IMG/VR virus record: IMGVR_UViG_3300047409_000026
Span: 1 to 39,933 of that record
From: a virus
DNA: 39,933 bases
Direction: 5' to 3' (one strand)
Shown here: positions 1-39,933 of the stretch, one piece after another
Layout of the letters: every line of letters begins with the position of its first letter
How positions within the stretch are numbered: position 1 is the stretch's first letter
The notes under the pieces: model-generated
Seen by the model: only the letters and a program-made list of their open reading frames with translations
Databases searched by the model: none
Told to the model about the DNA's origin: nothing
Program-made: the position numbers and the translations under genes

Positions 1-23
1 CCGGAGCAACGAACAGGAGGACT

Positions 24-566
24 ATGGCCATTCCGTCGAGGCCGAAGCAGATCGCGAGGATTGCTGAATTCCTTGAAGATCCCGCCAATGACGAACGCAG
101 TGTCACTGACGTGGCAAAGCTGATTGTTGACGGCATGTACGACATGTGGACGAGAGGCGAGTCTTCACCTCCGATTCCCTTGACGCCAGGACTGGCGTTC
201 AAGGCGCCCATGGTGTCAAAGATCTACCATGTCGGCTGGATGGGTGACATGTGGTGGGGATCCAAGCTGGGTACAGTCTCGACAGTCTGGATCATCACCG
301 CTGACTCCGACTATGGCACTGTGATGCCTGTCGGCGCACCATTCTGGCGAGTGGTGACACCGAGCACCGCCAAAAGCGGTGCACCGGGCAACAATGCTGA
401 TGGATGGAAGCCTGGCGACAAGGTCTCTATGGGCCAGAGGGCCCATAGCTATGAGATCGTGGCCGCCGGGGACAAGTCCGTCCTGATGCACAAGCAGGAT
501 CATCCAGTCCTGATTCATGCCGAGTCTAACGCTGGGCTGAAGAAGAACTACAGGAGAGAGAACTAG
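24..566 (+). CDS. Hypothetical protein (180 aa)
   Basis: ATG start preceded by a strong AGGAGG ribosome site. The N-terminal 45 residues look helical; the middle is rich in Trp and Gly (a GDMWWGSK stretch near residue 75) and beta-like. No family recognised. The next gene starts 1 nt after the stop, so they are probably co-transcribed. A perfect 9-bp hairpin with an AGAG loop lies in the coding sequence at 427-448 and a 7-bp one at 364-382. Confidence 0.7.
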   Translation: MAIPSRPKQIARIAEFLEDPANDERSVTDVAKLIVDGMYDMWTRGESSPPIPLTPGLAFKAPMVSKIYHVGWMGDMWWGSKLGTVSTVWIITADSDYGTVMPVGAPFWRVVTPSTAKSGAPGNNADGWKPGDKVSMGQRAHSYEIVAAGDKSVLMHKQDHPVLIHAESNAGLKKNYRREN

Positions 567-567
567 A

Positions 568-969
568 ATGGCTGACTTCAAGACCGGCGACATCGTGACC
601 TTCGCCCCAACGGAGCGTCTCTACGTCGTAATGAAGACCGAGGATGACGGATCCTTCTGGGTCGCTCAGAAGGATGAATACGATGACGCGAAGGGCTCCT
701 GCCCCGGCATCGAGATATACCGCGAGAGCCTGGCTGACCGCCAGAAGAATTACGTCAACTATGCGCCGACCCCAAAGCCCACCTTCGAGGTGGGCAAGAA
801 GTACCGCTGGCAGGGAGTGTCCTCAGATGGCGTGTACTACGAAGTGATCGATGTCAAGGTTGACCCGAGTGGCAAGAAGGCATTCATCACGCACCGCTAC
901 GATGACAACCAGTTCCGCAAGATGTCATTCCTCTACCCGCCTAGCTTCGCCGACATGGTTGAGGTGTGA
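568..969 (+). CDS. Hypothetical protein (133 aa)
   Basis: ATG start just after the upstream stop, with an AGGAGAGAG ribosome site inside the upstream gene. The protein is acidic and soluble, with alternating beta-like segments (GDIVTFAPTERLYVV and VGKKYRWQGV) suggesting two small barrel-like units. No family recognised. Its stop overlaps the next start as GTGA. Confidence 0.7.
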   Translation: MADFKTGDIVTFAPTERLYVVMKTEDDGSFWVAQKDEYDDAKGSCPGIEIYRESLADRQKNYVNYAPTPKPTFEVGKKYRWQGVSSDGVYYEVIDVKVDPSGKKAFITHRYDDNQFRKMSFLYPPSFADMVEV

Positions 970-1166
970 GTATCTGGGTCTGGGCCTGGATCCTTGTCGG
1001 CCTCTCGGCCGCTCTCGCCGCTCTCGCCGAGTATTATCGCACCGGTCGTGATGATATGGCCGCGTGGTGCCTGTTCATCAGCGCGAAAGTCTGGGAAGAC
1101 GACAAGACCGCCGAAGAAATCCTCGGCGGCCTGAAGTCTTTCGTTATCGACAAGTCTGAGCTGTGA
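966..1166 (+). CDS. Small membrane protein (66 aa)
   Basis: GTG start overlapping the previous stop (GTGA). Residues 3-21 (IWVWAWILVGLSAALAALA) form one hydrophobic helix, followed by a soluble acidic tail of about 45 residues; a single-pass inner-membrane protein is likely. Last gene of this rightward group, directly followed by a terminator hairpin. Function unknown. Confidence 0.65.
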   Translation: MSIWVWAWILVGLSAALAALAEYYRTGRDDMAAWCLFISAKVWEDDKTAEEILGGLKSFVIDKSEL

Positions 1167-1171
1167 TGTTG

Positions 1172-1196
1172 GGGACCGGCTAAGGCCGGTCCCTTT
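1172..1196 (+). terminator. Rho-independent terminator between convergent genes
   Basis: Perfect 9-bp stem GGGACCGGC/GCCGGTCCC with a TAAG tetraloop and a short TTT tail. It sits between the stop of a rightward gene (1166) and the stop of a leftward gene (1206), so it may serve both strands. Confidence 0.75.
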
Positions 1197-1205
1197 CACC
1201 GTTCC

Positions 1206-1610
1206 TCAGTCCCACTCGAATCCCTTACCGGAAACCAGCCGCACATTTACGTCTGTCGGACTGGCGGATCCGTTCCGCACGGAAGTAGTGCCAGCGACAC
1301 CGGGAGTTCCTCGCGTGTCGATAATGGTGAGGACATGCTTCTTTTCCCCGAACATGCCGTACCCGAGGAGAGCTAGGTTCTCCTTCTTGAGTGCATTCAT
1401 GAAGGCCATGAGCGCACTCTTTATGCGTGCGTCCCTATCGACCTTGGCCCGGCGGGCCGTAGCCTCGTCGGCAAGCCTCTTGGTGTGAAGGGCCTGCCTC
1501 TCTCGCGTCTCGTCTTCACGCAGGCGCTTGTTTCGCATCTCCCGTGCCTGCATCTTGAGCGCTCGGCTCTTGTCGTACAGAAGCTTCTCCGCGTCGGTCC
1601 AGTCTTTCAT
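1206..1610 (-). CDS. Basic coiled-coil hypothetical protein (134 aa)
   Basis: ATG start with GAGGGG ribosome site; the start overlaps the upstream stop (TAATG). Residues 1-65 are a highly charged Arg/Lys/Glu helix, likely a coiled coil; the C-terminal half contains a beta-like segment (KKHVLTIIDTRG). No family recognised. Last gene of the leftward regulator group, so it may accompany the sigma-like protein. Confidence 0.65.
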   Translation of the reverse strand: MKDWTDAEKLLYDKSRALKMQAREMRNKRLREDETRERQALHTKRLADEATARRAKVDRDARIKSALMAFMNALKKENLALLGYGMFGEKKHVLTIIDTRGTPGVAGTTSVRNGSASPTDVNVRLVSGKGFEWD

Positions 1611-2290
1611 TAATTCCCCTCATACTGATTGCTGACAGCCGCCCTTGCGGCTGCGCTCGAACGGACTACACGCCTGTCTGAAGGCTTGTAGATCTCATCT
1701 GGTGTCTTCCTGCCGAGCTCCTTCTGAAGGGCTCTCAGCGCCCTGCCAGCCCTCAGGCTGGCGGCATTGGAGGTGATGCCCAACTCTTCGCCGAGCATGT
1801 CGTTGGTGTACTGATACTTGAACTGCCACACGAGAAGATTGTATGAATCCTCTGGCAGTGACTGAAGGGCGGTCTTTATGTCGATGAGTTCAACGACTCG
1901 ATCGCCAGTGGCGTTGGCCTGCCCCTTGCCGGTCGGCTGACCATCGCCATGCAGCCCGAACGACTGCCAGTTCTCGTAGTCAAAGATGCTGTCAAGCATC
2001 TTCCGAATCTTAGGGATCGAGTACCGGAACAGGTCATCCTGGGAGTAGCCTTCTGACGCCGCCTTCTCTGTGGCGCAGAAGCTCATCGCCTCATCGCGAA
2101 AGATCTTGCGGAGCTTCCATTCCCAGCCCTCCCCGTCCATTGTCTTCTGGACCCTGTTCCTGTTTGCGTACGCCCAGACCCAAAGGTGCCCCTCAGTGTC
2201 CTCGGCAGTTACGTAGGAAGGGAAGTTGGAGGACGCTGAGGCGGCAACCTCACGGACCATGCGCTTGATCTTGATGTATTCGAGTTCCAT
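1610..2290 (-). CDS. Sigma-70 region-4-like transcription factor (226 aa)
   Basis: Start chosen at the ATG at 2290 (MELEYIKIKR), which has a GGAGGG ribosome site and overlaps the upstream mini-gene stop; an in-frame ATG further upstream lacks this. The segment around residues 130-190 reads as a helix-turn-helix of the sigma-70 region 4 type (ALQSLPEDSYNLLVWQFKY, then ML.EELGITSNAASLR..RALRALQKELG). The rest is helical and a canonical region 2 is not evident, so it may be an ECF-like sigma factor or a region-4-only regulator. Expected role: directing RNA polymerase to phage promoters. Confidence 0.6.
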   Translation of the reverse strand: MELEYIKIKRMVREVAASASSNFPSYVTAEDTEGHLWVWAYANRNRVQKTMDGEGWEWKLRKIFRDEAMSFCATEKAASEGYSQDDLFRYSIPKIRKMLDSIFDYENWQSFGLHGDGQPTGKGQANATGDRVVELIDIKTALQSLPEDSYNLLVWQFKYQYTNDMLGEELGITSNAASLRAGRALRALQKELGRKTPDEIYKPSDRRVVRSSAAARAAVSNQYEGN

Positions 2291-2373
2291 TAAGCCCTCC
2301 GGGATCCGCATTCGGTGCAGTACCAGCCGCCGTCGGCGCGCTGGCTGATTGCCGGGTGAGAACATTCCGCCAT
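2290..2373 (-). CDS. Mini zinc-finger protein (27 aa)
   Basis: Very small ORF between the phosphoesterase stop and the sigma-like start, overlapping the latter by one base (TAATG). It encodes MAECSHP..., then GGWYCTECGS, giving Cys4, His6 and a CxxC pair that could bind one zinc ion. The layout (tight coupling, Zn ligands, stop inside the next ribosome site) argues that it is real. Function unknown. Confidence 0.5.
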   Translation of the reverse strand: MAECSHPAISQRADGGWYCTECGSRRA

Positions 2374-2374
2374 A

Positions 2375-3136
2375 TTAGTACTTCCTTCCTTGAAACATGA
2401 AGCCTCGATTGTCGGCAAGAATGAGTTCCGGATACACGCGCTTGCCGTCATCGTGCAGCAAGGCAAAACTCATGGTCCATGATACCGCACCATCCTTTAC
2501 ATACTTCGCGTGACAGGGATCCATGATAGATCCCACGTTCATTGTGAAGCGGGGAGTAACCTTCCCGTCGAAACCATAAGCCCTGGCGGTGATAAAGGGC
2601 TGGTGAGTGTGACCGAAGATGATGTTCTTTTCTGAACCATATCGCTTGATGAACTTAGTGTCCCACGCCTGAGGCGTGGAACTATAACCGGAGGACTCAT
2701 GTCCGTGTACGGCGTACGTGTTAGTTGCGACTCGCACGGGCCCGCGTACGTAACGTATGTCGAGGTCGGACAGACCAAACAGGCTGTCCATTTCCAGTGC
2801 GTCGAGTGCGGCAAGAGGTGCCGCGTACTGCTTGACAAAGTCCCGCAGTCGGAGGTCGTGATTACCTTCTAGCCAGGAGATCTTCGCGTCGGGCGCCGCA
2901 GCCCTCAGGCTGCGGAGTACTCCGGCCCATCCGGAGATGTGCCGCTGAAGAGTCGGGGCATACTCTCCCGCAGTTCCCTTGGACCAGCGACTGACCTGCG
3001 GGAAGTCGATGCCGTCACCGATCTGGAAGATCGCGTGAGGCTGAATGTCTTCGATGACCTTGATGATTTTGCTGAGCATCAGCTCATCGTGGTAGGGATA
3101 CTGAACGTCAGGAATAACGACCGTTGTCTTCGTCAT
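2375..3136 (-). CDS. Calcineurin-like metallophosphoesterase
   Basis: Metal-binding motifs of the family are in order: PDVQYPYHD near residue 10 (D.x.H-like), GDGIDFPQV near 40 (GD), WLEGNHDLR near 92 (GNHD), VHGHESSG near 145 and IFGHTHQP near 173 (GHTH). Predicted to hydrolyse phosphomono- or diester bonds with two metal ions; the phage substrate is unknown. Neither candidate ATG (3145 or 3136) has a ribosome site, but a perfect TATAAT lies at 3149-3144, so I favour a leaderless message starting at the ATG at 3136. Divergent from the gene at 3166. Confidence 0.8.
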   Translation of the reverse strand: MTKTTVVIPDVQYPYHDELMLSKIIKVIEDIQPHAIFQIGDGIDFPQVSRWSKGTAGEYAPTLQRHISGWAGVLRSLRAAAPDAKISWLEGNHDLRLRDFVKQYAAPLAALDALEMDSLFGLSDLDIRYVRGPVRVATNTYAVHGHESSGYSSTPQAWDTKFIKRYGSEKNIIFGHTHQPFITARAYGFDGKVTPRFTMNVGSIMDPCHAKYVKDGAVSWTMSFALLHDDGKRVYPELILADNRGFMFQGRKY

Positions 3137-3143
3137 GTCATCC

Positions 3144-3149
3144 ATTATA
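3144..3149 (-). promoter_or_regulatory. -10 box (TATAAT) for the leftward regulator group
   Basis: Perfect TATAAT on the minus strand. A start about 7 nt downstream would coincide with the ATG at 3136, which fits a leaderless transcript. The -35 is weak (TTCTTC at 18-nt spacing). Confidence 0.5.
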
Positions 3150-3165
3150 CAGCAAGGAGAGAATT

Positions 3166-3402
3166 GTGAAGAAGTACAACGTGATGTACAAGGTCACACA
3201 AGAGGGCCAGCTCGGAAACTTCCGTGGTGAAGTAATGGCCTCCAGCTTCACTCAGGCGGCCCGTACAGCCACTCCTGCGCCCGATGAGGAGTGGCTGTAC
3301 GTCGGCGACATAGAGGCCCCGCACGGAGTGGTCGTTCGAGTCAGCACCATTCTCCACATCCAGGTGTCCGAATACGTGGAGCCTGCCGCAAAGGCACTGT
3401 GA
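3166..3402 (+). CDS. Hypothetical protein (78 aa)
   Basis: GTG start with an AAGGAG ribosome site 7 nt upstream (VKKYNVMYKVTQ...). Small alpha/beta protein with no recognised family. Its stop codon lies inside the TGTGA half of the Crp-type dyad that precedes the WhiB-like gene. Confidence 0.65.
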   Translation: MKKYNVMYKVTQEGQLGNFRGEVMASSFTQAARTATPAPDEEWLYVGDIEAPHGVVVRVSTILHIQVSEYVEPAAKAL

Positions 3403-3413
3403 TCTAGGTCACA
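3398..3413. promoter_or_regulatory. Perfect Crp/GlxR-type operator TGTGA-N6-TCACA
   Basis: The 16-mer TGTGATCTAGGTCACA is a full match to the Crp-family consensus. It spans the stop of the previous gene and ends 19 bp before the TTG start of the WhiB-like gene, where a bound protein could block or activate transcription. Two more full matches are at 38903 and 38958. Confidence 0.6.
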
Positions 3414-3432
3414 CTTTTACTCGGAGGAAATT

Positions 3433-3837
3433 TTGGCCAACTACGAAATCTTCATGCAGGAAATGGGCTACAAGAAGCCCGACGACTGGAGAGCTGACGC
3501 CAAATGCGTCGGCCATCCGTCGGAACTGTTCGAGTTGTCGGAAGCCGACAGCCCTCAGGCTGTCGGTATGACCCTCAGTGAGCTAGCTGAGCACAACCGT
3601 CTCAACTTCATTCAGGCAGGCGAGATCTGCATCGAGTGCCCAGTCTTCTGGCAGTGCAAGGAGGACGCCACCGATGAGGATCGCCGGTGGACAGTCCGGG
3701 CGGGTGAACCGCCCACGGGGATCCAGTATCAGTGCAGTCGTGGCCACATCCTTGACGAACCCGGTCGCTGCGTCGAGTGCAAGCGCCAGGTGATGAAGGA
3801 CTACAGAGCCAAGATGAAGGGCCTCAAGTCGGCCTGA
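3433..3837 (+). CDS. whiB-like: WhiB-like Fe-S transcription regulator (134 aa)
   Basis: TTG start with CGGAGGAAA ribosome site. It carries the Wbl pattern: WRADAKC near residue 24, then AGEICIECPVFWQC with CxxC-x5-C near residues 63-73, then WTVRAGEPP near 86 in place of the usual G[VI]WGG turn. The four cysteines would hold a 4Fe-4S cluster and the protein would bind the principal sigma factor. The C-terminal extension (CSRGHILDEPGRCVECKRQ) adds a second possible zinc site not usual in short host Wbl proteins. A 9-bp in-gene hairpin is at 3545-3566. Confidence 0.85.
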   Translation: MANYEIFMQEMGYKKPDDWRADAKCVGHPSELFELSEADSPQAVGMTLSELAEHNRLNFIQAGEICIECPVFWQCKEDATDEDRRWTVRAGEPPTGIQYQCSRGHILDEPGRCVECKRQVMKDYRAKMKGLKSA

Positions 3838-3843
3838 GTGCTG

Positions 3844-3849
3844 TACAAT
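3844..3849 (+). promoter_or_regulatory. Possible -10 box (TACAAT)
   Basis: TACAAT just after the WhiB-like stop, about 35 nt before the tRNA-like element. No convincing -35, so this is a weak call. Confidence 0.25.
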
Positions 3850-3883
3850 TGAGGTACCGGAAGGGCGTCGGCCCTGAAGGTGG

Positions 3884-3951
3884 AGTGTGGTAGCTCAATG
3901 GAAGAGCTGGACCCCAGCGGTCCGTGAGCGGGTTCGATTCCCGTCCACGCA
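3884..3951 (+). ncRNA. tRNA-like element with a non-decoding anticodon arm
   Basis: It has an acceptor-like stem (AGTGTGG/CCACGCA, 6 of 7 paired), a good D arm (GCTC/GAGC) and a canonical T arm with TTCGATT loop. The anticodon arm pairs best as GGACC/GGTCC around a 5-nt loop; the alternative 7-nt loop CCCAGCG lacks U33. It therefore cannot be assigned an anticodon and may be a decayed tRNA or a structured regulatory RNA. It lies alone, 18 kb from the main tRNA array. Confidence 0.45.
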
Positions 3952-4108
3952 CGCAGAATGCAGGTGAAAGACGGACGTCGAAACTCCGGATGCCAGTGAT
4001 CCTGGCTCCTCCCACCAGAGGGATTAACCTGTATTACCCTGGTTGGCTACCAGTAGTGTTGACGAGTGCGACGGGTTTGAGGCCCCGCTCTGAGCTGCAA
4101 GCCACCTA

Positions 4109-4158
4109 AACTACAAAACATGACTGAACTACAGGTAATAAACTACATTCAAACTACA
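4109..4158 (+). repeat. AACTACA iterated repeats
   Basis: Four exact copies of AACTACA begin at 4109, 4127, 4141 and 4152 in the AT-richest part of the 355-bp gap between the WhiB-like gene and the nuclease gene. Further copies occur at 4999 and 5759, the latter with a longer match to 4151 (CAAACTACAGAA then AG and TACA). Candidate iterons or operator for the replication genes. Confidence 0.5.
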
Positions 4159-4192
4159 GAAGGAAGCGTATACATAATCACATTGGAGACGA

Positions 4193-5023
4193 ATGATCCT
4201 ATCCCACATGAGCTTCAGCGCTCTCAGTCAGTATGAATCATGTCCTCGGGCATGGTATCTGTCGAAGTACGTAAAGGCGCAGCCCTCTATGACGTACTTT
4301 TTTCCTCTCGGCTCGGCGGTTCATAAGTCCATCGAGATCTACATCGAAACCGGAGATACCCCCAACTTCGAATCTATTTTCTATCCGCTCATCCGTGAGC
4401 AGATGAAGATCGATCCGGATGACGTCAACTGGCTCTCCGGTGGGCCGAAGGACAACCCGACCGTACGCGGTCGGGCGGTAGAGATTGGTAAGGCGTGCGT
4501 CGAAAAGGCGATTACGTTCCTCTCCGATCTCGATGTGTGGGAAGTGGAGTACGACGCAACGGGCATGCTGCCCGGATGCGAGGTTCCCATCAAGGCGTTC
4601 ATCGACATCGTTGGTGAACACAAGAAGCATGGTCCGGTGATAGTTGACTGGAAGACTGGCAAGCAGAAGCCCAAGACGAACCTCCAGTTGGAGACGTACG
4701 CAGCCCTTCTGTCCCAGCCTTCCGTCTCCGGCAATGACCATCCCTTCACGGAGCATGGCAGCCTGGCCTTCACTGGCCTGTGGGCGATGCTTCATCCCGA
4801 AGCATCAACTGCACGCAAGGTCGATCTGACTGGCGTGGATCCGAGCGCTCTAGGCGCTCGGTATCAGAGGGCGTTCGAGCAGATCAAGAAGCGTGTGTGG
4901 AAGCCGAACCCTGGCTTCGATTGCCGGTTCTGCATCCAGGCTCCGAACTGTAATGTGGAGTCTCCCGGTACGGCTCGGTCAGACTACTACGACAAATCAA
5001 CTACAGATGGGATACCTTTCTAG
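4193..5023 (+). CDS. RecB/Cas4-like PD-(D/E)XK exonuclease (276 aa)
   Basis: ATG start with a GGAG site. Conserved features of the RecB-nuclease/Cas4 family: SALSQYESCPRAWYLS near residue 10, GSAVHKSIE near 43, the catalytic core VIVDWKTGKQK near 150 (D..K) and a QLETYAAL helix near 165. Cysteines at SCPRAW and at the C-terminal DCRFCIQAPNC resemble the four that hold a 4Fe-4S cluster in Cas4/AddB. Likely 5'-3' or recombination-associated DNA exonuclease. The protein ends TTDGIPF, strikingly like the SSB C-terminal tail (DDDIPF). Hairpin at 4841-4861. Confidence 0.85.
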   Translation: MILSHMSFSALSQYESCPRAWYLSKYVKAQPSMTYFFPLGSAVHKSIEIYIETGDTPNFESIFYPLIREQMKIDPDDVNWLSGGPKDNPTVRGRAVEIGKACVEKAITFLSDLDVWEVEYDATGMLPGCEVPIKAFIDIVGEHKKHGPVIVDWKTGKQKPKTNLQLETYAALLSQPSVSGNDHPFTEHGSLAFTGLWAMLHPEASTARKVDLTGVDPSALGARYQRAFEQIKKRVWKPNPGFDCRFCIQAPNCNVESPGTARSDYYDKSTTDGIPF

Positions 5024-5223
5024 TGGCAAAGTTCACCATAGAGCCTGACGGCTACGGCCGCACGATAGGTGACGCTGAATACATGCTCGACGCGGGAAGT
5101 CTCGCCGCATACGCCCGAGCCATAAAGGCAGTAACGGACAGCGTCATCCGCTGGGGCGGATCCGGCACGCGTATCGAGATCCAGGCGGATGGCACCGTGA
5201 GTGTCGAGGTGCCGGGGCTGTGA
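5023..5223 (+). CDS. Hypothetical protein (66 aa)
   Basis: GTG start overlapping the nuclease stop by one base (TAGTG). Small acidic protein (MAKFTIEPDGYGRTIG...) ending in a beta-like EIQADGTVSVEVPGL. No family recognised. Translationally coupled member of the replication operon. Confidence 0.6.
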   Translation: MAKFTIEPDGYGRTIGDAEYMLDAGSLAAYARAIKAVTDSVIRWGGSGTRIEIQADGTVSVEVPGL

Positions 5224-5384
5224 GTACCTTCTCGGATCATCTTGAGGCCATACGAGCAGCCGTAAGGGCTGCATACGATGACGGCTGCTGGTTCGATGAC
5301 AGCCATGGCGAGACGCTGTACGAAATCGAACTGAACTTCGGCGGGCGCTATGAGCCCATCATCGTCAAGGGAGAGGCGGTCTAG
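5220..5384 (+). CDS. Hypothetical protein (54 aa)
   Basis: GTG start overlapping the previous stop (GTGA), reading VSTFSDHLEAIRAAVR and ending IIVKGEAV. Acidic; no family recognised. The next gene starts on the last base of its stop (TAGTG). The regular overlaps support this small gene. Confidence 0.55.
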   Translation: MSTFSDHLEAIRAAVRAAYDDGCWFDDSHGETLYEIELNFGGRYEPIIVKGEAV

Positions 5385-5755
5385 TGGCTGAGATCATCTT
5401 CAGGTTCCCCTCGAAGGTTCCCTACGGTTATGTAGAACTTCGGACTACCACTGACGATAACCCCACTCCTGAGGTCCTGGCTCAGCAGTACGCTTCTGAT
5501 TTCCTCCGGTACAAGGAGGCGGAGGCAGCCGCCCTGGCGGCTGGTCCGAAGAAGGTCGGTAAGCCTGAGCCTGACATCAATCAGGAGCTGTCCCAGGAGG
5601 AGGCTGGCAATCTCATTAAGCATGACCTCGGAGCAACTGAGGTCATGGATGAGGCTCCGTGGGACAACCCTCCTGCGGCTCCGACAGCAGACCCGTGGGC
5701 AGACAAGAGTGAGCCCGCCACTCCAGTCGCGGATAGCGACTGGGACTTCGGTTAA
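5384..5755 (+). CDS. Hypothetical protein with acidic, SSB-tail-like C-terminus (123 aa)
   Basis: GTG start within TAGTG. Residues 1-50 are beta/alpha (AEIIFRFPSKVPYGYVEL), followed by an Ala/Pro/Asp-rich flexible tail with DEAPWDNPP, DPWADKS and a final DSDWDFG. Long acidic Pro-rich linkers ending in an aromatic-Asp-Phe tip are typical of single-stranded DNA-binding partner proteins. It precedes a putative ssDNA-binding protein, so a replication accessory role is inferred. Confidence 0.6.
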   Translation: MAEIIFRFPSKVPYGYVELRTTTDDNPTPEVLAQQYASDFLRYKEAEAAALAAGPKKVGKPEPDINQELSQEEAGNLIKHDLGATEVMDEAPWDNPPAAPTADPWADKSEPATPVADSDWDFG

Positions 5756-5779
5756 ACAAACTACAGAAAGCAGATACAC

Positions 5780-6217
5780 ATGACTGACATCAACGACGAA
5801 CTCTCCGGCTCCATCGTCCCCAAGGGCGTGAACTTCTCCACTCCGGGGACAAAGCACGTTATCCTCATCAAGAGCGTAGCCAAGGTTGCCGTGCGGGAGT
5901 TCGTGGATGGCCGTCCGGCAGAGCAGTTGTACTTCCAGAACCAGAAGAAGGTCCGCCAGTCCGAGCTGAATCTTCAGCTCCCGTACGAGCCCATCCCTTG
6001 CTGGCTCGTCATCGGCACCCTGAAGGACGGCAAGGAAGTCTCCCTTCGGCTAGAGGGCGGCAAGCTGAAGGCCGCTAAGGCGGCCATCCGTGAGGGTGGT
6101 CGGCTGGTCGTCAACGGCATGATCGCCATCGAGTACAGCGGCGACGACCCTGAGAGCAAGGGCAACTTTCCGAAGAAGGTCTACGTCGTTCAGCTGAAGG
6201 CGCCCAAGGGTGAATGA
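5780..6217 (+). CDS. Putative ssDNA-binding protein (145 aa)
   Basis: ATG start 24 nt after the previous stop; this spacer carries another AACTACAG copy. Beta-rich protein (KHVILIKSVAKVAVREF, then WLVIGTLKDGKEVSLRL, then GRLVVNGMIAIEY) compatible with an OB-fold, placed among replication genes. No SSB signature is certain, so the function is an inference from fold-like pattern and context. Confidence 0.5.
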   Translation: MTDINDELSGSIVPKGVNFSTPGTKHVILIKSVAKVAVREFVDGRPAEQLYFQNQKKVRQSELNLQLPYEPIPCWLVIGTLKDGKEVSLRLEGGKLKAAKAAIREGGRLVVNGMIAIEYSGDDPESKGNFPKKVYVVQLKAPKGE

Positions 6218-6377
6218 GCGGATCGTTCAGCAGGTTCTGGAGAACCTGATCTCGGAGATCGACTATGACATATACAAGTCATACAAGTTTCTCAACGAGG
6301 CGAACATCGGGGATGAGTTTCCCGAGATAGCCCGCTGGTTCGTCGATGAGTACGAGCGGATCGAGGCCGGGCAGTAG
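6210..6377 (+). CDS. Hypothetical protein (55 aa)
   Basis: GTG start overlapping the previous gene by 8 nt (VNERIVQQVLENLISEIDYD...). Helical and acidic, ending in YERIEAGQ. No family recognised. Confidence 0.5.
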   Translation: MNERIVQQVLENLISEIDYDIYKSYKFLNEANIGDEFPEIARWFVDEYERIEAGQ

Positions 6378-6378
6378 A

Positions 6379-7236
6379 TTGAAGACACTCCTCCGGAGTG
6401 TGAAGCGGGGGCTATCGGCTGGGGAACCTCTCCCCAGCCCTTGGCCCATCTTCGACTCCAAGAAGATCTCATTCCGGCGATCGTCCATGCAGATGATTGC
6501 TGGTCCCCCTGGCTCCATGAAGACCATCATGATGCTCAACATCGTGAGGGCCATGGGGCCCGACGTTCCGACTCTGTACCATAGTTCGGACTCCGACGAC
6601 TTCACCATGGCTACCCGCGTGAACAGCATGATGAAGGACATGGAGAGCAACGACTCAGAGCTTGAGATCATGCTCAATCCGGACTTGGCCACTGACGCGC
6701 TCAAGCAGTTCAGTCATGTCAAGTGGTCATTCCATGCAGCCCCAACCCTTGACCACATGTGGCGGGAGGCTGAAGCCTTCCGCGAGGTTCACGGGACCTA
6801 TCCTCACCACACCATCATCGATATTCTCATGGATGTCGATTACGAGGGCGCTGGGGAACAGAACTACTGGGCTCTGATGGCGGAACTGAAGGTGCTCTCA
6901 CGAGACCAGCAGACCGCTCTTACTATCGTTCATCACACCAGTGAGAGCGCTAAGGGCGGGAGTCCGCCTCCGCGTTCGGCCATTATGGGTAAGGCGAACC
7001 AGCTTCCGACCTGCATCCTTACTCTTTGGGGCGACTCCCGTAACGGCACAATCGATGTCGCGGTGGTCAAGAACCGTTTCGGTCCCCAGGATCCGATGGC
7101 CCTTCACCCGTTCCGGATGACGGCTAAGCCATCGGTCTGCCAGATCGAGGAAATGCTTCAAGAAGATGTGCCGCTCCTGTTCCACGACGGCGTCGGAGTC
7201 GACGCCGGTATCAATCTCTTCGAGGAGGATGACTGA
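6379..7236 (+). CDS. RecA-superfamily ATPase (RepA/DnaB-like helicase or loader)
   Basis: Walker A GPPGSMKT lies about 50 residues from the N-terminus and a Walker B-like HHTIIDILMDVD about 80 residues further on, followed by LTIVHHTSE (sensor-like) and a C-terminal LPTCILTLWGD segment. This layout matches the AAA_25/RepA branch of RecA-fold ATPases and phage DnaB-like helicases. With the primase genes downstream, a replicative helicase or loader role is likely. I chose the TTG at 6379, directly after the upstream stop; an ATG at 6346 would overlap the upstream gene by 32 nt. Confidence 0.75.
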   Translation: MKTLLRSVKRGLSAGEPLPSPWPIFDSKKISFRRSSMQMIAGPPGSMKTIMMLNIVRAMGPDVPTLYHSSDSDDFTMATRVNSMMKDMESNDSELEIMLNPDLATDALKQFSHVKWSFHAAPTLDHMWREAEAFREVHGTYPHHTIIDILMDVDYEGAGEQNYWALMAELKVLSRDQQTALTIVHHTSESAKGGSPPPRSAIMGKANQLPTCILTLWGDSRNGTIDVAVVKNRFGPQDPMALHPFRMTAKPSVCQIEEMLQEDVPLLFHDGVGVDAGINLFEEDD

Positions 7237-7385
7237 TGTTAGTACCTTGCTATACGTGCGGAGGTGGAGGGAAGGTGCTCCAGTATGAGCAGCGCATCAA
7301 TGCCGACGGAAGTGTTGACATGCTGCCATATGAGGGCAATTGCCCCACGTGCGGCGGTCGCGGAACCTTGGGGCAGGACGACTGA
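7236..7385 (+). CDS. DnaJ-type zinc-finger mini-protein (49 aa)
   Basis: ATGA-type overlap with the ATPase stop. The protein is two DnaJ-like repeats, CYTCGGGGKV and CPTCGGRGTL, separated by about 25 residues, which can form one treble-clef zinc site as in the DnaJ cysteine-rich domain. Role unknown; perhaps a protein-binding partner of the replication machinery. Confidence 0.6.
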   Translation: MLVPCYTCGGGGKVLQYEQRINADGSVDMLPYEGNCPTCGGRGTLGQDD

Positions 7386-7474
7386 TGTGCTGCGGTCAGC
7401 CTCTCATCGTGGCCGTCTGGATCGACGGCAAGTACGTCAACCAGTGCCAGAACTGCAAGAGAGTCGTCGGATGA
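7385..7474 (+). CDS. Zinc-ribbon mini-protein (29 aa)
   Basis: Starts on the last base of the previous stop (TGATG) and overlaps the next start (ATGA). Encodes MCCGQPLIVAVW...CQNCKRVVG; the CC and CxxC pairs could bind zinc. Tiny, but the overlaps on both sides support it. Confidence 0.45.
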   Translation: MCCGQPLIVAVWIDGKYVNQCQNCKRVVG

Positions 7475-7617
7475 GTCCTCAGATCTGCCGGTCCTGCATA
7501 GGGGCTGGACGTAAGTTCATCCCCGTCAGCAAGACTCATCCGACGACCAAAGAGATTTACACAGTGCAGGAGATGGTCGTCTGCGTCTCCTGCGGAGGAA
7601 GTGGAATAGCCAAGTGA
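7471..7617 (+). CDS. DnaJ-type zinc-finger mini-protein (48 aa)
   Basis: ATG start overlapping the previous stop (ATGA). Contains CRSCIGAGRKF and CVSCGGSG, the same two-CxxCxGxG design as the protein at 7236. The longer in-frame ORF upstream is not needed because this start fits the overlap rule of the operon. Confidence 0.55.
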   Translation: MSPQICRSCIGAGRKFIPVSKTHPTTKEIYTVQEMVVCVSCGGSGIAK

Positions 7618-7697
7618 GTGACGACGAAGAGCCCAATCGAGAGAGTGTGCTTGAGGAGATCAAGCGGATTCTGGAGTCCGATGACAAGCCAGAGTAG
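7614..7697 (+). CDS. Acidic mini-protein (27 aa)
   Basis: GTG start overlapping the previous stop (GTGA): VSDDEEPNRESVLEEIKRILESDDKPE. Strongly acidic single helix. It overlaps the next gene by 17 nt. Existence rests on the coupling pattern only. Confidence 0.35.
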   Translation: MSDDEEPNRESVLEEIKRILESDDKPE

Positions 7698-8034
7698 GAA
7701 GCACAGGGGCTACAGGACTCAGAAGGTATTCGCTGAGTACATTCGGGATCTCTTCCCCTACGCTGAGCCCACTGGCGCTGGACGCCAGGGGCGGGACATT
7801 CTTGGTACTCCTGGCGTCTGGTTCGAGCTGAAGGCTCGGGCCGGATTCAACCCTCAGGCTGCACTCAAGCAGATCGAGGGCGACATCAGCGAGATAACAA
7901 CGGCCGATATGGGTGTAGCTGTGCTCAGGATGAACGGGCAAGGCGAAGCGAACATCGGTGAGTGGGTTGTCTGCATGCGAGTGGACACCCTTAAGCAGCT
8001 CCTCAAGGAGGCAGGCTATGGACCAGAAGGATGA
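7681..8034 (+). CDS. Holliday-junction-resolvase-like nuclease (117 aa)
   Basis: Start at ATG 7681 (MTSQSRKHRGYRTQ). It has the PD-(D/E)XK core: helix with QKVFAEYIRDLFP, then GAGRQGRDILGTPGVWFELKARAG near residues 36-56, with catalytic Asp and the E-x-K pair. Size and sequence order fit phage resolvase-like restriction-fold nucleases, which cut branched replication or packaging intermediates. Confidence 0.65.
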   Translation: MTSQSRKHRGYRTQKVFAEYIRDLFPYAEPTGAGRQGRDILGTPGVWFELKARAGFNPQAALKQIEGDISEITTADMGVAVLRMNGQGEANIGEWVVCMRVDTLKQLLKEAGYGPEG

Positions 8035-8080
8035 GTTAGTCGGGAAGACTGCCGATGCATTCGAACAGTCCACAGGGTAG
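8018..8080 (+). CDS. Possible mini-protein (20 aa)
   Basis: ATG start inside the end of the resolvase-like gene: MDQKDELVGKTADAFEQSTG. Only the operon's overlap habit supports it. Confidence 0.25.
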   Translation: MDQKDELVGKTADAFEQSTG

Positions 8081-8123
8081 CCGCCCAACGACTACGAGTA
8101 CGCTCAGATAAAGGTGTCAGCAG

Positions 8124-8501
8124 ATGACTACCTTAAGGAACAGCCGAGCTGACAAGGAGTGGCCCACCTTTCTGGTGGGCCCCATCCTTGAGTACTACGG
8201 CGGAGATCTTCCGATGGAAGACAGAGGATGGCGTCCGTACAAGTGTCCCTTCCATGGGGACCGTACGGCGTCGTCCTCCGTCAACACCATCTTGAATGTC
8301 TTCGTATGTCACACATGTGACATGAAGGGCAACGCAGTACAGCTGATCATGAAGAAGGAGCAGATACCATATGGCGATGCTCTCAAAAGAGCTCAAGAGA
8401 TCAGTGGTCGAACTGATCAAGGCGTCGATGGATCAGATTACTCAGGGCGTGCCAGTCGGCGATCAGGTTCGAGGGCTTTCAAGCGAACTTGGAAGCGATG
8501 A
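8124..8501 (+). CDS. Primase zinc-binding domain (N-terminal part of a split DnaG-like primase)
   Basis: Contains the DnaG zinc motif: CPFHGDRTASSSV near residue 40 and FVCHTCDMKGNAVQLIMK near 60, i.e. C-H-C-C ligands. After residue 90 the protein becomes a Ser/Arg/Gly-rich linker and ends TWKR, without the catalytic part. The Toprim part is in a separate gene at 8873, with an HNH gene between. In intact phage primases both parts are one chain, so this looks like a gene split by HNH insertion. Confidence 0.75.
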   Translation: MTTLRNSRADKEWPTFLVGPILEYYGGDLPMEDRGWRPYKCPFHGDRTASSSVNTILNVFVCHTCDMKGNAVQLIMKKEQIPYGDALKRAQEISGRTDQGVDGSDYSGRASRRSGSRAFKRTWKR

Positions 8502-8886
8502 ATGCTGGGATTGGGGAGTTGAGAGGTATGCCAAGGCTAGGGTCGGAGGTAAAATGGTGCCCATTGGTGCCGCGATCGTTGGCACCCTCGGCACTGCCCT
8601 AGTCGCCAGGCACTCATGCGACAACCCGCCGTGCATCAATCCTAACCACCTCGCCCCCGGGAGTCATCTGGATAATGCACAAGACAAGGTCGAGCGAGGT
8701 CGCTCGACCGCCGGAGATCGACATCCTTCAGCCAAGTTGAGCTATAGGGATGTCTCTGAAATAAGGGATCGCTACGAGATCTGCGGATATAATCGAAACA
8801 ACGGCGGCGAACTTGCTTCAGAGTTTGGCGTGACTCGCGATCACATTTCCGCAATTATGAGAGGCAAGTATCGTGCCTCAGCTTAG
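8371..8886 (+). CDS. HNH homing endonuclease inserted in the primase gene
   Basis: The family core begins at DECWDW (about 8496) and includes RHSCDNPPCINPNHL (the H-N-H motif), then LDNAQDKVERGRS and HPSAKLSYRDVSEIRDRY with a C-terminal helix-turn-helix (ASEFGVTRDHISAIMRGKY). The N-terminal 40 residues overlap the primase N-part in another frame and may not be translated; the true start is uncertain. Its stop overlaps the start of the primase C-part by 14 nt. A 9-bp hairpin is at 8688-8709. Confidence 0.75.
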   Translation: MAMLSKELKRSVVELIKASMDQITQGVPVGDQVRGLSSELGSDECWDWGVERYAKARVGGKMVPIGAAIVGTLGTALVARHSCDNPPCINPNHLAPGSHLDNAQDKVERGRSTAGDRHPSAKLSYRDVSEIRDRYEICGYNRNNGGELASEFGVTRDHISAIMRGKYRASA

Positions 8887-9505
8887 CGTGCCGCAGAAAA
8901 GATCTCTGCAAAGAGCAACGACTCAGTACCAGAATCACTTGGACGAGGCGCTGGAGTATCTGGCCGGTCGAGGAATCGATCAGGAAGCCGCACGTTCAAG
9001 AGGACTTGGCGTAGTACGTGACCCGATCCCGGGTCACGATCACCTGGTTGGCAGGCTGTCGATCCCGTATCTCACGGACTCTGGCACGGTCAATATGAAC
9101 TTCCGCTGCATGCAGGATCACTCCTGCAAGGAACTCAAGCACCCGAAGTACAAGATGTGGCAGGGACTTGAGACCAACTTGTACAATGTCAAGGCGTTGG
9201 CTGATGCCAAGTCGGCCATCGCGGTGGCCGAGGGAGAGATAGACGCTCTCAGCTCCACACTTGCTGGCATCCCCTGCGTTGGCGTCGGCGGTGCCAGCAA
9301 GTGGCTGGATCACTGGAACAATATCTTCGAGGACTTCGAGCGTGTATACGTATGGCAGGAGGGGGATGATGCGGGTGAGAAGTTTGCCGATCGCGTTGTC
9401 TCCGAAGTAAACGCCATCCGGGTGACGCTTCCTTCCGGTGAGGATGTCAATTCCATATGGGTAGCCTCCGGGGCTTCCGCACTGCGAGCTAGGATCCGAT
9501 CGTGA
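8873..9505 (+). CDS. Primase catalytic (Toprim) part of a split DnaG-like primase
   Basis: GTG start within the HNH gene end. Reads NHLDEALEYLAGRGID, VGRLSIPYLTDSGTVNMNFR, HPKYKMWQG, then the Toprim motif SAIAVAEGEIDAL near residue 118 and VYVWQEGDDAGEKFADR near 158 (D-x-D-like). This is the usual order of the DnaG catalytic core. It lacks the zinc domain, which is encoded at 8124; the two products would have to associate to prime DNA synthesis. Confidence 0.8.
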   Translation: MPQLSVPQKRSLQRATTQYQNHLDEALEYLAGRGIDQEAARSRGLGVVRDPIPGHDHLVGRLSIPYLTDSGTVNMNFRCMQDHSCKELKHPKYKMWQGLETNLYNVKALADAKSAIAVAEGEIDALSSTLAGIPCVGVGGASKWLDHWNNIFEDFERVYVWQEGDDAGEKFADRVVSEVNAIRVTLPSGEDVNSIWVASGASALRARIRS

Positions 9506-9648
9506 GCAAGACCTATCGAGGTTGGGCGGAAGTGGAAGACTGGAACATCGGTCGCCACTTCCGCAGGCCCCACAAGCGCAAGTCTGAAGACGAAGCGCGC
9601 AAGCAGATCAAGCAGGAGATCGAAGATATGGAGCAGGGCAATGAGTGA
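9502..9648 (+). CDS. Hypothetical basic protein (48 aa)
   Basis: GTG start overlapping the primase stop (GTGA): VSKTYRGWAEVEDWNIGRHF, then RRPHKRKSEDEARKQIKQ. Lys/Arg-rich helical tail; no family recognised. Confidence 0.5.
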   Translation: MSKTYRGWAEVEDWNIGRHFRRPHKRKSEDEARKQIKQEIEDMEQGNE

Positions 9649-9880
9649 GGTCTTCATCATCCTCAACGAGTCGGAGCCGAGGGGCGTTGGCTCTCCGGTA
9701 ACGGAGGTCACTCCCTACTGGTATGACTCACTTCAGGGAGCGATGGACGCTCTGGCGTCCATCGGTGAGCCGTACGGGGTCTTTCTGGGTGAGGATGACA
9801 GCAGCATCAAGATCCCGGTCGACGGAACGTCTCTTGAGTATGATGAGTACTACATCGTAGAGCTGGAGAAGGGGGAGTAA
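9641..9880 (+). CDS. Hypothetical protein (79 aa)
   Basis: ATG start 8 nt inside the previous gene. Acidic alpha/beta protein (MSEVFIILNESEPRG..., YYIVELEKGE). The coding sequence holds a perfect 10-bp hairpin with TCTG loop at 9741-9764. No family recognised. Confidence 0.6.
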   Translation: MSEVFIILNESEPRGVGSPVTEVTPYWYDSLQGAMDALASIGEPYGVFLGEDDSSIKIPVDGTSLEYDEYYIVELEKGE

Positions 9881-10047
9881 TGGGCAAGCATGGCGGCAAG
9901 CAGGGCCCTCAGCCCGGACAGAGGCCGGAACCCAAGGGTCCGGAGTTTCCTCCGGCCTTCTTCGAGAGTGCAAGTCCGGACAAGAAGATGGCCGAGTTCG
10001 ACGCACTGGACGCACAGTACAAGGAGGACAATCGCAATGGAACGTAA
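9880..10047 (+). CDS. Hypothetical Pro/Gly-rich protein (55 aa)
   Basis: Starts on the last base of the previous stop (TAATG). N-terminal low-complexity GKHGGKQGPQPGQRPEPKGP followed by a helical KKMAEFDALDAQYKED. No family recognised. Confidence 0.5.
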   Translation: MGKHGGKQGPQPGQRPEPKGPEFPPAFFESASPDKKMAEFDALDAQYKEDNRNGT

Positions 10048-10108
10048 GCCGGAAGAGATGCCGAAGCGTATTCCGATCCACAAGAAGGGCGACGAGCGGT
10101 GGCAGTGA
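10037..10108 (+). CDS. Possible mini-protein (23 aa)
   Basis: ATG start inside the previous gene, preceded by AAGGAGG at about 8 nt: MERKPEEMPKRIPIHKKGDE. Basic. Supported by the ribosome site and the overlap chain. Confidence 0.4.
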   Translation: MERKPEEMPKRIPIHKKGDERWQ

Positions 10109-10164
10109 CCCTCTTTCTTCTTGTCGTGATCGTGGTTCTGATCATCGGAGGCAAGAAGAAGTGA
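10099..10164 (+). CDS. Single-helix membrane peptide (21 aa)
   Basis: GTG start in the previous gene: VAVTLFLLVVIVVLIIGGKKK. Almost entirely one hydrophobic helix with a positive C-terminal tip, as in phage mini membrane proteins that act on the cell envelope or host membrane proteins. The stop overlaps the next start (GTGA). Confidence 0.45.
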   Translation: MAVTLFLLVVIVVLIIGGKKK

Positions 10165-10313
10165 ACTATCCACTGATCAACGTGGAAGCCCTGGTGAAGG
10201 AACTCCTGGCACTCAAGGCCAACCAGGAGGACATCATTAAGCGGCTGGAGAAGGTAGAGCAGAGGGTCTACAACAGGGCTCTGGCGCCCGATCCATGGGA
10301 GACCGGTGTCTGA
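10161..10313 (+). CDS. Coiled-coil mini-protein (50 aa)
   Basis: GTG start overlapping the previous stop. Residues 8-40 (EALVKELLALKANQEDIIKR...) are a clear heptad-like coiled coil, ending in ALAPDPWETGV. Its acidic Pro-Trp tail resembles the one at 5384. No family recognised. Confidence 0.5.
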   Translation: MNYPLINVEALVKELLALKANQEDIIKRLEKVEQRVYNRALAPDPWETGV

Positions 10314-10527
10314 ATACGTTGACCGATACGGAGACGCCACAGCGACCGTCTGCGGGCTTCCGTATCGGGCGGCCTACAGGGCCACACGCAAGAGCGACGG
10401 ATTCTACTACATGTACATCCAGTATTCGAACATGCAAGGCCGGAAGTGGATCAATCCCCAGAACGTTATCTTCAAGAGGAAGATAACGGAGATACTCGTG
10501 AATAAGGTGACAGACATTGTCCAGTGA
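10306..10527 (+). CDS. Hypothetical protein (73 aa)
   Basis: GTG start overlapping the previous gene by 8 nt. Aromatic, beta-rich N-terminal half (RYGDATATVCGLPYRAAYRA, GFYYMYIQYS) and a basic helical end. No family recognised. Confidence 0.55.
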   Translation: MSEYVDRYGDATATVCGLPYRAAYRATRKSDGFYYMYIQYSNMQGRKWINPQNVIFKRKITEILVNKVTDIVQ

Positions 10528-10672
10528 TGAGCATCAGAAGGACACCGGCAAGCACGATGAGTCGGCACCGAGGGAGCATCCTCAGGATGAGTCGCCCTGG
10601 AAGGGCTTCCTTCCGGAGCCGAACGGAACTCGGCTTTCGCACAAGAGCGGGGAAGGAAGCGGTGGACACTGA
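10517..10672 (+). CDS. Hypothetical hydrophilic protein (51 aa)
   Basis: TTG start with an AAGGTG site 6 nt upstream: LSSDEHQKDTGKHDE, later SPWKGFLPEPNGTRLSH. The alternative GTG frame over the same DNA gives an Arg-rich, implausible product. The stop overlaps the next start (TGATG). Confidence 0.45.
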   Translation: MSSDEHQKDTGKHDESAPREHPQDESPWKGFLPEPNGTRLSHKSGEGSGGH

Positions 10673-10857
10673 TGGGTAAGAACGAACAGAACTACGGCAA
10701 GGCCATCAAGGAGGACCAGAAGGCGGCCCTCAGGCTCTGCGAGGTGAGTGGCGGAGCGACTCGCCAGACCTATGATCAGGCCGTGGCCAAGGCCGTCCAC
10801 GCCTCCAACGAGATGGAGGCTGCAAGGATTCGGTACGAGGCCAATCCGAACGGCTGA
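10672..10857 (+). CDS. Hypothetical protein (61 aa)
   Basis: ATG start coupled to the previous stop. Helical, Ala/Lys/Glu-rich (MGKNEQNYGKAIKEDQKAAL...). Last gene of the rightward operon, 7 nt before the terminator. No family recognised. Confidence 0.6.
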   Translation: MGKNEQNYGKAIKEDQKAALRLCEVSGGATRQTYDQAVAKAVHASNEMEAARIRYEANPNG

Positions 10858-10864
10858 CAAATGA

Positions 10865-10896
10865 AAAGAAGCCCCCTCATCAGAGGGGGCTTCTTT
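10865..10896. terminator. Strong bidirectional terminator between the two genome arms
   Basis: Perfect 14-bp inverted repeat, AAAGAAGCCCCCTC, ATCA loop, then its complement. T-runs occur at both ends, so it can stop the rightward early operon and the leftward late operon, which converge here (stops at 10857 and 10898). Confidence 0.9.
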
Positions 10897-10897
10897 G

Positions 10898-11095
10898 TCA
10901 CTTGGTAAGACTTGCGGTATCTGGATCTCCGACGAACTGGGCAAGCCAGCCCTTCAGTACGCTCGCCGCTCCGGCGGCTCCAGCGATAGCGGCACCCTTG
11001 AGGGTGCTCATATCAGTGAAGCTGACGGCTGACAGGAATGTGAAGGCGAATGTTGCGATCACTCGCTCGGTAAGATCTGCATAGAACTTGCTCAT
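10898..11095 (-). CDS. Holin-like membrane protein (65 aa)
   Basis: The start FYADLTERVIATFAFTFLSAVSF followed by STLKGAAIAGAAGAASVLKGWLA matches the layout of r1t-type phage holins: an amphipathic start, two hydrophobic segments (about residues 10-25 and 32-52) and a polar tail. It would form membrane lesions that release the endolysin. Last gene of the leftward late block; its start overlaps the previous stop (TAATG). Confidence 0.65.
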   Translation of the reverse strand: MSKFYADLTERVIATFAFTFLSAVSFTDMSTLKGAAIAGAAGAASVLKGWLAQFVGDPDTASLTK

Positions 11096-11325
11096 TAAGC
11101 TCCTTCTGGCCAGATGATATTGATCTGCTCTGCTGTGGCATCATCGATGATGCCGGTAGTCCGGAGTCCGAACAGAGACTGAATCCCACGGATATGAGAC
11201 TTGGTCTCTTCATCCATCTCTCCGGACTCATTGCAGCGAAGTACTCGCTGCACGTACTTGACAGCCTCATGCTCCTTCTCGGTGGTCGGAGTGATGATTC
11301 GACGGTCATACCAGAACGGGAGCAT
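11095..11325 (-). CDS. Peptidoglycan-binding-like protein (76 aa)
   Basis: Residues 18-72 resemble one PG_binding_1 unit: helix VKYVQRVLRC, then GEMDEETKSHIRGIQSLFGL and TTGIIDDATAEQIN. Without a catalytic domain it may be a wall-binding subunit for the distant endolysin or a virion-associated protein. Sits in a tight group with the holin and a membrane coiled-coil protein. Confidence 0.6.
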   Translation of the reverse strand: MLPFWYDRRIITPTTEKEHEAVKYVQRVLRCNESGEMDEETKSHIRGIQSLFGLRTTGIIDDATAEQINIIWPEGA

Positions 11326-11636
11326 TACGCACCAACCTTCTCGGCGATCCTGTCAACCACTTCCCTGACTTCCCGTACGTCTTCATGTACGGCTTCCACC
11401 TCTGCCCGCTGAGTCACGAGACCTTCAAGAAGGTCAACCCTGGATCGGAGCTCTGAGAGCTCCGCTTCCTTGATGTTGTTCTTGTTCTCAAGCGACTGGA
11501 CCTGAACCTGAAGAAGCTCCACGGTGTCCACTGCGATTGATACGGCTTGACCGGATGCCATCCTTCTTCCCCCGACGAACCCTCCGGTCATGCTGACTGC
11601 TCCCGTCACTAGGGTGACGATCGTAGCTGCATCCAT
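11325..11636 (-). CDS. Membrane-anchored coiled-coil protein (103 aa), possible second lysis protein
   Basis: One hydrophobic N-terminal segment (residues 3-24, IVTLVTGAVSMTGGFVGG) followed by a long coiled coil (residues 38-100). It lies directly upstream of the peptidoglycan-binding and holin genes. The shape fits accessory lysis proteins (antiholin or spanin-like), but no family signature is certain. An 8-bp in-gene hairpin is at 11446-11464. Confidence 0.55.
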   Translation of the reverse strand: MDAATIVTLVTGAVSMTGGFVGGRRMASGQAVSIAVDTVELLQVQVQSLENKNNIKEAELSELRSRVDLLEGLVTQRAEVEAVHEDVREVREVVDRIAEKVGA

Positions 11637-11645
11637 CTCTCTCCC

Positions 11646-13595
11646 CTAGATGTTATCTGCGACGGTCTTCAGTACGACCGTCAAGTATCCTCCCACTACC
11701 TCATGGTTGGGCCCCGGAGGGGCCCCCTGAGTGAACTTCCAGTCGTCAATCACTACCTGGGTCGAGAGATTCTCAGCAAGTTCCTGGAAGATGAACGAGT
11801 CACCGGCCCTTGCGAGGGCCTTGAAACTTTCAAATCTTGTTCTTGCATATCCATCATACCCTACGTTCTGTCCGGTCTTGTCCATCTCGCTGTCGAACAG
11901 CAGGAACGTGTGAGTGATCAGCCTCTGACGGATAGATCCTGGCAGGGCCTTGACCTGCCAGCCGTTGAGGACTCCACCCAGTTCACGGATGAGCGGGTCA
12001 GATGAAGGAGTCAGGGTGAACTTGAGCTGAATCCAGTTCTGCGCTCCCTCGGGGAGCGGAGTCGCGATGTCTCCAGTTCCCGCCCCTGAGCCTTCGTTGT
12101 AGGTAGTGTATGGAATCTCTCCGCCACTCTCCGTCAGAATGGAGACGGAGACTCCGCCGTAAAGCGGATTGGCTGTACGCATAGACATGAACTTGAAGAG
12201 CTTGGGCTCTTCGGTATTGAACCGGATCCGCCCAGTCTTCAGGTAGCCACTCGGGACTAGCAGCGTGTCACTTCCATCATGAAGAGTAGCTTCTCGATAG
12301 ACTCCAGCGCCCGTGGCGCTGAAGACCTTTACGTCACTGGCTCCGAACATGGTAACTGAAGTGATTGCTCCGGTTGCATCTGGTGCATAAACGTCCCTTG
12401 AGTAGGCGTACCTGACAGCCCTCGTGGTCTGCTCCTGGATCTGAGCACCGAGGTCAACCCGATAGAGTCCCGAGTGGCCATCGTGGGCATTCGTTGAGCC
12501 CGTCCACATGAATCTGTCGAAGCCGGTAATGCCGCTGCATCCACCGGTCGGAGTGAAGAGCAGAGGACCATAGGCGATGTCTCCATTGGAGTCAATCTCT
12601 CCAACCCGGAAACCCTTGGTGGTTGCGATACCGACGAACGAGCCGACGTAAGTATAGATTGTATTGATCTTCTCGCCCGCAGGAAGGCGGGCGGTTACGA
12701 TACCGGAGTTCAACACGGGCACATCACCATCAAGTTCGATCGTGAACTTGAAGATGGACCCAGTGGTACCGTCATTACCTGCCACGTAGATAGCGTTCGG
12801 TCCCTCGGTGATCGAGGTCCAGACCCAATCGGCGCTTGGATGGGTGTATACGGGCGTGAGGGTACCGATGGCGATGGGAGGTGCGCCCGTGAACGGGAGG
12901 ACGTACAGGGCCCTGTCAACGGCCGCGAAGACCCTTGCCTTCACGAACTCCCCGATGGTGTTGGTAGCAGCCCATGTATAGAACTGGGTTGCGGCTCCGG
13001 CATCGGAGCCAGTCCATACGCCATTGTCCTTGAACAGGTAGTACGTCTTGCCAGAACTGGCAAGCCACTTGTTGGTCCCAGCGCCATCGACGATGGCGGT
13101 ATTGAGGCTGAAGTTGGACTTGATCAGATCGGTATTGTTCATACGCCAGTAACAGTCATCCCCAGTCCCGTCGACAAAACCTCGAACCAGGAGCGTTGAG
13201 CTGGTGTCAGCGTTCGCCTGGAAGGTACGCCTGAGAAGCTTCAGCTCTCCCGGAGTCCACGCATCCGCGCCAAGACTGTCGGAGAATCGGTAAGCGAACT
13301 GATTGTCAGTGTCGGGATCCTGGTACAGGACTCCCGCACCTCCGGTAAAGCTTGACTGAGACCTCAGCCACCAGTCCTGAAGGGACTGCTCTCCCGGCTC
13401 GGCAAAGCTATCGAACTGCTGCTTCTTGATGGGAGACATGGCCTCACTGTACGGCCACGCATCGCGCGTGGCCGACAGGAACGGAAGCCCATCAAGGGCG
13501 TAGTCGTAAGCGTTGTCCTTGAGTTCGTACAGACCTCCACCGGTCGTGCCGAAACCGGAGATCTCGAACGGAATCGGATCGATGATGTTGGTCAT
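11646..13595 (-). CDS. Large minor tail/adsorption protein (649 aa)
   Basis: ATG start, preceded by AGGAG. Beta-rich throughout with repeated short blade-like segments (for example LYVLPFTGAPPIAIGTLTP and FDRFMWTGSTNAHDGHSGLYRVD), suggesting a beta-propeller or beta-sandwich tail component. Position at the end of the tail block fits a host-recognition or tail-knob protein. No enzyme motif seen. Confidence 0.6.
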   Translation of the reverse strand: MTNIIDPIPFEISGFGTTGGGLYELKDNAYDYALDGLPFLSATRDAWPYSEAMSPIKKQQFDSFAEPGEQSLQDWWLRSQSSFTGGAGVLYQDPDTDNQFAYRFSDSLGADAWTPGELKLLRRTFQANADTSSTLLVRGFVDGTGDDCYWRMNNTDLIKSNFSLNTAIVDGAGTNKWLASSGKTYYLFKDNGVWTGSDAGAATQFYTWAATNTIGEFVKARVFAAVDRALYVLPFTGAPPIAIGTLTPVYTHPSADWVWTSITEGPNAIYVAGNDGTTGSIFKFTIELDGDVPVLNSGIVTARLPAGEKINTIYTYVGSFVGIATTKGFRVGEIDSNGDIAYGPLLFTPTGGCSGITGFDRFMWTGSTNAHDGHSGLYRVDLGAQIQEQTTRAVRYAYSRDVYAPDATGAITSVTMFGASDVKVFSATGAGVYREATLHDGSDTLLVPSGYLKTGRIRFNTEEPKLFKFMSMRTANPLYGGVSVSILTESGGEIPYTTYNEGSGAGTGDIATPLPEGAQNWIQLKFTLTPSSDPLIRELGGVLNGWQVKALPGSIRQRLITHTFLLFDSEMDKTGQNVGYDGYARTRFESFKALARAGDSFIFQELAENLSTQVVIDDWKFTQGAPPGPNHEVVGGYLTVVLKTVADNI

Positions 13596-13614
13596 GGACT
13601 GCTCCTATCCGATG

Positions 13615-13800
13615 TCAGACCACGGAGTCAGACACCACAAACTTGCGGGCTTTGATGGTGCCAGCCCCTGGAAGGGCTGCCATTTGAGTCTTGATGTAAG
13701 AGACTATGTCGGCTTCCGCCACTGGGTCGATATGGTACGCGACCAGCACCAGACTGGAGTTGTCGTTGGAGTCCTGAAAGTCGATGTGAGGATAATCCAT
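13615..13800 (-). CDS. Hypothetical virion-associated protein (61 aa)
   Basis: Small acidic protein (MDYPHIDFQDSNDNSSLVLVAYHI...) between two tail genes, start with AAGGAG ribosome site. Possibly a small tail adaptor; no family recognised. Confidence 0.55.
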   Translation of the reverse strand: MDYPHIDFQDSNDNSSLVLVAYHIDPVAEADIVSYIKTQMAALPGAGTIKARKFVVSDSVV

Positions 13801-13809
13801 ATTGTCTCC

Positions 13810-14934
13810 TTACACTACGAATGTGGTTGAGAAGTTCACGGTCTGACCAGAGACGATGGTGGCGGTTGGCGAAAGGCTTACTAGTGTGCACGTTCCATCC
13901 GTGGCGACTCGTACGGCACCGTCTGCGATTCCACCCTTATCGTACGAGATGAACTGGGTGCCTGCCACTGGTCGCCACCCGGCGGGCAGTGTCGCACAGA
14001 GAGTGTCGGAGATATTTCCCGCCGCGTCTGCCGTAATGGTTCCGCCTGTGCAGTTCAGAATCACGACGATGTTCACGACTCCACAAGTCCTGCGTCCACT
14101 GAACGACGTAACACTGAAGTTCGTGCCAGCCGTAAGGCCACTCGACGTGGTTTCCACGAGAGCTACGAACGCATCGTCGGTCTTCAGGGTGTCAGCAGCG
14201 GAGCGGTAGAGAGTTACGTCCCTCGCTCCGGTACCGCTTCCCCAGTTCATTCCTCCGTCGGCCTGAAGCCTGAACCTGTCGAACGCGTCTCCGGTGACGG
14301 CAGCGTTCAGCGCTGCCGTTCCTGCTGCCGCTGCATTGAAGTTGGGACTGCCGGTAAACAGTGCCGCTCCAGTGAACTGAGTAGCGCCGGAGAATGTTGG
14401 AGCACCGGCAAAAGTGCCAGCAAGAGTGGCGGAGGTTCCCGTGAATGTGCCGGTAAGGGTTCCCCCAGCTCCGAGTGTGACCGCTCCGGAGAATGTCGGA
14501 GTACCGGAGAAGACCGATGTACCAGTGGCCACGGTGCCACTCAGGGTCGGAGACGTGAGCGTCTTGTTACTCAGGGACTGGGTGTTAGTGGTGCCCACAA
14601 CGACCCCAGTGGCACCGTGGGCGGTCGTGGTCTGCTCGTGGGCTCTGGAGTCCGCGAAGTCCCTGCCGGAGCTTACGTGACGCACCACAGCCCCGCTGGA
14701 GTGAGACTGTCCGGACGTGCCATCAACAGCACGAGTCACCGTAAGGGTCGTGCCAGCCACAAGACTTACATCGACCAGCTCATTGGAGCTGGTGCCGTAG
14801 TCGATAGCCAGAGTGAACGGAGTGCTGGCAGGGAAGCCGGTCGTACTGGCCACGATAATCGTGGTAGTTGATCCGTTGATGGTCCCGGACAGAGTGGTCT
14901 GCTGGGCCACGGAAGAGTAGAAGCGTGTAGTCAC
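13810..14934 (-). CDS. Tail fibre-like protein (374 aa)
   Basis: N-terminal beta domain (residues 1-95), then a low-complexity Gly/Thr/Ser/Ala repeat shaft at about 115-205 in which PTFSGA-type units recur, typical of trimeric fibre stalks, then a C-terminal globular domain. The shaft includes an NKTLTSPTLSG segment common in phage fibres. Predicted receptor-binding fibre. A 9-bp hairpin is at 14297-14319. Confidence 0.65.
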   Translation of the reverse strand: MTTRFYSSVAQQTTLSGTINGSTTTIIVASTTGFPASTPFTLAIDYGTSSNELVDVSLVAGTTLTVTRAVDGTSGQSHSSGAVVRHVSSGRDFADSRAHEQTTTAHGATGVVVGTTNTQSLSNKTLTSPTLSGTVATGTSVFSGTPTFSGAVTLGAGGTLTGTFTGTSATLAGTFAGAPTFSGATQFTGAALFTGSPNFNAAAAGTAALNAAVTGDAFDRFRLQADGGMNWGSGTGARDVTLYRSAADTLKTDDAFVALVETTSSGLTAGTNFSVTSFSGRRTCGVVNIVVILNCTGGTITADAAGNISDTLCATLPAGWRPVAGTQFISYDKGGIADGAVRVATDGTCTLVSLSPTATIVSGQTVNFSTTFVV

Positions 14935-14943
14935 TCTGTCTCC

Positions 14944-15894
14944 TTAAGAGTTGAATGTCTGGAACGACTCGAACAGGCGCTGCATGCGAGTGCGCTCCTC
15001 GTCAAGCCTCTTGGAATACAGGGCAAGGAAGTACTGAGAGGCCGCTGATGCGGCCTTCACGCTCACGAGCGGGGCCATCTCGGTCGCCTCGATGGCCTGC
15101 TGCTGAAGCCTTGCGGCCTCGTATGCAGGGATGAGGCGCCAGCAAGCGCCGAACACGATCAGGTCTACTACTCGCTCAGGCAGGCCAGTGGTCGCCTCGA
15201 ACGTCTGAGAGTTCGATGTCAGCGTCGCTGGCTTGGTGATGTAGGAGACCCGCACATTCCTTCCCGGAACGATGCGGTCATTCCCGATACCGACCATGAT
15301 GGACTTGCCGGTTGGAGTGGGAGTCGGCTTGACCTGACCAGAAGTGGTGGAAGCCATCGGATTGAATCGCCAGGATGTCAAAGGAACCCACATTCCTGAT
15401 GCGCCGATGGTGTTGGCCACCACCTTGTAGACATCCTCTGCTGCCACCGGAATGGGGTACTCGTATCGAGCCGCCTGATACGGGAACTCGTAGTTACCGA
15501 ACACCCATAGGTCTGGATAGACGCCATTGATGGCGTCGTTGATAGCTTCCTTGATGCGGGTGCGAGGGAAGCGTGGATCGTTGGTTACCAGGGCACCCGA
15601 AAGGTGCCCTGTAGCACTGGTTCCCTCGACACCACGGCATGAAGTCGGATCAATTCCACCCATGAGGGTGACGACCCCGGATGTCCTATCGACGGACTTC
15701 ACCAGAAGCAGTTCATCCTCGATCTCGACCAGCCCACGTGAGAGACCGGTCGCGGTCGAGGTGTCCACCGTGAACGTCATGTCGGTGGCGTCGATTATAT
15801 CCGCCGTCAGATACGACACGGACGCCTGATCCCTGGTGTAGCCGAGGAGCTGCTGCTTCACTCGATCTACAAGTTGCGCGAATGAAACAGTCAC
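14944..15894 (-). CDS. Head-tail connector / tail structural protein (316 aa)
   Basis: Soluble alpha/beta protein. Residues 1-40 helical, 45-105 beta-rich (VDTSTATGLSRGLVEIEDELLLVKSVD), then a helix RTRIKEAINDAINGVYPDLW and helical C-terminus (AASQYFLALYSKRLDEER). Similar layouts occur in phage adaptor/tail-tube-like proteins. Function inferred from position between fibre and small structural genes. A 9-bp hairpin is at 15589-15611. Confidence 0.5.
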   Translation of the reverse strand: MTVSFAQLVDRVKQQLLGYTRDQASVSYLTADIIDATDMTFTVDTSTATGLSRGLVEIEDELLLVKSVDRTSGVVTLMGGIDPTSCRGVEGTSATGHLSGALVTNDPRFPRTRIKEAINDAINGVYPDLWVFGNYEFPYQAARYEYPIPVAAEDVYKVVANTIGASGMWVPLTSWRFNPMASTTSGQVKPTPTPTGKSIMVGIGNDRIVPGRNVRVSYITKPATLTSNSQTFEATTGLPERVVDLIVFGACWRLIPAYEAARLQQQAIEATEMAPLVSVKAASAASQYFLALYSKRLDEERTRMQRLFESFQTFNS

Positions 15895-15903
15895 TGAGGC
15901 TCC

Positions 15904-16263
15904 TTAGCCGAATACATACCCATTGATGGTTGCGGAGCTGGTGCCAGAAGCACCAGCCGTAAAGTCGATAGTCACATCGTTTCCAGCCGGAGCAAGAACA
16001 ATGATCTCTGTGTCAATGGCATCATTGACGGTAGTCAGCGCAAGTCCAGTAAGGTTTAGCCTGCCGACTACGGTACCCGACGCCGGAGATGCGTTGGTGC
16101 CGTTCACGGTCACGACCGGGACGGAAGTGCCTGCCACCGACACACTGGCGGACATGGAAAGGCTTCCGGTATACCACTTACCAGCCGGTACGGTGACAAG
16201 GGTTCCCGTAGTGGCCCTTGTGCTGCAAAGAATTTCGGAAGAGCTTGGAGTCCCCTGGAACAT
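15904..16263 (-). CDS. Beta-rich virion protein (119 aa)
   Basis: All-beta, Ser/Thr/Gly/Val-rich sequence (VTVPAGKWYTGSLSMSASVS...) ending TINGYVFG, resembling small decoration or fibre-head domains. Starts one base before the stop of the gene at 16264 ends, giving tight coupling. No family recognised. Confidence 0.5.
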   Translation of the reverse strand: MFQGTPSSSEILCSTRATTGTLVTVPAGKWYTGSLSMSASVSVAGTSVPVVTVNGTNASPASGTVVGRLNLTGLALTTVNDAIDTEIIVLAPAGNDVTIDFTAGASGTSSATINGYVFG

Positions 16264-16857
16264 TTAGATCTCACCCCACACGATAGAGAAATTCCAGCGC
16301 TGATCTACGTCTCCTGAAGTGGTACGCAGAACTAACCCCTCACCCTCGGCGAAGGTGAACAGTCCTGCACCAGCAATCACGGGCACGGAGTGCACGGGAG
16401 TTGAGCCGACGGTTGCGCTGATAACCGGAGGAGAATTGAACAGTGCGGCCCCTAGGGTTACAGTCGAACCCAACCTAACTTCTCCGGTTGGATTCGGATA
16501 GGTGGTGATGAACTTGCCGCTAGCACTCGCCGCCTGAAGGGTTCCACCAGTAGCGGTAGTGACCCTGTAGCCGCGCATTGGCGCGGTGACGGTCGTTCCA
16601 CCGGCGGCAGTGCTGGACACGAATGCACCGGCGAAGACGAGAATCCTACCGGAACCGGAAGCATTGAAGAGAGATACGAAGTTGTTTGCTGCCACAACTC
16701 CTGGCACATCTTCCTGGCTGAACACATACACACCTCGAAGCGAAGGGTTTGCCGCCTCGATGGTGCTGACGGTTCCGGATACAACTAAGGAACCATCGGC
16801 AGCAACGTTGAGCTTATCTCCTGCGTCGTCAGAGATACCTACATAAGAACCTGGCAT
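16264..16857 (-). CDS. Beta-rich virion protein (197 aa)
   Basis: Begins MPGSYVGISDDAGDKLNVAA; beta-rich, Gly/Val/Thr-dominated, ending in RWNFSIVWGEI. The same style as its neighbours suggests a tail or decoration component. No enzymatic motif. Confidence 0.5.
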   Translation of the reverse strand: MPGSYVGISDDAGDKLNVAADGSLVVSGTVSTIEAANPSLRGVYVFSQEDVPGVVAANNFVSLFNASGSGRILVFAGAFVSSTAAGGTTVTAPMRGYRVTTATGGTLQAASASGKFITTYPNPTGEVRLGSTVTLGAALFNSPPVISATVGSTPVHSVPVIAGAGLFTFAEGEGLVLRTTSGDVDQRWNFSIVWGEI

Positions 16858-16858
16858 A

Positions 16859-17158
16859 TCAGCCTGCCTTAAACGCCATCCCGGTCTGGTCGGAGACCTT
16901 CATGGCGTGATCGATTGCCTTCTGAGTGACGGATGCTGGCTGGACTCCCTGACGCTTTGCGTCACGGTAAGCCTGAAGTTCGCTATCCATCTTCTTCTGC
17001 GCACCTACATGCATGAGATTGGGATTGACCTGAAGTCCCTTACTTCTCATGCATTCACCAAACGTTCGGTGATCTCTGGTAAGGCAGGTGCTTGAGCACC
17101 TGCTTCCCTTCTTGAACTTACCTGCCACAGTTGTGCCCCTTGAATACTGGAAGTCCAC
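16859..17158 (-). CDS. Hypothetical protein with cysteine cluster (99 aa)
   Basis: GTG start (VDFQYSRGTTVAGKFKKG). Contains CSSTCLTRDHRTFGEC, a possible metal site, then a helical Lys/Gln-rich half. Probably a small structural or assembly protein. An 8-bp in-gene hairpin with TTGA loop is at 17084-17103, inside the cysteine cluster. Confidence 0.55.
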   Translation of the reverse strand: MDFQYSRGTTVAGKFKKGSRCSSTCLTRDHRTFGECMRSKGLQVNPNLMHVGAQKKMDSELQAYRDAKRQGVQPASVTQKAIDHAMKVSDQTGMAFKAG

Positions 17159-17181
17159 ACTTTGCGCACCAGAGAATCACG

Positions 17182-17268
17182 TTAGCTCCCGTGAATGGGG
17201 CAGAACGCCTGGCCCTTGGTGAGGCAGATCTTACAGGGCATTGCCCATACGATATCTTCGTCAGTCAT
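17182..17268 (-). CDS. Mini zinc-finger-like protein (28 aa)
   Basis: ATG at 17268, overlapping the upstream gene by 8 nt: MTDEDIVWAMPCKICLTKGQ, then AFCPIHGS. CxxC followed by CxxH gives one possible zinc site. The overlapping start and the Zn pattern shared with other mini-genes here support it. Confidence 0.45.
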   Translation of the reverse strand: MTDEDIVWAMPCKICLTKGQAFCPIHGS

Positions 17269-17515
17269 TGTCGCCCATCGAATTGGTCCGGTAGATTCCC
17301 TGCTTCTGGGAGTCGTGGTCGCTGCCGAGAGCAGCGAACTTTGGAGAAGTGAAAGCCTGAACCTGACGCTCAAGGATTCCCTTCTCGTTATTGTTGGTCA
17401 GCTGGGCATTACCGCCAGGGCCAATAGGGTTGATCGGATAGGACTGCTTGTACGCACGGTAGTCTGCGTAATTGTCAGAGCACGCAGTCTTCGCGGGATC
17501 GTAATTGCCTGCCAT
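17261..17515 (-). CDS. Hypothetical protein (84 aa)
   Basis: MAGNYDPAKTACSDNYADYR start; hydrophilic, Asn/Tyr-rich, with no clear domain. Its start codon overlaps the stop of the basic protein gene at 17515. Probably a minor structural protein. Confidence 0.5.
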   Translation of the reverse strand: MAGNYDPAKTACSDNYADYRAYKQSYPINPIGPGGNAQLTNNNEKGILERQVQAFTSPKFAALGSDHDSQKQGIYRTNSMGDND

Positions 17516-17691
17516 TACTTTGCCTTCTTCCTTCCGGCTGCCGACATCTTGGCCATCTTCGCAGCTCCATACTTCTTGCGCCCTGCTGCCGCCGCTATTG
17601 CGGCGCCCTTCTTACCTCCACCGGCAGCCTTGGCTACTGCGGCGAATCGTCCACCCTGACCGAGTGGCGCCTTGCTGTTTGGCTTTGCCAT
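17515..17691 (-). CDS. Lys/Ala/Gly-rich basic protein (58 aa)
   Basis: ATG at 17691, with AAGGAA upstream. Composition is almost only Ala, Gly, Lys and Arg (AKAAGGGKKGAAIAAAAGRK, then AAGRKKAK), like the basic tails of histone H1-like and DNA-condensing proteins. It lies among virion genes, so a packaged DNA-binding or assembly protein is a reasonable guess. Confidence 0.55.
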   Translation of the reverse strand: MAKPNSKAPLGQGGRFAAVAKAAGGGKKGAAIAAAAGRKKYGAAKMAKMSAAGRKKAK

Positions 17692-17699
17692 TGGATTCC

Positions 17700-18344
17700 T
17701 TACGTAAGGCCGAGAGCCAGCGGATTACCCACGACTCCCGTCATGGATGATGGCGTGATACTGGACGGCAGCGCCGTAAGGCCGCTGCCGAATGTGGCAA
17801 CCCTTCGAGTCGATGAAGTGGTTCCGATGTTGTATGCGGCTCCGACACCAGCTGGCCCGCCAAGGAACGTGGGGGCCGTACCGCCCGTCCAGTTGGCCAG
17901 TAGAGCGATCCAGTACTTTCCTGCCACCACAGGAAGCTGGGCCGTTAGAGCCACCTCCTGTGGCGCTGTAGCGGCACTCCAGTTGGTGGTCTGGTCTGCG
18001 GTCTGACCAAGACGGGTTCCACTGATGTCATAGATCCCCGCGAAGTTCTGCCCAGCGTTTCCGTTGGTGAACGCGACACTTCGGGAGATGACGATATTGG
18101 TAATCGTGGCAGCCTTCTTGATGGAAACCAGGAAGAGGCTCACAGTTCCCGATGTCACGCTTCGGGAACTGGACGACACGTAAGGATCCATGGTCCAGGC
18201 GATCTGTCCGTTATCCTCCGGCTGCCAGTTGCCGGTATTGGCCGTCGCCTGAGCGGCGGTCACCTGAGACTGAAGGTCGTTCAGGGCTGCATTGAGGACG
18301 AATCCCCAGTTTGTGGTTCCATCGCTAATCGGAGTAAAGGTCAT
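17700..18344 (-). CDS. Tail fibre-like protein (214 aa)
   Basis: N-terminus TPISDGTTNWGFVLNAALNDLQSQV is the short helical oligomerisation motif often found at the base of phage fibres; the rest (residues 45-214) is beta-rich with SITPSSMTGVVGNP near the end. Overlaps the neighbouring tail gene by 4 nt. Confidence 0.6.
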   Translation of the reverse strand: MTFTPISDGTTNWGFVLNAALNDLQSQVTAAQATANTGNWQPEDNGQIAWTMDPYVSSSSRSVTSGTVSLFLVSIKKAATITNIVISRSVAFTNGNAGQNFAGIYDISGTRLGQTADQTTNWSAATAPQEVALTAQLPVVAGKYWIALLANWTGGTAPTFLGGPAGVGAAYNIGTTSSTRRVATFGSGLTALPSSITPSSMTGVVGNPLALGLT

Positions 18345-19273
18345 TGACCGTACCCTCCAGTTCCATATCCGTCACGCCCGAATGTCCCATTCGCGGCAAA
18401 CGGCTTCACGACTGGAATATATGCGAGATTATAGTTGCGCCCATTATCCGTCCCGCTGGAGAATCCGAACACAAGCTTCGATACTCCGGCGATAGTCTGA
18501 ATCGCGAGCCCCTCAGGCTCGCGGTAATACAAGTCGGACATGGCGTTGATGAACTGACGCTGAACCGTTACCCCAGTTCTCCAGTCGAGACAGGAGATGT
18601 AAGTATTGCTGGATAGCGGGTCACCCTCAATCGTGTAAAGGAAGTTTCCGAGGGACTGGAATCCCTGGAAGGTTCCGATATTACCCGAGGAACTCGGATA
18701 CTGATTGGCTGCCTGATCAACCTGATGCAGCACGTTATTGAATACGCCATTGCTGGCATCTCTCAGGTCGTACAGGTAATAGCGTCGCCCATTTCCCGGA
18801 TCGGGGAACGTTCGCCTGATAGCGAACTTCTGATTGATTGAATCAATGCAGCAGGCAAGCCCATGGCTTCCGCTGGCAGACCCAAAGGGCCTGAACGTTT
18901 CCACTCCGGAACCGTTCGGTGAATCCAGGATTGCACCATTGGCAAAGGTTACGCGGGAAAGAGCCCTGGCAAAGCCGGAGCCACTCGAATCCCCATCAAG
19001 CCAGATCTTTCCGGTGCCAGGCTCTGAACCAATACCACTTCCGCCGCCATGTCCGGCATTTCTCAGATACATCTGAGCATTGAGGACACCGGAGGGTGAA
19101 AGGCGATTGATTGCCAGATCGCCGTTGGCGAGTCTGGTCGCATAGGGAACCGGTGCTGGTTCGTCTGCCAGCTGAACATTGTCCTGGATTACCTGAGGAA
19201 TGTACATATTCCCGTCGGTATCAAATGCGATCGACTGAGCGACAGTGTTCTGTGAGAGAACGATATTCCTCAT
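18341..19273 (-). CDS. Beta-propeller-like tail protein (310 aa)
   Basis: Repeated blade-like units each with a D-x-D/N and hydrophobic strand (IAFDTDGNMYIPQ, GNIGTFQGFQSLGNFLYTIE, LVFGFSSGTDNGRNYNLAY) suggest a propeller fold, as in tail proteins that bind wall polymers. Two cysteines are adjacent (ACCID). An 8-bp hairpin with CCTCA loop is at 18503-18523. Confidence 0.55.
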   Translation of the reverse strand: MRNIVLSQNTVAQSIAFDTDGNMYIPQVIQDNVQLADEPAPVPYATRLANGDLAINRLSPSGVLNAQMYLRNAGHGGGSGIGSEPGTGKIWLDGDSSGSGFARALSRVTFANGAILDSPNGSGVETFRPFGSASGSHGLACCIDSINQKFAIRRTFPDPGNGRRYYLYDLRDASNGVFNNVLHQVDQAANQYPSSSGNIGTFQGFQSLGNFLYTIEGDPLSSNTYISCLDWRTGVTVQRQFINAMSDLYYREPEGLAIQTIAGVSKLVFGFSSGTDNGRNYNLAYIPVVKPFAANGTFGRDGYGTGGYGQ

Positions 19274-19629
19274 AGTTCGATCACCGTTACCGCCAGATCA
19301 ATCGGAGCCTCTAAGCTCGCCACGAAATTCGACTCAGTAACTCCGACATTGGAGTTGATGAGATTAGCCTTTGTGGCATCATCAACGAGCCACTCATATC
19401 CACCACGAAAGTAGTGAAGGCCGGTCTGAGTGTCGCCCTGGGGGAATGGCTTGGGCAGGTTGACTGCGCCAAGCTCATTCGTGTAGGCGTCATATCTGAC
19501 CTGCTGGTACACGCCAGCGGAGATCTCCACAAGAGAGATTGCCCTGTTTATGCGATACCTTATCATCAGGGAATTGTACGCCATGGGAGCTTCCGCGACC
19601 ACTGGCGTGGTAAAGATCCATGTTGCCAC
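19270..19629 (-). CDS. Minor tail-associated protein (119 aa)
   Basis: Overlaps the propeller-like gene by 4 nt. Beta-rich and acidic (MATWIFTTPVVAEAPMAYNS...), ending LEAPIDLAVTVIEL. Conserved style of small baseplate-like proteins; no family recognised. Confidence 0.5.
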   Translation of the reverse strand: MATWIFTTPVVAEAPMAYNSLMIRYRINRAISLVEISAGVYQQVRYDAYTNELGAVNLPKPFPQGDTQTGLHYFRGGYEWLVDDATKANLINSNVGVTESNFVASLEAPIDLAVTVIEL

Positions 19630-19643
19630 GGAAGCTCCTTATG

Positions 19644-19970
19644 TTAGGCCGCTACGGAGTCGTACTCGGAAGTGATGAACCAGTTGGTTCCGTCACTGGT
19701 GAACGTCTTCGCGTGGATCTGACCGGAAATCAGGGTGGTGTTCGCACCACCATCGACGGTTCCCACGGCTGGGGTGATGGTGACAGTGAATGCCGCCGCC
19801 GTCTTGTAGATGACATACTCTCGTCCAGGCTGAATGGTCGCAGCGTTAGGCAGGGTTACTGCCGTTGCCGCACCAGGAGTCAGCAGAATGAAGTAGTCAT
19901 TCGCAGTAACGGTGATCGCCGCTGCGGTGCTAGACCTTACGGTGTAGCTGGTATTGTCAAAGCCAGACAT
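19644..19970 (-). CDS. Capsid decoration or fibre-like protein (108 aa)
   Basis: Ser/Thr-rich beta protein. The segment ILLTPGAATAVTLPNAATIQ with GREYVIYKTAAAFTVTI and FTSDGTNWFI is the pattern of the small beta domain found in phage decoration and spike-tip proteins. First gene after the UUCG terminator downstream of the capsid gene, so it may be expressed at a lower level than the capsid. Confidence 0.55.
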   Translation of the reverse strand: MSGFDNTSYTVRSSTAAAITVTANDYFILLTPGAATAVTLPNAATIQPGREYVIYKTAAAFTVTITPAVGTVDGGANTTLISGQIHAKTFTSDGTNWFITSEYDSVAA

Positions 19971-19980
19971 GTTGCTCCTT

Positions 19981-20005
19981 AAAAAGGGGCCCCGAAGGGC
20001 CCCTT
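19981..20005 (-). terminator. Terminator with UUCG tetraloop downstream of the capsid gene
   Basis: On the minus strand the 9-bp stem AAGGGGCCC closes a TTCG loop (C-UUCG-G, a very stable tetraloop) and is followed by TTTTT. It lies 8 nt after the capsid stop and before the next gene's ribosome site, so probably a partial terminator separating capsid and tail expression. Confidence 0.85.
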
Positions 20006-20012
20006 AATCATC

Positions 20013-20978
20013 TTAGACGTTAGCGCCCACAGACGATGCGGACTCGGCACGGATGAGTGCCGCCTGACGGTACAGAGACCAACCGGCAACACCGTACCAG
20101 CCCAGAGGCTGGAAGCGGGTCAGCTTGTCGGTCACAGGACCACGGACGGTGTGGAACTCCTCCGCAACAGCCTCTGCGAGAGCCTGCTGTCCGGTGAAGT
20201 ATGTGTTGTACACATCGACAGTTCCACCAGCACCGGAGTCAGAACCCACACCAGTGGTACGCGGAGTGACAATGTATGCCGCTCCCTCGTACTCGCCGAT
20301 CTCTCCGGCCCAGATGTTCTCTGCCGCAGAGTACTCGTGAGGCTGACGCCAAGAACCTGCACCGGTCTCCGCGCGGAGATCGTGAGCCACATCCGGGTGG
20401 ATGTAGGCAGTGAACAGGTTCCCCTTGTTCGGCTGAGCAAGGTTGGTACGCAGCTTGGTCACTGCCAGACGTGCGTACGTGGAGCTGAAGATGTCAGCCG
20501 CCGTGGTACCCACGGTGGTCTGAGCACCGTTGTAGACGGGGCCAGAGGCACCGTTGTCACGGATGTAGTTCGTTCCGCCATTGAGGACGTTACGGACAAT
20601 CACATCGACGGAGTCGATGAGGTTCCACGCAACCTGGTTGGTGAGACCCTCGGTCACGTCGGTGAAGCTGAACAGGTCCAGCTTGTTCGACACGAGGATC
20701 GAGTTACCGTACTCGTTAAGGGTAACGGTGACCTGAGTCGGGTTACCTGCCGCCACAGCGTCAGGGTCCACCAGCTCATTCAGGGGCGTGATTGCCTGTG
20801 CGAGGTCCTGGTACAGCTCGAATACAACGCTGGAACCAGGCATTGCCTGCTGAACAGGTCGCTTGTCGGCGATCTGTCGGAACATTGGCTGCGCGCGAAG
20901 GGCGAACTCAAGAGCACGGTCGTACGTGGTCTGGACAAGGTTCGCCATTACGGCAGTACCAGTAAAGGCGTTAGCCAT
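20013..20978 (-). CDS. Major capsid protein (N4-gp56-like, 321 aa)
   Basis: Begins MANAFTGTAVMANLVQTTYDRALEFALR and has VVFELYQDLAQAITPLNE, ILVSNKLDLFSF, AYIHPDVAHDLRAETG and GAAYIVTPRTT, the order seen in N4-gp56-family HK97-fold capsid proteins. Follows the scaffold gene and precedes a strong terminator, as expected for the most expressed virion protein. Confidence 0.85.
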   Translation of the reverse strand: MANAFTGTAVMANLVQTTYDRALEFALRAQPMFRQIADKRPVQQAMPGSSVVFELYQDLAQAITPLNELVDPDAVAAGNPTQVTVTLNEYGNSILVSNKLDLFSFTDVTEGLTNQVAWNLIDSVDVIVRNVLNGGTNYIRDNGASGPVYNGAQTTVGTTAADIFSSTYARLAVTKLRTNLAQPNKGNLFTAYIHPDVAHDLRAETGAGSWRQPHEYSAAENIWAGEIGEYEGAAYIVTPRTTGVGSDSGAGGTVDVYNTYFTGQQALAEAVAEEFHTVRGPVTDKLTRFQPLGWYGVAGWSLYRQAALIRAESASSVGANV

Positions 20979-21004
20979 TACCTATCTCCTTAGGAGAGTG
21001 GATC

Positions 21005-21478
21005 CTATCGAAGGCTCATCCAAGCTGCCTTCAGATCCGCTGAACTAGTAGCATCGCTCACCCTGCCGAGAGCCGCTTCCGCATTGCCGAGGGGACTTCC
21101 CTCCTGGCCTGCGTTCTGCATGCTCTGCATCTGCTGCTGAACCGATGGGTCCAGAGTCTGGGCAGGTGGAGCTAGATTGGGGGCGCCGGAAGCGCCACCA
21201 CTGCCGAAGATTGACTGCATAGTGGTTGCCCACTCGCGGATCTTTGCGGGGTCCGCCTCTCCCTTGTACTGCTCGGCAGCAGTGGTTGGGATTCCTAGCT
21301 CGCTGAGGGTTGCACTGACTGCCTGAGACCTGAGCTGAGTCTGAACGCTCGCGAGTGCGCTCTCCAGCTCCTGAGTCTTCTGCTTCTGTGCTTCGTACGC
21401 GTCTCGAAGTGCCTTAGGACCATTGCTTGCGCTGTTATTGTCCAGGTCGGACACGTTCTCATTGCCCCAGTCATTCAT
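21005..21478 (-). CDS. Scaffolding protein (157 aa)
   Basis: Acidic and helical. A coiled coil at residues 25-55 (ALRDAYEAQKQKTQELESAL), a Gln/Pro-rich linker, and a helical C-terminus are typical of phage scaffolds. Located directly upstream of the capsid gene and just after the tRNA-array terminator. Start ATG has TTAGGAG ribosome site. Confidence 0.7.
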   Translation of the reverse strand: MNDWGNENVSDLDNNSASNGPKALRDAYEAQKQKTQELESALASVQTQLRSQAVSATLSELGIPTTAAEQYKGEADPAKIREWATTMQSIFGSGGASGAPNLAPPAQTLDPSVQQQMQSMQNAGQEGSPLGNAEAALGRVSDATSSADLKAAWMSLR

Positions 21479-21506
21479 ACTGATCTCCTAATTGAATGTG
21501 AACGCC

Positions 21507-21534
21507 AAAAAGCAGGGCTAGGGAGCCCTGCTTT
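21507..21534 (-). terminator. Terminator after the tRNA array
   Basis: Minus-strand stem GCAGGGCT/AGCCCTGC with a 4-nt loop, followed by TTTTT. It lies after the last tRNA (21594) and before the scaffold gene, so it separates the tRNA transcript from the capsid transcript. Confidence 0.8.
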
Positions 21535-21593
21535 CGCTCATTCGATAATGGCTGGTCTAGAATTACAGGACTGCTTGCCAGCCTTCAGCGTCC

Positions 21594-21667
21594 TGGTATC
21601 CCCTGAGAGAATCGAACTCCCATCATCTGCTTGTAAGGCAGGTGCCCTCCCATTGGACGAAGGGGAT
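21594..21667 (-). tRNA. tRNA-Val(TAC)
   Basis: Acceptor ATCCCCT/AGGGGAT, loop CTTACAA with U33 and anticodon TAC, T loop TTCGATT. The 3' ACCA is encoded. Last tRNA of the array in transcription order. Confidence 0.9.
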
Positions 21668-21669
21668 GT

Positions 21670-21734
21670 AGACCTACTCGGAGTCGAACCGAGCCTTTGA
21701 GTTTAGGGGACTCAAGTACTTCCGCAGTCAGGCC
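21670..21734 (-). tRNA. Atypical tRNA, possibly Arg(CCT), with C33 and short D arm
   Basis: T arm CTCGG-TTCGACT-CCGAG and anticodon stem TGAGT/ACTCA are good, but the loop CCCCTAA has C instead of U at position 33, and only about 12 nt separate acceptor and anticodon stem. If read in the usual register the anticodon is CCT, and A37 fits U36. Acceptor pairs over 6 bp (GGCCTG/TAGGTC, with wobbles). May be an inefficient or non-decoding tRNA. Confidence 0.5.
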
Positions 21735-21737
21735 AGC

Positions 21738-21809
21738 TCTTGTGGCAGGATTCGAACCTACAACTTCCGGATTAACAGTCCAGCCCATCTACCGTTGATG
21801 GTACACAAG
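21738..21809 (-). tRNA. tRNA-Asn(GTT)
   Basis: Loop CTGTTAA, anticodon GTT, T arm GTAGG-TTCGAAT-CCTGC. Acceptor CTTGTGT/CCACAAG is paired except the last pair (T7-C66). No encoded CCA. Confidence 0.85.
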
Positions 21810-21831
21810 AATAGCGCCCCCATGGGCGCAG

Positions 21832-21902
21832 AGCCAAATGTAGGAATCGAACCCACATCCCCTGATTACTAAACAGGCGCTCTACCATTGAGCTAATAAG
21901 GC
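21832..21902 (-). tRNA. tRNA-Thr(AGT) with tandem U-U mismatch in the acceptor stem
   Basis: D arm GCTC/GAGC, loop TTAGTAA with anticodon AGT, T arm GTGGG-TTCGATT-CCTAC. Acceptor GCCTTAT/ATTTGGC leaves U4-U69 and U5-U68 unpaired. An A34 Thr anticodon is unusual in bacteria. A GCGCCC/GGGCGC hairpin (21814-21829) separates it from tRNA-Asn. Confidence 0.75.
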
Positions 21903-21903
21903 G

Positions 21904-21976
21904 TGTTCCGGGTCGGATTCGAACCGACATCCTCAAGGATTAAGAGTCCCTTGCAGTACCATTCTGCGACCGGAGC
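21904..21976 (-). tRNA. tRNA-Lys(CTT)
   Basis: Loop CTCTTAA, anticodon CTT, T arm GTCGG-TTCGAAT-CCGAC. Acceptor GCTCCGG/CCGGAAC has a C2-A71 mismatch. Reads AAG, by eye the dominant phage Lys codon. Confidence 0.85.
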
Positions 21977-21977
21977 G

Positions 21978-22050
21978 TGTTCCCTAGAGGATTCGAACCT
22001 CTATCAAAGGCTTCGTAGGCCCGTATCTTAATCCGTTAGACTAAGGGAAC
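21978..22050 (-). tRNA. tRNA-Arg(ACG)
   Basis: Acceptor GTTCCCT/AGGGAAC fully paired; loop CTACGAA with anticodon ACG (A34 to inosine by TadA); T arm AGAGG-TTCGAAT-CCTCT. Confidence 0.9.
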
Positions 22051-22124
22051 TGGGGTGACCAGAGGGAATCGAACCCTCGCAGCTTGGGACACAACCAAGC
22101 AGGCTACCATTACAACATGGTCAC
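22051..22124 (-). tRNA. tRNA-His(GTG)
   Basis: Acceptor GTGACCA/TGGTCAC, C73 discriminator (a His identity element) and encoded CCA. Loop TTGTGTC, anticodon GTG. The genomic base at -1 is T rather than the usual G. Confidence 0.9.
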
Positions 22125-22126
22125 AG

Positions 22127-22197
22127 TGTCAAACCATGGAATCGAACCACAGCCTTCGGGTTTTCAAGCCGACGCTCTACCACTGAGCTAGTAAGAC
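22127..22197 (-). tRNA. tRNA-Phe(GAA) with tandem U-U mismatch in the acceptor stem
   Basis: D arm GCTC/GAGC, anticodon stem TCGGC/CCCGA (one mismatch), loop TTGAAAA with anticodon GAA. Acceptor GTCTTAC/GTTTGAC has U4-U69 and U5-U68, the same defect at the same positions as tRNA-Thr. Confidence 0.8.
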
Positions 22198-22202
22198 AAG
22201 AG

Positions 22203-22274
22203 TACTCCACCGGGGAATTGAACCCCGCCCGGAAGGTTGAGAACCTTCTATACTGACCACTATACGAGTGGAGC
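22203..22274 (-). tRNA. tRNA-Glu(CTC)
   Basis: Acceptor GCTCCAC/GTGGAGT with a G1-U72 wobble, loop TTCTCAA, anticodon CTC, T loop TTCAATT. Reads GAG, by eye the dominant phage Glu codon. Confidence 0.9.
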
Positions 22275-22278
22275 AAGA

Positions 22279-22324
22279 GCAGCTCCCTGAGGAGCTGCCT
22301 TTCCCATGAATTAGTCGGCATGGG
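22279..22324. repeat. Two hairpins inside the tRNA array
   Basis: GCAGCTCC-CTGA-GGAGCTGC (22279-22298) followed by CCCATG/CATGGG around a 10-nt loop (22303-22324), in the 58-nt spacer between tRNA-Glu and tRNA-Leu. No minus-strand T-run, so more likely processing or stabilising structures than terminators. Confidence 0.5.
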
Positions 22325-22332
22325 CACCCTCG

Positions 22333-22406
22333 TACTCTCAGTAGGATTCGAACCTACATCGCACGGGTTCTGAACCCGTCGCCTCTGCCAATTGGGCTAT
22401 GAGAGT
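22333..22406 (-). tRNA. tRNA-Leu(CAG) of class I shape
   Basis: Acceptor ACTCTCA/TGAGAGT fully paired, loop TTCAGAA with anticodon CAG, A73. The variable region is only 5 nt (GCGAT), not the long arm of normal leucine tRNAs, so charging by host LeuRS is uncertain. Confidence 0.8.
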
Positions 22407-22410
22407 AAAG

Positions 22411-22482
22411 CGCACTAGAAGGGACTCGAACCCTCACCCATTCGCGTGACAAGCGAAAGCTCAGCCTTTGAGCTACTAATGC
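22411..22482 (-). tRNA. tRNA-Asp(GTC)
   Basis: Acceptor GCATTAG/CTAGTGC paired with one G-U, G73 discriminator, loop TTGTCAC with anticodon GTC, T arm GAGGG-TTCGAGT-CCCTT. Confidence 0.9.
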
Positions 22483-22488
22483 AAGTGG

Positions 22489-22560
22489 TACGGTGGTAGG
22501 GAGTCGAACCCTAATCGCTGGTGTATCAGACCAGTGCTCTAACCATTGAGCTACCTCCGA
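22489..22560 (-). tRNA. tRNA-Ile(GAT)
   Basis: D arm GCTC/GAGC, anticodon stem CTGGT/ACCAG, loop CTGATAC with anticodon GAT. Acceptor TCGGAGG/CCACCGT carries U1-U72 and A5-A68 mismatches. Confidence 0.8.
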
Positions 22561-22561
22561 G

Positions 22562-22629
22562 TGGATAACCGGGGAATCGAACCCCGCTCAGTCAGTTTGC
22601 AAAACTAACCTGTCACCTTAACGTCACCC
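22562..22629 (-). tRNA. tRNA-Ala(TGC), short D arm
   Basis: Acceptor GGGTGAC/GTTATCC contains G3-U70, the alanine identity pair, with A73. Loop TTTGCAA, anticodon TGC, T arm GCGGGG-TTCGATT-CCCCG. Only 14 nt separate acceptor and anticodon stem, so the D arm is reduced; total about 68 nt. Confidence 0.8.
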
Positions 22630-22633
22630 AAAG

Positions 22634-22705
22634 CTGCTCTCCAAGGATTCGAACCTCGTACGGATGGTTCAGAGCCATCTGTGTTGCCGATTACACCAAA
22701 GAGCA
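22634..22705 (-). tRNA. tRNA-Gln(CTG)
   Basis: Acceptor TGCTCTT/GAGAGCA paired, G73, anticodon stem GATGG/CCATC, loop CTCTGAA with anticodon CTG. Confidence 0.9.
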
Positions 22706-22751
22706 TGGGCAGAGCGTTTTGGTCAGGTGCTCCGCGATGTGACCTGTTTGG

Positions 22752-22825
22752 TGGCAAAGGACGAGGGATTCGAACCCTCACGGTACGGTTTTGGAGACCG
22801 ACCGGCACAACCTACGCTGTCCAAT
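22752..22825 (-). tRNA. tRNA-Trp(CCA) with tandem U-U mismatch in the acceptor stem
   Basis: Loop CTCCAAA with anticodon CCA, G73 and encoded CCA, T arm GAGGG-TTCGAAT-CCCTC. Acceptor ATTGGAC/GTCCTTT has U2-U71 and U3-U70 unpaired. The 46-nt spacer to tRNA-Gln holds no tRNA. Confidence 0.8.
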
Positions 22826-22828
22826 AAT

Positions 22829-22899
22829 TCGCGCAAGAGGGAGTCGAACCCTCGGTTTCGGGTTATGAGCCCAACGTGTTACCGTTACACTATCGCGCA
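22829..22899 (-). tRNA. tRNA-Met(CAT), initiator-like anticodon stem
   Basis: Loop CTCATAA with anticodon CAT. The anticodon stem TTGGG/CCCGA has three consecutive G-C pairs next to the loop, the hallmark of initiator tRNA, and pair 1-72 is a weak U-G. T loop TTCGACT. Could serve as initiator or elongator. Confidence 0.85.
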
Positions 22900-22900
22900 G

Positions 22901-22971
22901 AGCCTTATGTCAGGATCGAACTGACGTTAACTGATTGGAAGTCAGTCGCTCTGCCATTGAGCTAATAAGGC
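22901..22971 (-). tRNA. tRNA-Gly(TCC)
   Basis: Acceptor GCCTTAT/ATAAGGC fully paired, D arm GCTC/GAGC, anticodon stem ACTGA/TCAGT, loop CTTCCAA with anticodon TCC. Its 5' end is 1 nt after the stop of the HNH gene. Confidence 0.9.
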
Positions 22972-22972
22972 A

Positions 22973-23377
22973 TTAATCTGTGAGTCTTTCGTGCGTCCTG
23001 ATTCTGTGGCAGTTCGCGCATACGACTTCGCACTTCCTGGCTTCTGCCATGATCGAAGACCATGACATTCCATCCTTGACCATCTCGGAGATTCCGAATG
23101 ATTTATCGCCAAGGTGATCGAAGTCCAGTGCCCTATGGTCAGAGAATCCACAATCCGCGCAGCCCGCATTCGCTTTGTACGCATCAACTCTGAGCTTGGT
23201 TGCTCGCCTTCTTGCGATCACCTTGGCCTTGATGGAATCCGCATTGGCCATGTAGTACGCCTTCTTGTAAACCTTATCGCATGGCTTACACTTGTACTGA
23301 AGCCCGTCAGAAGTGGTCGCCTTCTTGCTGAAGGCTTCCAGCGGAAGCGTCTCCTGGCAAGCCGTGCACAGTTTCAA
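22973..23377 (-). CDS. HNH endonuclease inserted in the tRNA array (134 aa)
   Basis: TTG start with a CGGAG site that lies in the remains of a tRNA T arm. N-terminal zinc pair CTACQETLPLEAF...CKPC, then a basic linker, then the HNH core AGCADCGFSD, LDFDHLGDKSF and CEVVCANCHRIRTHERLTD. A likely selfish homing endonuclease. It sits between a truncated tRNA-Gly (23384-23432) and an intact tRNA-Gly (22901-22971). Confidence 0.85.
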   Translation of the reverse strand: MKLCTACQETLPLEAFSKKATTSDGLQYKCKPCDKVYKKAYYMANADSIKAKVIARRRATKLRVDAYKANAGCADCGFSDHRALDFDHLGDKSFGISEMVKDGMSWSSIMAEARKCEVVCANCHRIRTHERLTD

Positions 23378-23383
23378 GCTGAC

Positions 23384-23432
23384 TCCGAACCCAGTTTGGA
23401 AGACTGGTATGTTACCGCTACATCAATAAGGC
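23384..23432 (-). pseudogene. 3'-truncated tRNA-Gly(TCC)
   Basis: Begins GCCTTATT like the intact tRNA-Gly, has a D arm (ATGT/ACAT) and a perfect anticodon arm CCAGT-CTTCCAA-ACTGG with anticodon TCC. After that only a GTTCGGAGTC remnant remains and no 3' acceptor half follows, because the HNH gene begins. The D arm differs from the intact copy, so it is not a recent duplicate. Confidence 0.7.
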
Positions 23433-23436
23433 AGAG

Positions 23437-23507
23437 TCCGGATGGAAGGAATCGAACCTCCGACGCCTGTTCCCAAAACAGGGGTTATACCATTTCACTA
23501 CACCCAG
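23437..23507 (-). tRNA. tRNA-Pro(TGG)
   Basis: Acceptor CTGGGTG/CATCCGG paired with wobbles, C1-G72 as in Pro tRNAs. Anticodon stem CCTGT/ACAGG, loop TTTGGGA, anticodon TGG. First tRNA in transcription order. Confidence 0.9.
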
Positions 23508-23513
23508 AAGTAT

Positions 23514-23533
23514 CCGGCCGCTGACGCGGCCGG
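23514..23533. repeat. GC-rich hairpin upstream of the tRNA array
   Basis: CCGGCCGC-TGAC-GCGGCCGG, a perfect 8-bp stem between the last virion gene (stop at 23562) and tRNA-Pro. No T-run on the minus strand; possible processing site or weak terminator. Confidence 0.55.
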
Positions 23534-23561
23534 TACCCGTCTACTGTACCACATGTTATAT

Positions 23562-24614
23562 CTAGCGTGCCCCGCCTACGCCAGCGAGGCCCGACCTGGC
23601 TCCTCCAGTGGTTCCGGAGAACTGTCCGACCTCCTTGGAGATAAGCCCCTTACGCTTATTGATCTCAGAAGCATTGGACTCGAAGACGGCCTGTTCAGCT
23701 TCTCGCTGAGTCCAGGTGTCTCCATAGATCCCGGCAAGAGACTGGAGAGGTACACGTTCTCCAGCGATATTGGAGTAACCGGCCTTGGCTTCGTCTCTGG
23801 AGATCCCGAGAGTCGCAAGGTCAGCAGAGTATGTCTGGTCGAACGTAAGACCCTGAGAGAGCGCCTCAGCGCCGATCTGGGCGGTAGCAGCAGCCTTCTG
23901 AAGGTATGGAAGCGCCTTGCTCTGATCCAGGAAGTAGGCCGTTAGCTGATCATCCTGGATCCCCATGGCATTGAGGGCCTGCTTATAGGTCGGGTTGGCC
24001 AGAACGGTAGCCTGAGTGGCCAGGTCCACCCTACTCTGAATCTCGGTAGGACTTACATCCTTCCCGATCCAGTCGCTGAAGTCCGATGGCTGATCATAGA
24101 AGCCGGACGGAAGTCCGGCACTTGACATGATCTGCTTGTAGCTCGCCTCCGTCGACAGGTACTCCGCTGGAGAAAGAACGGGAAGCCCCGCCTTCTTGCG
24201 GGCTTCGTTGCCCGCAAACCTTGTCTTGTACTCCGTGGTGTCCTGAAGCAGGATGGAGATAGTGTCGGCCGAGTACCCATTCTTGACATACTCATAGATC
24301 TTTCCAGACAGGCTGCCCAGATCATACGAACCGAACAGGGACTGAACTGCAAGGAATGCATCCCTATTGGCTCCGGTGAGCAGCTTGTCGTACTGGCCAG
24401 TCTTTACGTATATCTTGTTGATCGTGTCATTGAGCTTCCCGAGGTGCGCCTCAATGTTCTTGATCTGAGCGTTGAGCCTATCCCGGTCATTGCCCTTCGC
24501 CTTGCTCGCCTGAGCCTTCGCCCGGTCAAGGGACTTACTGACGGCGGTGGCCTGGAACTTGAGGAACTGAACCTCGGCGTTGGCGGAGGCGTCAGTGTTA
24601 GCTGGTGTGGTCAT
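23562..24614 (-). CDS. Virion/ejection-associated protein (350 aa)
   Basis: Helical. A coiled coil at about residues 20-70 (DRAKAQASKAKGNDRDRLNA), a helical YSADTISILLQDTTEYKTRF motif near 115, and a Gly/Ala-rich end (SGTTGGARSGLAGVGGAR). The motif with T-E-Y-K-T-R-F recurs in phage internal or tail-tip proteins. Third of three consecutive genes that seem to encode related internal virion proteins. Confidence 0.5.
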   Translation of the reverse strand: MTTPANTDASANAEVQFLKFQATAVSKSLDRAKAQASKAKGNDRDRLNAQIKNIEAHLGKLNDTINKIYVKTGQYDKLLTGANRDAFLAVQSLFGSYDLGSLSGKIYEYVKNGYSADTISILLQDTTEYKTRFAGNEARKKAGLPVLSPAEYLSTEASYKQIMSSAGLPSGFYDQPSDFSDWIGKDVSPTEIQSRVDLATQATVLANPTYKQALNAMGIQDDQLTAYFLDQSKALPYLQKAAATAQIGAEALSQGLTFDQTYSADLATLGISRDEAKAGYSNIAGERVPLQSLAGIYGDTWTQREAEQAVFESNASEINKRKGLISKEVGQFSGTTGGARSGLAGVGGAR

Positions 24615-24623
24615 GGTGCCTCC

Positions 24624-25490
24624 TTAGTAGGCTACGCCAAAATCGGCAAGCACCTTATGTGCTGTCTGCATCATGGAGTCCTGAGCATTCTGAGTCTTAT
24701 TCCATCGAGGGTCCTTGCGAAGGTCATTCTCGAACTGCCAGATAGGCTTGACAGTATTCACGCCAGTCTTGTCCTTGTACTGAAGGGCCTTTCTGACGGT
24801 GGGATCGTACAGGTTGATGCTGCCAGCAGGCAGCTCAAGGATATTGGCCATACTCTGGAAGTACGGAGAGGCGAGATCTGATACCGACTGACCTGCGTCA
24901 ATCTGCTTGGACCACTGGGGGAACAGGGCCTTCGCCTGCTTGCGGATCTTGTCTTCCATGTCTTGCTCCGTGGCCACGCCACGGACGATGGCGCGAGCAC
25001 TGTCCGCGTACCAGCTTCCGGACATCTTGATTCCCATCGAATAGCTGAGAGCGTGAAGCTTGTCGATGGTTTCTCCGCCCTCGCCCTGGCGATTGTCGTT
25101 CTGGAAAGTCACATACTGCCCGAGGTAGTACCGAGCCTGCGACTCGGTCCATCCCTTGGCTACCATATTGTATGCGACCTGATCCATCTTGTCCTTCGTG
25201 AAAGCCGTCTCCTGGATTCCCATACTGTTACCGAGCTGCCTTGCTGAGATCTTGGCTGCGCTCAGCTTGGCATTCGCGGTAGCCGGATCACCGTACTTGA
25301 GGGTGAGGAAGTCGCGCTCGTCCTGCGAGCGAGTCTTCCACCACTTGGTATCGCGAAGCTCGGCCTGAAACTTGTCAGCCGTATAGCCCTTCTTTATGGC
25401 CGTGTTGAACAGCTTCTTCAGTTCCTGGCTAGAATTGAAGAGAGCCATGACGAAGCCATAGTCTTCCGCCACTTCCTTCTTACTGGCCAC
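24624..25490 (-). CDS. Internal virion protein, paralogue of the NlpC/P60 gene's C-terminal module (288 aa)
   Basis: Begins MASKKEVAEDYGFVMALFNSS. Contains ADKFQAELRDTKWWKT near residue 38 and DPRWNKTQNAQDSMMQ near 258. Both motifs recur in the same order and spacing in residues 150-434 of the protein at 25480, so the two genes share an ancestor. Mainly helical; no catalytic residues seen. Confidence 0.6.
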   Translation of the reverse strand: MASKKEVAEDYGFVMALFNSSQELKKLFNTAIKKGYTADKFQAELRDTKWWKTRSQDERDFLTLKYGDPATANAKLSAAKISARQLGNSMGIQETAFTKDKMDQVAYNMVAKGWTESQARYYLGQYVTFQNDNRQGEGGETIDKLHALSYSMGIKMSGSWYADSARAIVRGVATEQDMEDKIRKQAKALFPQWSKQIDAGQSVSDLASPYFQSMANILELPAGSINLYDPTVRKALQYKDKTGVNTVKPIWQFENDLRKDPRWNKTQNAQDSMMQTAHKVLADFGVAY

Positions 25491-26784
25491 TGATCAACCC
25501 CATATCAGTCAATACCTTGTTGGCTACCGTCATCGTCTGATCCTGCGCCTTCTGAGTCTTGGTCCATCGTGGGTCCAATCTTAGCTGAGACTGGAAATCC
25601 CCAAGGCTCTTACCGGCAGGGACGCCCTTGGCGTCCACTCCGTTGAGTGCAGTCCTGATGGTGGGGTCGTTGATGGTGATGCCGGTATCGGGCACCTCCA
25701 GCTCATCGGCCATCATCTGAATATATGGATCAGCAATATCGGTCATAGTCTGACCGGCATTGAGCTGGTCGGCATACGAGGGATACTTGCTGATGGCCTG
25801 CTGGCGAATCTGATCCTCGTAGTCCTGGGTTGTCGCAAGCTTGCGCACAACGAGCTGAGCCTGATTCTTGATGGTCTGATCGGAGATGTCCACACCATTC
25901 TCTGAAGCGTACTGCTTCATGGTGTACTCATGCATACCCGCTTCGCCCTTGAGGGTGCCATCCTTGGTGAACTTGACATACTGCCCCAGAACGTTCCTGA
26001 TGCCGTCCTCATCGAGTCCTGTGGCAACAACGGACTCCGCAATCTTGGCAAGCTTTCCGGCCGGTACGGCGGCGCCTACGGTCGCCGCAAGCTGACGAAC
26101 CTGAAGCTTGGCCGCCTCGAGGGTCGCCTGCCAGGTGGCAGGGTCCGTTGTCTTGAGAACCTGTGCGTTACGAGCGCTTTCGGAAGTCTTCTTCCACCAG
26201 TTCGTATCCCGCAATTCTGCCTGAAACTTGTCTGCGGTCCACGTCTCCTTAACCGCTTCCTTGAACAGTTTGTTCAGCTCGGGGGTTCCCGTAAGGAACC
26301 CATAAGCCCAGCCGTAGTTGGCCGCCATCTCCTCAGGGGAAAGCTTTTCAGTCTCCTTTGGAGTGGCGTAGTCTGTGGAAGAAGCCCCGACGGCGGAGAC
26401 GCCGTCGATGCGGCGCCCCCCCATGAACCTGTCCACGTAATAGCCCTGAGTCATGTCAGCGATCTCGACGGACCTGCCGGGCCTTGGAGCGTGCAGCATC
26501 TTGCCGCCACCGAGATAGATCCCAACGTGGTCAGGTCCGGCCCGATTCGGTTCAGTATCGAAGAAGACGAGATCTCCGACCTTAAGTCCCTTGATCCCAA
26601 TTGCCTGACCCTGCCCAATCTGCTGATTGGTCACGCGGGGAAGATCGATACCAAAGTGCTTGAATCCCTGCTGAATGAGCCCGGAGCAGTCCACGCCCTT
26701 GGAGAGAGAGTTACCTCCCCAGACGTACGGCGTTCCGATAAACTGCTTCATGTAGTTGACGATGTCCTCACCACTGACAGACAT
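25480..26784 (-). CDS. NlpC/P60 peptidase virion protein (434 aa)
   Basis: Residues 1-125 are a complete NlpC/P60 cell-wall peptidase: GTPYVWGGNS, catalytic VDCSGLIQQGF (Cys33), DLVFFDTEP, PDHVGIYLGGG (His86) and MLHAPRPG (His98). Residues 150-434 form a helical module shared with the neighbouring gene. This gives a virion-borne peptidoglycan hydrolase that would open the wall during DNA entry. An 8-bp hairpin with GAGA loop is at 26388-26407. Confidence 0.85.
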   Translation of the reverse strand: MSVSGEDIVNYMKQFIGTPYVWGGNSLSKGVDCSGLIQQGFKHFGIDLPRVTNQQIGQGQAIGIKGLKVGDLVFFDTEPNRAGPDHVGIYLGGGKMLHAPRPGRSVEIADMTQGYYVDRFMGGRRIDGVSAVGASSTDYATPKETEKLSPEEMAANYGWAYGFLTGTPELNKLFKEAVKETWTADKFQAELRDTNWWKKTSESARNAQVLKTTDPATWQATLEAAKLQVRQLAATVGAAVPAGKLAKIAESVVATGLDEDGIRNVLGQYVKFTKDGTLKGEAGMHEYTMKQYASENGVDISDQTIKNQAQLVVRKLATTQDYEDQIRQQAISKYPSYADQLNAGQTMTDIADPYIQMMADELEVPDTGITINDPTIRTALNGVDAKGVPAGKSLGDFQSQLRLDPRWTKTQKAQDQTMTVANKVLTDMGLISGQ

Positions 26785-27677
26785 TAGCTACCACCGTTCA
26801 TCATCTGCATCATCGCATCCCAGTAGGTTGTGGCAGCCTGATACTTGCCGTACTCGGAAGTGTCCTTCGCTCCTTCCAGCACGGAGTTCTGGAGAGCTTC
26901 AGCCGATACGCCACCAGTCGTGGTGGTGTTCGAGCTCGTCGTCTCCAGTTCTCCGGTAGACAGGTTCGGATTGTAGGTCGTGGTCGTGGTAGCACTGGTC
27001 GGATTGGCCCGCTCAAGGGCGTTGATGGATGCCCTGTACTGAGAGAACTCCTTGGCAGTCGGAGCCCGCCCAAGGGCCTGAGTGAGAACTGAAGTAGTGA
27101 GAGCCCTGGCGTCTTCCGGAGAAGTCAGATCCACACTCTTCTGAGTGGTCGTCTTGGTCAGCTTGCCAAGGTATCTTACCCTCTCTCCGGTTGCTACGTC
27201 ATATTCCCAGTCGCCCTTCTTGACGGTTCCGAACTTGTTGCCACTGTTGGAGTAACTGTTCATTACGTCAAAAGGCGTCCAGGTCTTACCGCTGGTCTGG
27301 CTGATTCCCCACGCACTCTTGAGCTGGTCATCCCAGGCGGCAAGAATCTCAGGCATTCCCATACCCACGTCGAATCCGGGGATCTTGCGCAGGATGCCAG
27401 TGTTGACAAACTGCCTAAGCTCCGACTGGTTCCACGTGGTAGGAAGACCACGAGCCTTGCTGTACTGGAGATCGAACGTTCCCTGAGTGGAACCCCCAAG
27501 ATAGTTGGGGGTTCCTTCCTTGGAGATGCCGAACTTGATGACTGAGTTGTCTGTGATACTGCCGCTTGAGGCGGCAGTTCCTGTCGACAGCCCGCCCTGA
27601 GCCAGCTTCATAAGATCTTCGTTTGACATATTCGTCAGGTCGAGCCCTCCAGTTGCGGAGGGATTCGGAGTAGTCAT
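26784..27677 (-). CDS. Internal virion protein (297 aa)
   Basis: Starts on the base after the NlpC gene's frame (overlap of 1 nt). Low-complexity Ser/Thr/Gly stretches (TSATTTTTYNPNL, TSSNTTTTGGVS) link helical parts; SPEDARALTTSVLTQALGRA near residue 190 is a conserved-looking helix. Contains an 11-bp hairpin (27489-27515) and an 8-bp one (27558-27578). Confidence 0.5.
   Translation of the reverse strand: MTTPNPSATGGLDLTNMSNEDLMKLAQGGLSTGTAASSGSITDNSVIKFGISKEGTPNYLGGSTQGTFDLQYSKARGLPTTWNQSELRQFVNTGILRKIPGFDVGMGMPEILAAWDDQLKSAWGISQTSGKTWTPFDVMNSYSNSGNKFGTVKKGDWEYDVATGERVRYLGKLTKTTTQKSVDLTSPEDARALTTSVLTQALGRAPTAKEFSQYRASINALERANPTSATTTTTYNPNLSTGELETTSSNTTTTGGVSAEALQNSVLEGAKDTSEYGKYQAATTYWDAMMQMMNGGS
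27489..27515. repeat. 11-bp perfect in-gene hairpin
   Basis: GGAACCCCCAA, 5-nt loop GATAG, then the exact complement. The longest of the stem-loops found inside coding sequence; the strand encoding protein reads through it. Confidence 0.7.
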
Positions 27678-27686
27678 CTTCTCTCC

Positions 27687-30600
27687 TTACTGGAGGGTAT
27701 CGTTACTGAGGTACCGGTTGAATACTTCATTGAACTGGGTGTCGGAGTTGATGAAGCGAGTCTGTTCCTGCTGCCAGGCAAGGCCGATGGCGGCATTGTC
27801 CCCAGTGGGAACGCCACGCTCGTCTACTGCAAACCCTCCGACATTGCCAGTGCTTTCGAGAAGTTGCTTGTAGATGGCTCTTCGGGCCAGATACGCCTTC
27901 ATGACAGGAACATCAGTCCTCAACGGATCATTCGCAAGCTTGTCGGTATTGACAAGCTGAGTGAACTGATTGATCCTACGGGATACGGCACCACTGTCAG
28001 TGGTATTGAAATCCTTCTCCCATTCAGGGAACTTCTGACTGAGCTGCTGGATAGCCATCCTCTTCACGCTCAGGAGCCCCTCGGCTCCTGAGGATGTATA
28101 GGACTTGTATCCGGACCGGAGAAGAACTCCATCGAGAACAAGCTTGATCTTGTTGTACTGCTGCCAGCCAAGATCCTTCTGGTTCTCCCTGACGGCATCC
28201 ATCGCCGACTGAGTCTCGCGGATCTTCTTTCCTCCGATGGACTCATTCATCTGCTTGGCATAGACAGAAGAGCTGAACTTCCCCTTCTGCTTGCCCATGG
28301 TCAGATAGCCAGCCATGTCAGGATCCTGAGCGATCAGATCCTTGTACTCGTCCGCCGCAAGCATGGCCTCCCGAGTGGGGGCAATGCCGATGCTCTTCGA
28401 GAGGGCGGCAGTGAAGACGAAGTAGTCAGATCCATAAGTCTTCAGGAACTGATCCTGAGCAGCCTTGGGATCTGCCTCCTGAAGCTTCTTGTACTGATCC
28501 ACGTAGAACTGGTACGGAGTGCCAGTAAGCGGAGTACTATTCGTCTGGGCTGGGCTTGCCCAGCTCGTCAGCATCTTCAGCCACATGAAGCTCTTGGCAT
28601 CGCTCTCCACCTGCTTGATGTCAACAGGAGGTCCACCATTCTTGGACTCCGCCACATACTTCTGGTATGTGGCAAGGTACGCCTTCTGGTACTCGACATT
28701 GTCGGCATCATCCGTTGTGGCTGCCTCATAGATCTGACGCATGTACTTGGGAGTAATGGCGTCGATCGTGCCAGTGGGGCCGTAAGGCAGAACCTTTGCC
28801 CACTGAAGGAAGTCGCCGACCTGCGGCGACTTGTTCGCCAGGTAGGATCCGGAGATCTGCACAACAGGTCCTCCACCAGGATTGAACCATGGATCGCCAG
28901 GCAGGATGGTGTTCATTGCGGAGATCCGGATCTTCGATCCGTAACCTGGCAGAACATTGAGCACGCTCTTGTTCTTGGCATCTCCTGGAACCTGAAGGTT
29001 GAAGACTCGGTTCTCGATGGGCACAAACTGCTTCGATGCCTTGCCGTCCACTCCGACGACGGTCGCATACCCGTCCATACCGACGTGGTTACCGTCAGTA
29101 TCGGTAATCAGGTTTGCTGCGACCGGGGCATTGTATATCTTTGATGCGGAGTTGACCAGCTCGGGCTTCTCTGCAATCATCCCCCCCCATCGCTGAAGCC
29201 CATCGATATGCGCCCCGAGGAACGGGGCGATAAACCTCAGGGCCTCAGTTGCCGTGGTCCTTGCGGGATCGTAGGCAATCTGGGAAATGTCCTTCATGGC
29301 CATCTGGTGGGACTTCTGCTGCATCTTGTTGAGGGTGCCAACATCGATCTTGCCAGTATCCTTGCCGACCTTTGCGTAGTGAGCCAGCTCCTGATCAACC
29401 AGCTCTCGCATGCGTGCCTGCTGGGCACGCATGTAGATAGGCTGACGAGACATGACATCACCAGGGATAGTTCCAAGACGCTTGTAGCCCTTGGCTACAA
29501 GATCATCGAGATACCTTGTAGCACTCTGCTTCGAGAACATCTTCGTCAGAGGCTTGGTCTCCTCGCCGTGGACAACGGGGAAGTCATCCTTGCTGATCGC
29601 TGCCCTGATCTCATTCTCAGAGATATCCTCACCCTTGGCAATCTTGGCCTGAAGGCCAGTGCCTTCAGGAAGATAATCATCCAGGGCAATCTTGACTGCC
29701 TGAATCAGGTCATCAGGATCATGCCCCAGTCGCCCAAGAGCACGGACGTGATCCTTGCCTTCGGCCGTCCTCATCCACTTCATGGCATTGGTAAGACTTG
29801 GATCTTCCGCCACGATACGGAAGAGGCGATCCTGCCCGAACTGGTGGTTCAGAACATGAAGCCAGTCCTCCATGTGGCTAGGATCGCTCGGCTTGATGCC
29901 GGTCCAGGAGCCAGTCTTGATGGCGCGGGCAGTATCGATAGCCTCACCACGCGCGAATAGGGTTGCGGCAGCGGCGTCAGAAGTTACCTGGCTCCTTGGG
30001 ATCGAGTATTCCCAATCCTTGCTGAATGCACCATGGAGCTTAATACCCTTGTAGGTGTAATCACTTTCACCAAGCCTCTTGCCCGTCGCATCCTTAGCTG
30101 CCGCTAGGATGGCGTTGGCGTAAGTGCTGTGCTCATCAATCACATCCTGGTGATCCGCCGCCTTCTGACGCAGGCGAGCGATCTCATCAGTATAGAACTT
30201 GCCCTTCTTGTTGACAGCAACGCCAGCACTGCCGTACTTGATGCGGTACTTGTCGAGCTTCTTCTGAATCGAAGCGAGTTCCCTGGTGGTCTCGTCAAGA
30301 TCGCTGGCCTCAGCCTTGATGCGTCCCTGCACGATCGGCCAAGCACGGTTCACCCTGATACGCTCGGCCTTCTGGCCGAGCTTCTGGGCAACCTGGATGG
30401 CGTTACGATCCTCCAGATTAACGATTGACTTGCCAGTGATGCCGGTATGGCTGCCAGTGCCGAGAAGTGCAGCCACATGCTGGGTTCTGTTTCGGAGGAA
30501 GTTGACACCACCAGCGCCAGCATCAGCGATAGTTGCCAGAACTCCGAACTTGACCGCCCTGAGAGCAATCTCCTCAGATGGAGCCCTGAGAACATAGCCA

Positions 30601-32864
30601 GGACGCAGGAGAGTCGTCGCCTTCCACGAGGTATTCAGCAGATCAGCCACGGCCATCAGGCCGTCGGCCGCCTTGAGGGCGCCCTTCTTCTGTGCAGCGA
30701 AGTAGCCATTACTGCGAGAGAGGAACCTCTCGAACTCCTTGACCGGCAGGAGAGGCTCAGCCATGCCGAGCTGGGTCTTCGCCAGTGGAGTCGGAACAAG
30801 GGCCTTGCCATCCTCCACGAGGTCAACCCTGCGAGTTCCAGTGCGTGACATCGTGGTAACCGCCTTGGTGGCAGAAAACATCTGATCAGTACGTCCACCC
30901 GTAAGCCCAGCCATCACGGTCTGGAATCCAGACTTGCGCATCTCGTCAAGCAGACGAACTGAGTCGTCGTCGAGATTGCCATAGCGACCGGCCATGTGGC
31001 CAATCACCGCACTGTGAATAGTATCCAGAGCCTTGGACTTCTCCAGCTTGGTTGGAGCCTTGGAGTAGGCATCAATCATGCCCATCCGGGCATCTTCGCC
31101 CAGTCCGGGAACCTGCTTCAGCATGTCAACGACACGATCGACAGCATCAACCTCATTGTGGTTGATGAAGCCCTGAGGCGCCCTGTCGCCGAAGGACTGG
31201 ATAACCCTGAGAGGCATGGCGTAATAGCCGTTCCGGATGAACCTGGATGCCAGATTCCCGCCAATGGCCTTGCGGCCACTGCGGTCAAGGGCCTGCTTCA
31301 TGTAAGCAATGTCGGCAGACTTCTCGGTATCCTTGAGGGCAAGAGGACCCATACGGTACAGAGTCTTCAGGGTTCCGAACAGATTCGACTCGCCGGGCAG
31401 AAACTCATCAACGGACCTTCCTCCGTTAGCCCCAAGGAGGAGCGAGAAGGAGGCATCCTTGGCCTGAAGATCGGCGACCTGTCGTCCGGCGGACTCAAGC
31501 TGGGCAGCCTTCCAGTTCTTCGCGAACTTATAGGGCGTGGTATCAACCACACTGCCCGCCTTGATGGCGGCAGACTTCAGCGCTCCGTACTCGGACACAG
31601 CCTGACGGTAGATGTCGGCCTTCTGGGCAGTCTTTCCCCATGCAGCATCCCATGCCTGCTGAGCTGCGGCACCGACGGAAGGGCGCGGAGTCGGAGGAAC
31701 AACAACCTTCCCCTTCTTGGTCACACCCTCAAGCGTCGCACCCTCTGCCTCCTTCTGGAAGTACTTGATGATGTCATCGGAGAACTTGACAGACTGAAGG
31801 AAGGTCCGGTTGTCGTTCATGTCCCCGAGCATGGAGACCAGACTCTGATTGGACTCGTTCAGCTTGGGAAGTGCGTCGGCATCGCCCATGGCGAACCGAA
31901 CAATGTTAGGCATGTCCTCACGGGAGGCATGGGCAAGCACCTCGGAATACTGACTGGCAAAGGGGTTGGCCCTGCGGCCAACACCCCAGATCGAGTGAGC
32001 CCTGATGGCAGCGGGAGACTTGCCCTCAGCCCAGTCGAAGAAAGTATTCAGCCTGCTGGAGGTGGAAACATCCTCGGCAGTCTTCCCGCCAGCGACGATT
32101 CCCTTAGTGGCAAGCTCCGCGCCTTCACCTGCGAGCTTGATGGAGCGGGCAGACTTGACAGCCTGCGCCCCGTACTTCAGTGCGGCATAGCCAGGATCGG
32201 CCATAGTGACAAGACCGAAGTCGATGGCTCCAGTGCCGACCGTGTACTTCCACCCAGCCTTGCTGCGCCAGTAGTCGGTGTCGTAGAGAAACCTGTCCTG
32301 CTGAGTCTTGGCCTGATCCTTCTCCTGCTGGGACAGCCCTGTATCGATGAGCGCCGGTACGCTGACGCCGTTGCCGGTCGCCGCATCAGTGGCGGACGCA
32401 TTCATGTAAGCCTGCCCGGGAGAGATATTCTCCGCCTGGCCGTACGCCTCACTCCACGCACTACCGGAGAGGAACTGGCCATAGCCCTCGGTCTCGGCCT
32501 TGCCGGACACGAGGAACGCCGTAGACAGCGGCTGGGACAGGGCCTCACTGTAGACCCAGTGCATTCCGGTGGCAACCTTGTCTACGGGCCACCACACAAC
32601 CTGCTTGGTCACGCCATAGCCAGGAATGTTGGACAGAGCGCCATCAACGCCCTTGCCGAATGAGGTGATGCCATTCATGATGTTTGTCATGAACCCATTG
32701 CGAGAGTTGCGCTCCTGCTGGGCGTCCGCAGCAACCTGTCGCTTCTGGAGCTCCTGAGTAGCCAGGAGTGAGGCCGGAATTGTTGCTACCTGCACTGCGG
32801 TAGACGGGTCTGCGTACAGACCCTGACCCGCGTCGGACATGTTCTCTTCCCACCACTTCGACAT
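27687..32864 (-). CDS. Giant internal virion / ejection protein (1725 aa)
   Basis: Longest gene of the window. Mixed alpha-helical protein with a possible membrane-active N-terminal part (IPASLLATQELQ, KQVVWWPVDKVATGMHW) and many Lys-rich linkers. No kinase, polymerase or transglycosylase motif was seen. Its length, helical nature and place among the NlpC gene and its relatives fit a podoviral core protein ejected ahead of the DNA. At least seven perfect in-gene hairpins, for example 28069-28092 and 29409-29433. Confidence 0.6.
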   Translation of the reverse strand: MSKWWEENMSDAGQGLYADPSTAVQVATIPASLLATQELQKRQVAADAQQERNSRNGFMTNIMNGITSFGKGVDGALSNIPGYGVTKQVVWWPVDKVATGMHWVYSEALSQPLSTAFLVSGKAETEGYGQFLSGSAWSEAYGQAENISPGQAYMNASATDAATGNGVSVPALIDTGLSQQEKDQAKTQQDRFLYDTDYWRSKAGWKYTVGTGAIDFGLVTMADPGYAALKYGAQAVKSARSIKLAGEGAELATKGIVAGGKTAEDVSTSSRLNTFFDWAEGKSPAAIRAHSIWGVGRRANPFASQYSEVLAHASREDMPNIVRFAMGDADALPKLNESNQSLVSMLGDMNDNRTFLQSVKFSDDIIKYFQKEAEGATLEGVTKKGKVVVPPTPRPSVGAAAQQAWDAAWGKTAQKADIYRQAVSEYGALKSAAIKAGSVVDTTPYKFAKNWKAAQLESAGRQVADLQAKDASFSLLLGANGGRSVDEFLPGESNLFGTLKTLYRMGPLALKDTEKSADIAYMKQALDRSGRKAIGGNLASRFIRNGYYAMPLRVIQSFGDRAPQGFINHNEVDAVDRVVDMLKQVPGLGEDARMGMIDAYSKAPTKLEKSKALDTIHSAVIGHMAGRYGNLDDDSVRLLDEMRKSGFQTVMAGLTGGRTDQMFSATKAVTTMSRTGTRRVDLVEDGKALVPTPLAKTQLGMAEPLLPVKEFERFLSRSNGYFAAQKKGALKAADGLMAVADLLNTSWKATTLLRPGYVLRAPSEEIALRAVKFGVLATIADAGAGGVNFLRNRTQHVAALLGTGSHTGITGKSIVNLEDRNAIQVAQKLGQKAERIRVNRAWPIVQGRIKAEASDLDETTRELASIQKKLDKYRIKYGSAGVAVNKKGKFYTDEIARLRQKAADHQDVIDEHSTYANAILAAAKDATGKRLGESDYTYKGIKLHGAFSKDWEYSIPRSQVTSDAAAATLFARGEAIDTARAIKTGSWTGIKPSDPSHMEDWLHVLNHQFGQDRLFRIVAEDPSLTNAMKWMRTAEGKDHVRALGRLGHDPDDLIQAVKIALDDYLPEGTGLQAKIAKGEDISENEIRAAISKDDFPVVHGEETKPLTKMFSKQSATRYLDDLVAKGYKRLGTIPGDVMSRQPIYMRAQQARMRELVDQELAHYAKVGKDTGKIDVGTLNKMQQKSHQMAMKDISQIAYDPARTTATEALRFIAPFLGAHIDGLQRWGGMIAEKPELVNSASKIYNAPVAANLITDTDGNHVGMDGYATVVGVDGKASKQFVPIENRVFNLQVPGDAKNKSVLNVLPGYGSKIRISAMNTILPGDPWFNPGGGPVVQISGSYLANKSPQVGDFLQWAKVLPYGPTGTIDAITPKYMRQIYEAATTDDADNVEYQKAYLATYQKYVAESKNGGPPVDIKQVESDAKSFMWLKMLTSWASPAQTNSTPLTGTPYQFYVDQYKKLQEADPKAAQDQFLKTYGSDYFVFTAALSKSIGIAPTREAMLAADEYKDLIAQDPDMAGYLTMGKQKGKFSSSVYAKQMNESIGGKKIRETQSAMDAVRENQKDLGWQQYNKIKLVLDGVLLRSGYKSYTSSGAEGLLSVKRMAIQQLSQKFPEWEKDFNTTDSGAVSRRINQFTQLVNTDKLANDPLRTDVPVMKAYLARRAIYKQLLESTGNVGGFAVDERGVPTGDNAAIGLAWQQEQTRFINSDTQFNEVFNRYLSNDTLQ
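28069..28092. repeat. 10-bp perfect in-gene hairpin
   Basis: CTCAGGAGCC, CCTC loop, then the exact complement, inside the giant virion gene. Confidence 0.65.
29409..29433. repeat. 10-bp perfect in-gene hairpin
   Basis: CATGCGTGCC, TGCTG loop, then the exact complement, inside the giant virion gene; two more 9-bp hairpins follow at 29481-29501 and 29648-29669. Confidence 0.65.
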
Positions 32865-32873
32865 GGCGTCTCC

Positions 32874-33293
32874 TTACATGCTTGCCTGCATTGCGCGAAC
32901 GATGTTTCGTGCCGCGTCAGAACTTCCGGGCTGGTTTGCGAGAAACTTAAGGGCCACCATGTAGGCGGCATTGTATGCCTTGCTCTCCTGATCAGCGCCA
33001 GGAGTATTGAGAGCTTCTGTACCGGCGCCAGCCCCAAGGGCTGCGCCGTCTGTTACTGGAACTCCCGGCTGAGCGGTGGGCTCACCAAGGCCAGTTACCT
33101 GAGCCGATGGATTGCCGAACATCGAAGCCAGGTCCATTCCACCAGGACTTTGTCCCATCGCGGCTCCGGACTTCTGGTCCTGATAGTCCTTGGCCTCACC
33201 GTAGCCAGCATTGGGGAGGCTCTCGTTGGCCTTGGTGACTGCCTTGTCGGTCCGGGCGCTGAACTGGCCAGGGCCGCTTACCTCAGAGGCCAC
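32874..33293 (-). CDS. Hypothetical virion-associated protein (139 aa)
   Basis: Gly/Pro/Ala-rich N-terminal half (PGQFSARTDKA, MGQSPGGMDLAS), then a helical end (AYMVALKFLANQPGSSDAAR). A GC-rich imperfect hairpin is at 33023-33048. Looks like a flexible assembly or linker protein; no family recognised. Confidence 0.5.
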   Translation of the reverse strand: MASEVSGPGQFSARTDKAVTKANESLPNAGYGEAKDYQDQKSGAAMGQSPGGMDLASMFGNPSAQVTGLGEPTAQPGVPVTDGAALGAGAGTEALNTPGADQESKAYNAAYMVALKFLANQPGSSDAARNIVRAMQASM

Positions 33294-33483
33294 GAGTCAC
33301 CTCCTTGAACTTCTCTTCATACTTGAGCTGATTGGCGTGCTCGCACGCCGTGAGCATTGCTGCTGTCAGCGTGCTGCCGGTGATCATTGCCACCTTACCG
33401 GCCCAGTCGAGTCCAAGGATGAGGACAGACCAGCGGTTATGCCTGATTGGGTTGATCGTAACGTAGTCTTCGTCCTCATCCAT
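33283..33483 (-). CDS. Small putative membrane protein (66 aa)
   Basis: Middle segment LDWAGKVAMITGSTLTAAML is moderately hydrophobic, preceded by a charged MDEDEDYVTINPIRHN. Overlaps the next gene by 11 nt. Function unknown. Confidence 0.5.
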   Translation of the reverse strand: MDEDEDYVTINPIRHNRWSVLILGLDWAGKVAMITGSTLTAAMLTACEHANQLKYEEKFKEVTRGL

Positions 33484-33494
33484 GGAATCTCCTT

Positions 33495-33710
33495 TTACTT
33501 GGCCATCGTCCCGCCGCCGCGCGTAGGCGCGTCGTGCGAGTGAAGGTATCCGCTCCAGTCGCCAGACCAGTTCTTCGCGGTCTGGCCACGCTGGTTGTTG
33601 ATGCTGGTGGAAACGAGAGGAGCCGCAATGTGCGGCTCAAGAGTACGTCCCTTGAGCGTCTCCCAGTCTCCGGAACGTGGGTGATCTCCTGCGAACCAGG
33701 TATCTGCCAT
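33495..33710 (-). CDS. Hypothetical protein (71 aa)
   Basis: ATG at 33710 (MADTWFAGDHPRSGDWE) with AAGGAG 7 nt upstream; a GTG one codon earlier is the alternative. Hydrophilic, His/Trp-rich. Coupled to the upstream zinc-ribbon gene. Confidence 0.5.
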   Translation of the reverse strand: MADTWFAGDHPRSGDWETLKGRTLEPHIAAPLVSTSINNQRGQTAKNWSGDWSGYLHSHDAPTRGGGTMAK

Positions 33711-33892
33711 CACTTACTCCTTGTGTTGCTCTTAGGTGCCACTCGCTTCACGGGCGGCTTGAATTCCAGGACAACCTTGGCACTGGCCGGATCGTCCTTC
33801 TCCTTCTGCCCACAGGATGGGCAGCGGATTCCATGTCGGTCCTTGTAGTCGTGGTACGTAGCCTCGCCACAGGACCAGCAAATATCACTCAT
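33710..33892 (-). CDS. Zinc-ribbon protein (60 aa)
   Basis: CWSCGE near residue 5 and CPSCGQ near residue 24 form one zinc-ribbon site, followed by a basic tail (PVKRVAPKSNTRSK). Overlaps the portal stop. Role unknown; such ribbons are common beside phage portal genes. Confidence 0.6.
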   Translation of the reverse strand: MSDICWSCGEATYHDYKDRHGIRCPSCGQKEKDDPASAKVVLEFKPPVKRVAPKSNTRSK

Positions 33893-35688
33893 CAGATAGC
33901 CGCCTGCCTACTGGTTCTTGCGCTCATCGTTGCTTCGCCCTTCCCAGTGAGTCCGGAGAGGAGCTGCTGAAGGTCCATGCCCCCACCCTGCTGCTGACCT
34001 CCTGGCGCCCCCTGTGGGGCCGCTGCGGGCTGGCCTGGTACTGCGCCTGCCTGAGGAGCTGCTAGGGCGTTAGAAGCCCCCTGAGGGGCTTCCTTGGGCT
34101 TGAATGCCTTGAGTACTGCATCATGGACAGAGGAACCCTTCTCGCGTTCCTCGATCAGCTTCGCTACCTTGGTGAGCGCGTCGATTGGATCCATGCCCTG
34201 CTGGGCCATCGGAAGAATACCCTGCATGTAAGCCATGATCCCCTGCTTCAGGGAGTCAGTGAACTGCTCATTATCGATCTGGGTCTGTAGCTGAACCACA
34301 TCGAGGTCCATTGGCAGCTGGCGCTGTACGAAGTCGCGAGAGACAAGCTGATCGCCTCTGAGCTGGAGAAGTGCAACGATGGCGCGAGCAGGGTCCTGCC
34401 CTGCCGCAAATCCATACGTGACATCGACTGTGTAGTTTCCATCAATATCCTTTGCCGGAGTGTAGGTCTCCTCGAAAGGAGTGCCCTGCACGACGCCGCT
34501 GATGGTCTTGCTCAGACCTGGCCACAGCTTCTCATCCATCTCCATGGCCAGCTCAAGCGCCCTGGCAAGAGCCTGGGCGATCACGTTCTGACCAGTGGAG
34601 ATAACGGTGTTGAATCCACCCATGAGGGCCTGGACTCCACGACCGGTGATGATTGATGCGTCGATGTTTCCGGAGCGGACCTCCGGACTTCTCATAGCCT
34701 GACGTGCTTCCGCATCCAGAAGCTGATTCTCCTGGAACGCATACTGAGGTACGTCGAGTCCAACCCGCTGAACACCACCAGGATTGTCAGTGCGGATGAT
34801 GGCGTCGTCTCCGAATGTCATCTTCTGCACATCGCGAGGGACTACGAGCGGAGCGCGAACACTCTTCTCGGTAGCCTCAAGGCCAAGAAGTGCCATGCGC
34901 GCCTTGGCTAGCTGAACCCAGATGGCGTCATCGAAGGCACCACGGATCTCCTGATCAAAGCCAGGACGCTTCGCAATGGAGACATAGATCTTGCCGAGAG
35001 GATTGGGCATGGAGTCCACGACCACGTTTCCGTGGGCGGGGAGATACATGGTGATCTGATCGGCATCGCAGTACTTGACAACTTCGATCTCACGCTGAGC
35101 CCAGCCCATGCTGGCCTGGCCACCCACCTCGTTGGACTGAAGTACTCGGAGAAGGTGTGGGAACTTCGCCACGAGGTGAATCGCTTCCTCACGCCATACC
35201 TTGGTATAGCTTCGGACTCGGCCGTACAGATCAAGTTCTGGGTAGACTCCCATCGGATTCTCTACCCTGATGCGTGGGATCTTGTTCTCGAAGTCCGGCT
35301 CAACCACATACACCGACATGCCGTAAGTGTTGTAGTAGTCGCAGAAGGTTACCTGCTTACCGGCGTTGAGCTGACTGTTCTGTGCGTAGTGATTGGCGAC
35401 CTTGGTCCTCCTGCCGGAGAACCTCTTGGCCTTGCTTGTGGTGGTGACACCGGAAGCGCAATTGATGCTGGGCATCGCTCCCATGACTTCCGCCATGTCG
35501 CGAGCACTGGTATCGATCATGTTGGCCACGATGGGCTTGGGCCATGCGTCAGGCATGGCACCCGGCATGACCGACTCAACATTACCGGAGCGAACATCGT
35601 GAACGTCACGATGACGCTGGTCTCGTTCGGATGCAGCACGGCGCAGAGTCTCCACCTTTTGGCTGACCTTTGTGATCTCAAGTGCCAT
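33892..35688 (-). CDS. Portal protein (598 aa)
   Basis: Position after terminase and endolysin, size, and features such as PRIRVENPMGVYPELDLYG, FQENQLLDAEARQAMRSP, GRGVQALMGGFNTVIS and a Gln/Pro-rich tail (AAPQGAPGGQQQGGGMDLQQ) match podoviral portal proteins. It would form the ring at the DNA entry vertex and dock the terminase. Hairpin at 34073-34092. Confidence 0.75.
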   Translation of the reverse strand: MALEITKVSQKVETLRRAASERDQRHRDVHDVRSGNVESVMPGAMPDAWPKPIVANMIDTSARDMAEVMGAMPSINCASGVTTTSKAKRFSGRRTKVANHYAQNSQLNAGKQVTFCDYYNTYGMSVYVVEPDFENKIPRIRVENPMGVYPELDLYGRVRSYTKVWREEAIHLVAKFPHLLRVLQSNEVGGQASMGWAQREIEVVKYCDADQITMYLPAHGNVVVDSMPNPLGKIYVSIAKRPGFDQEIRGAFDDAIWVQLAKARMALLGLEATEKSVRAPLVVPRDVQKMTFGDDAIIRTDNPGGVQRVGLDVPQYAFQENQLLDAEARQAMRSPEVRSGNIDASIITGRGVQALMGGFNTVISTGQNVIAQALARALELAMEMDEKLWPGLSKTISGVVQGTPFEETYTPAKDIDGNYTVDVTYGFAAGQDPARAIVALLQLRGDQLVSRDFVQRQLPMDLDVVQLQTQIDNEQFTDSLKQGIMAYMQGILPMAQQGMDPIDALTKVAKLIEEREKGSSVHDAVLKAFKPKEAPQGASNALAAPQAGAVPGQPAAAPQGAPGGQQQGGGMDLQQLLSGLTGKGEATMSARTSRQAAI

Positions 35689-35699
35689 GCTTCACCTCC

Positions 35700-36611
35700 T
35701 TACGACTTTGGAACCTTGAGCTTGGCCCAGCTGGCCTTGCCCGGATATCCATCTGCGGCAGATCCCTCATAACCCAACTTGCGCTGGTACCAGGCATATG
35801 CCTTTACGTCAGCTCGGGTGAACTCCTCGCTCGGCCCGACCTTGTAACCCTTGTATCCCTCGGCGACGAGCCGCTTGCCCATTGCCTTGACTAGAGCGTG
35901 CTTTCGTCCCAGCCGGAAGAAACCCACGCCAGGGAAAGGGGCATAGACTGGGACAGGCTTAGGCTCAGGCTGACTGGAGGCGCCATCAGCGCCTCCATCA
36001 ATCACCACCTGGACAGAAGAACGGAAGTCCTTCATGTCAATGCCCTTGGGATCCGACTTCCAGTCGGACCACTCGTCATGCCCGATAGTGGACTTGGCCG
36101 ACCAGCCATAGTGGCGGCAGATGGCTGCCGCCGCCTTGACCATGGCAGTTACTTGAGCCGCTGGCCATGGATCGACGCCATCGCCCTTGTTCACACACTC
36201 GAAGCCGTAGAAGCAGTCATTGCCATCCACCGCGCCGGACGAACCTTCATGCTCGTTCGTGGCCGGAGGATAATCCCCATAGGACTCATTGATCACTGCG
36301 GTCTTGACATCAGGATCTCCACCACCGGCATGATTGGCGCGGCCCTTCGACATCAGATAGACCACGCCGGACTTGTCGATCACTCCGTGACAGAGCGGCC
36401 CCGGAAGGGCCGAACTGCCGTCATAACAGTAGTCAACGATCCCCGAAGTCCCTGAAGCGGTGTGATGGATAACCACTCCGTTGACAGGCCCGAAGTCCTT
36501 GCCGGTAGCGGCGTCACGCTCATGCGTGCGCCAGTCCTTGTATTCCACCACCTTGAGACCTTCGGCCTTGAGGGCCGCAAGCAGTATGTCTGCGGTCATA
36601 GGAGTTGCCAT
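35700..36611 (-). CDS. N-acetylmuramoyl-L-alanine amidase endolysin (303 aa)
   Basis: Amidase_2 domain at about residues 40-200: zinc ligand His49 in VVIHHTASG, ANHAGGGD near 97 and STIGHDEWSDWKSDP near 180. A Pro-rich linker (QPEPKPVPVYAPFPG) leads to a C-terminal domain with EFTRADVKAYAWYQRKLG, a peptidoglycan-binding-like unit. Start at ATG 36611, overlapping the terminase stop (TAATG). Cuts the wall at lysis. Placed far from the holin. Hairpins at 35975-35997 and 36113-36132. Confidence 0.85.
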   Translation of the reverse strand: MATPMTADILLAALKAEGLKVVEYKDWRTHERDAATGKDFGPVNGVVIHHTASGTSGIVDYCYDGSSALPGPLCHGVIDKSGVVYLMSKGRANHAGGGDPDVKTAVINESYGDYPPATNEHEGSSGAVDGNDCFYGFECVNKGDGVDPWPAAQVTAMVKAAAAICRHYGWSAKSTIGHDEWSDWKSDPKGIDMKDFRSSVQVVIDGGADGASSQPEPKPVPVYAPFPGVGFFRLGRKHALVKAMGKRLVAEGYKGYKVGPSEEFTRADVKAYAWYQRKLGYEGSAADGYPGKASWAKLKVPKS

Positions 36612-38584
36612 TATCCCCACCATCCAGTTGAACCGTTCTGGGCCTCAGCCTGAGCCATATGGTCCAGATCGATTGTGATAGTCCGCTCGCGATCGCGAGG
36701 AGACTGGTATTCGTTGCTTACGTGGAAGATGCTGTCCATCTCCCCAATCAGTTCCCGTGCGCGGATCTCCGCGAACCAGAGAGCCATGACAGTATCAATC
36801 TTCTTCTTGGTCTTCACTCCCGGCGGAAGCGGTTCCCATGTAGTCAGCTGTTCAATGAGCGCCTTGACACCTTCAGCACTACGCGCTGGAAGGTGGATCA
36901 GGTTCTCTCCACGCTCATGACCCGAGAACAGGGTTGACATGGAAGCGACGCCGAAGTCGGCGTCCCACTTGTTCGATCCGGTGAAGTGCTCACGGAGGAG
37001 AGTGCCACGAGAAGCAAGAAACTTGTTGATGTCGCGATCCTGCGTAACCATCAGGTTCATGGCGTTCTTCTCGATGCGCCACTCATTGATGTTGTACTTG
37101 ACCGTCAGTTCCTTGATCTTGCCGAAGATATCGTCGGGCTTCAGGTTCCCCTTGGTCCAGACATCGAGAATCCAGCGGATCCCCGTCATCCGATCCACCC
37201 CCAGGACAACCGCAGCAGAGTGGCCCGTCATCGCAGGGTCGAACCCGCCAATGACATATAGCCCATCCATCCCGTTCTGGCGATGGCCCGGCGCACCCTT
37301 TTGCATCGGTCCGACCGCACGCATTCCGTCAACACATCCAGTAACCGCCTTGACCGGAAAAATAGCATCCTCGACTACGGATTCCTGTTGGTAGACCAGA
37401 GCCCAGTTCCTGGGAGACATCTGGCTACGGCGCTTCCTGAGCGCCGGACCCGTCCACATCGGGTAGAGACCATCTTCATCGATCTCCACAACCTGACGGC
37501 CGAGGATTGAGACTGGCATTCTGTTCGTCCTGGGCCACAGAGTGACCCAGTCCTCCGGATCGTCAGCATACTCAAGCACTGCTGGCTGAGTAAGATACGT
37601 CCAGGGAGACTCTTCATCATTGTAGTACTCAGGCTTGATGATCTCGCCATACAGATCTACGGGAGCAAGTCGTGTTCCGATGAGCAGCATCTTGGCGCCG
37701 AACTGAGAGTTGCGGTTGTACACCTCTCGCTGCATCCAGTCCATCTGCTTGGTGTACTCATGGGCGTTCTTGCCAGTGACGGTGTCGTCGAAAATAATGA
37801 GGTCAGCTCGGGAGCCGTAGATGTGACCGCCTACACCAAGAGCTTGAACTGTTGGACTTGCCTCACCGGAGTCACGAGCTGCTGAACTGACGTAGATTGA
37901 GTCAGCTGTCCAAGCAGCAGAGTTGGCATCGAAGCCCCCTTCAGGGGCGAAGTCAACCTGAAGCTTCTGGTAGTTCTTGTTCTCCGATGCGAGGCGATCC
38001 TTGATTCCGCGGAGGAACCTCTTGGCCATCTCCTGAGTCTGGGATACGATGATGACACGGATGTTCGGGTCTTGACAGATCCGGTATGTAACATAGTTAA
38101 TCGTGACTGTCGTGGTCTTGGCATGCTCCGGAGGAGTATTGATCAGGATGAAGTCAGGCTGTCCCTGGACGAAAGTCTGAGAAGGATGAAGGTTCCTGGG
38201 AAGGCGACCCTCGAGAAGGTCCACCCACTGAAGGTGATGGTTGAACAGCTTCGTGTCGAGATACTCCATGCACCATTCCTCGAATGGTGCAATGTTGGTC
38301 CTGTTGTTCTCGGCTTCACCATTATTGGAAATCATAAGGCGAAGTCTGTCAATCTCTTCGCGGAATCCAGAATCACTCTGACGGAGATACTTGTATTGGG
38401 CCTCCGTGAGGCCCATATCAAGGCAGGCTTCCTTGATCGATCTACCATTCTTTGCGTACTTCAGAAACGTTGCCTTACGAATCTGAGAATCAGATCTGGC
38501 CTGAGAACGAAGATTCCTCGGAGTTCTGCTCCGAGGATCAGTCTTAAGGATACGACCGTCTTCCATCTTGTATACCGTAGCCAT
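36611..38584 (-). CDS. terL: Terminase large subunit (657 aa)
   Basis: N-terminal basic helical part with a helix-turn-helix-like KEACLDMGLTEAQYKYL, then the ATPase: P-loop PPEHAKTTT near residue 154, IIFDDTVTG near 260 (Walker B), and the C-terminal nuclease with GGFDPAMTGHSAAVV near 445. Packages phage DNA with the portal. Start has GGAGGGG, the first gene of the leftward block; no separate small subunit is seen. Confidence 0.9.
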   Translation of the reverse strand: MATVYKMEDGRILKTDPRSRTPRNLRSQARSDSQIRKATFLKYAKNGRSIKEACLDMGLTEAQYKYLRQSDSGFREEIDRLRLMISNNGEAENNRTNIAPFEEWCMEYLDTKLFNHHLQWVDLLEGRLPRNLHPSQTFVQGQPDFILINTPPEHAKTTTVTINYVTYRICQDPNIRVIIVSQTQEMAKRFLRGIKDRLASENKNYQKLQVDFAPEGGFDANSAAWTADSIYVSSAARDSGEASPTVQALGVGGHIYGSRADLIIFDDTVTGKNAHEYTKQMDWMQREVYNRNSQFGAKMLLIGTRLAPVDLYGEIIKPEYYNDEESPWTYLTQPAVLEYADDPEDWVTLWPRTNRMPVSILGRQVVEIDEDGLYPMWTGPALRKRRSQMSPRNWALVYQQESVVEDAIFPVKAVTGCVDGMRAVGPMQKGAPGHRQNGMDGLYVIGGFDPAMTGHSAAVVLGVDRMTGIRWILDVWTKGNLKPDDIFGKIKELTVKYNINEWRIEKNAMNLMVTQDRDINKFLASRGTLLREHFTGSNKWDADFGVASMSTLFSGHERGENLIHLPARSAEGVKALIEQLTTWEPLPPGVKTKKKIDTVMALWFAEIRARELIGEMDSIFHVSNEYQSPRDRERTITIDLDHMAQAEAQNGSTGWWG

Positions 38585-38902
38585 ACCCCTCCAACCTGCC
38601 TTCTAACTAGTATTAACTATGCAACTCAAACGCCGTGCGGCTCAACTACATCGGGGCAGCCCCCAAGGGCTGACCCTCAACCGGAGTAAGGATCCCGAGC
38701 CTGTGAGGACTGACTGTTTACCTGATCATACCCTAACAATGTTCAGCAGTGGTTCTCCATAGTTAACCATCTTCCGGTTGGCCCCCCTTGGGGGGTGCCT
38801 CCGGAGTGTTGTCAGGGAGTCGTCAGATGCTGCACACTCTCTCATCAGGGGGTCATTGTATATATACCCCAAACTTGGGAAGATCGCCTTCGCGCTACTT
38901 GA

Positions 38903-38918
38903 TGTGATTTACATCACA
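38903..38918. promoter_or_regulatory. Perfect Crp/GlxR-type operator TGTGA-N6-TCACA
   Basis: TGTGATTTACATCACA, full match in both half-sites. 55 bp from a second copy, about five helical turns. Confidence 0.6.
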
Positions 38919-38957
38919 CCCCTACATCCCTTACGTACCAAGGGTTGTTTAGGTCCG

Positions 38958-38973
38958 TGTGACGCAGATCACA
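38958..38973. promoter_or_regulatory. Perfect Crp/GlxR-type operator TGTGA-N6-TCACA
   Basis: TGTGACGCAGATCACA, full match. Third copy in the window, together with those at 38903 and 3398. Confidence 0.6.
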
Positions 38974-39000
38974 TGTATTTATGGTGGAATTTAGATGGGA

Positions 39001-39020
39001 CTCACCACTCACCACTCACC
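39001..39020 (+). repeat. Tandem 7-bp repeat (CTCACCA)
   Basis: CTCACCA occurs twice in a row followed by CTCACC, 28 bp after the second Crp-type dyad. Confidence 0.6.
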
Positions 39021-39089
39021 GCCCGTTTAACAACCCCGGGTCCCTTTTGCCCGACTCTGACCACCTCTGCGAGCCTTGTCCCACCATGC

Positions 39090-39167
39090 CCAGATCTGCC
39101 CGACATGTCCAGATCTGCTCCGCTCATCCGAGCACATGCACGCTCAGCCGAGCCATGTCATGACATG
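39090..39167. repeat. Iteron-like direct repeats and a 14-bp palindrome
   Basis: CCAGATCTGC at 39090 and 39109 (19 bp apart); CGCTCATCCGAGC at 39121 and CGCTCAGCCGAGC at 39141 (20 bp apart); then the palindrome CATGTCATGACATG at 39154-39167. Regular 19-20-bp spacing suggests protein-binding repeats. Confidence 0.5.
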
Positions 39168-39774
39168 CAGACAAGGCCAGCCCTGATCTCATAAGGGGAG
39201 CATGTGCGCACGCGCGTATAGCCTTGGAATGCAAGGATAATCACTGATAATCCCTTGGAATAGGGGGAAGATAGGGGAATTCGGAGGAGAAAGAAAGGGG
39301 GTGACAGTCACCCATCCCATCGATTCCAAGCCCACCCATCCCCTCCCCATGAATTCAACAAAGCGTTGAAGTGGACATTTGGGGACGTATCTTACGGACA
39401 GCGCTTACTGTATCCGAGCCCTTTCAGTAATGGCCAAGTAAAGCGATGAGTGAATTGGCGTGCATATCCGCAGGTCAGAAGGTTTTACCTGCTCTTGGTT
39501 TACTAGAAAGCCCTTTCTGCTGGAGTGTTCTCGTTGTCAGGCCAAGCGGAACCGCAAGGGGAAGCGAAGCCGAGACAAAGCTTCTTGAGAACTTCATAGC
39601 TAGTTGGACCAGCATGCTTATACAGGTGCACGGTCAAGAGCCATACCGTACGGGAGTGAAGAAAAGCTGATCAGTCCACTTAGGTGGAAGGGTCGCTGAC
39701 TCGCCCGATAAGCGTCACTTCACTGTGACGGCCTCACGCTAAGGCGTGAGGGTCATAGATCTCGGTCCACTGGT

Positions 39775-39907
39775 CTTGACAGACTCCACAAGAGTCTGAG
39801 ATGGTTCTCTCGTCACACCGACTGCCCAGTATCCCGGCAACCCCCAGTGGGCTAAAACAAGGGTGAACACGCGGTCACAGTGACAAACGGAGGGCCTTGA
39901 CAGACTC
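39775..39907 (+). repeat. Direct repeat CTTGACAGACTC
   Basis: Exact 12-mer at 39775-39786 and 39896-39907, followed by similar CACAAGAGTC and GCAAGGGTC. The first copy forms a 7-bp hairpin with the following GAGTCTG. TTGACA matches a -35 box, so these may be twin promoters pointing out of the window. Confidence 0.5.
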
Positions 39908-39933
39908 GCAAGGGTCATGAAAGAGTCCAGGCC

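Follow-up and report, generated by a model that had tools for sequence, protein, structure and literature searches.

The window analysed here is the whole of a 39,933 nt stretch (IMG/VR record IMGVR_UViG_3300047409_000026), from a virus whose relatives are Streptomyces podoviruses classed in the Beephvirinae (cluster BF). Its terminase, portal, capsid, tail and replication genes are homologous to those of its relatives, placing it in a Beephvirinae-like podovirus lineage; the Beephvirinae taxonomy is that carried by the named relatives, and Streptomyces is the host of the named members. DnaB and primase are phage-encoded. The window is unusual with respect to short perfect inverted repeats, the majority of which lie within genes, with some intergenic and a few in the tRNA region.

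Inventory and size of the excess

The window contains 54 perfect stems with arms of at least 8 bp and loops of 3-6 nt, 24 of them with arms of at least 9 bp. The initial annotation had listed about 25 and was thus incomplete, the excess being larger than it estimated; all 25 of its intervals are perfect inverted repeats where it placed them, and at 8688, 11446 and 17084, where pairing can extend into the loop to leave 1-2 nt, its description fits if the loop is held to at least 3 nt. Hairpins of the window, two with 7-bp arms included, are as follows (strand not assigned; arm in bp, loop in nt).

427..448, arm 9, loop 4; within ORF 24-566
777..795, arm 8, loop 3; ORF
1172..1193, arm 9, loop 4; intergenic
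1745..1762, arm 7, loop 4, GCC-CTCA-GGC on + strand; sigma-like gene
1983..2002, arm 8, loop 4; ORF
2896..2915, arm 8, loop 4; metallophosphoesterase gene
3545..3566, arm 9, loop 4; ORF 3433-3837
4456..4475, arm 8, loop 4; exonuclease gene
4786..4806, arm 8, loop 5; exonuclease gene
4841..4861, arm 8, loop 5; exonuclease gene
5723..5743, arm 8, loop 5; ORF
6417..6439, arm 9, loop 5; near DnaB-like ORF start
7188..7207, arm 8, loop 4; DnaB-like gene
8161..8181, arm 8, loop 5
8688..8709, arm 9, loop 4; ORF
9017..9038, arm 9, loop 4; primase gene
9741..9764, arm 10, loop 4; ORF
10464..10488, arm 10, loop 5; ORF
10865..10896, arm 14, loop 4; between convergent genes
11232..11252, arm 8, loop 5; ORF
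11446..11464, arm 8, loop 3; ORF
12730..12751, arm 8, loop 6; 649-aa ORF
13452..13474, arm 9, loop 5; 649-aa ORF
14297..14319, arm 9, loop 5; ORF
14774..14793, arm 8, loop 4; ORF
15589..15611, arm 9, loop 5; ORF
15937..15957, arm 8, loop 5; ORF
17084..17103, arm 8, loop 4; gene edge
18503..18523, arm 8, loop 5; minor tail gene
19984..20005, arm 9, loop 4; intergenic
21509..21534, arm 11, loop 4; intergenic
24196..24217, arm 8, loop 6; ORF
24967..24985, arm 8, loop 3; ORF
26388..26407, arm 8, loop 4; NlpC/P60 tail gene
27489..27515, arm 11, loop 5; ORF
27558..27578, arm 8, loop 5; ORF
27937..27958, arm 8, loop 6; 1725-aa ORF
28069..28092, arm 10, loop 4; 1725-aa ORF
28651..28673, arm 9, loop 5; 1725-aa ORF
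28810..28832, arm 9, loop 5; 1725-aa ORF
29409..29433, arm 10, loop 5; 1725-aa ORF
29481..29501, arm 9, loop 3; 1725-aa ORF
29648..29669, arm 9, loop 4; 1725-aa ORF
30362..30381, arm 8, loop 4; 1725-aa ORF
33620..33638, arm 8, loop 3; ORF
34073..34092, arm 8, loop 4; portal gene
35541..35559, arm 7, loop 5; portal gene
35595..35613, arm 8, loop 3; portal gene
35975..35997, arm 9, loop 5; endolysin gene
36113..36132, arm 8, loop 4; endolysin gene
38269..38291, arm 10, loop 3; terminase gene
38397..38415, arm 8, loop 3; terminase gene
38515..38537, arm 9, loop 5; terminase gene
39732..39751, arm 8, loop 4; end region, non-coding

Dinucleotide shuffles predict only 2.6±1.7 stems per window, and the codon-shuffle check that had been proposed for the coding stems fails to reproduce them, 44 lying entirely within called genes as against 3.9±1.7 in synonymous-codon shuffles (maximum 8 in 60). 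In the window no excess is seen for mirror repeats, nor for inverted repeats whose loops span 10-30 nt. Chance, base composition or codon usage is already refuted by these controls as the origin of the stems; nothing speaks in its favour and its probability is virtually nil.

The excess is present in essentially every relative, at equal density in early and late genes (1.97 versus 1.96 per kb), and marks the high-GC clade of the lineage. Hairpins are spaced more evenly than random (CV 0.84 versus 0.945). Of 128 loci retrieved by way of two proteins, most show a 5-15 fold excess (the lowest 3.4), and pooling of 21 genomes gives 758 stems observed versus 78.7 expected. Lambda, phiC31 and R4 have ratios close to 1. 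Among 168 viral contigs sampled, each 4 kb or longer, only two distant relatives and one TA-repeat contig stand out, the last being an artefact and not a true case. In one low-GC relative (G019) the replication genes are the same yet no clear hairpin excess is seen, so that the need for hairpins is not intrinsic to that gene set; this counts against the explanation preferred below.

Loop, closing pair and flanks

Only hairpins with loops of 3-6 nt are in excess, 4-5 nt being the optimum, and from 7 nt upward counts are near background. A preference for particular loop words had been suggested, and GCC-CTCA-GGC is indeed real at 1745, 2896 and 3545, but the words are otherwise diverse and the true bias lies in the closing pair (C-G 45 versus G-C 16, or 286 versus 97 in the non-redundant set) and in the loop edges, T..G or C..A. 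With C-G closing, loop-edge enrichments match those of their reverse complements (TG 33x and CA 27x, TT 12x and AA 12x, and likewise CC/GG and AC/GT), while pooling all closing pairs gives about 20x for T.G versus 11x for C.A, as derived from counts, which is a mild sense-strand bias.

Intragenic transcription terminators or pause sites, acting for instance against antisense transcription, are a very improbable explanation. The stems resemble terminators in size, and T is enriched just 3' of the intergenic ones (41% T at +1), but the coding stems have no T-tract or other flanking motif beside them (T after coding stems at most 24%), and their loop-length and mismatch spectra are unlike those of terminator-like hairpins of other DNA. 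The stems are also not clustered at gene ends, in line with the view of the initial annotation that they are not terminators; the majority are genic, and some are intergenic, such as 10865-10896, which is likely an ordinary bidirectional terminator outside the coding set.

A mobile palindromic repeat, another of the readings first offered, lacks support, given stem sequences that all differ from one another and the rarity of gaps at hairpins between relatives more than 96% identical (2/368 and 2/350). REP and other mobile palindromic elements share a common sequence, are extragenic and insert (PMC3733652); the phage stems are likewise small palindromic hairpins, but are diverse, genic and arise by substitution. 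A survey of perfect inverted repeats in 118,019 genomes likewise found that arms are conserved while spacers evolve faster, and that terminator repeats have spacers 4-5 nt long (PMC13155455). It required arms of 10 bp or more and its repeats are mainly intergenic, whereas the phage stems are mostly genic and their arms measure 7-11 bp; nowhere does its main text use the words phage, Streptomyces or Beephvirinae.

Selection on the stems

Third codon positions in stems are substituted at 0.30 times the flank rate (CI 0.11-0.54) between relatives of 97.5-99.7% identity, and at 0.56 times that rate (0.36-0.82) between those of 94-97.5%, whereas control inverted repeats are unprotected, with ratios of 0.95 and 0.98. 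Loops show no reduction, and at 82-94% identity their rate of change is somewhat above that of flanks. Among paired third positions there is 1 change in 245 pairs, with zero double changes, where 16.6 changes are expected, and a further comparison gives 3 where 10.9 are expected. Compensatory double changes make up 21/38 in stems versus 1/5 in the control, and accumulate with divergence. In 4/4 divergence bins hairpins are lost more slowly and gained faster than controls. The expectation that related phages keep the stems is borne out over short divergence, with compensatory changes; at larger divergence most positions turn over while density stays. A hairpin in the portal gene (35541..35559) has a position common to 24/44 aligned relatives, its stem mostly constant and its loop variable. 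Stems are therefore maintained by purifying and compensatory selection, mostly via synonymous codon choice, as the low stem substitution, the unprotected loops and controls and the compensatory changes indicate, and not by chance, a mobile repeat or neutral templated mutation.

The last of these, in which template switching perfects imperfect inverted repeats, was reportedly put forward by Ladoukakis and Eyre-Walker in 2008, as sequence-directed mutagenesis, to account for the mild surplus of small inverted repeats that bacteria show. The process is known to operate on DNA, treats the two strands alike and works best on short loops; template switching homogenises inverted-repeat arms (PMC8604942). 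The prokaryotic repeats are likewise short, perfect, DNA-level, strand-symmetric and in coding DNA, but the ratio is just 1.3-1.5 in the bacterial DNA tested and about ten-fold in phage coding DNA. Moreover, neutral templating predicts 8.6 and 5.8 paired double changes in the two closest bins, where none is observed; it does not predict the 0.30-fold stem substitution rate, and hairpin loss is reduced in addition to gain being raised. The phage stems thus differ in being under purifying selection, and the neutral explanation is largely refuted and improbable.

A mutational shield, whereby damage to single-stranded DNA spares paired stems and some templated correction is added, would accommodate the faster loops and the DNA-like thermodynamics of the stems. 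Protection alone cannot, however, generate a ten-fold excess, the rate of hairpin gain is likewise raised, and the paired-position counts would demand a stem mutation rate several-fold lower; we consider this, too, improbable, marginally more so than templating.

Probable DNA-level structure and its possible use

Whether the stems fold in DNA or in transcripts bears on two further suggestions of the initial annotation, mRNA-stability or RNA-binding elements and ssDNA hairpins. Folding in mRNA, with effects on stability, on ribosome or RNA polymerase movement, or on Rho or RNase access, is suggested by the location of stems in transcribed genes, by synonymous-site selection with compensation (equally expected of DNA hairpins), and by UNCG-type and YNMG loops being commoner in sense than in antisense in the non-redundant set. 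With 8-bp arms there is also a G.U excess of 271 versus 171 for A.C, a difference that is gone at 9-10 bp; together with the mild T.G loop-edge bias this leaves room for an RNA contribution. Against this explanation, G.U has no advantage over other mismatches in the stem core (pairs 3-6), wobble-type mismatches make up 29-39% of the excess as compared with 61% in terminator-like RNA hairpins used for calibration, the loop context is largely strand-symmetric, and loops of 7-9 nt, which would cost RNA little, occur at close to background frequency. The sense strand is no better folded, predicted RNA folding energies of sense minus antisense being +0.27±0.20 kcal/mol and not negative, and loop enrichment correlates better with folding energy for DNA over both strands (rho -0.77) than for sense RNA (-0.57). 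We regard the mRNA explanation as unlikely; of the three readings first offered the ssDNA hairpin is the best supported. Selection on DNA rather than on mRNA is well supported but not proven, and DNA appears favoured because of the 4-5 nt loop optimum, the largely strand-symmetric context with C-G closing and the lack of a G.U advantage in the core.

Our preferred explanation, to which we assign a probability of about 0.55, is a genome-wide, position-free set of short ssDNA hairpins, each with an unbroken run of at least about 7 Watson-Crick pairs, a loop of 3-6 nt and a C-G closing pair, used in replication or recombination. Such hairpins would act while phage DNA is single-stranded, as lagging-strand template, resected ends or recombination intermediates, and either strand would fold, giving regularly available roadblocks or landing sites. 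Most plausibly they would be used by the phage-encoded DnaB and primase, for priming or for the loading of helicase/primase; alternatively they may serve as stops for ssDNA exonucleases and for RecA or SSB spreading. What would count is one hairpin every few hundred bases, and not its individual location.

Primosome assembly sites and the promoters of N4 virion RNA polymerase are small-loop DNA hairpins read in single-stranded DNA, and comprise one or few sequence-specific sites, whereas the phage stems occur at about 2 per kb and lack a common sequence or flanking motif. N4-type hairpin promoters were considered and rejected, given the missing motif and because none of the proteins searched against PHROGs, Pfam or PDB matched an RNA polymerase; the predicted structure of the large virion protein is of low confidence. 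Another parallel is found in RNA viruses with genome-scale ordered RNA structure, where a genome-wide, position-tolerant amount of structure is kept through synonymous sites. The phage stems share these properties, but here the genome is dsDNA, the hairpins are discrete and short, and their signatures are those of DNA folding; the term itself occurs in PMC6563262.

The broader proposition, that a dsDNA phage lineage has written an ssDNA-hairpin code over its genes via synonymous codons, at constant density in both operons and serving a previously undescribed structure-reading step in DNA metabolism, we put at somewhat short of an even chance. If true, it would constitute a second information layer at synonymous sites across a whole phage genome, acting at the DNA level and read by structure rather than sequence. 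Codon choice becomes a testable question in the cultured phages FlowerPower, Immanuel3 and Manuel, and the hundreds of independent stems in dozens of genomes provide a strong data set on DNA-hairpin selection. Even if the stems act at the mRNA level, selected structure this dense would be unusual for a dsDNA phage; as DNA elements, they may point to an undescribed step by which actinomycete phages replicate, recombine or evade defences.

Excess of stems in the window

The window is an IMG/VR virus record of 39,933 bases. By megablast it matched 29 records, all Streptomyces phages, at ~75-78% identity, and the records of two fetched relatives are classified under Beephvirinae; on these sequence matches the virus is a relative of the Streptomyces podoviruses of that subfamily (actinobacteriophage cluster BF), podovirus being the description given for one cluster BF phage (PMC13097060). 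Genes were called by ourselves from codon usage, and the calls are imperfect at starts and in overlaps; the late genes are read from the minus strand and the early ones mostly from the plus strand. Among the early genes are those for DnaB, a primase (which is split), a Cas4/RecB-like exonuclease, a RusA-type resolvase, a metallophosphoesterase and a sigma-like factor; none of the window proteins searched could be recognised as a DNA polymerase, and the same holds for the annotated relatives. The sole Rfam matches in the window were tRNAs:

21597-23507, minus strand: cluster of 15 tRNA genes among the late genes, with capsid/scaffold genes on one side and tail genes on the other.

Relatives carry ~15-22 tRNA genes, almost one per amino acid.

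The initial annotation listed 25 short perfect stems, all of which were found where it had placed them, although the list is incomplete, as the window holds 54 with arms of at least 8 bp and loops of 3-6 nt, against 2.6±1.7 in dinucleotide shuffles. The claimed excess within coding sequence survived protein-preserving codon shuffles, with 44 stems lying wholly within genes against 3.9±1.7 (83 against 14.3 for arms of at least 7 bp). Neither mirror repeats nor inverted repeats whose loops measure 10-30 nt exceed background in the window, and the shuffles and long-loop controls together rule out chance or codon usage as the origin of the stems. The supposed bias to a few loop words held only in part: loop words are diverse, and the true preferences are for closure by a C-G pair and for a loop length of 4-5 nt. 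A motif flanking the stems was looked for and none is present.

Distribution among relatives and other DNA

Relatives were collected with capsid and terminase queries, giving 128 loci that are partly redundant; the key tests were rerun on independent pairs or genomes. In loci longer than 9 kb, the excess of loops of 3-5 nt over long-loop controls is usually 5-15 fold, and across 21 whole or near-whole genomes the 8-bp stems in coding sequence total 758, where codon shuffles give 78.7. Stem density is 1.96/kb in late genes and 1.97/kb in early genes; the intergenic value, 3.5/kb, has terminators and tRNA arms counted in.

The excess is absent in PhiC31, R4 and lambda, and bacterial DNA (600 kb, most of it from Streptomyces) gives a ratio of 1.3-1.5. 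The phiC31 locus (L132) does have 12 loopless palindromes (arms of at least 8 bp, loop 0) against ~1.5 expected, which are distinct from the stems studied here. Among 168 viral contigs sampled (at least 4 kb), the sole two clear positives encode distant relatives with capsids 53-55% identical; one further apparent positive, L468, reflects a TA repeat and is false. The portal family (L586-L664) divides into a high-GC clade and a low-GC sister clade. In the portal tree the trait is present in the former, along with L128 and L130, two deep branches of high GC, while the latter shows an excess of only about two-fold. By gene-content comparison the low-GC relative G019 shares the set of replication genes and shows no clear stem excess; its portal gene (G019:C1:35886-37442) contains one in-frame TGA, a sign of recoding, sequencing error or decay. 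We found no report of such stems in cluster BF phages in the open-licence literature.

The stems are selected and position-free

Substitutions at third-codon positions were compared between stems and flanks in independent pairs of close relatives. At 97.5-99.7% identity the rate in stems is 0.30 of that in flanks (bootstrap CI 0.11-0.54), and at 94-97.5% it is 0.56 (0.36-0.82). The same two bins give 0.95 and 0.98 for control inverted repeats (loops of 12-23 nt); the hairpin loops show no constraint. Compared with controls, stems are lost less often and gained more often. Where both paired bases are third positions, one single change was seen against 16.6 expected (three against 10.9 in the next bin), and there were no double changes where neutral arm-templating would give 8.6 and 5.8. 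Neutral templated mutation is thus largely ruled out as the origin by the substitution rates, the rates of loss and gain, and the missing paired double changes. Between more distant relatives (80-84% identity) compensatory changes were indeed found, pairing being kept in 21 of 38 double changes as against one of five in controls.

Most stem places are not common to the family and some recur, as does a portal stem (window 35541-35559), which 24 of 44 rows share and whose loop varies; the family therefore keeps its stem density as the places change. Stems are spaced a little more evenly than at random (CV 0.84, random 0.945). These observations show that the stems are selected and that their selection is position-free.

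Level of action and possible mechanism

The level of selection was approached with pooled and de-duplicated G·U tests, sense and antisense folding, loop classes and energy correlations. G·U is not preferred over A·C or other mismatches in the stem core (pairs 3-6 of 9), and the wobble-type share of the single-mismatch excess is 29-39%, against 61% in terminator-like hairpins of other DNA, our yardstick for RNA. At the loop edge, C-G-closed stems prefer a context and its reverse complement alike (TG 33-fold, CA 27-fold; TT and AA 12- to 13-fold, among others), and RNA folding around stems is as good in sense as in antisense. Enrichment by loop length is 3.9, 7.6, 7.9 and 4.5 fold for 3-6 nt and near background from 7 nt, a profile that resembles that of DNA hairpins. 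Context enrichment is best predicted by DNA energies summed over both strands (rho -0.77, against -0.57 for sense RNA). We put the probability that selection acts on DNA at roughly 65%. Selection on mRNA appears unlikely, its share of the evidence being an excess of G·U among 8-bp stems and a mild sense bias, T·G over C·A at the loop edge across all closing pairs; a sense bias that seemed present at first became smaller when the null was made conditional on the closing pair.

No reader protein for the stems was identified among the candidates examined. Three proteins are of note:

27687-32864, minus strand: virion-region protein of 1725 aa that all relatives have, very divergent (down to 23% identity).
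5780-6217, plus strand: 145-aa protein with a predicted OB-like fold (mean pLDDT 81).
5384-5755, plus strand: 123-aa protein whose tail is acidic, looks disordered and ends in DWDFG (by eye).

The 1725-aa protein gave no match in Pfam and PDB sequence searches, and its C-terminal half is mostly helical in a low-confidence predicted model that matches no fold; it was accordingly set aside as a hairpin-reading polymerase. The 145-aa protein weakly matches the ssDNA-binding OB folds PrgE and Teb1 (E about 0.06-0.1) and, from its model, is possibly a phage SSB; being carried by only 8 of 20 relatives, and with such weak fold matches, it is not a universal reader. The tail of the 123-aa protein is, by eye, reminiscent of SSB-type tails.

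If selection acts on DNA, the stems would fold while phage DNA is single-stranded, and could then stop or recruit an enzyme that reads structure. An even stem density over the two operons and the two strands would fit the lagging strand, resected ends or recombination intermediates as sites, and helicase or primase loading and priming would be a natural candidate step given the phage's own DnaB and primase. As G019 shares those replication genes without a clear excess, an equally open variant is that the pressure on stems is host-specific, exerted for example by an actinobacterial nuclease or recombinase.

What the first reader, a model, noticed from the sequence alone, without database searches (positions are those of the whole stretch)
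38903..38973. Two perfect Crp-type operators 55 bp apart in the noncoding region
TGTGATTTACATCACA and TGTGACGCAGATCACA both match the TGTGA-N6-TCACA consensus of Crp/GlxR-family regulators. By chance 0.04 such sites are expected in 40 kb; the window has three. The spacing of about five helical turns suits cooperative binding or looping. This suggests that host cAMP-Crp or a phage protein reports host physiology to the phage.
Basis: partly seen in the sequence, partly recalled or inferred. Interest (0 to 1): 0.75.

Follow-up and report, generated by a model that had tools for sequence, protein, structure and literature searches.

The report
Host-activator switch on phage late promoter
The two DNA palindromes are real and conserved, and the nearer one sits exactly where the host's cyclic-AMP receptor protein (Crp) would have to bind to switch on the virus's structural genes, which suggests that many viruses of Streptomyces tie virion production to a host nutrient and germination signal.

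Summary
In detail: three exact TGTGA-N6-TCACA dyads at 3398, 38903 and 38958 (0.07 expected). The window is a fragment of a relative of Streptomyces Beephvirinae phages. The pair lies upstream of terL and the structural operon, just inside the terminal repeat. Of 46 sequences with enough upstream DNA, 42 carry at least one dyad there, usually a pair 55-57 bp apart. The terL-proximal dyad (38903) is centred at about -61.5 (window -62.5) from a conserved -10 box that lacks a -35: the class I (lac-type) Crp position. A different, early promoter in relatives has the dyad at about -60/-61, -71 or -83, whole helical turns apart. Unrelated R4-group Streptomyces phages carry a dyad upstream of their terminase operon, with a TATAAG/TAAGTG element at about the same distance. 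Streptomyces chromosomes use the same operator, including identical 16-mers, and encode Crp; nine phage records hold no cNMP-binding protein. Best reading: host cAMP-Crp activates the late promoter. Binding and cAMP dependence are inferred. The role of the distal dyad (38958) is unresolved, and looping has no support. I found no prior report in the open library searched.

The parts
38903..38918 (-). Promoter-proximal Crp-type dyad (reads TGTGATGTAAATCACA towards terL), centred at about -62.5 from the predicted start
   Evidence: exact match; class I spacing to a -10 conserved in relatives
38958..38973 (-). Distal Crp-type dyad (reads TGTGATCTGCGTCACA towards terL), about -117.5; about 30 bp inside the terminal-repeat end
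   Evidence: exact match; present in most relatives. Its distance to the repeat end is fixed in most, but the dyad is absent in L031, L179, L180 and displaced in L024
38855..38860 (-). Predicted -10 box TACAAT of the terL/structural operon promoter; predicted start near 38848
   Evidence: conserved TANNNT at gap 40-42 after the dyad; no start site was mapped and no -35 was found
38997..39005 (-). GTGAGTCCC, the sequence at which the direct terminal repeat ends in isolates (repeat ends after GTG); inferred boundary in the window
   Evidence: isolates' repeats of 253-276 bp end at GAGTG before AGTCCC; alignment
36611..38584 (-). terL, terminase large subunit; first gene of the structural operon
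   Evidence: 77-81% identity to Beephvirinae TerL; PHROG 38
35700..36623 (-). Endolysin, second gene of the operon
   Evidence: PHROG 880; synteny with Dennebes gene 2
3398..3413 (+). Third Crp-type dyad (TGTGATCTAGGTCACA), directly before the ribosome-binding site of the whiB-like gene
   Evidence: exact match; absent in 8 isolates, but dyads occur on this side in 20 of 32 other relatives and in the same pre-RBS setting in seven loci
3433..3837 (+). whiB-like gene
   Evidence: Pfam Whib E 1.3e-05; PHROG WhiB-like
1610..2365 (-). Phage sigma-K-like factor that could read the -10 block instead of the host sigma
   Evidence: PHROG 354 E 1.9e-21; Pfam Sigma70_r4 below cut-off

Best explanation
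The host's cAMP receptor protein (Crp) is the likely ligand of the dyads. Bound at the proximal dyad (38903-38918) it acts as a class I activator: it sits about 61-62 bp upstream of the start, on the right face of the helix, and recruits RNA polymerase to a promoter that has a -10 box but no recognisable -35. That promoter drives terL and the structural operon. Shown here: the dyads, their conservation, the fixed distance to the -10 box, the same spacing rule at a different early promoter in relatives, a similar layout in unrelated Streptomyces phages, the same operator and one PF00325 Crp protein in Streptomyces chromosomes, and no cNMP-binding protein in the phage records searched. Inferred: actual Crp binding, cAMP dependence, the start site, activation rather than repression, the reach of the operon, and the physiological sense (cAMP rises at germination). 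The distal dyad probably adds a second Crp contact or an architectural role; this is open.
For: Three exact dyads against 0.07 expected. Dyad with at most one mismatch in 42 of 46 terL-upstream sequences. Arms nearly invariant, core variable. Proximal dyad at -60.5 to -62.5 wherever a TANNNT exists; 10 of 17 clusters have it at gap 40-42 against 0.09 per gap elsewhere. In a different early promoter of relatives all 15 GTTTCC-YY-TA blocks have a dyad at gap 39-41, 50-51 or 62-63. All ten R4-group phages examined, with an unrelated TerL, have a dyad upstream of the terminase operon with a similar element at about gap 36-42. All 61 Streptomyces genomes carry the operator, 2-11 copies, control 0-3; two phage 16-mers recur unselected among host sites. 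One Pfam Crp-HTH protein in each of four Streptomyces genomes, recognition helix SRETVNK in the two read. No cNMP-binding domain in nine phage records.
Against: No binding or expression data. The relatives are not independent samples, and the early block GTTTCC-YY-TA was defined after seeing the sequences. Several relatives lack an exact TANNNT at that distance. The published S. coelicolor Crp consensus GTG(N)6GNCAC (PMC10033298) is met by the dyads at 38958 and 3398 but not by the proximal one (A for G). phiC31, SV1 and mu1/6 lack such dyads. The host of the window itself is unknown.
Confidence: 0.72

Rival explanations
1. The dyads bind a phage-encoded regulator (repressor or activator) that happens to use a TGTGA-N6-TCACA operator, and host Crp plays no part.
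For: Phages commonly encode their own regulators, and this one encodes a WhiB-like protein and a sigma-K-like factor.
Against: No Crp/cNMP-binding protein in nine phage records. The same operator occurs in host chromosomes, including identical 16-mers, and in phages with an unrelated TerL, which would all need the same phage regulator.
Confidence: 0.13
2. The distal dyad, or both, belong to the packaging or terminal-repeat cutting site; a bound DNA-bending host protein (Crp acting as IHF does at lambda cos) helps the terminase.
For: The distal dyad starts 29-30 bp beyond the repeat end in seven isolates and 29-32 bp after the GTG of GTGAGTCCC-like sequences in most relatives, also where the proximal dyad is missing.
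Against: The distal dyad is absent in L031, L179 and L180 although a repeat-end-like sequence remains, and is displaced by about 35 bp in L024. The proximal dyad follows the -10 box, not the repeat end. Dyads also occur far away in the early region.
Confidence: 0.1
3. Another host regulator with a similar palindromic operator binds here and either activates or represses the operon.
For: Streptomyces has many regulators with short palindromic operators (general knowledge), and Crp binding was not tested here.
Against: The full TGTGA-N6-TCACA form is the textbook Crp operator (quoted in PMC4117774), and whole-turn shifts from -61 to -71 to -83 are the known class I Crp series.
Confidence: 0.06
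4. The sites are chance matches without function.
For: A single site could be chance, and a 55-bp pair also arises by coincidence inside a common coding gene of other viruses.
Against: Arms conserved against a variable core in 22 distinct sequences, fixed spacing to the -10 box, and recurrence in unrelated phages.
Confidence: 0.02

Closest known systems
Class I Crp-dependent promoters (E. coli lac type; M. tuberculosis CRP site at -62.5 upstream of Rv2699c, PMC4117774)
   Same: TGTGA-N6-TCACA dyad centred near -61.5 from the start; -10 present, -35 weak or absent; permitted shifts by whole helical turns
   Different: Lies in a phage and drives a terminase/structural operon; binding, cAMP dependence and start are not shown
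GlxR / Crp regulons of Corynebacterium and Streptomyces (consensus GTG(N)8CAC and GTG(N)6GNCAC, PMC10033298)
   Same: Same operator type in the likely host genus; Streptomyces chromosomes carry identical 16-mers
   Different: Those targets are host genes; the proximal phage dyad has A where the S. coelicolor consensus has G
Crp control of whiB genes in M. tuberculosis (cited in PMC3400605)
   Same: A Crp-type site next to a whiB-like gene, as at 3398 in the window and in relatives
   Different: The window's site abuts the ribosome-binding site, is absent in eight isolates, and no regulation was tested
lambda cos site with IHF (from general knowledge)
   Same: Host DNA-bending protein site at a nearly fixed distance from a packaging cut
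   Different: No terminase-binding sites were identified here, and the distal dyad is lost in some relatives

Membership tests
Crp operator | TGTGA-N6-TCACA palindrome beyond chance | tested here: met
   three exact, 0.07 expected; arms conserved
Crp operator | S. coelicolor consensus GTG(N)6GNCAC (PMC10033298) | tested here: inconclusive
   met by the dyads at 38958 and 3398, not by 38903 in either orientation (sequence)
Crp operator | Bound by Crp in a cAMP-dependent way | not testable with these tools
   needs gel shift or footprint
Class I Crp-dependent promoter | Dyad centred at about -61.5, or whole turns further upstream, from the start | tested here: met
   predicted -10 only: -60.5 to -62.5 late; -60/-61, -71, -83 early; starts not mapped
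Class I Crp-dependent promoter | Poor or missing -35 element | tested here: met
   no sigma-70 type pair at the promoter in the window
Class I Crp-dependent promoter | Transcription depends on crp and cAMP | not testable with these tools
   needs crp and cya mutant hosts
Host Crp as ligand | The host group encodes Crp and the phage does not | tested here: met
   one PF00325 protein in each of four Streptomyces genomes; none in the window; no cNMP-binding domain in nine phage records. The window's own host is not known
Packaging-site element | Invariant presence at a fixed distance from the terminal-repeat cut | tested here: not met
   absent in L031, L179, L180, displaced in L024

The most novel reading that the evidence does not exclude
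At least two unrelated groups of Streptomyces phages have placed their structural operon, and in one group also an early whiB-side operon, under class I control by host cAMP-Crp, so that virion production is gated by the host's germination and nutrient signal.
Probability: 0.55. Interest if true: 0.85.

Novelty: new variant of a known kind. Interest (0 to 1): 0.72.

Why it matters
cAMP-Crp accumulates and is needed during Streptomyces germination (review PMC5693915). If late promoters of Beephvirinae and R4-group phages need it, that would offer a direct, testable explanation for any dependence of these phages on the host's growth stage, would make crp and cya mutants informative phage hosts, and would give a rule (dyad, about 40 bp, -10 box) for finding late promoters in otherwise unannotated actinophages.

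Tried and rejected
Looping between two operators: 55 bp is 5.24 turns, and either dyad occurs alone in relatives. A viral scan for dyad pairs gave many 71-bp-span hits that are a coding coincidence in a common gene of lower-GC phages. A TerL search in bacterial genomes found no relative. The metallophosphoesterase next to the third dyad as a cAMP phosphodiesterase: its first motif reads D-x-Q where cAMP phosphodiesterases of that class usually have D-x-H (general knowledge), and no PDB sequence matched, so no link is claimed. The RNA leader folds ordinarily (z -0.52). My first conclusion that the third site is unconserved rested on 8 isolates and was corrected by wider sampling. Literature searches gave no report of Crp-controlled Streptomyces phage promoters; the library lacks most subscription papers, so prior work cannot be excluded.

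Full report
OBSERVATION. The window holds exactly three perfect TGTGA-N6-TCACA sites, at 3398, 38903 and 38958; 100 shuffles gave 0.07 on average and never more than one. Allowing two mismatches there is no excess, so the signal is in the perfect sites. The pair lies in the 1.35 kb without a conserved gene between terL (minus strand, start 38584) and the window end.

WHAT THE WINDOW IS. It is a 39,933-base IMG/VR virus record that lacks several kilobases present in its relatives. Its closest annotated relatives are Streptomyces phages of Beephvirinae (Dennebes, WRightOn, Manuel, Immanuel3, FlowerPower), with TerL about 77-81% identical. Isolates have direct terminal repeats of 253-276 bp that end in GAGTG just before AGTCCC; the distal dyad starts 29-30 bp beyond that end. 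One isolate record (Abafar) repeats a longer stretch that includes the dyads, perhaps an assembly matter. In isolates the structural genes read away from the left end and most early genes read the other way from the right end.

CONSERVATION. Of 46 terL-upstream sequences with enough DNA, 42 have a dyad with at most one mismatch and 28 have two; spacing is 55-57 bp except 46 (L021) and 69 (L034). Many of these sequences are close relatives of each other. Over 22 distinct distal and 21 distinct proximal dyads the arms are nearly invariant while the six central bases vary, as expected of a protein operator. The proximal dyad most often starts with C, which fits the mycobacterial Crp consensus C/TGTGAN6TCACG/A quoted in PMC3400605.

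A CLASS I PROMOTER. Downstream of the proximal dyad is a conserved GGGTATATATA block. Taking TANNNT as -10, the dyad centre falls at -60.5, -61.5 or -62.5 in every case where such a hexamer exists. With one representative per sequence cluster, TANNNT is found 10 times at gaps 40-42 in 17 sequences, against 0.09 per gap elsewhere. This includes L030, L031 and L035, whose surroundings differ strongly. In the window the -10 is TACAAT at 38855-38860, giving -62.5 and a start near 38848. A sigma-70 scan finds no -35/-10 pair there, as expected of an activator-dependent promoter. Start sites were not mapped.

AN INDEPENDENT TEST IN THE EARLY REGION. The third site at 3398 is absent from eight isolates, but relatives found through the neighbouring phosphoesterase have a dyad with at most one mismatch within 700 bp on the same (whiB) side in 20 of the loci, 32 of which held at least 600 bp there. 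Many belong to a promoter with the block GTTTCC-YY-TA. All 15 such blocks found have a dyad upstream, at gap 39-41 (eight), 50-51 (four) or 62-63 (three), and at no other gap. These correspond to about -60/-61, -71 and -83, the helical series known for class I Crp promoters (established knowledge from E. coli). A Rayleigh test on collapsed loci gives p about 5e-5 to 2e-4; the three spacing classes alone give 0.06-0.14. The block was defined after seeing sequences, so this is strong but not blind. The window's own third dyad is of a second sort, directly before a ribosome-binding site, shared with seven loci; its role is unclear.

UNRELATED PHAGES. phiC31, SV1 and mu1/6 have no dyad with at most one mismatch; VWB has a single one-mismatch dyad at 20587. 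All ten R4-group phages (Arquatrovirinae) examined have a dyad in the left end upstream of the HNH/TerS/TerL operon: six perfect, three with one mismatch, one with two. It is followed at about gap 36-42 by a TATAAG, TAAGTG or TATATA-like element, which resembles TATAAGTG in the Beephvirinae relative L014. These elements are mostly not TANNNT, so the -10 assignment is looser here than in the window's group. The TerL of R4 has no significant similarity to that of the window. Shuffled left ends contain a perfect dyad in 1 of 2000 trials. phiSASD1 and Dubu have a one-mismatch dyad at the same kind of place but no -10 at that distance. A high-GC record (L184/L191) shows a one-mismatch dyad and the element upstream of HNH-like and terminase-like genes, judged by eye from translations.

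THE HOST SIDE. All 61 Streptomyces genomes sampled carry perfect dyads, 2 to 11 each in 5.5-11.3 Mb, while the reversed control pattern has 0 to 3. The window has about 100 times this density. Phage dyads TGTGACCTGCATCACA and TGTGATCTGCATCACA occur unselected among host sites. Each of four Streptomyces genomes has one Pfam Crp-HTH protein, with the recognition helix SRETVNK in the two read. Nine phage records including the window hold no cNMP-binding domain.

MECHANISM. Best supported: cAMP-bound host Crp sits on the proximal dyad and recruits RNA polymerase to the late promoter (class I). Whether the polymerase carries the host sigma or the phage sigma-K-like protein (1610-2365) is open. Since cAMP accumulates in germination and crp or cya mutants germinate poorly (PMC5693915), the phage would make virions best in young, germinating hyphae; this last step is inference. 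The distal dyad keeps its distance from the terminal-repeat end in most relatives, also where the proximal one is gone, but is absent in L031, L179 and L180 and displaced in L024. It may serve packaging, a second Crp contact, or both.

NOVELTY. Use of host Crp by promoters is known; its use at late promoters of Streptomyces phages was not found in the open library. I therefore call it a new variant of a known kind. The missing steps are binding, transcripts and mutants.

Noticed in passing
window 38928-38944 and relatives: Between the two dyads lies a further inverted repeat (CCCTTACGTACCAAGGG), of which a CCCTTG...AAGGG-like form is kept in many relatives; its role is unknown.
   Followed up: no
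L029, L032, L040-L044 upstream of terL: In these relatives the proximal dyad is replaced by direct repeats of the GTTACC/TTTACC type spaced by 11 bp, which may be the site of another host regulator.
   Followed up: no
L059, L066, L080, L125, L129: Other viral contigs carry noncoding groups of TGTGA-N6-TCACA dyads next to GAAC-N4-GTTC palindromes, which look like SOS boxes.
   Followed up: no
L365 (phage mu1/6) 325-885: This Streptomyces phage record is annotated with a class IV adenylate cyclase, of interest for a cAMP link.
   Followed up: no
L052 41507, L053 40300, L176 41634, L177 39508: A one-mismatch dyad GTGACGCTAGTCAC sits just before a ribosome-binding site in the early region of four isolates.
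   Followed up: partly
L363 (phiHau3) 49764: A perfect dyad also lies at the right end of this genome, upstream of the leftward early genes, without an evident -10.
   Followed up: partly
L055, L056, L058, L060 and many other viral contigs: A common gene of lower-GC phages contains two dyads 55 bp apart within what looks like coding sequence, a warning against reading dyad pairs alone as operators.
   Followed up: yes
window 2375-3145: A conserved metallophosphoesterase (PHROG 221) with D-x-Q in its first motif is encoded divergently from the whiB-side genes; function unknown.
   Followed up: partly
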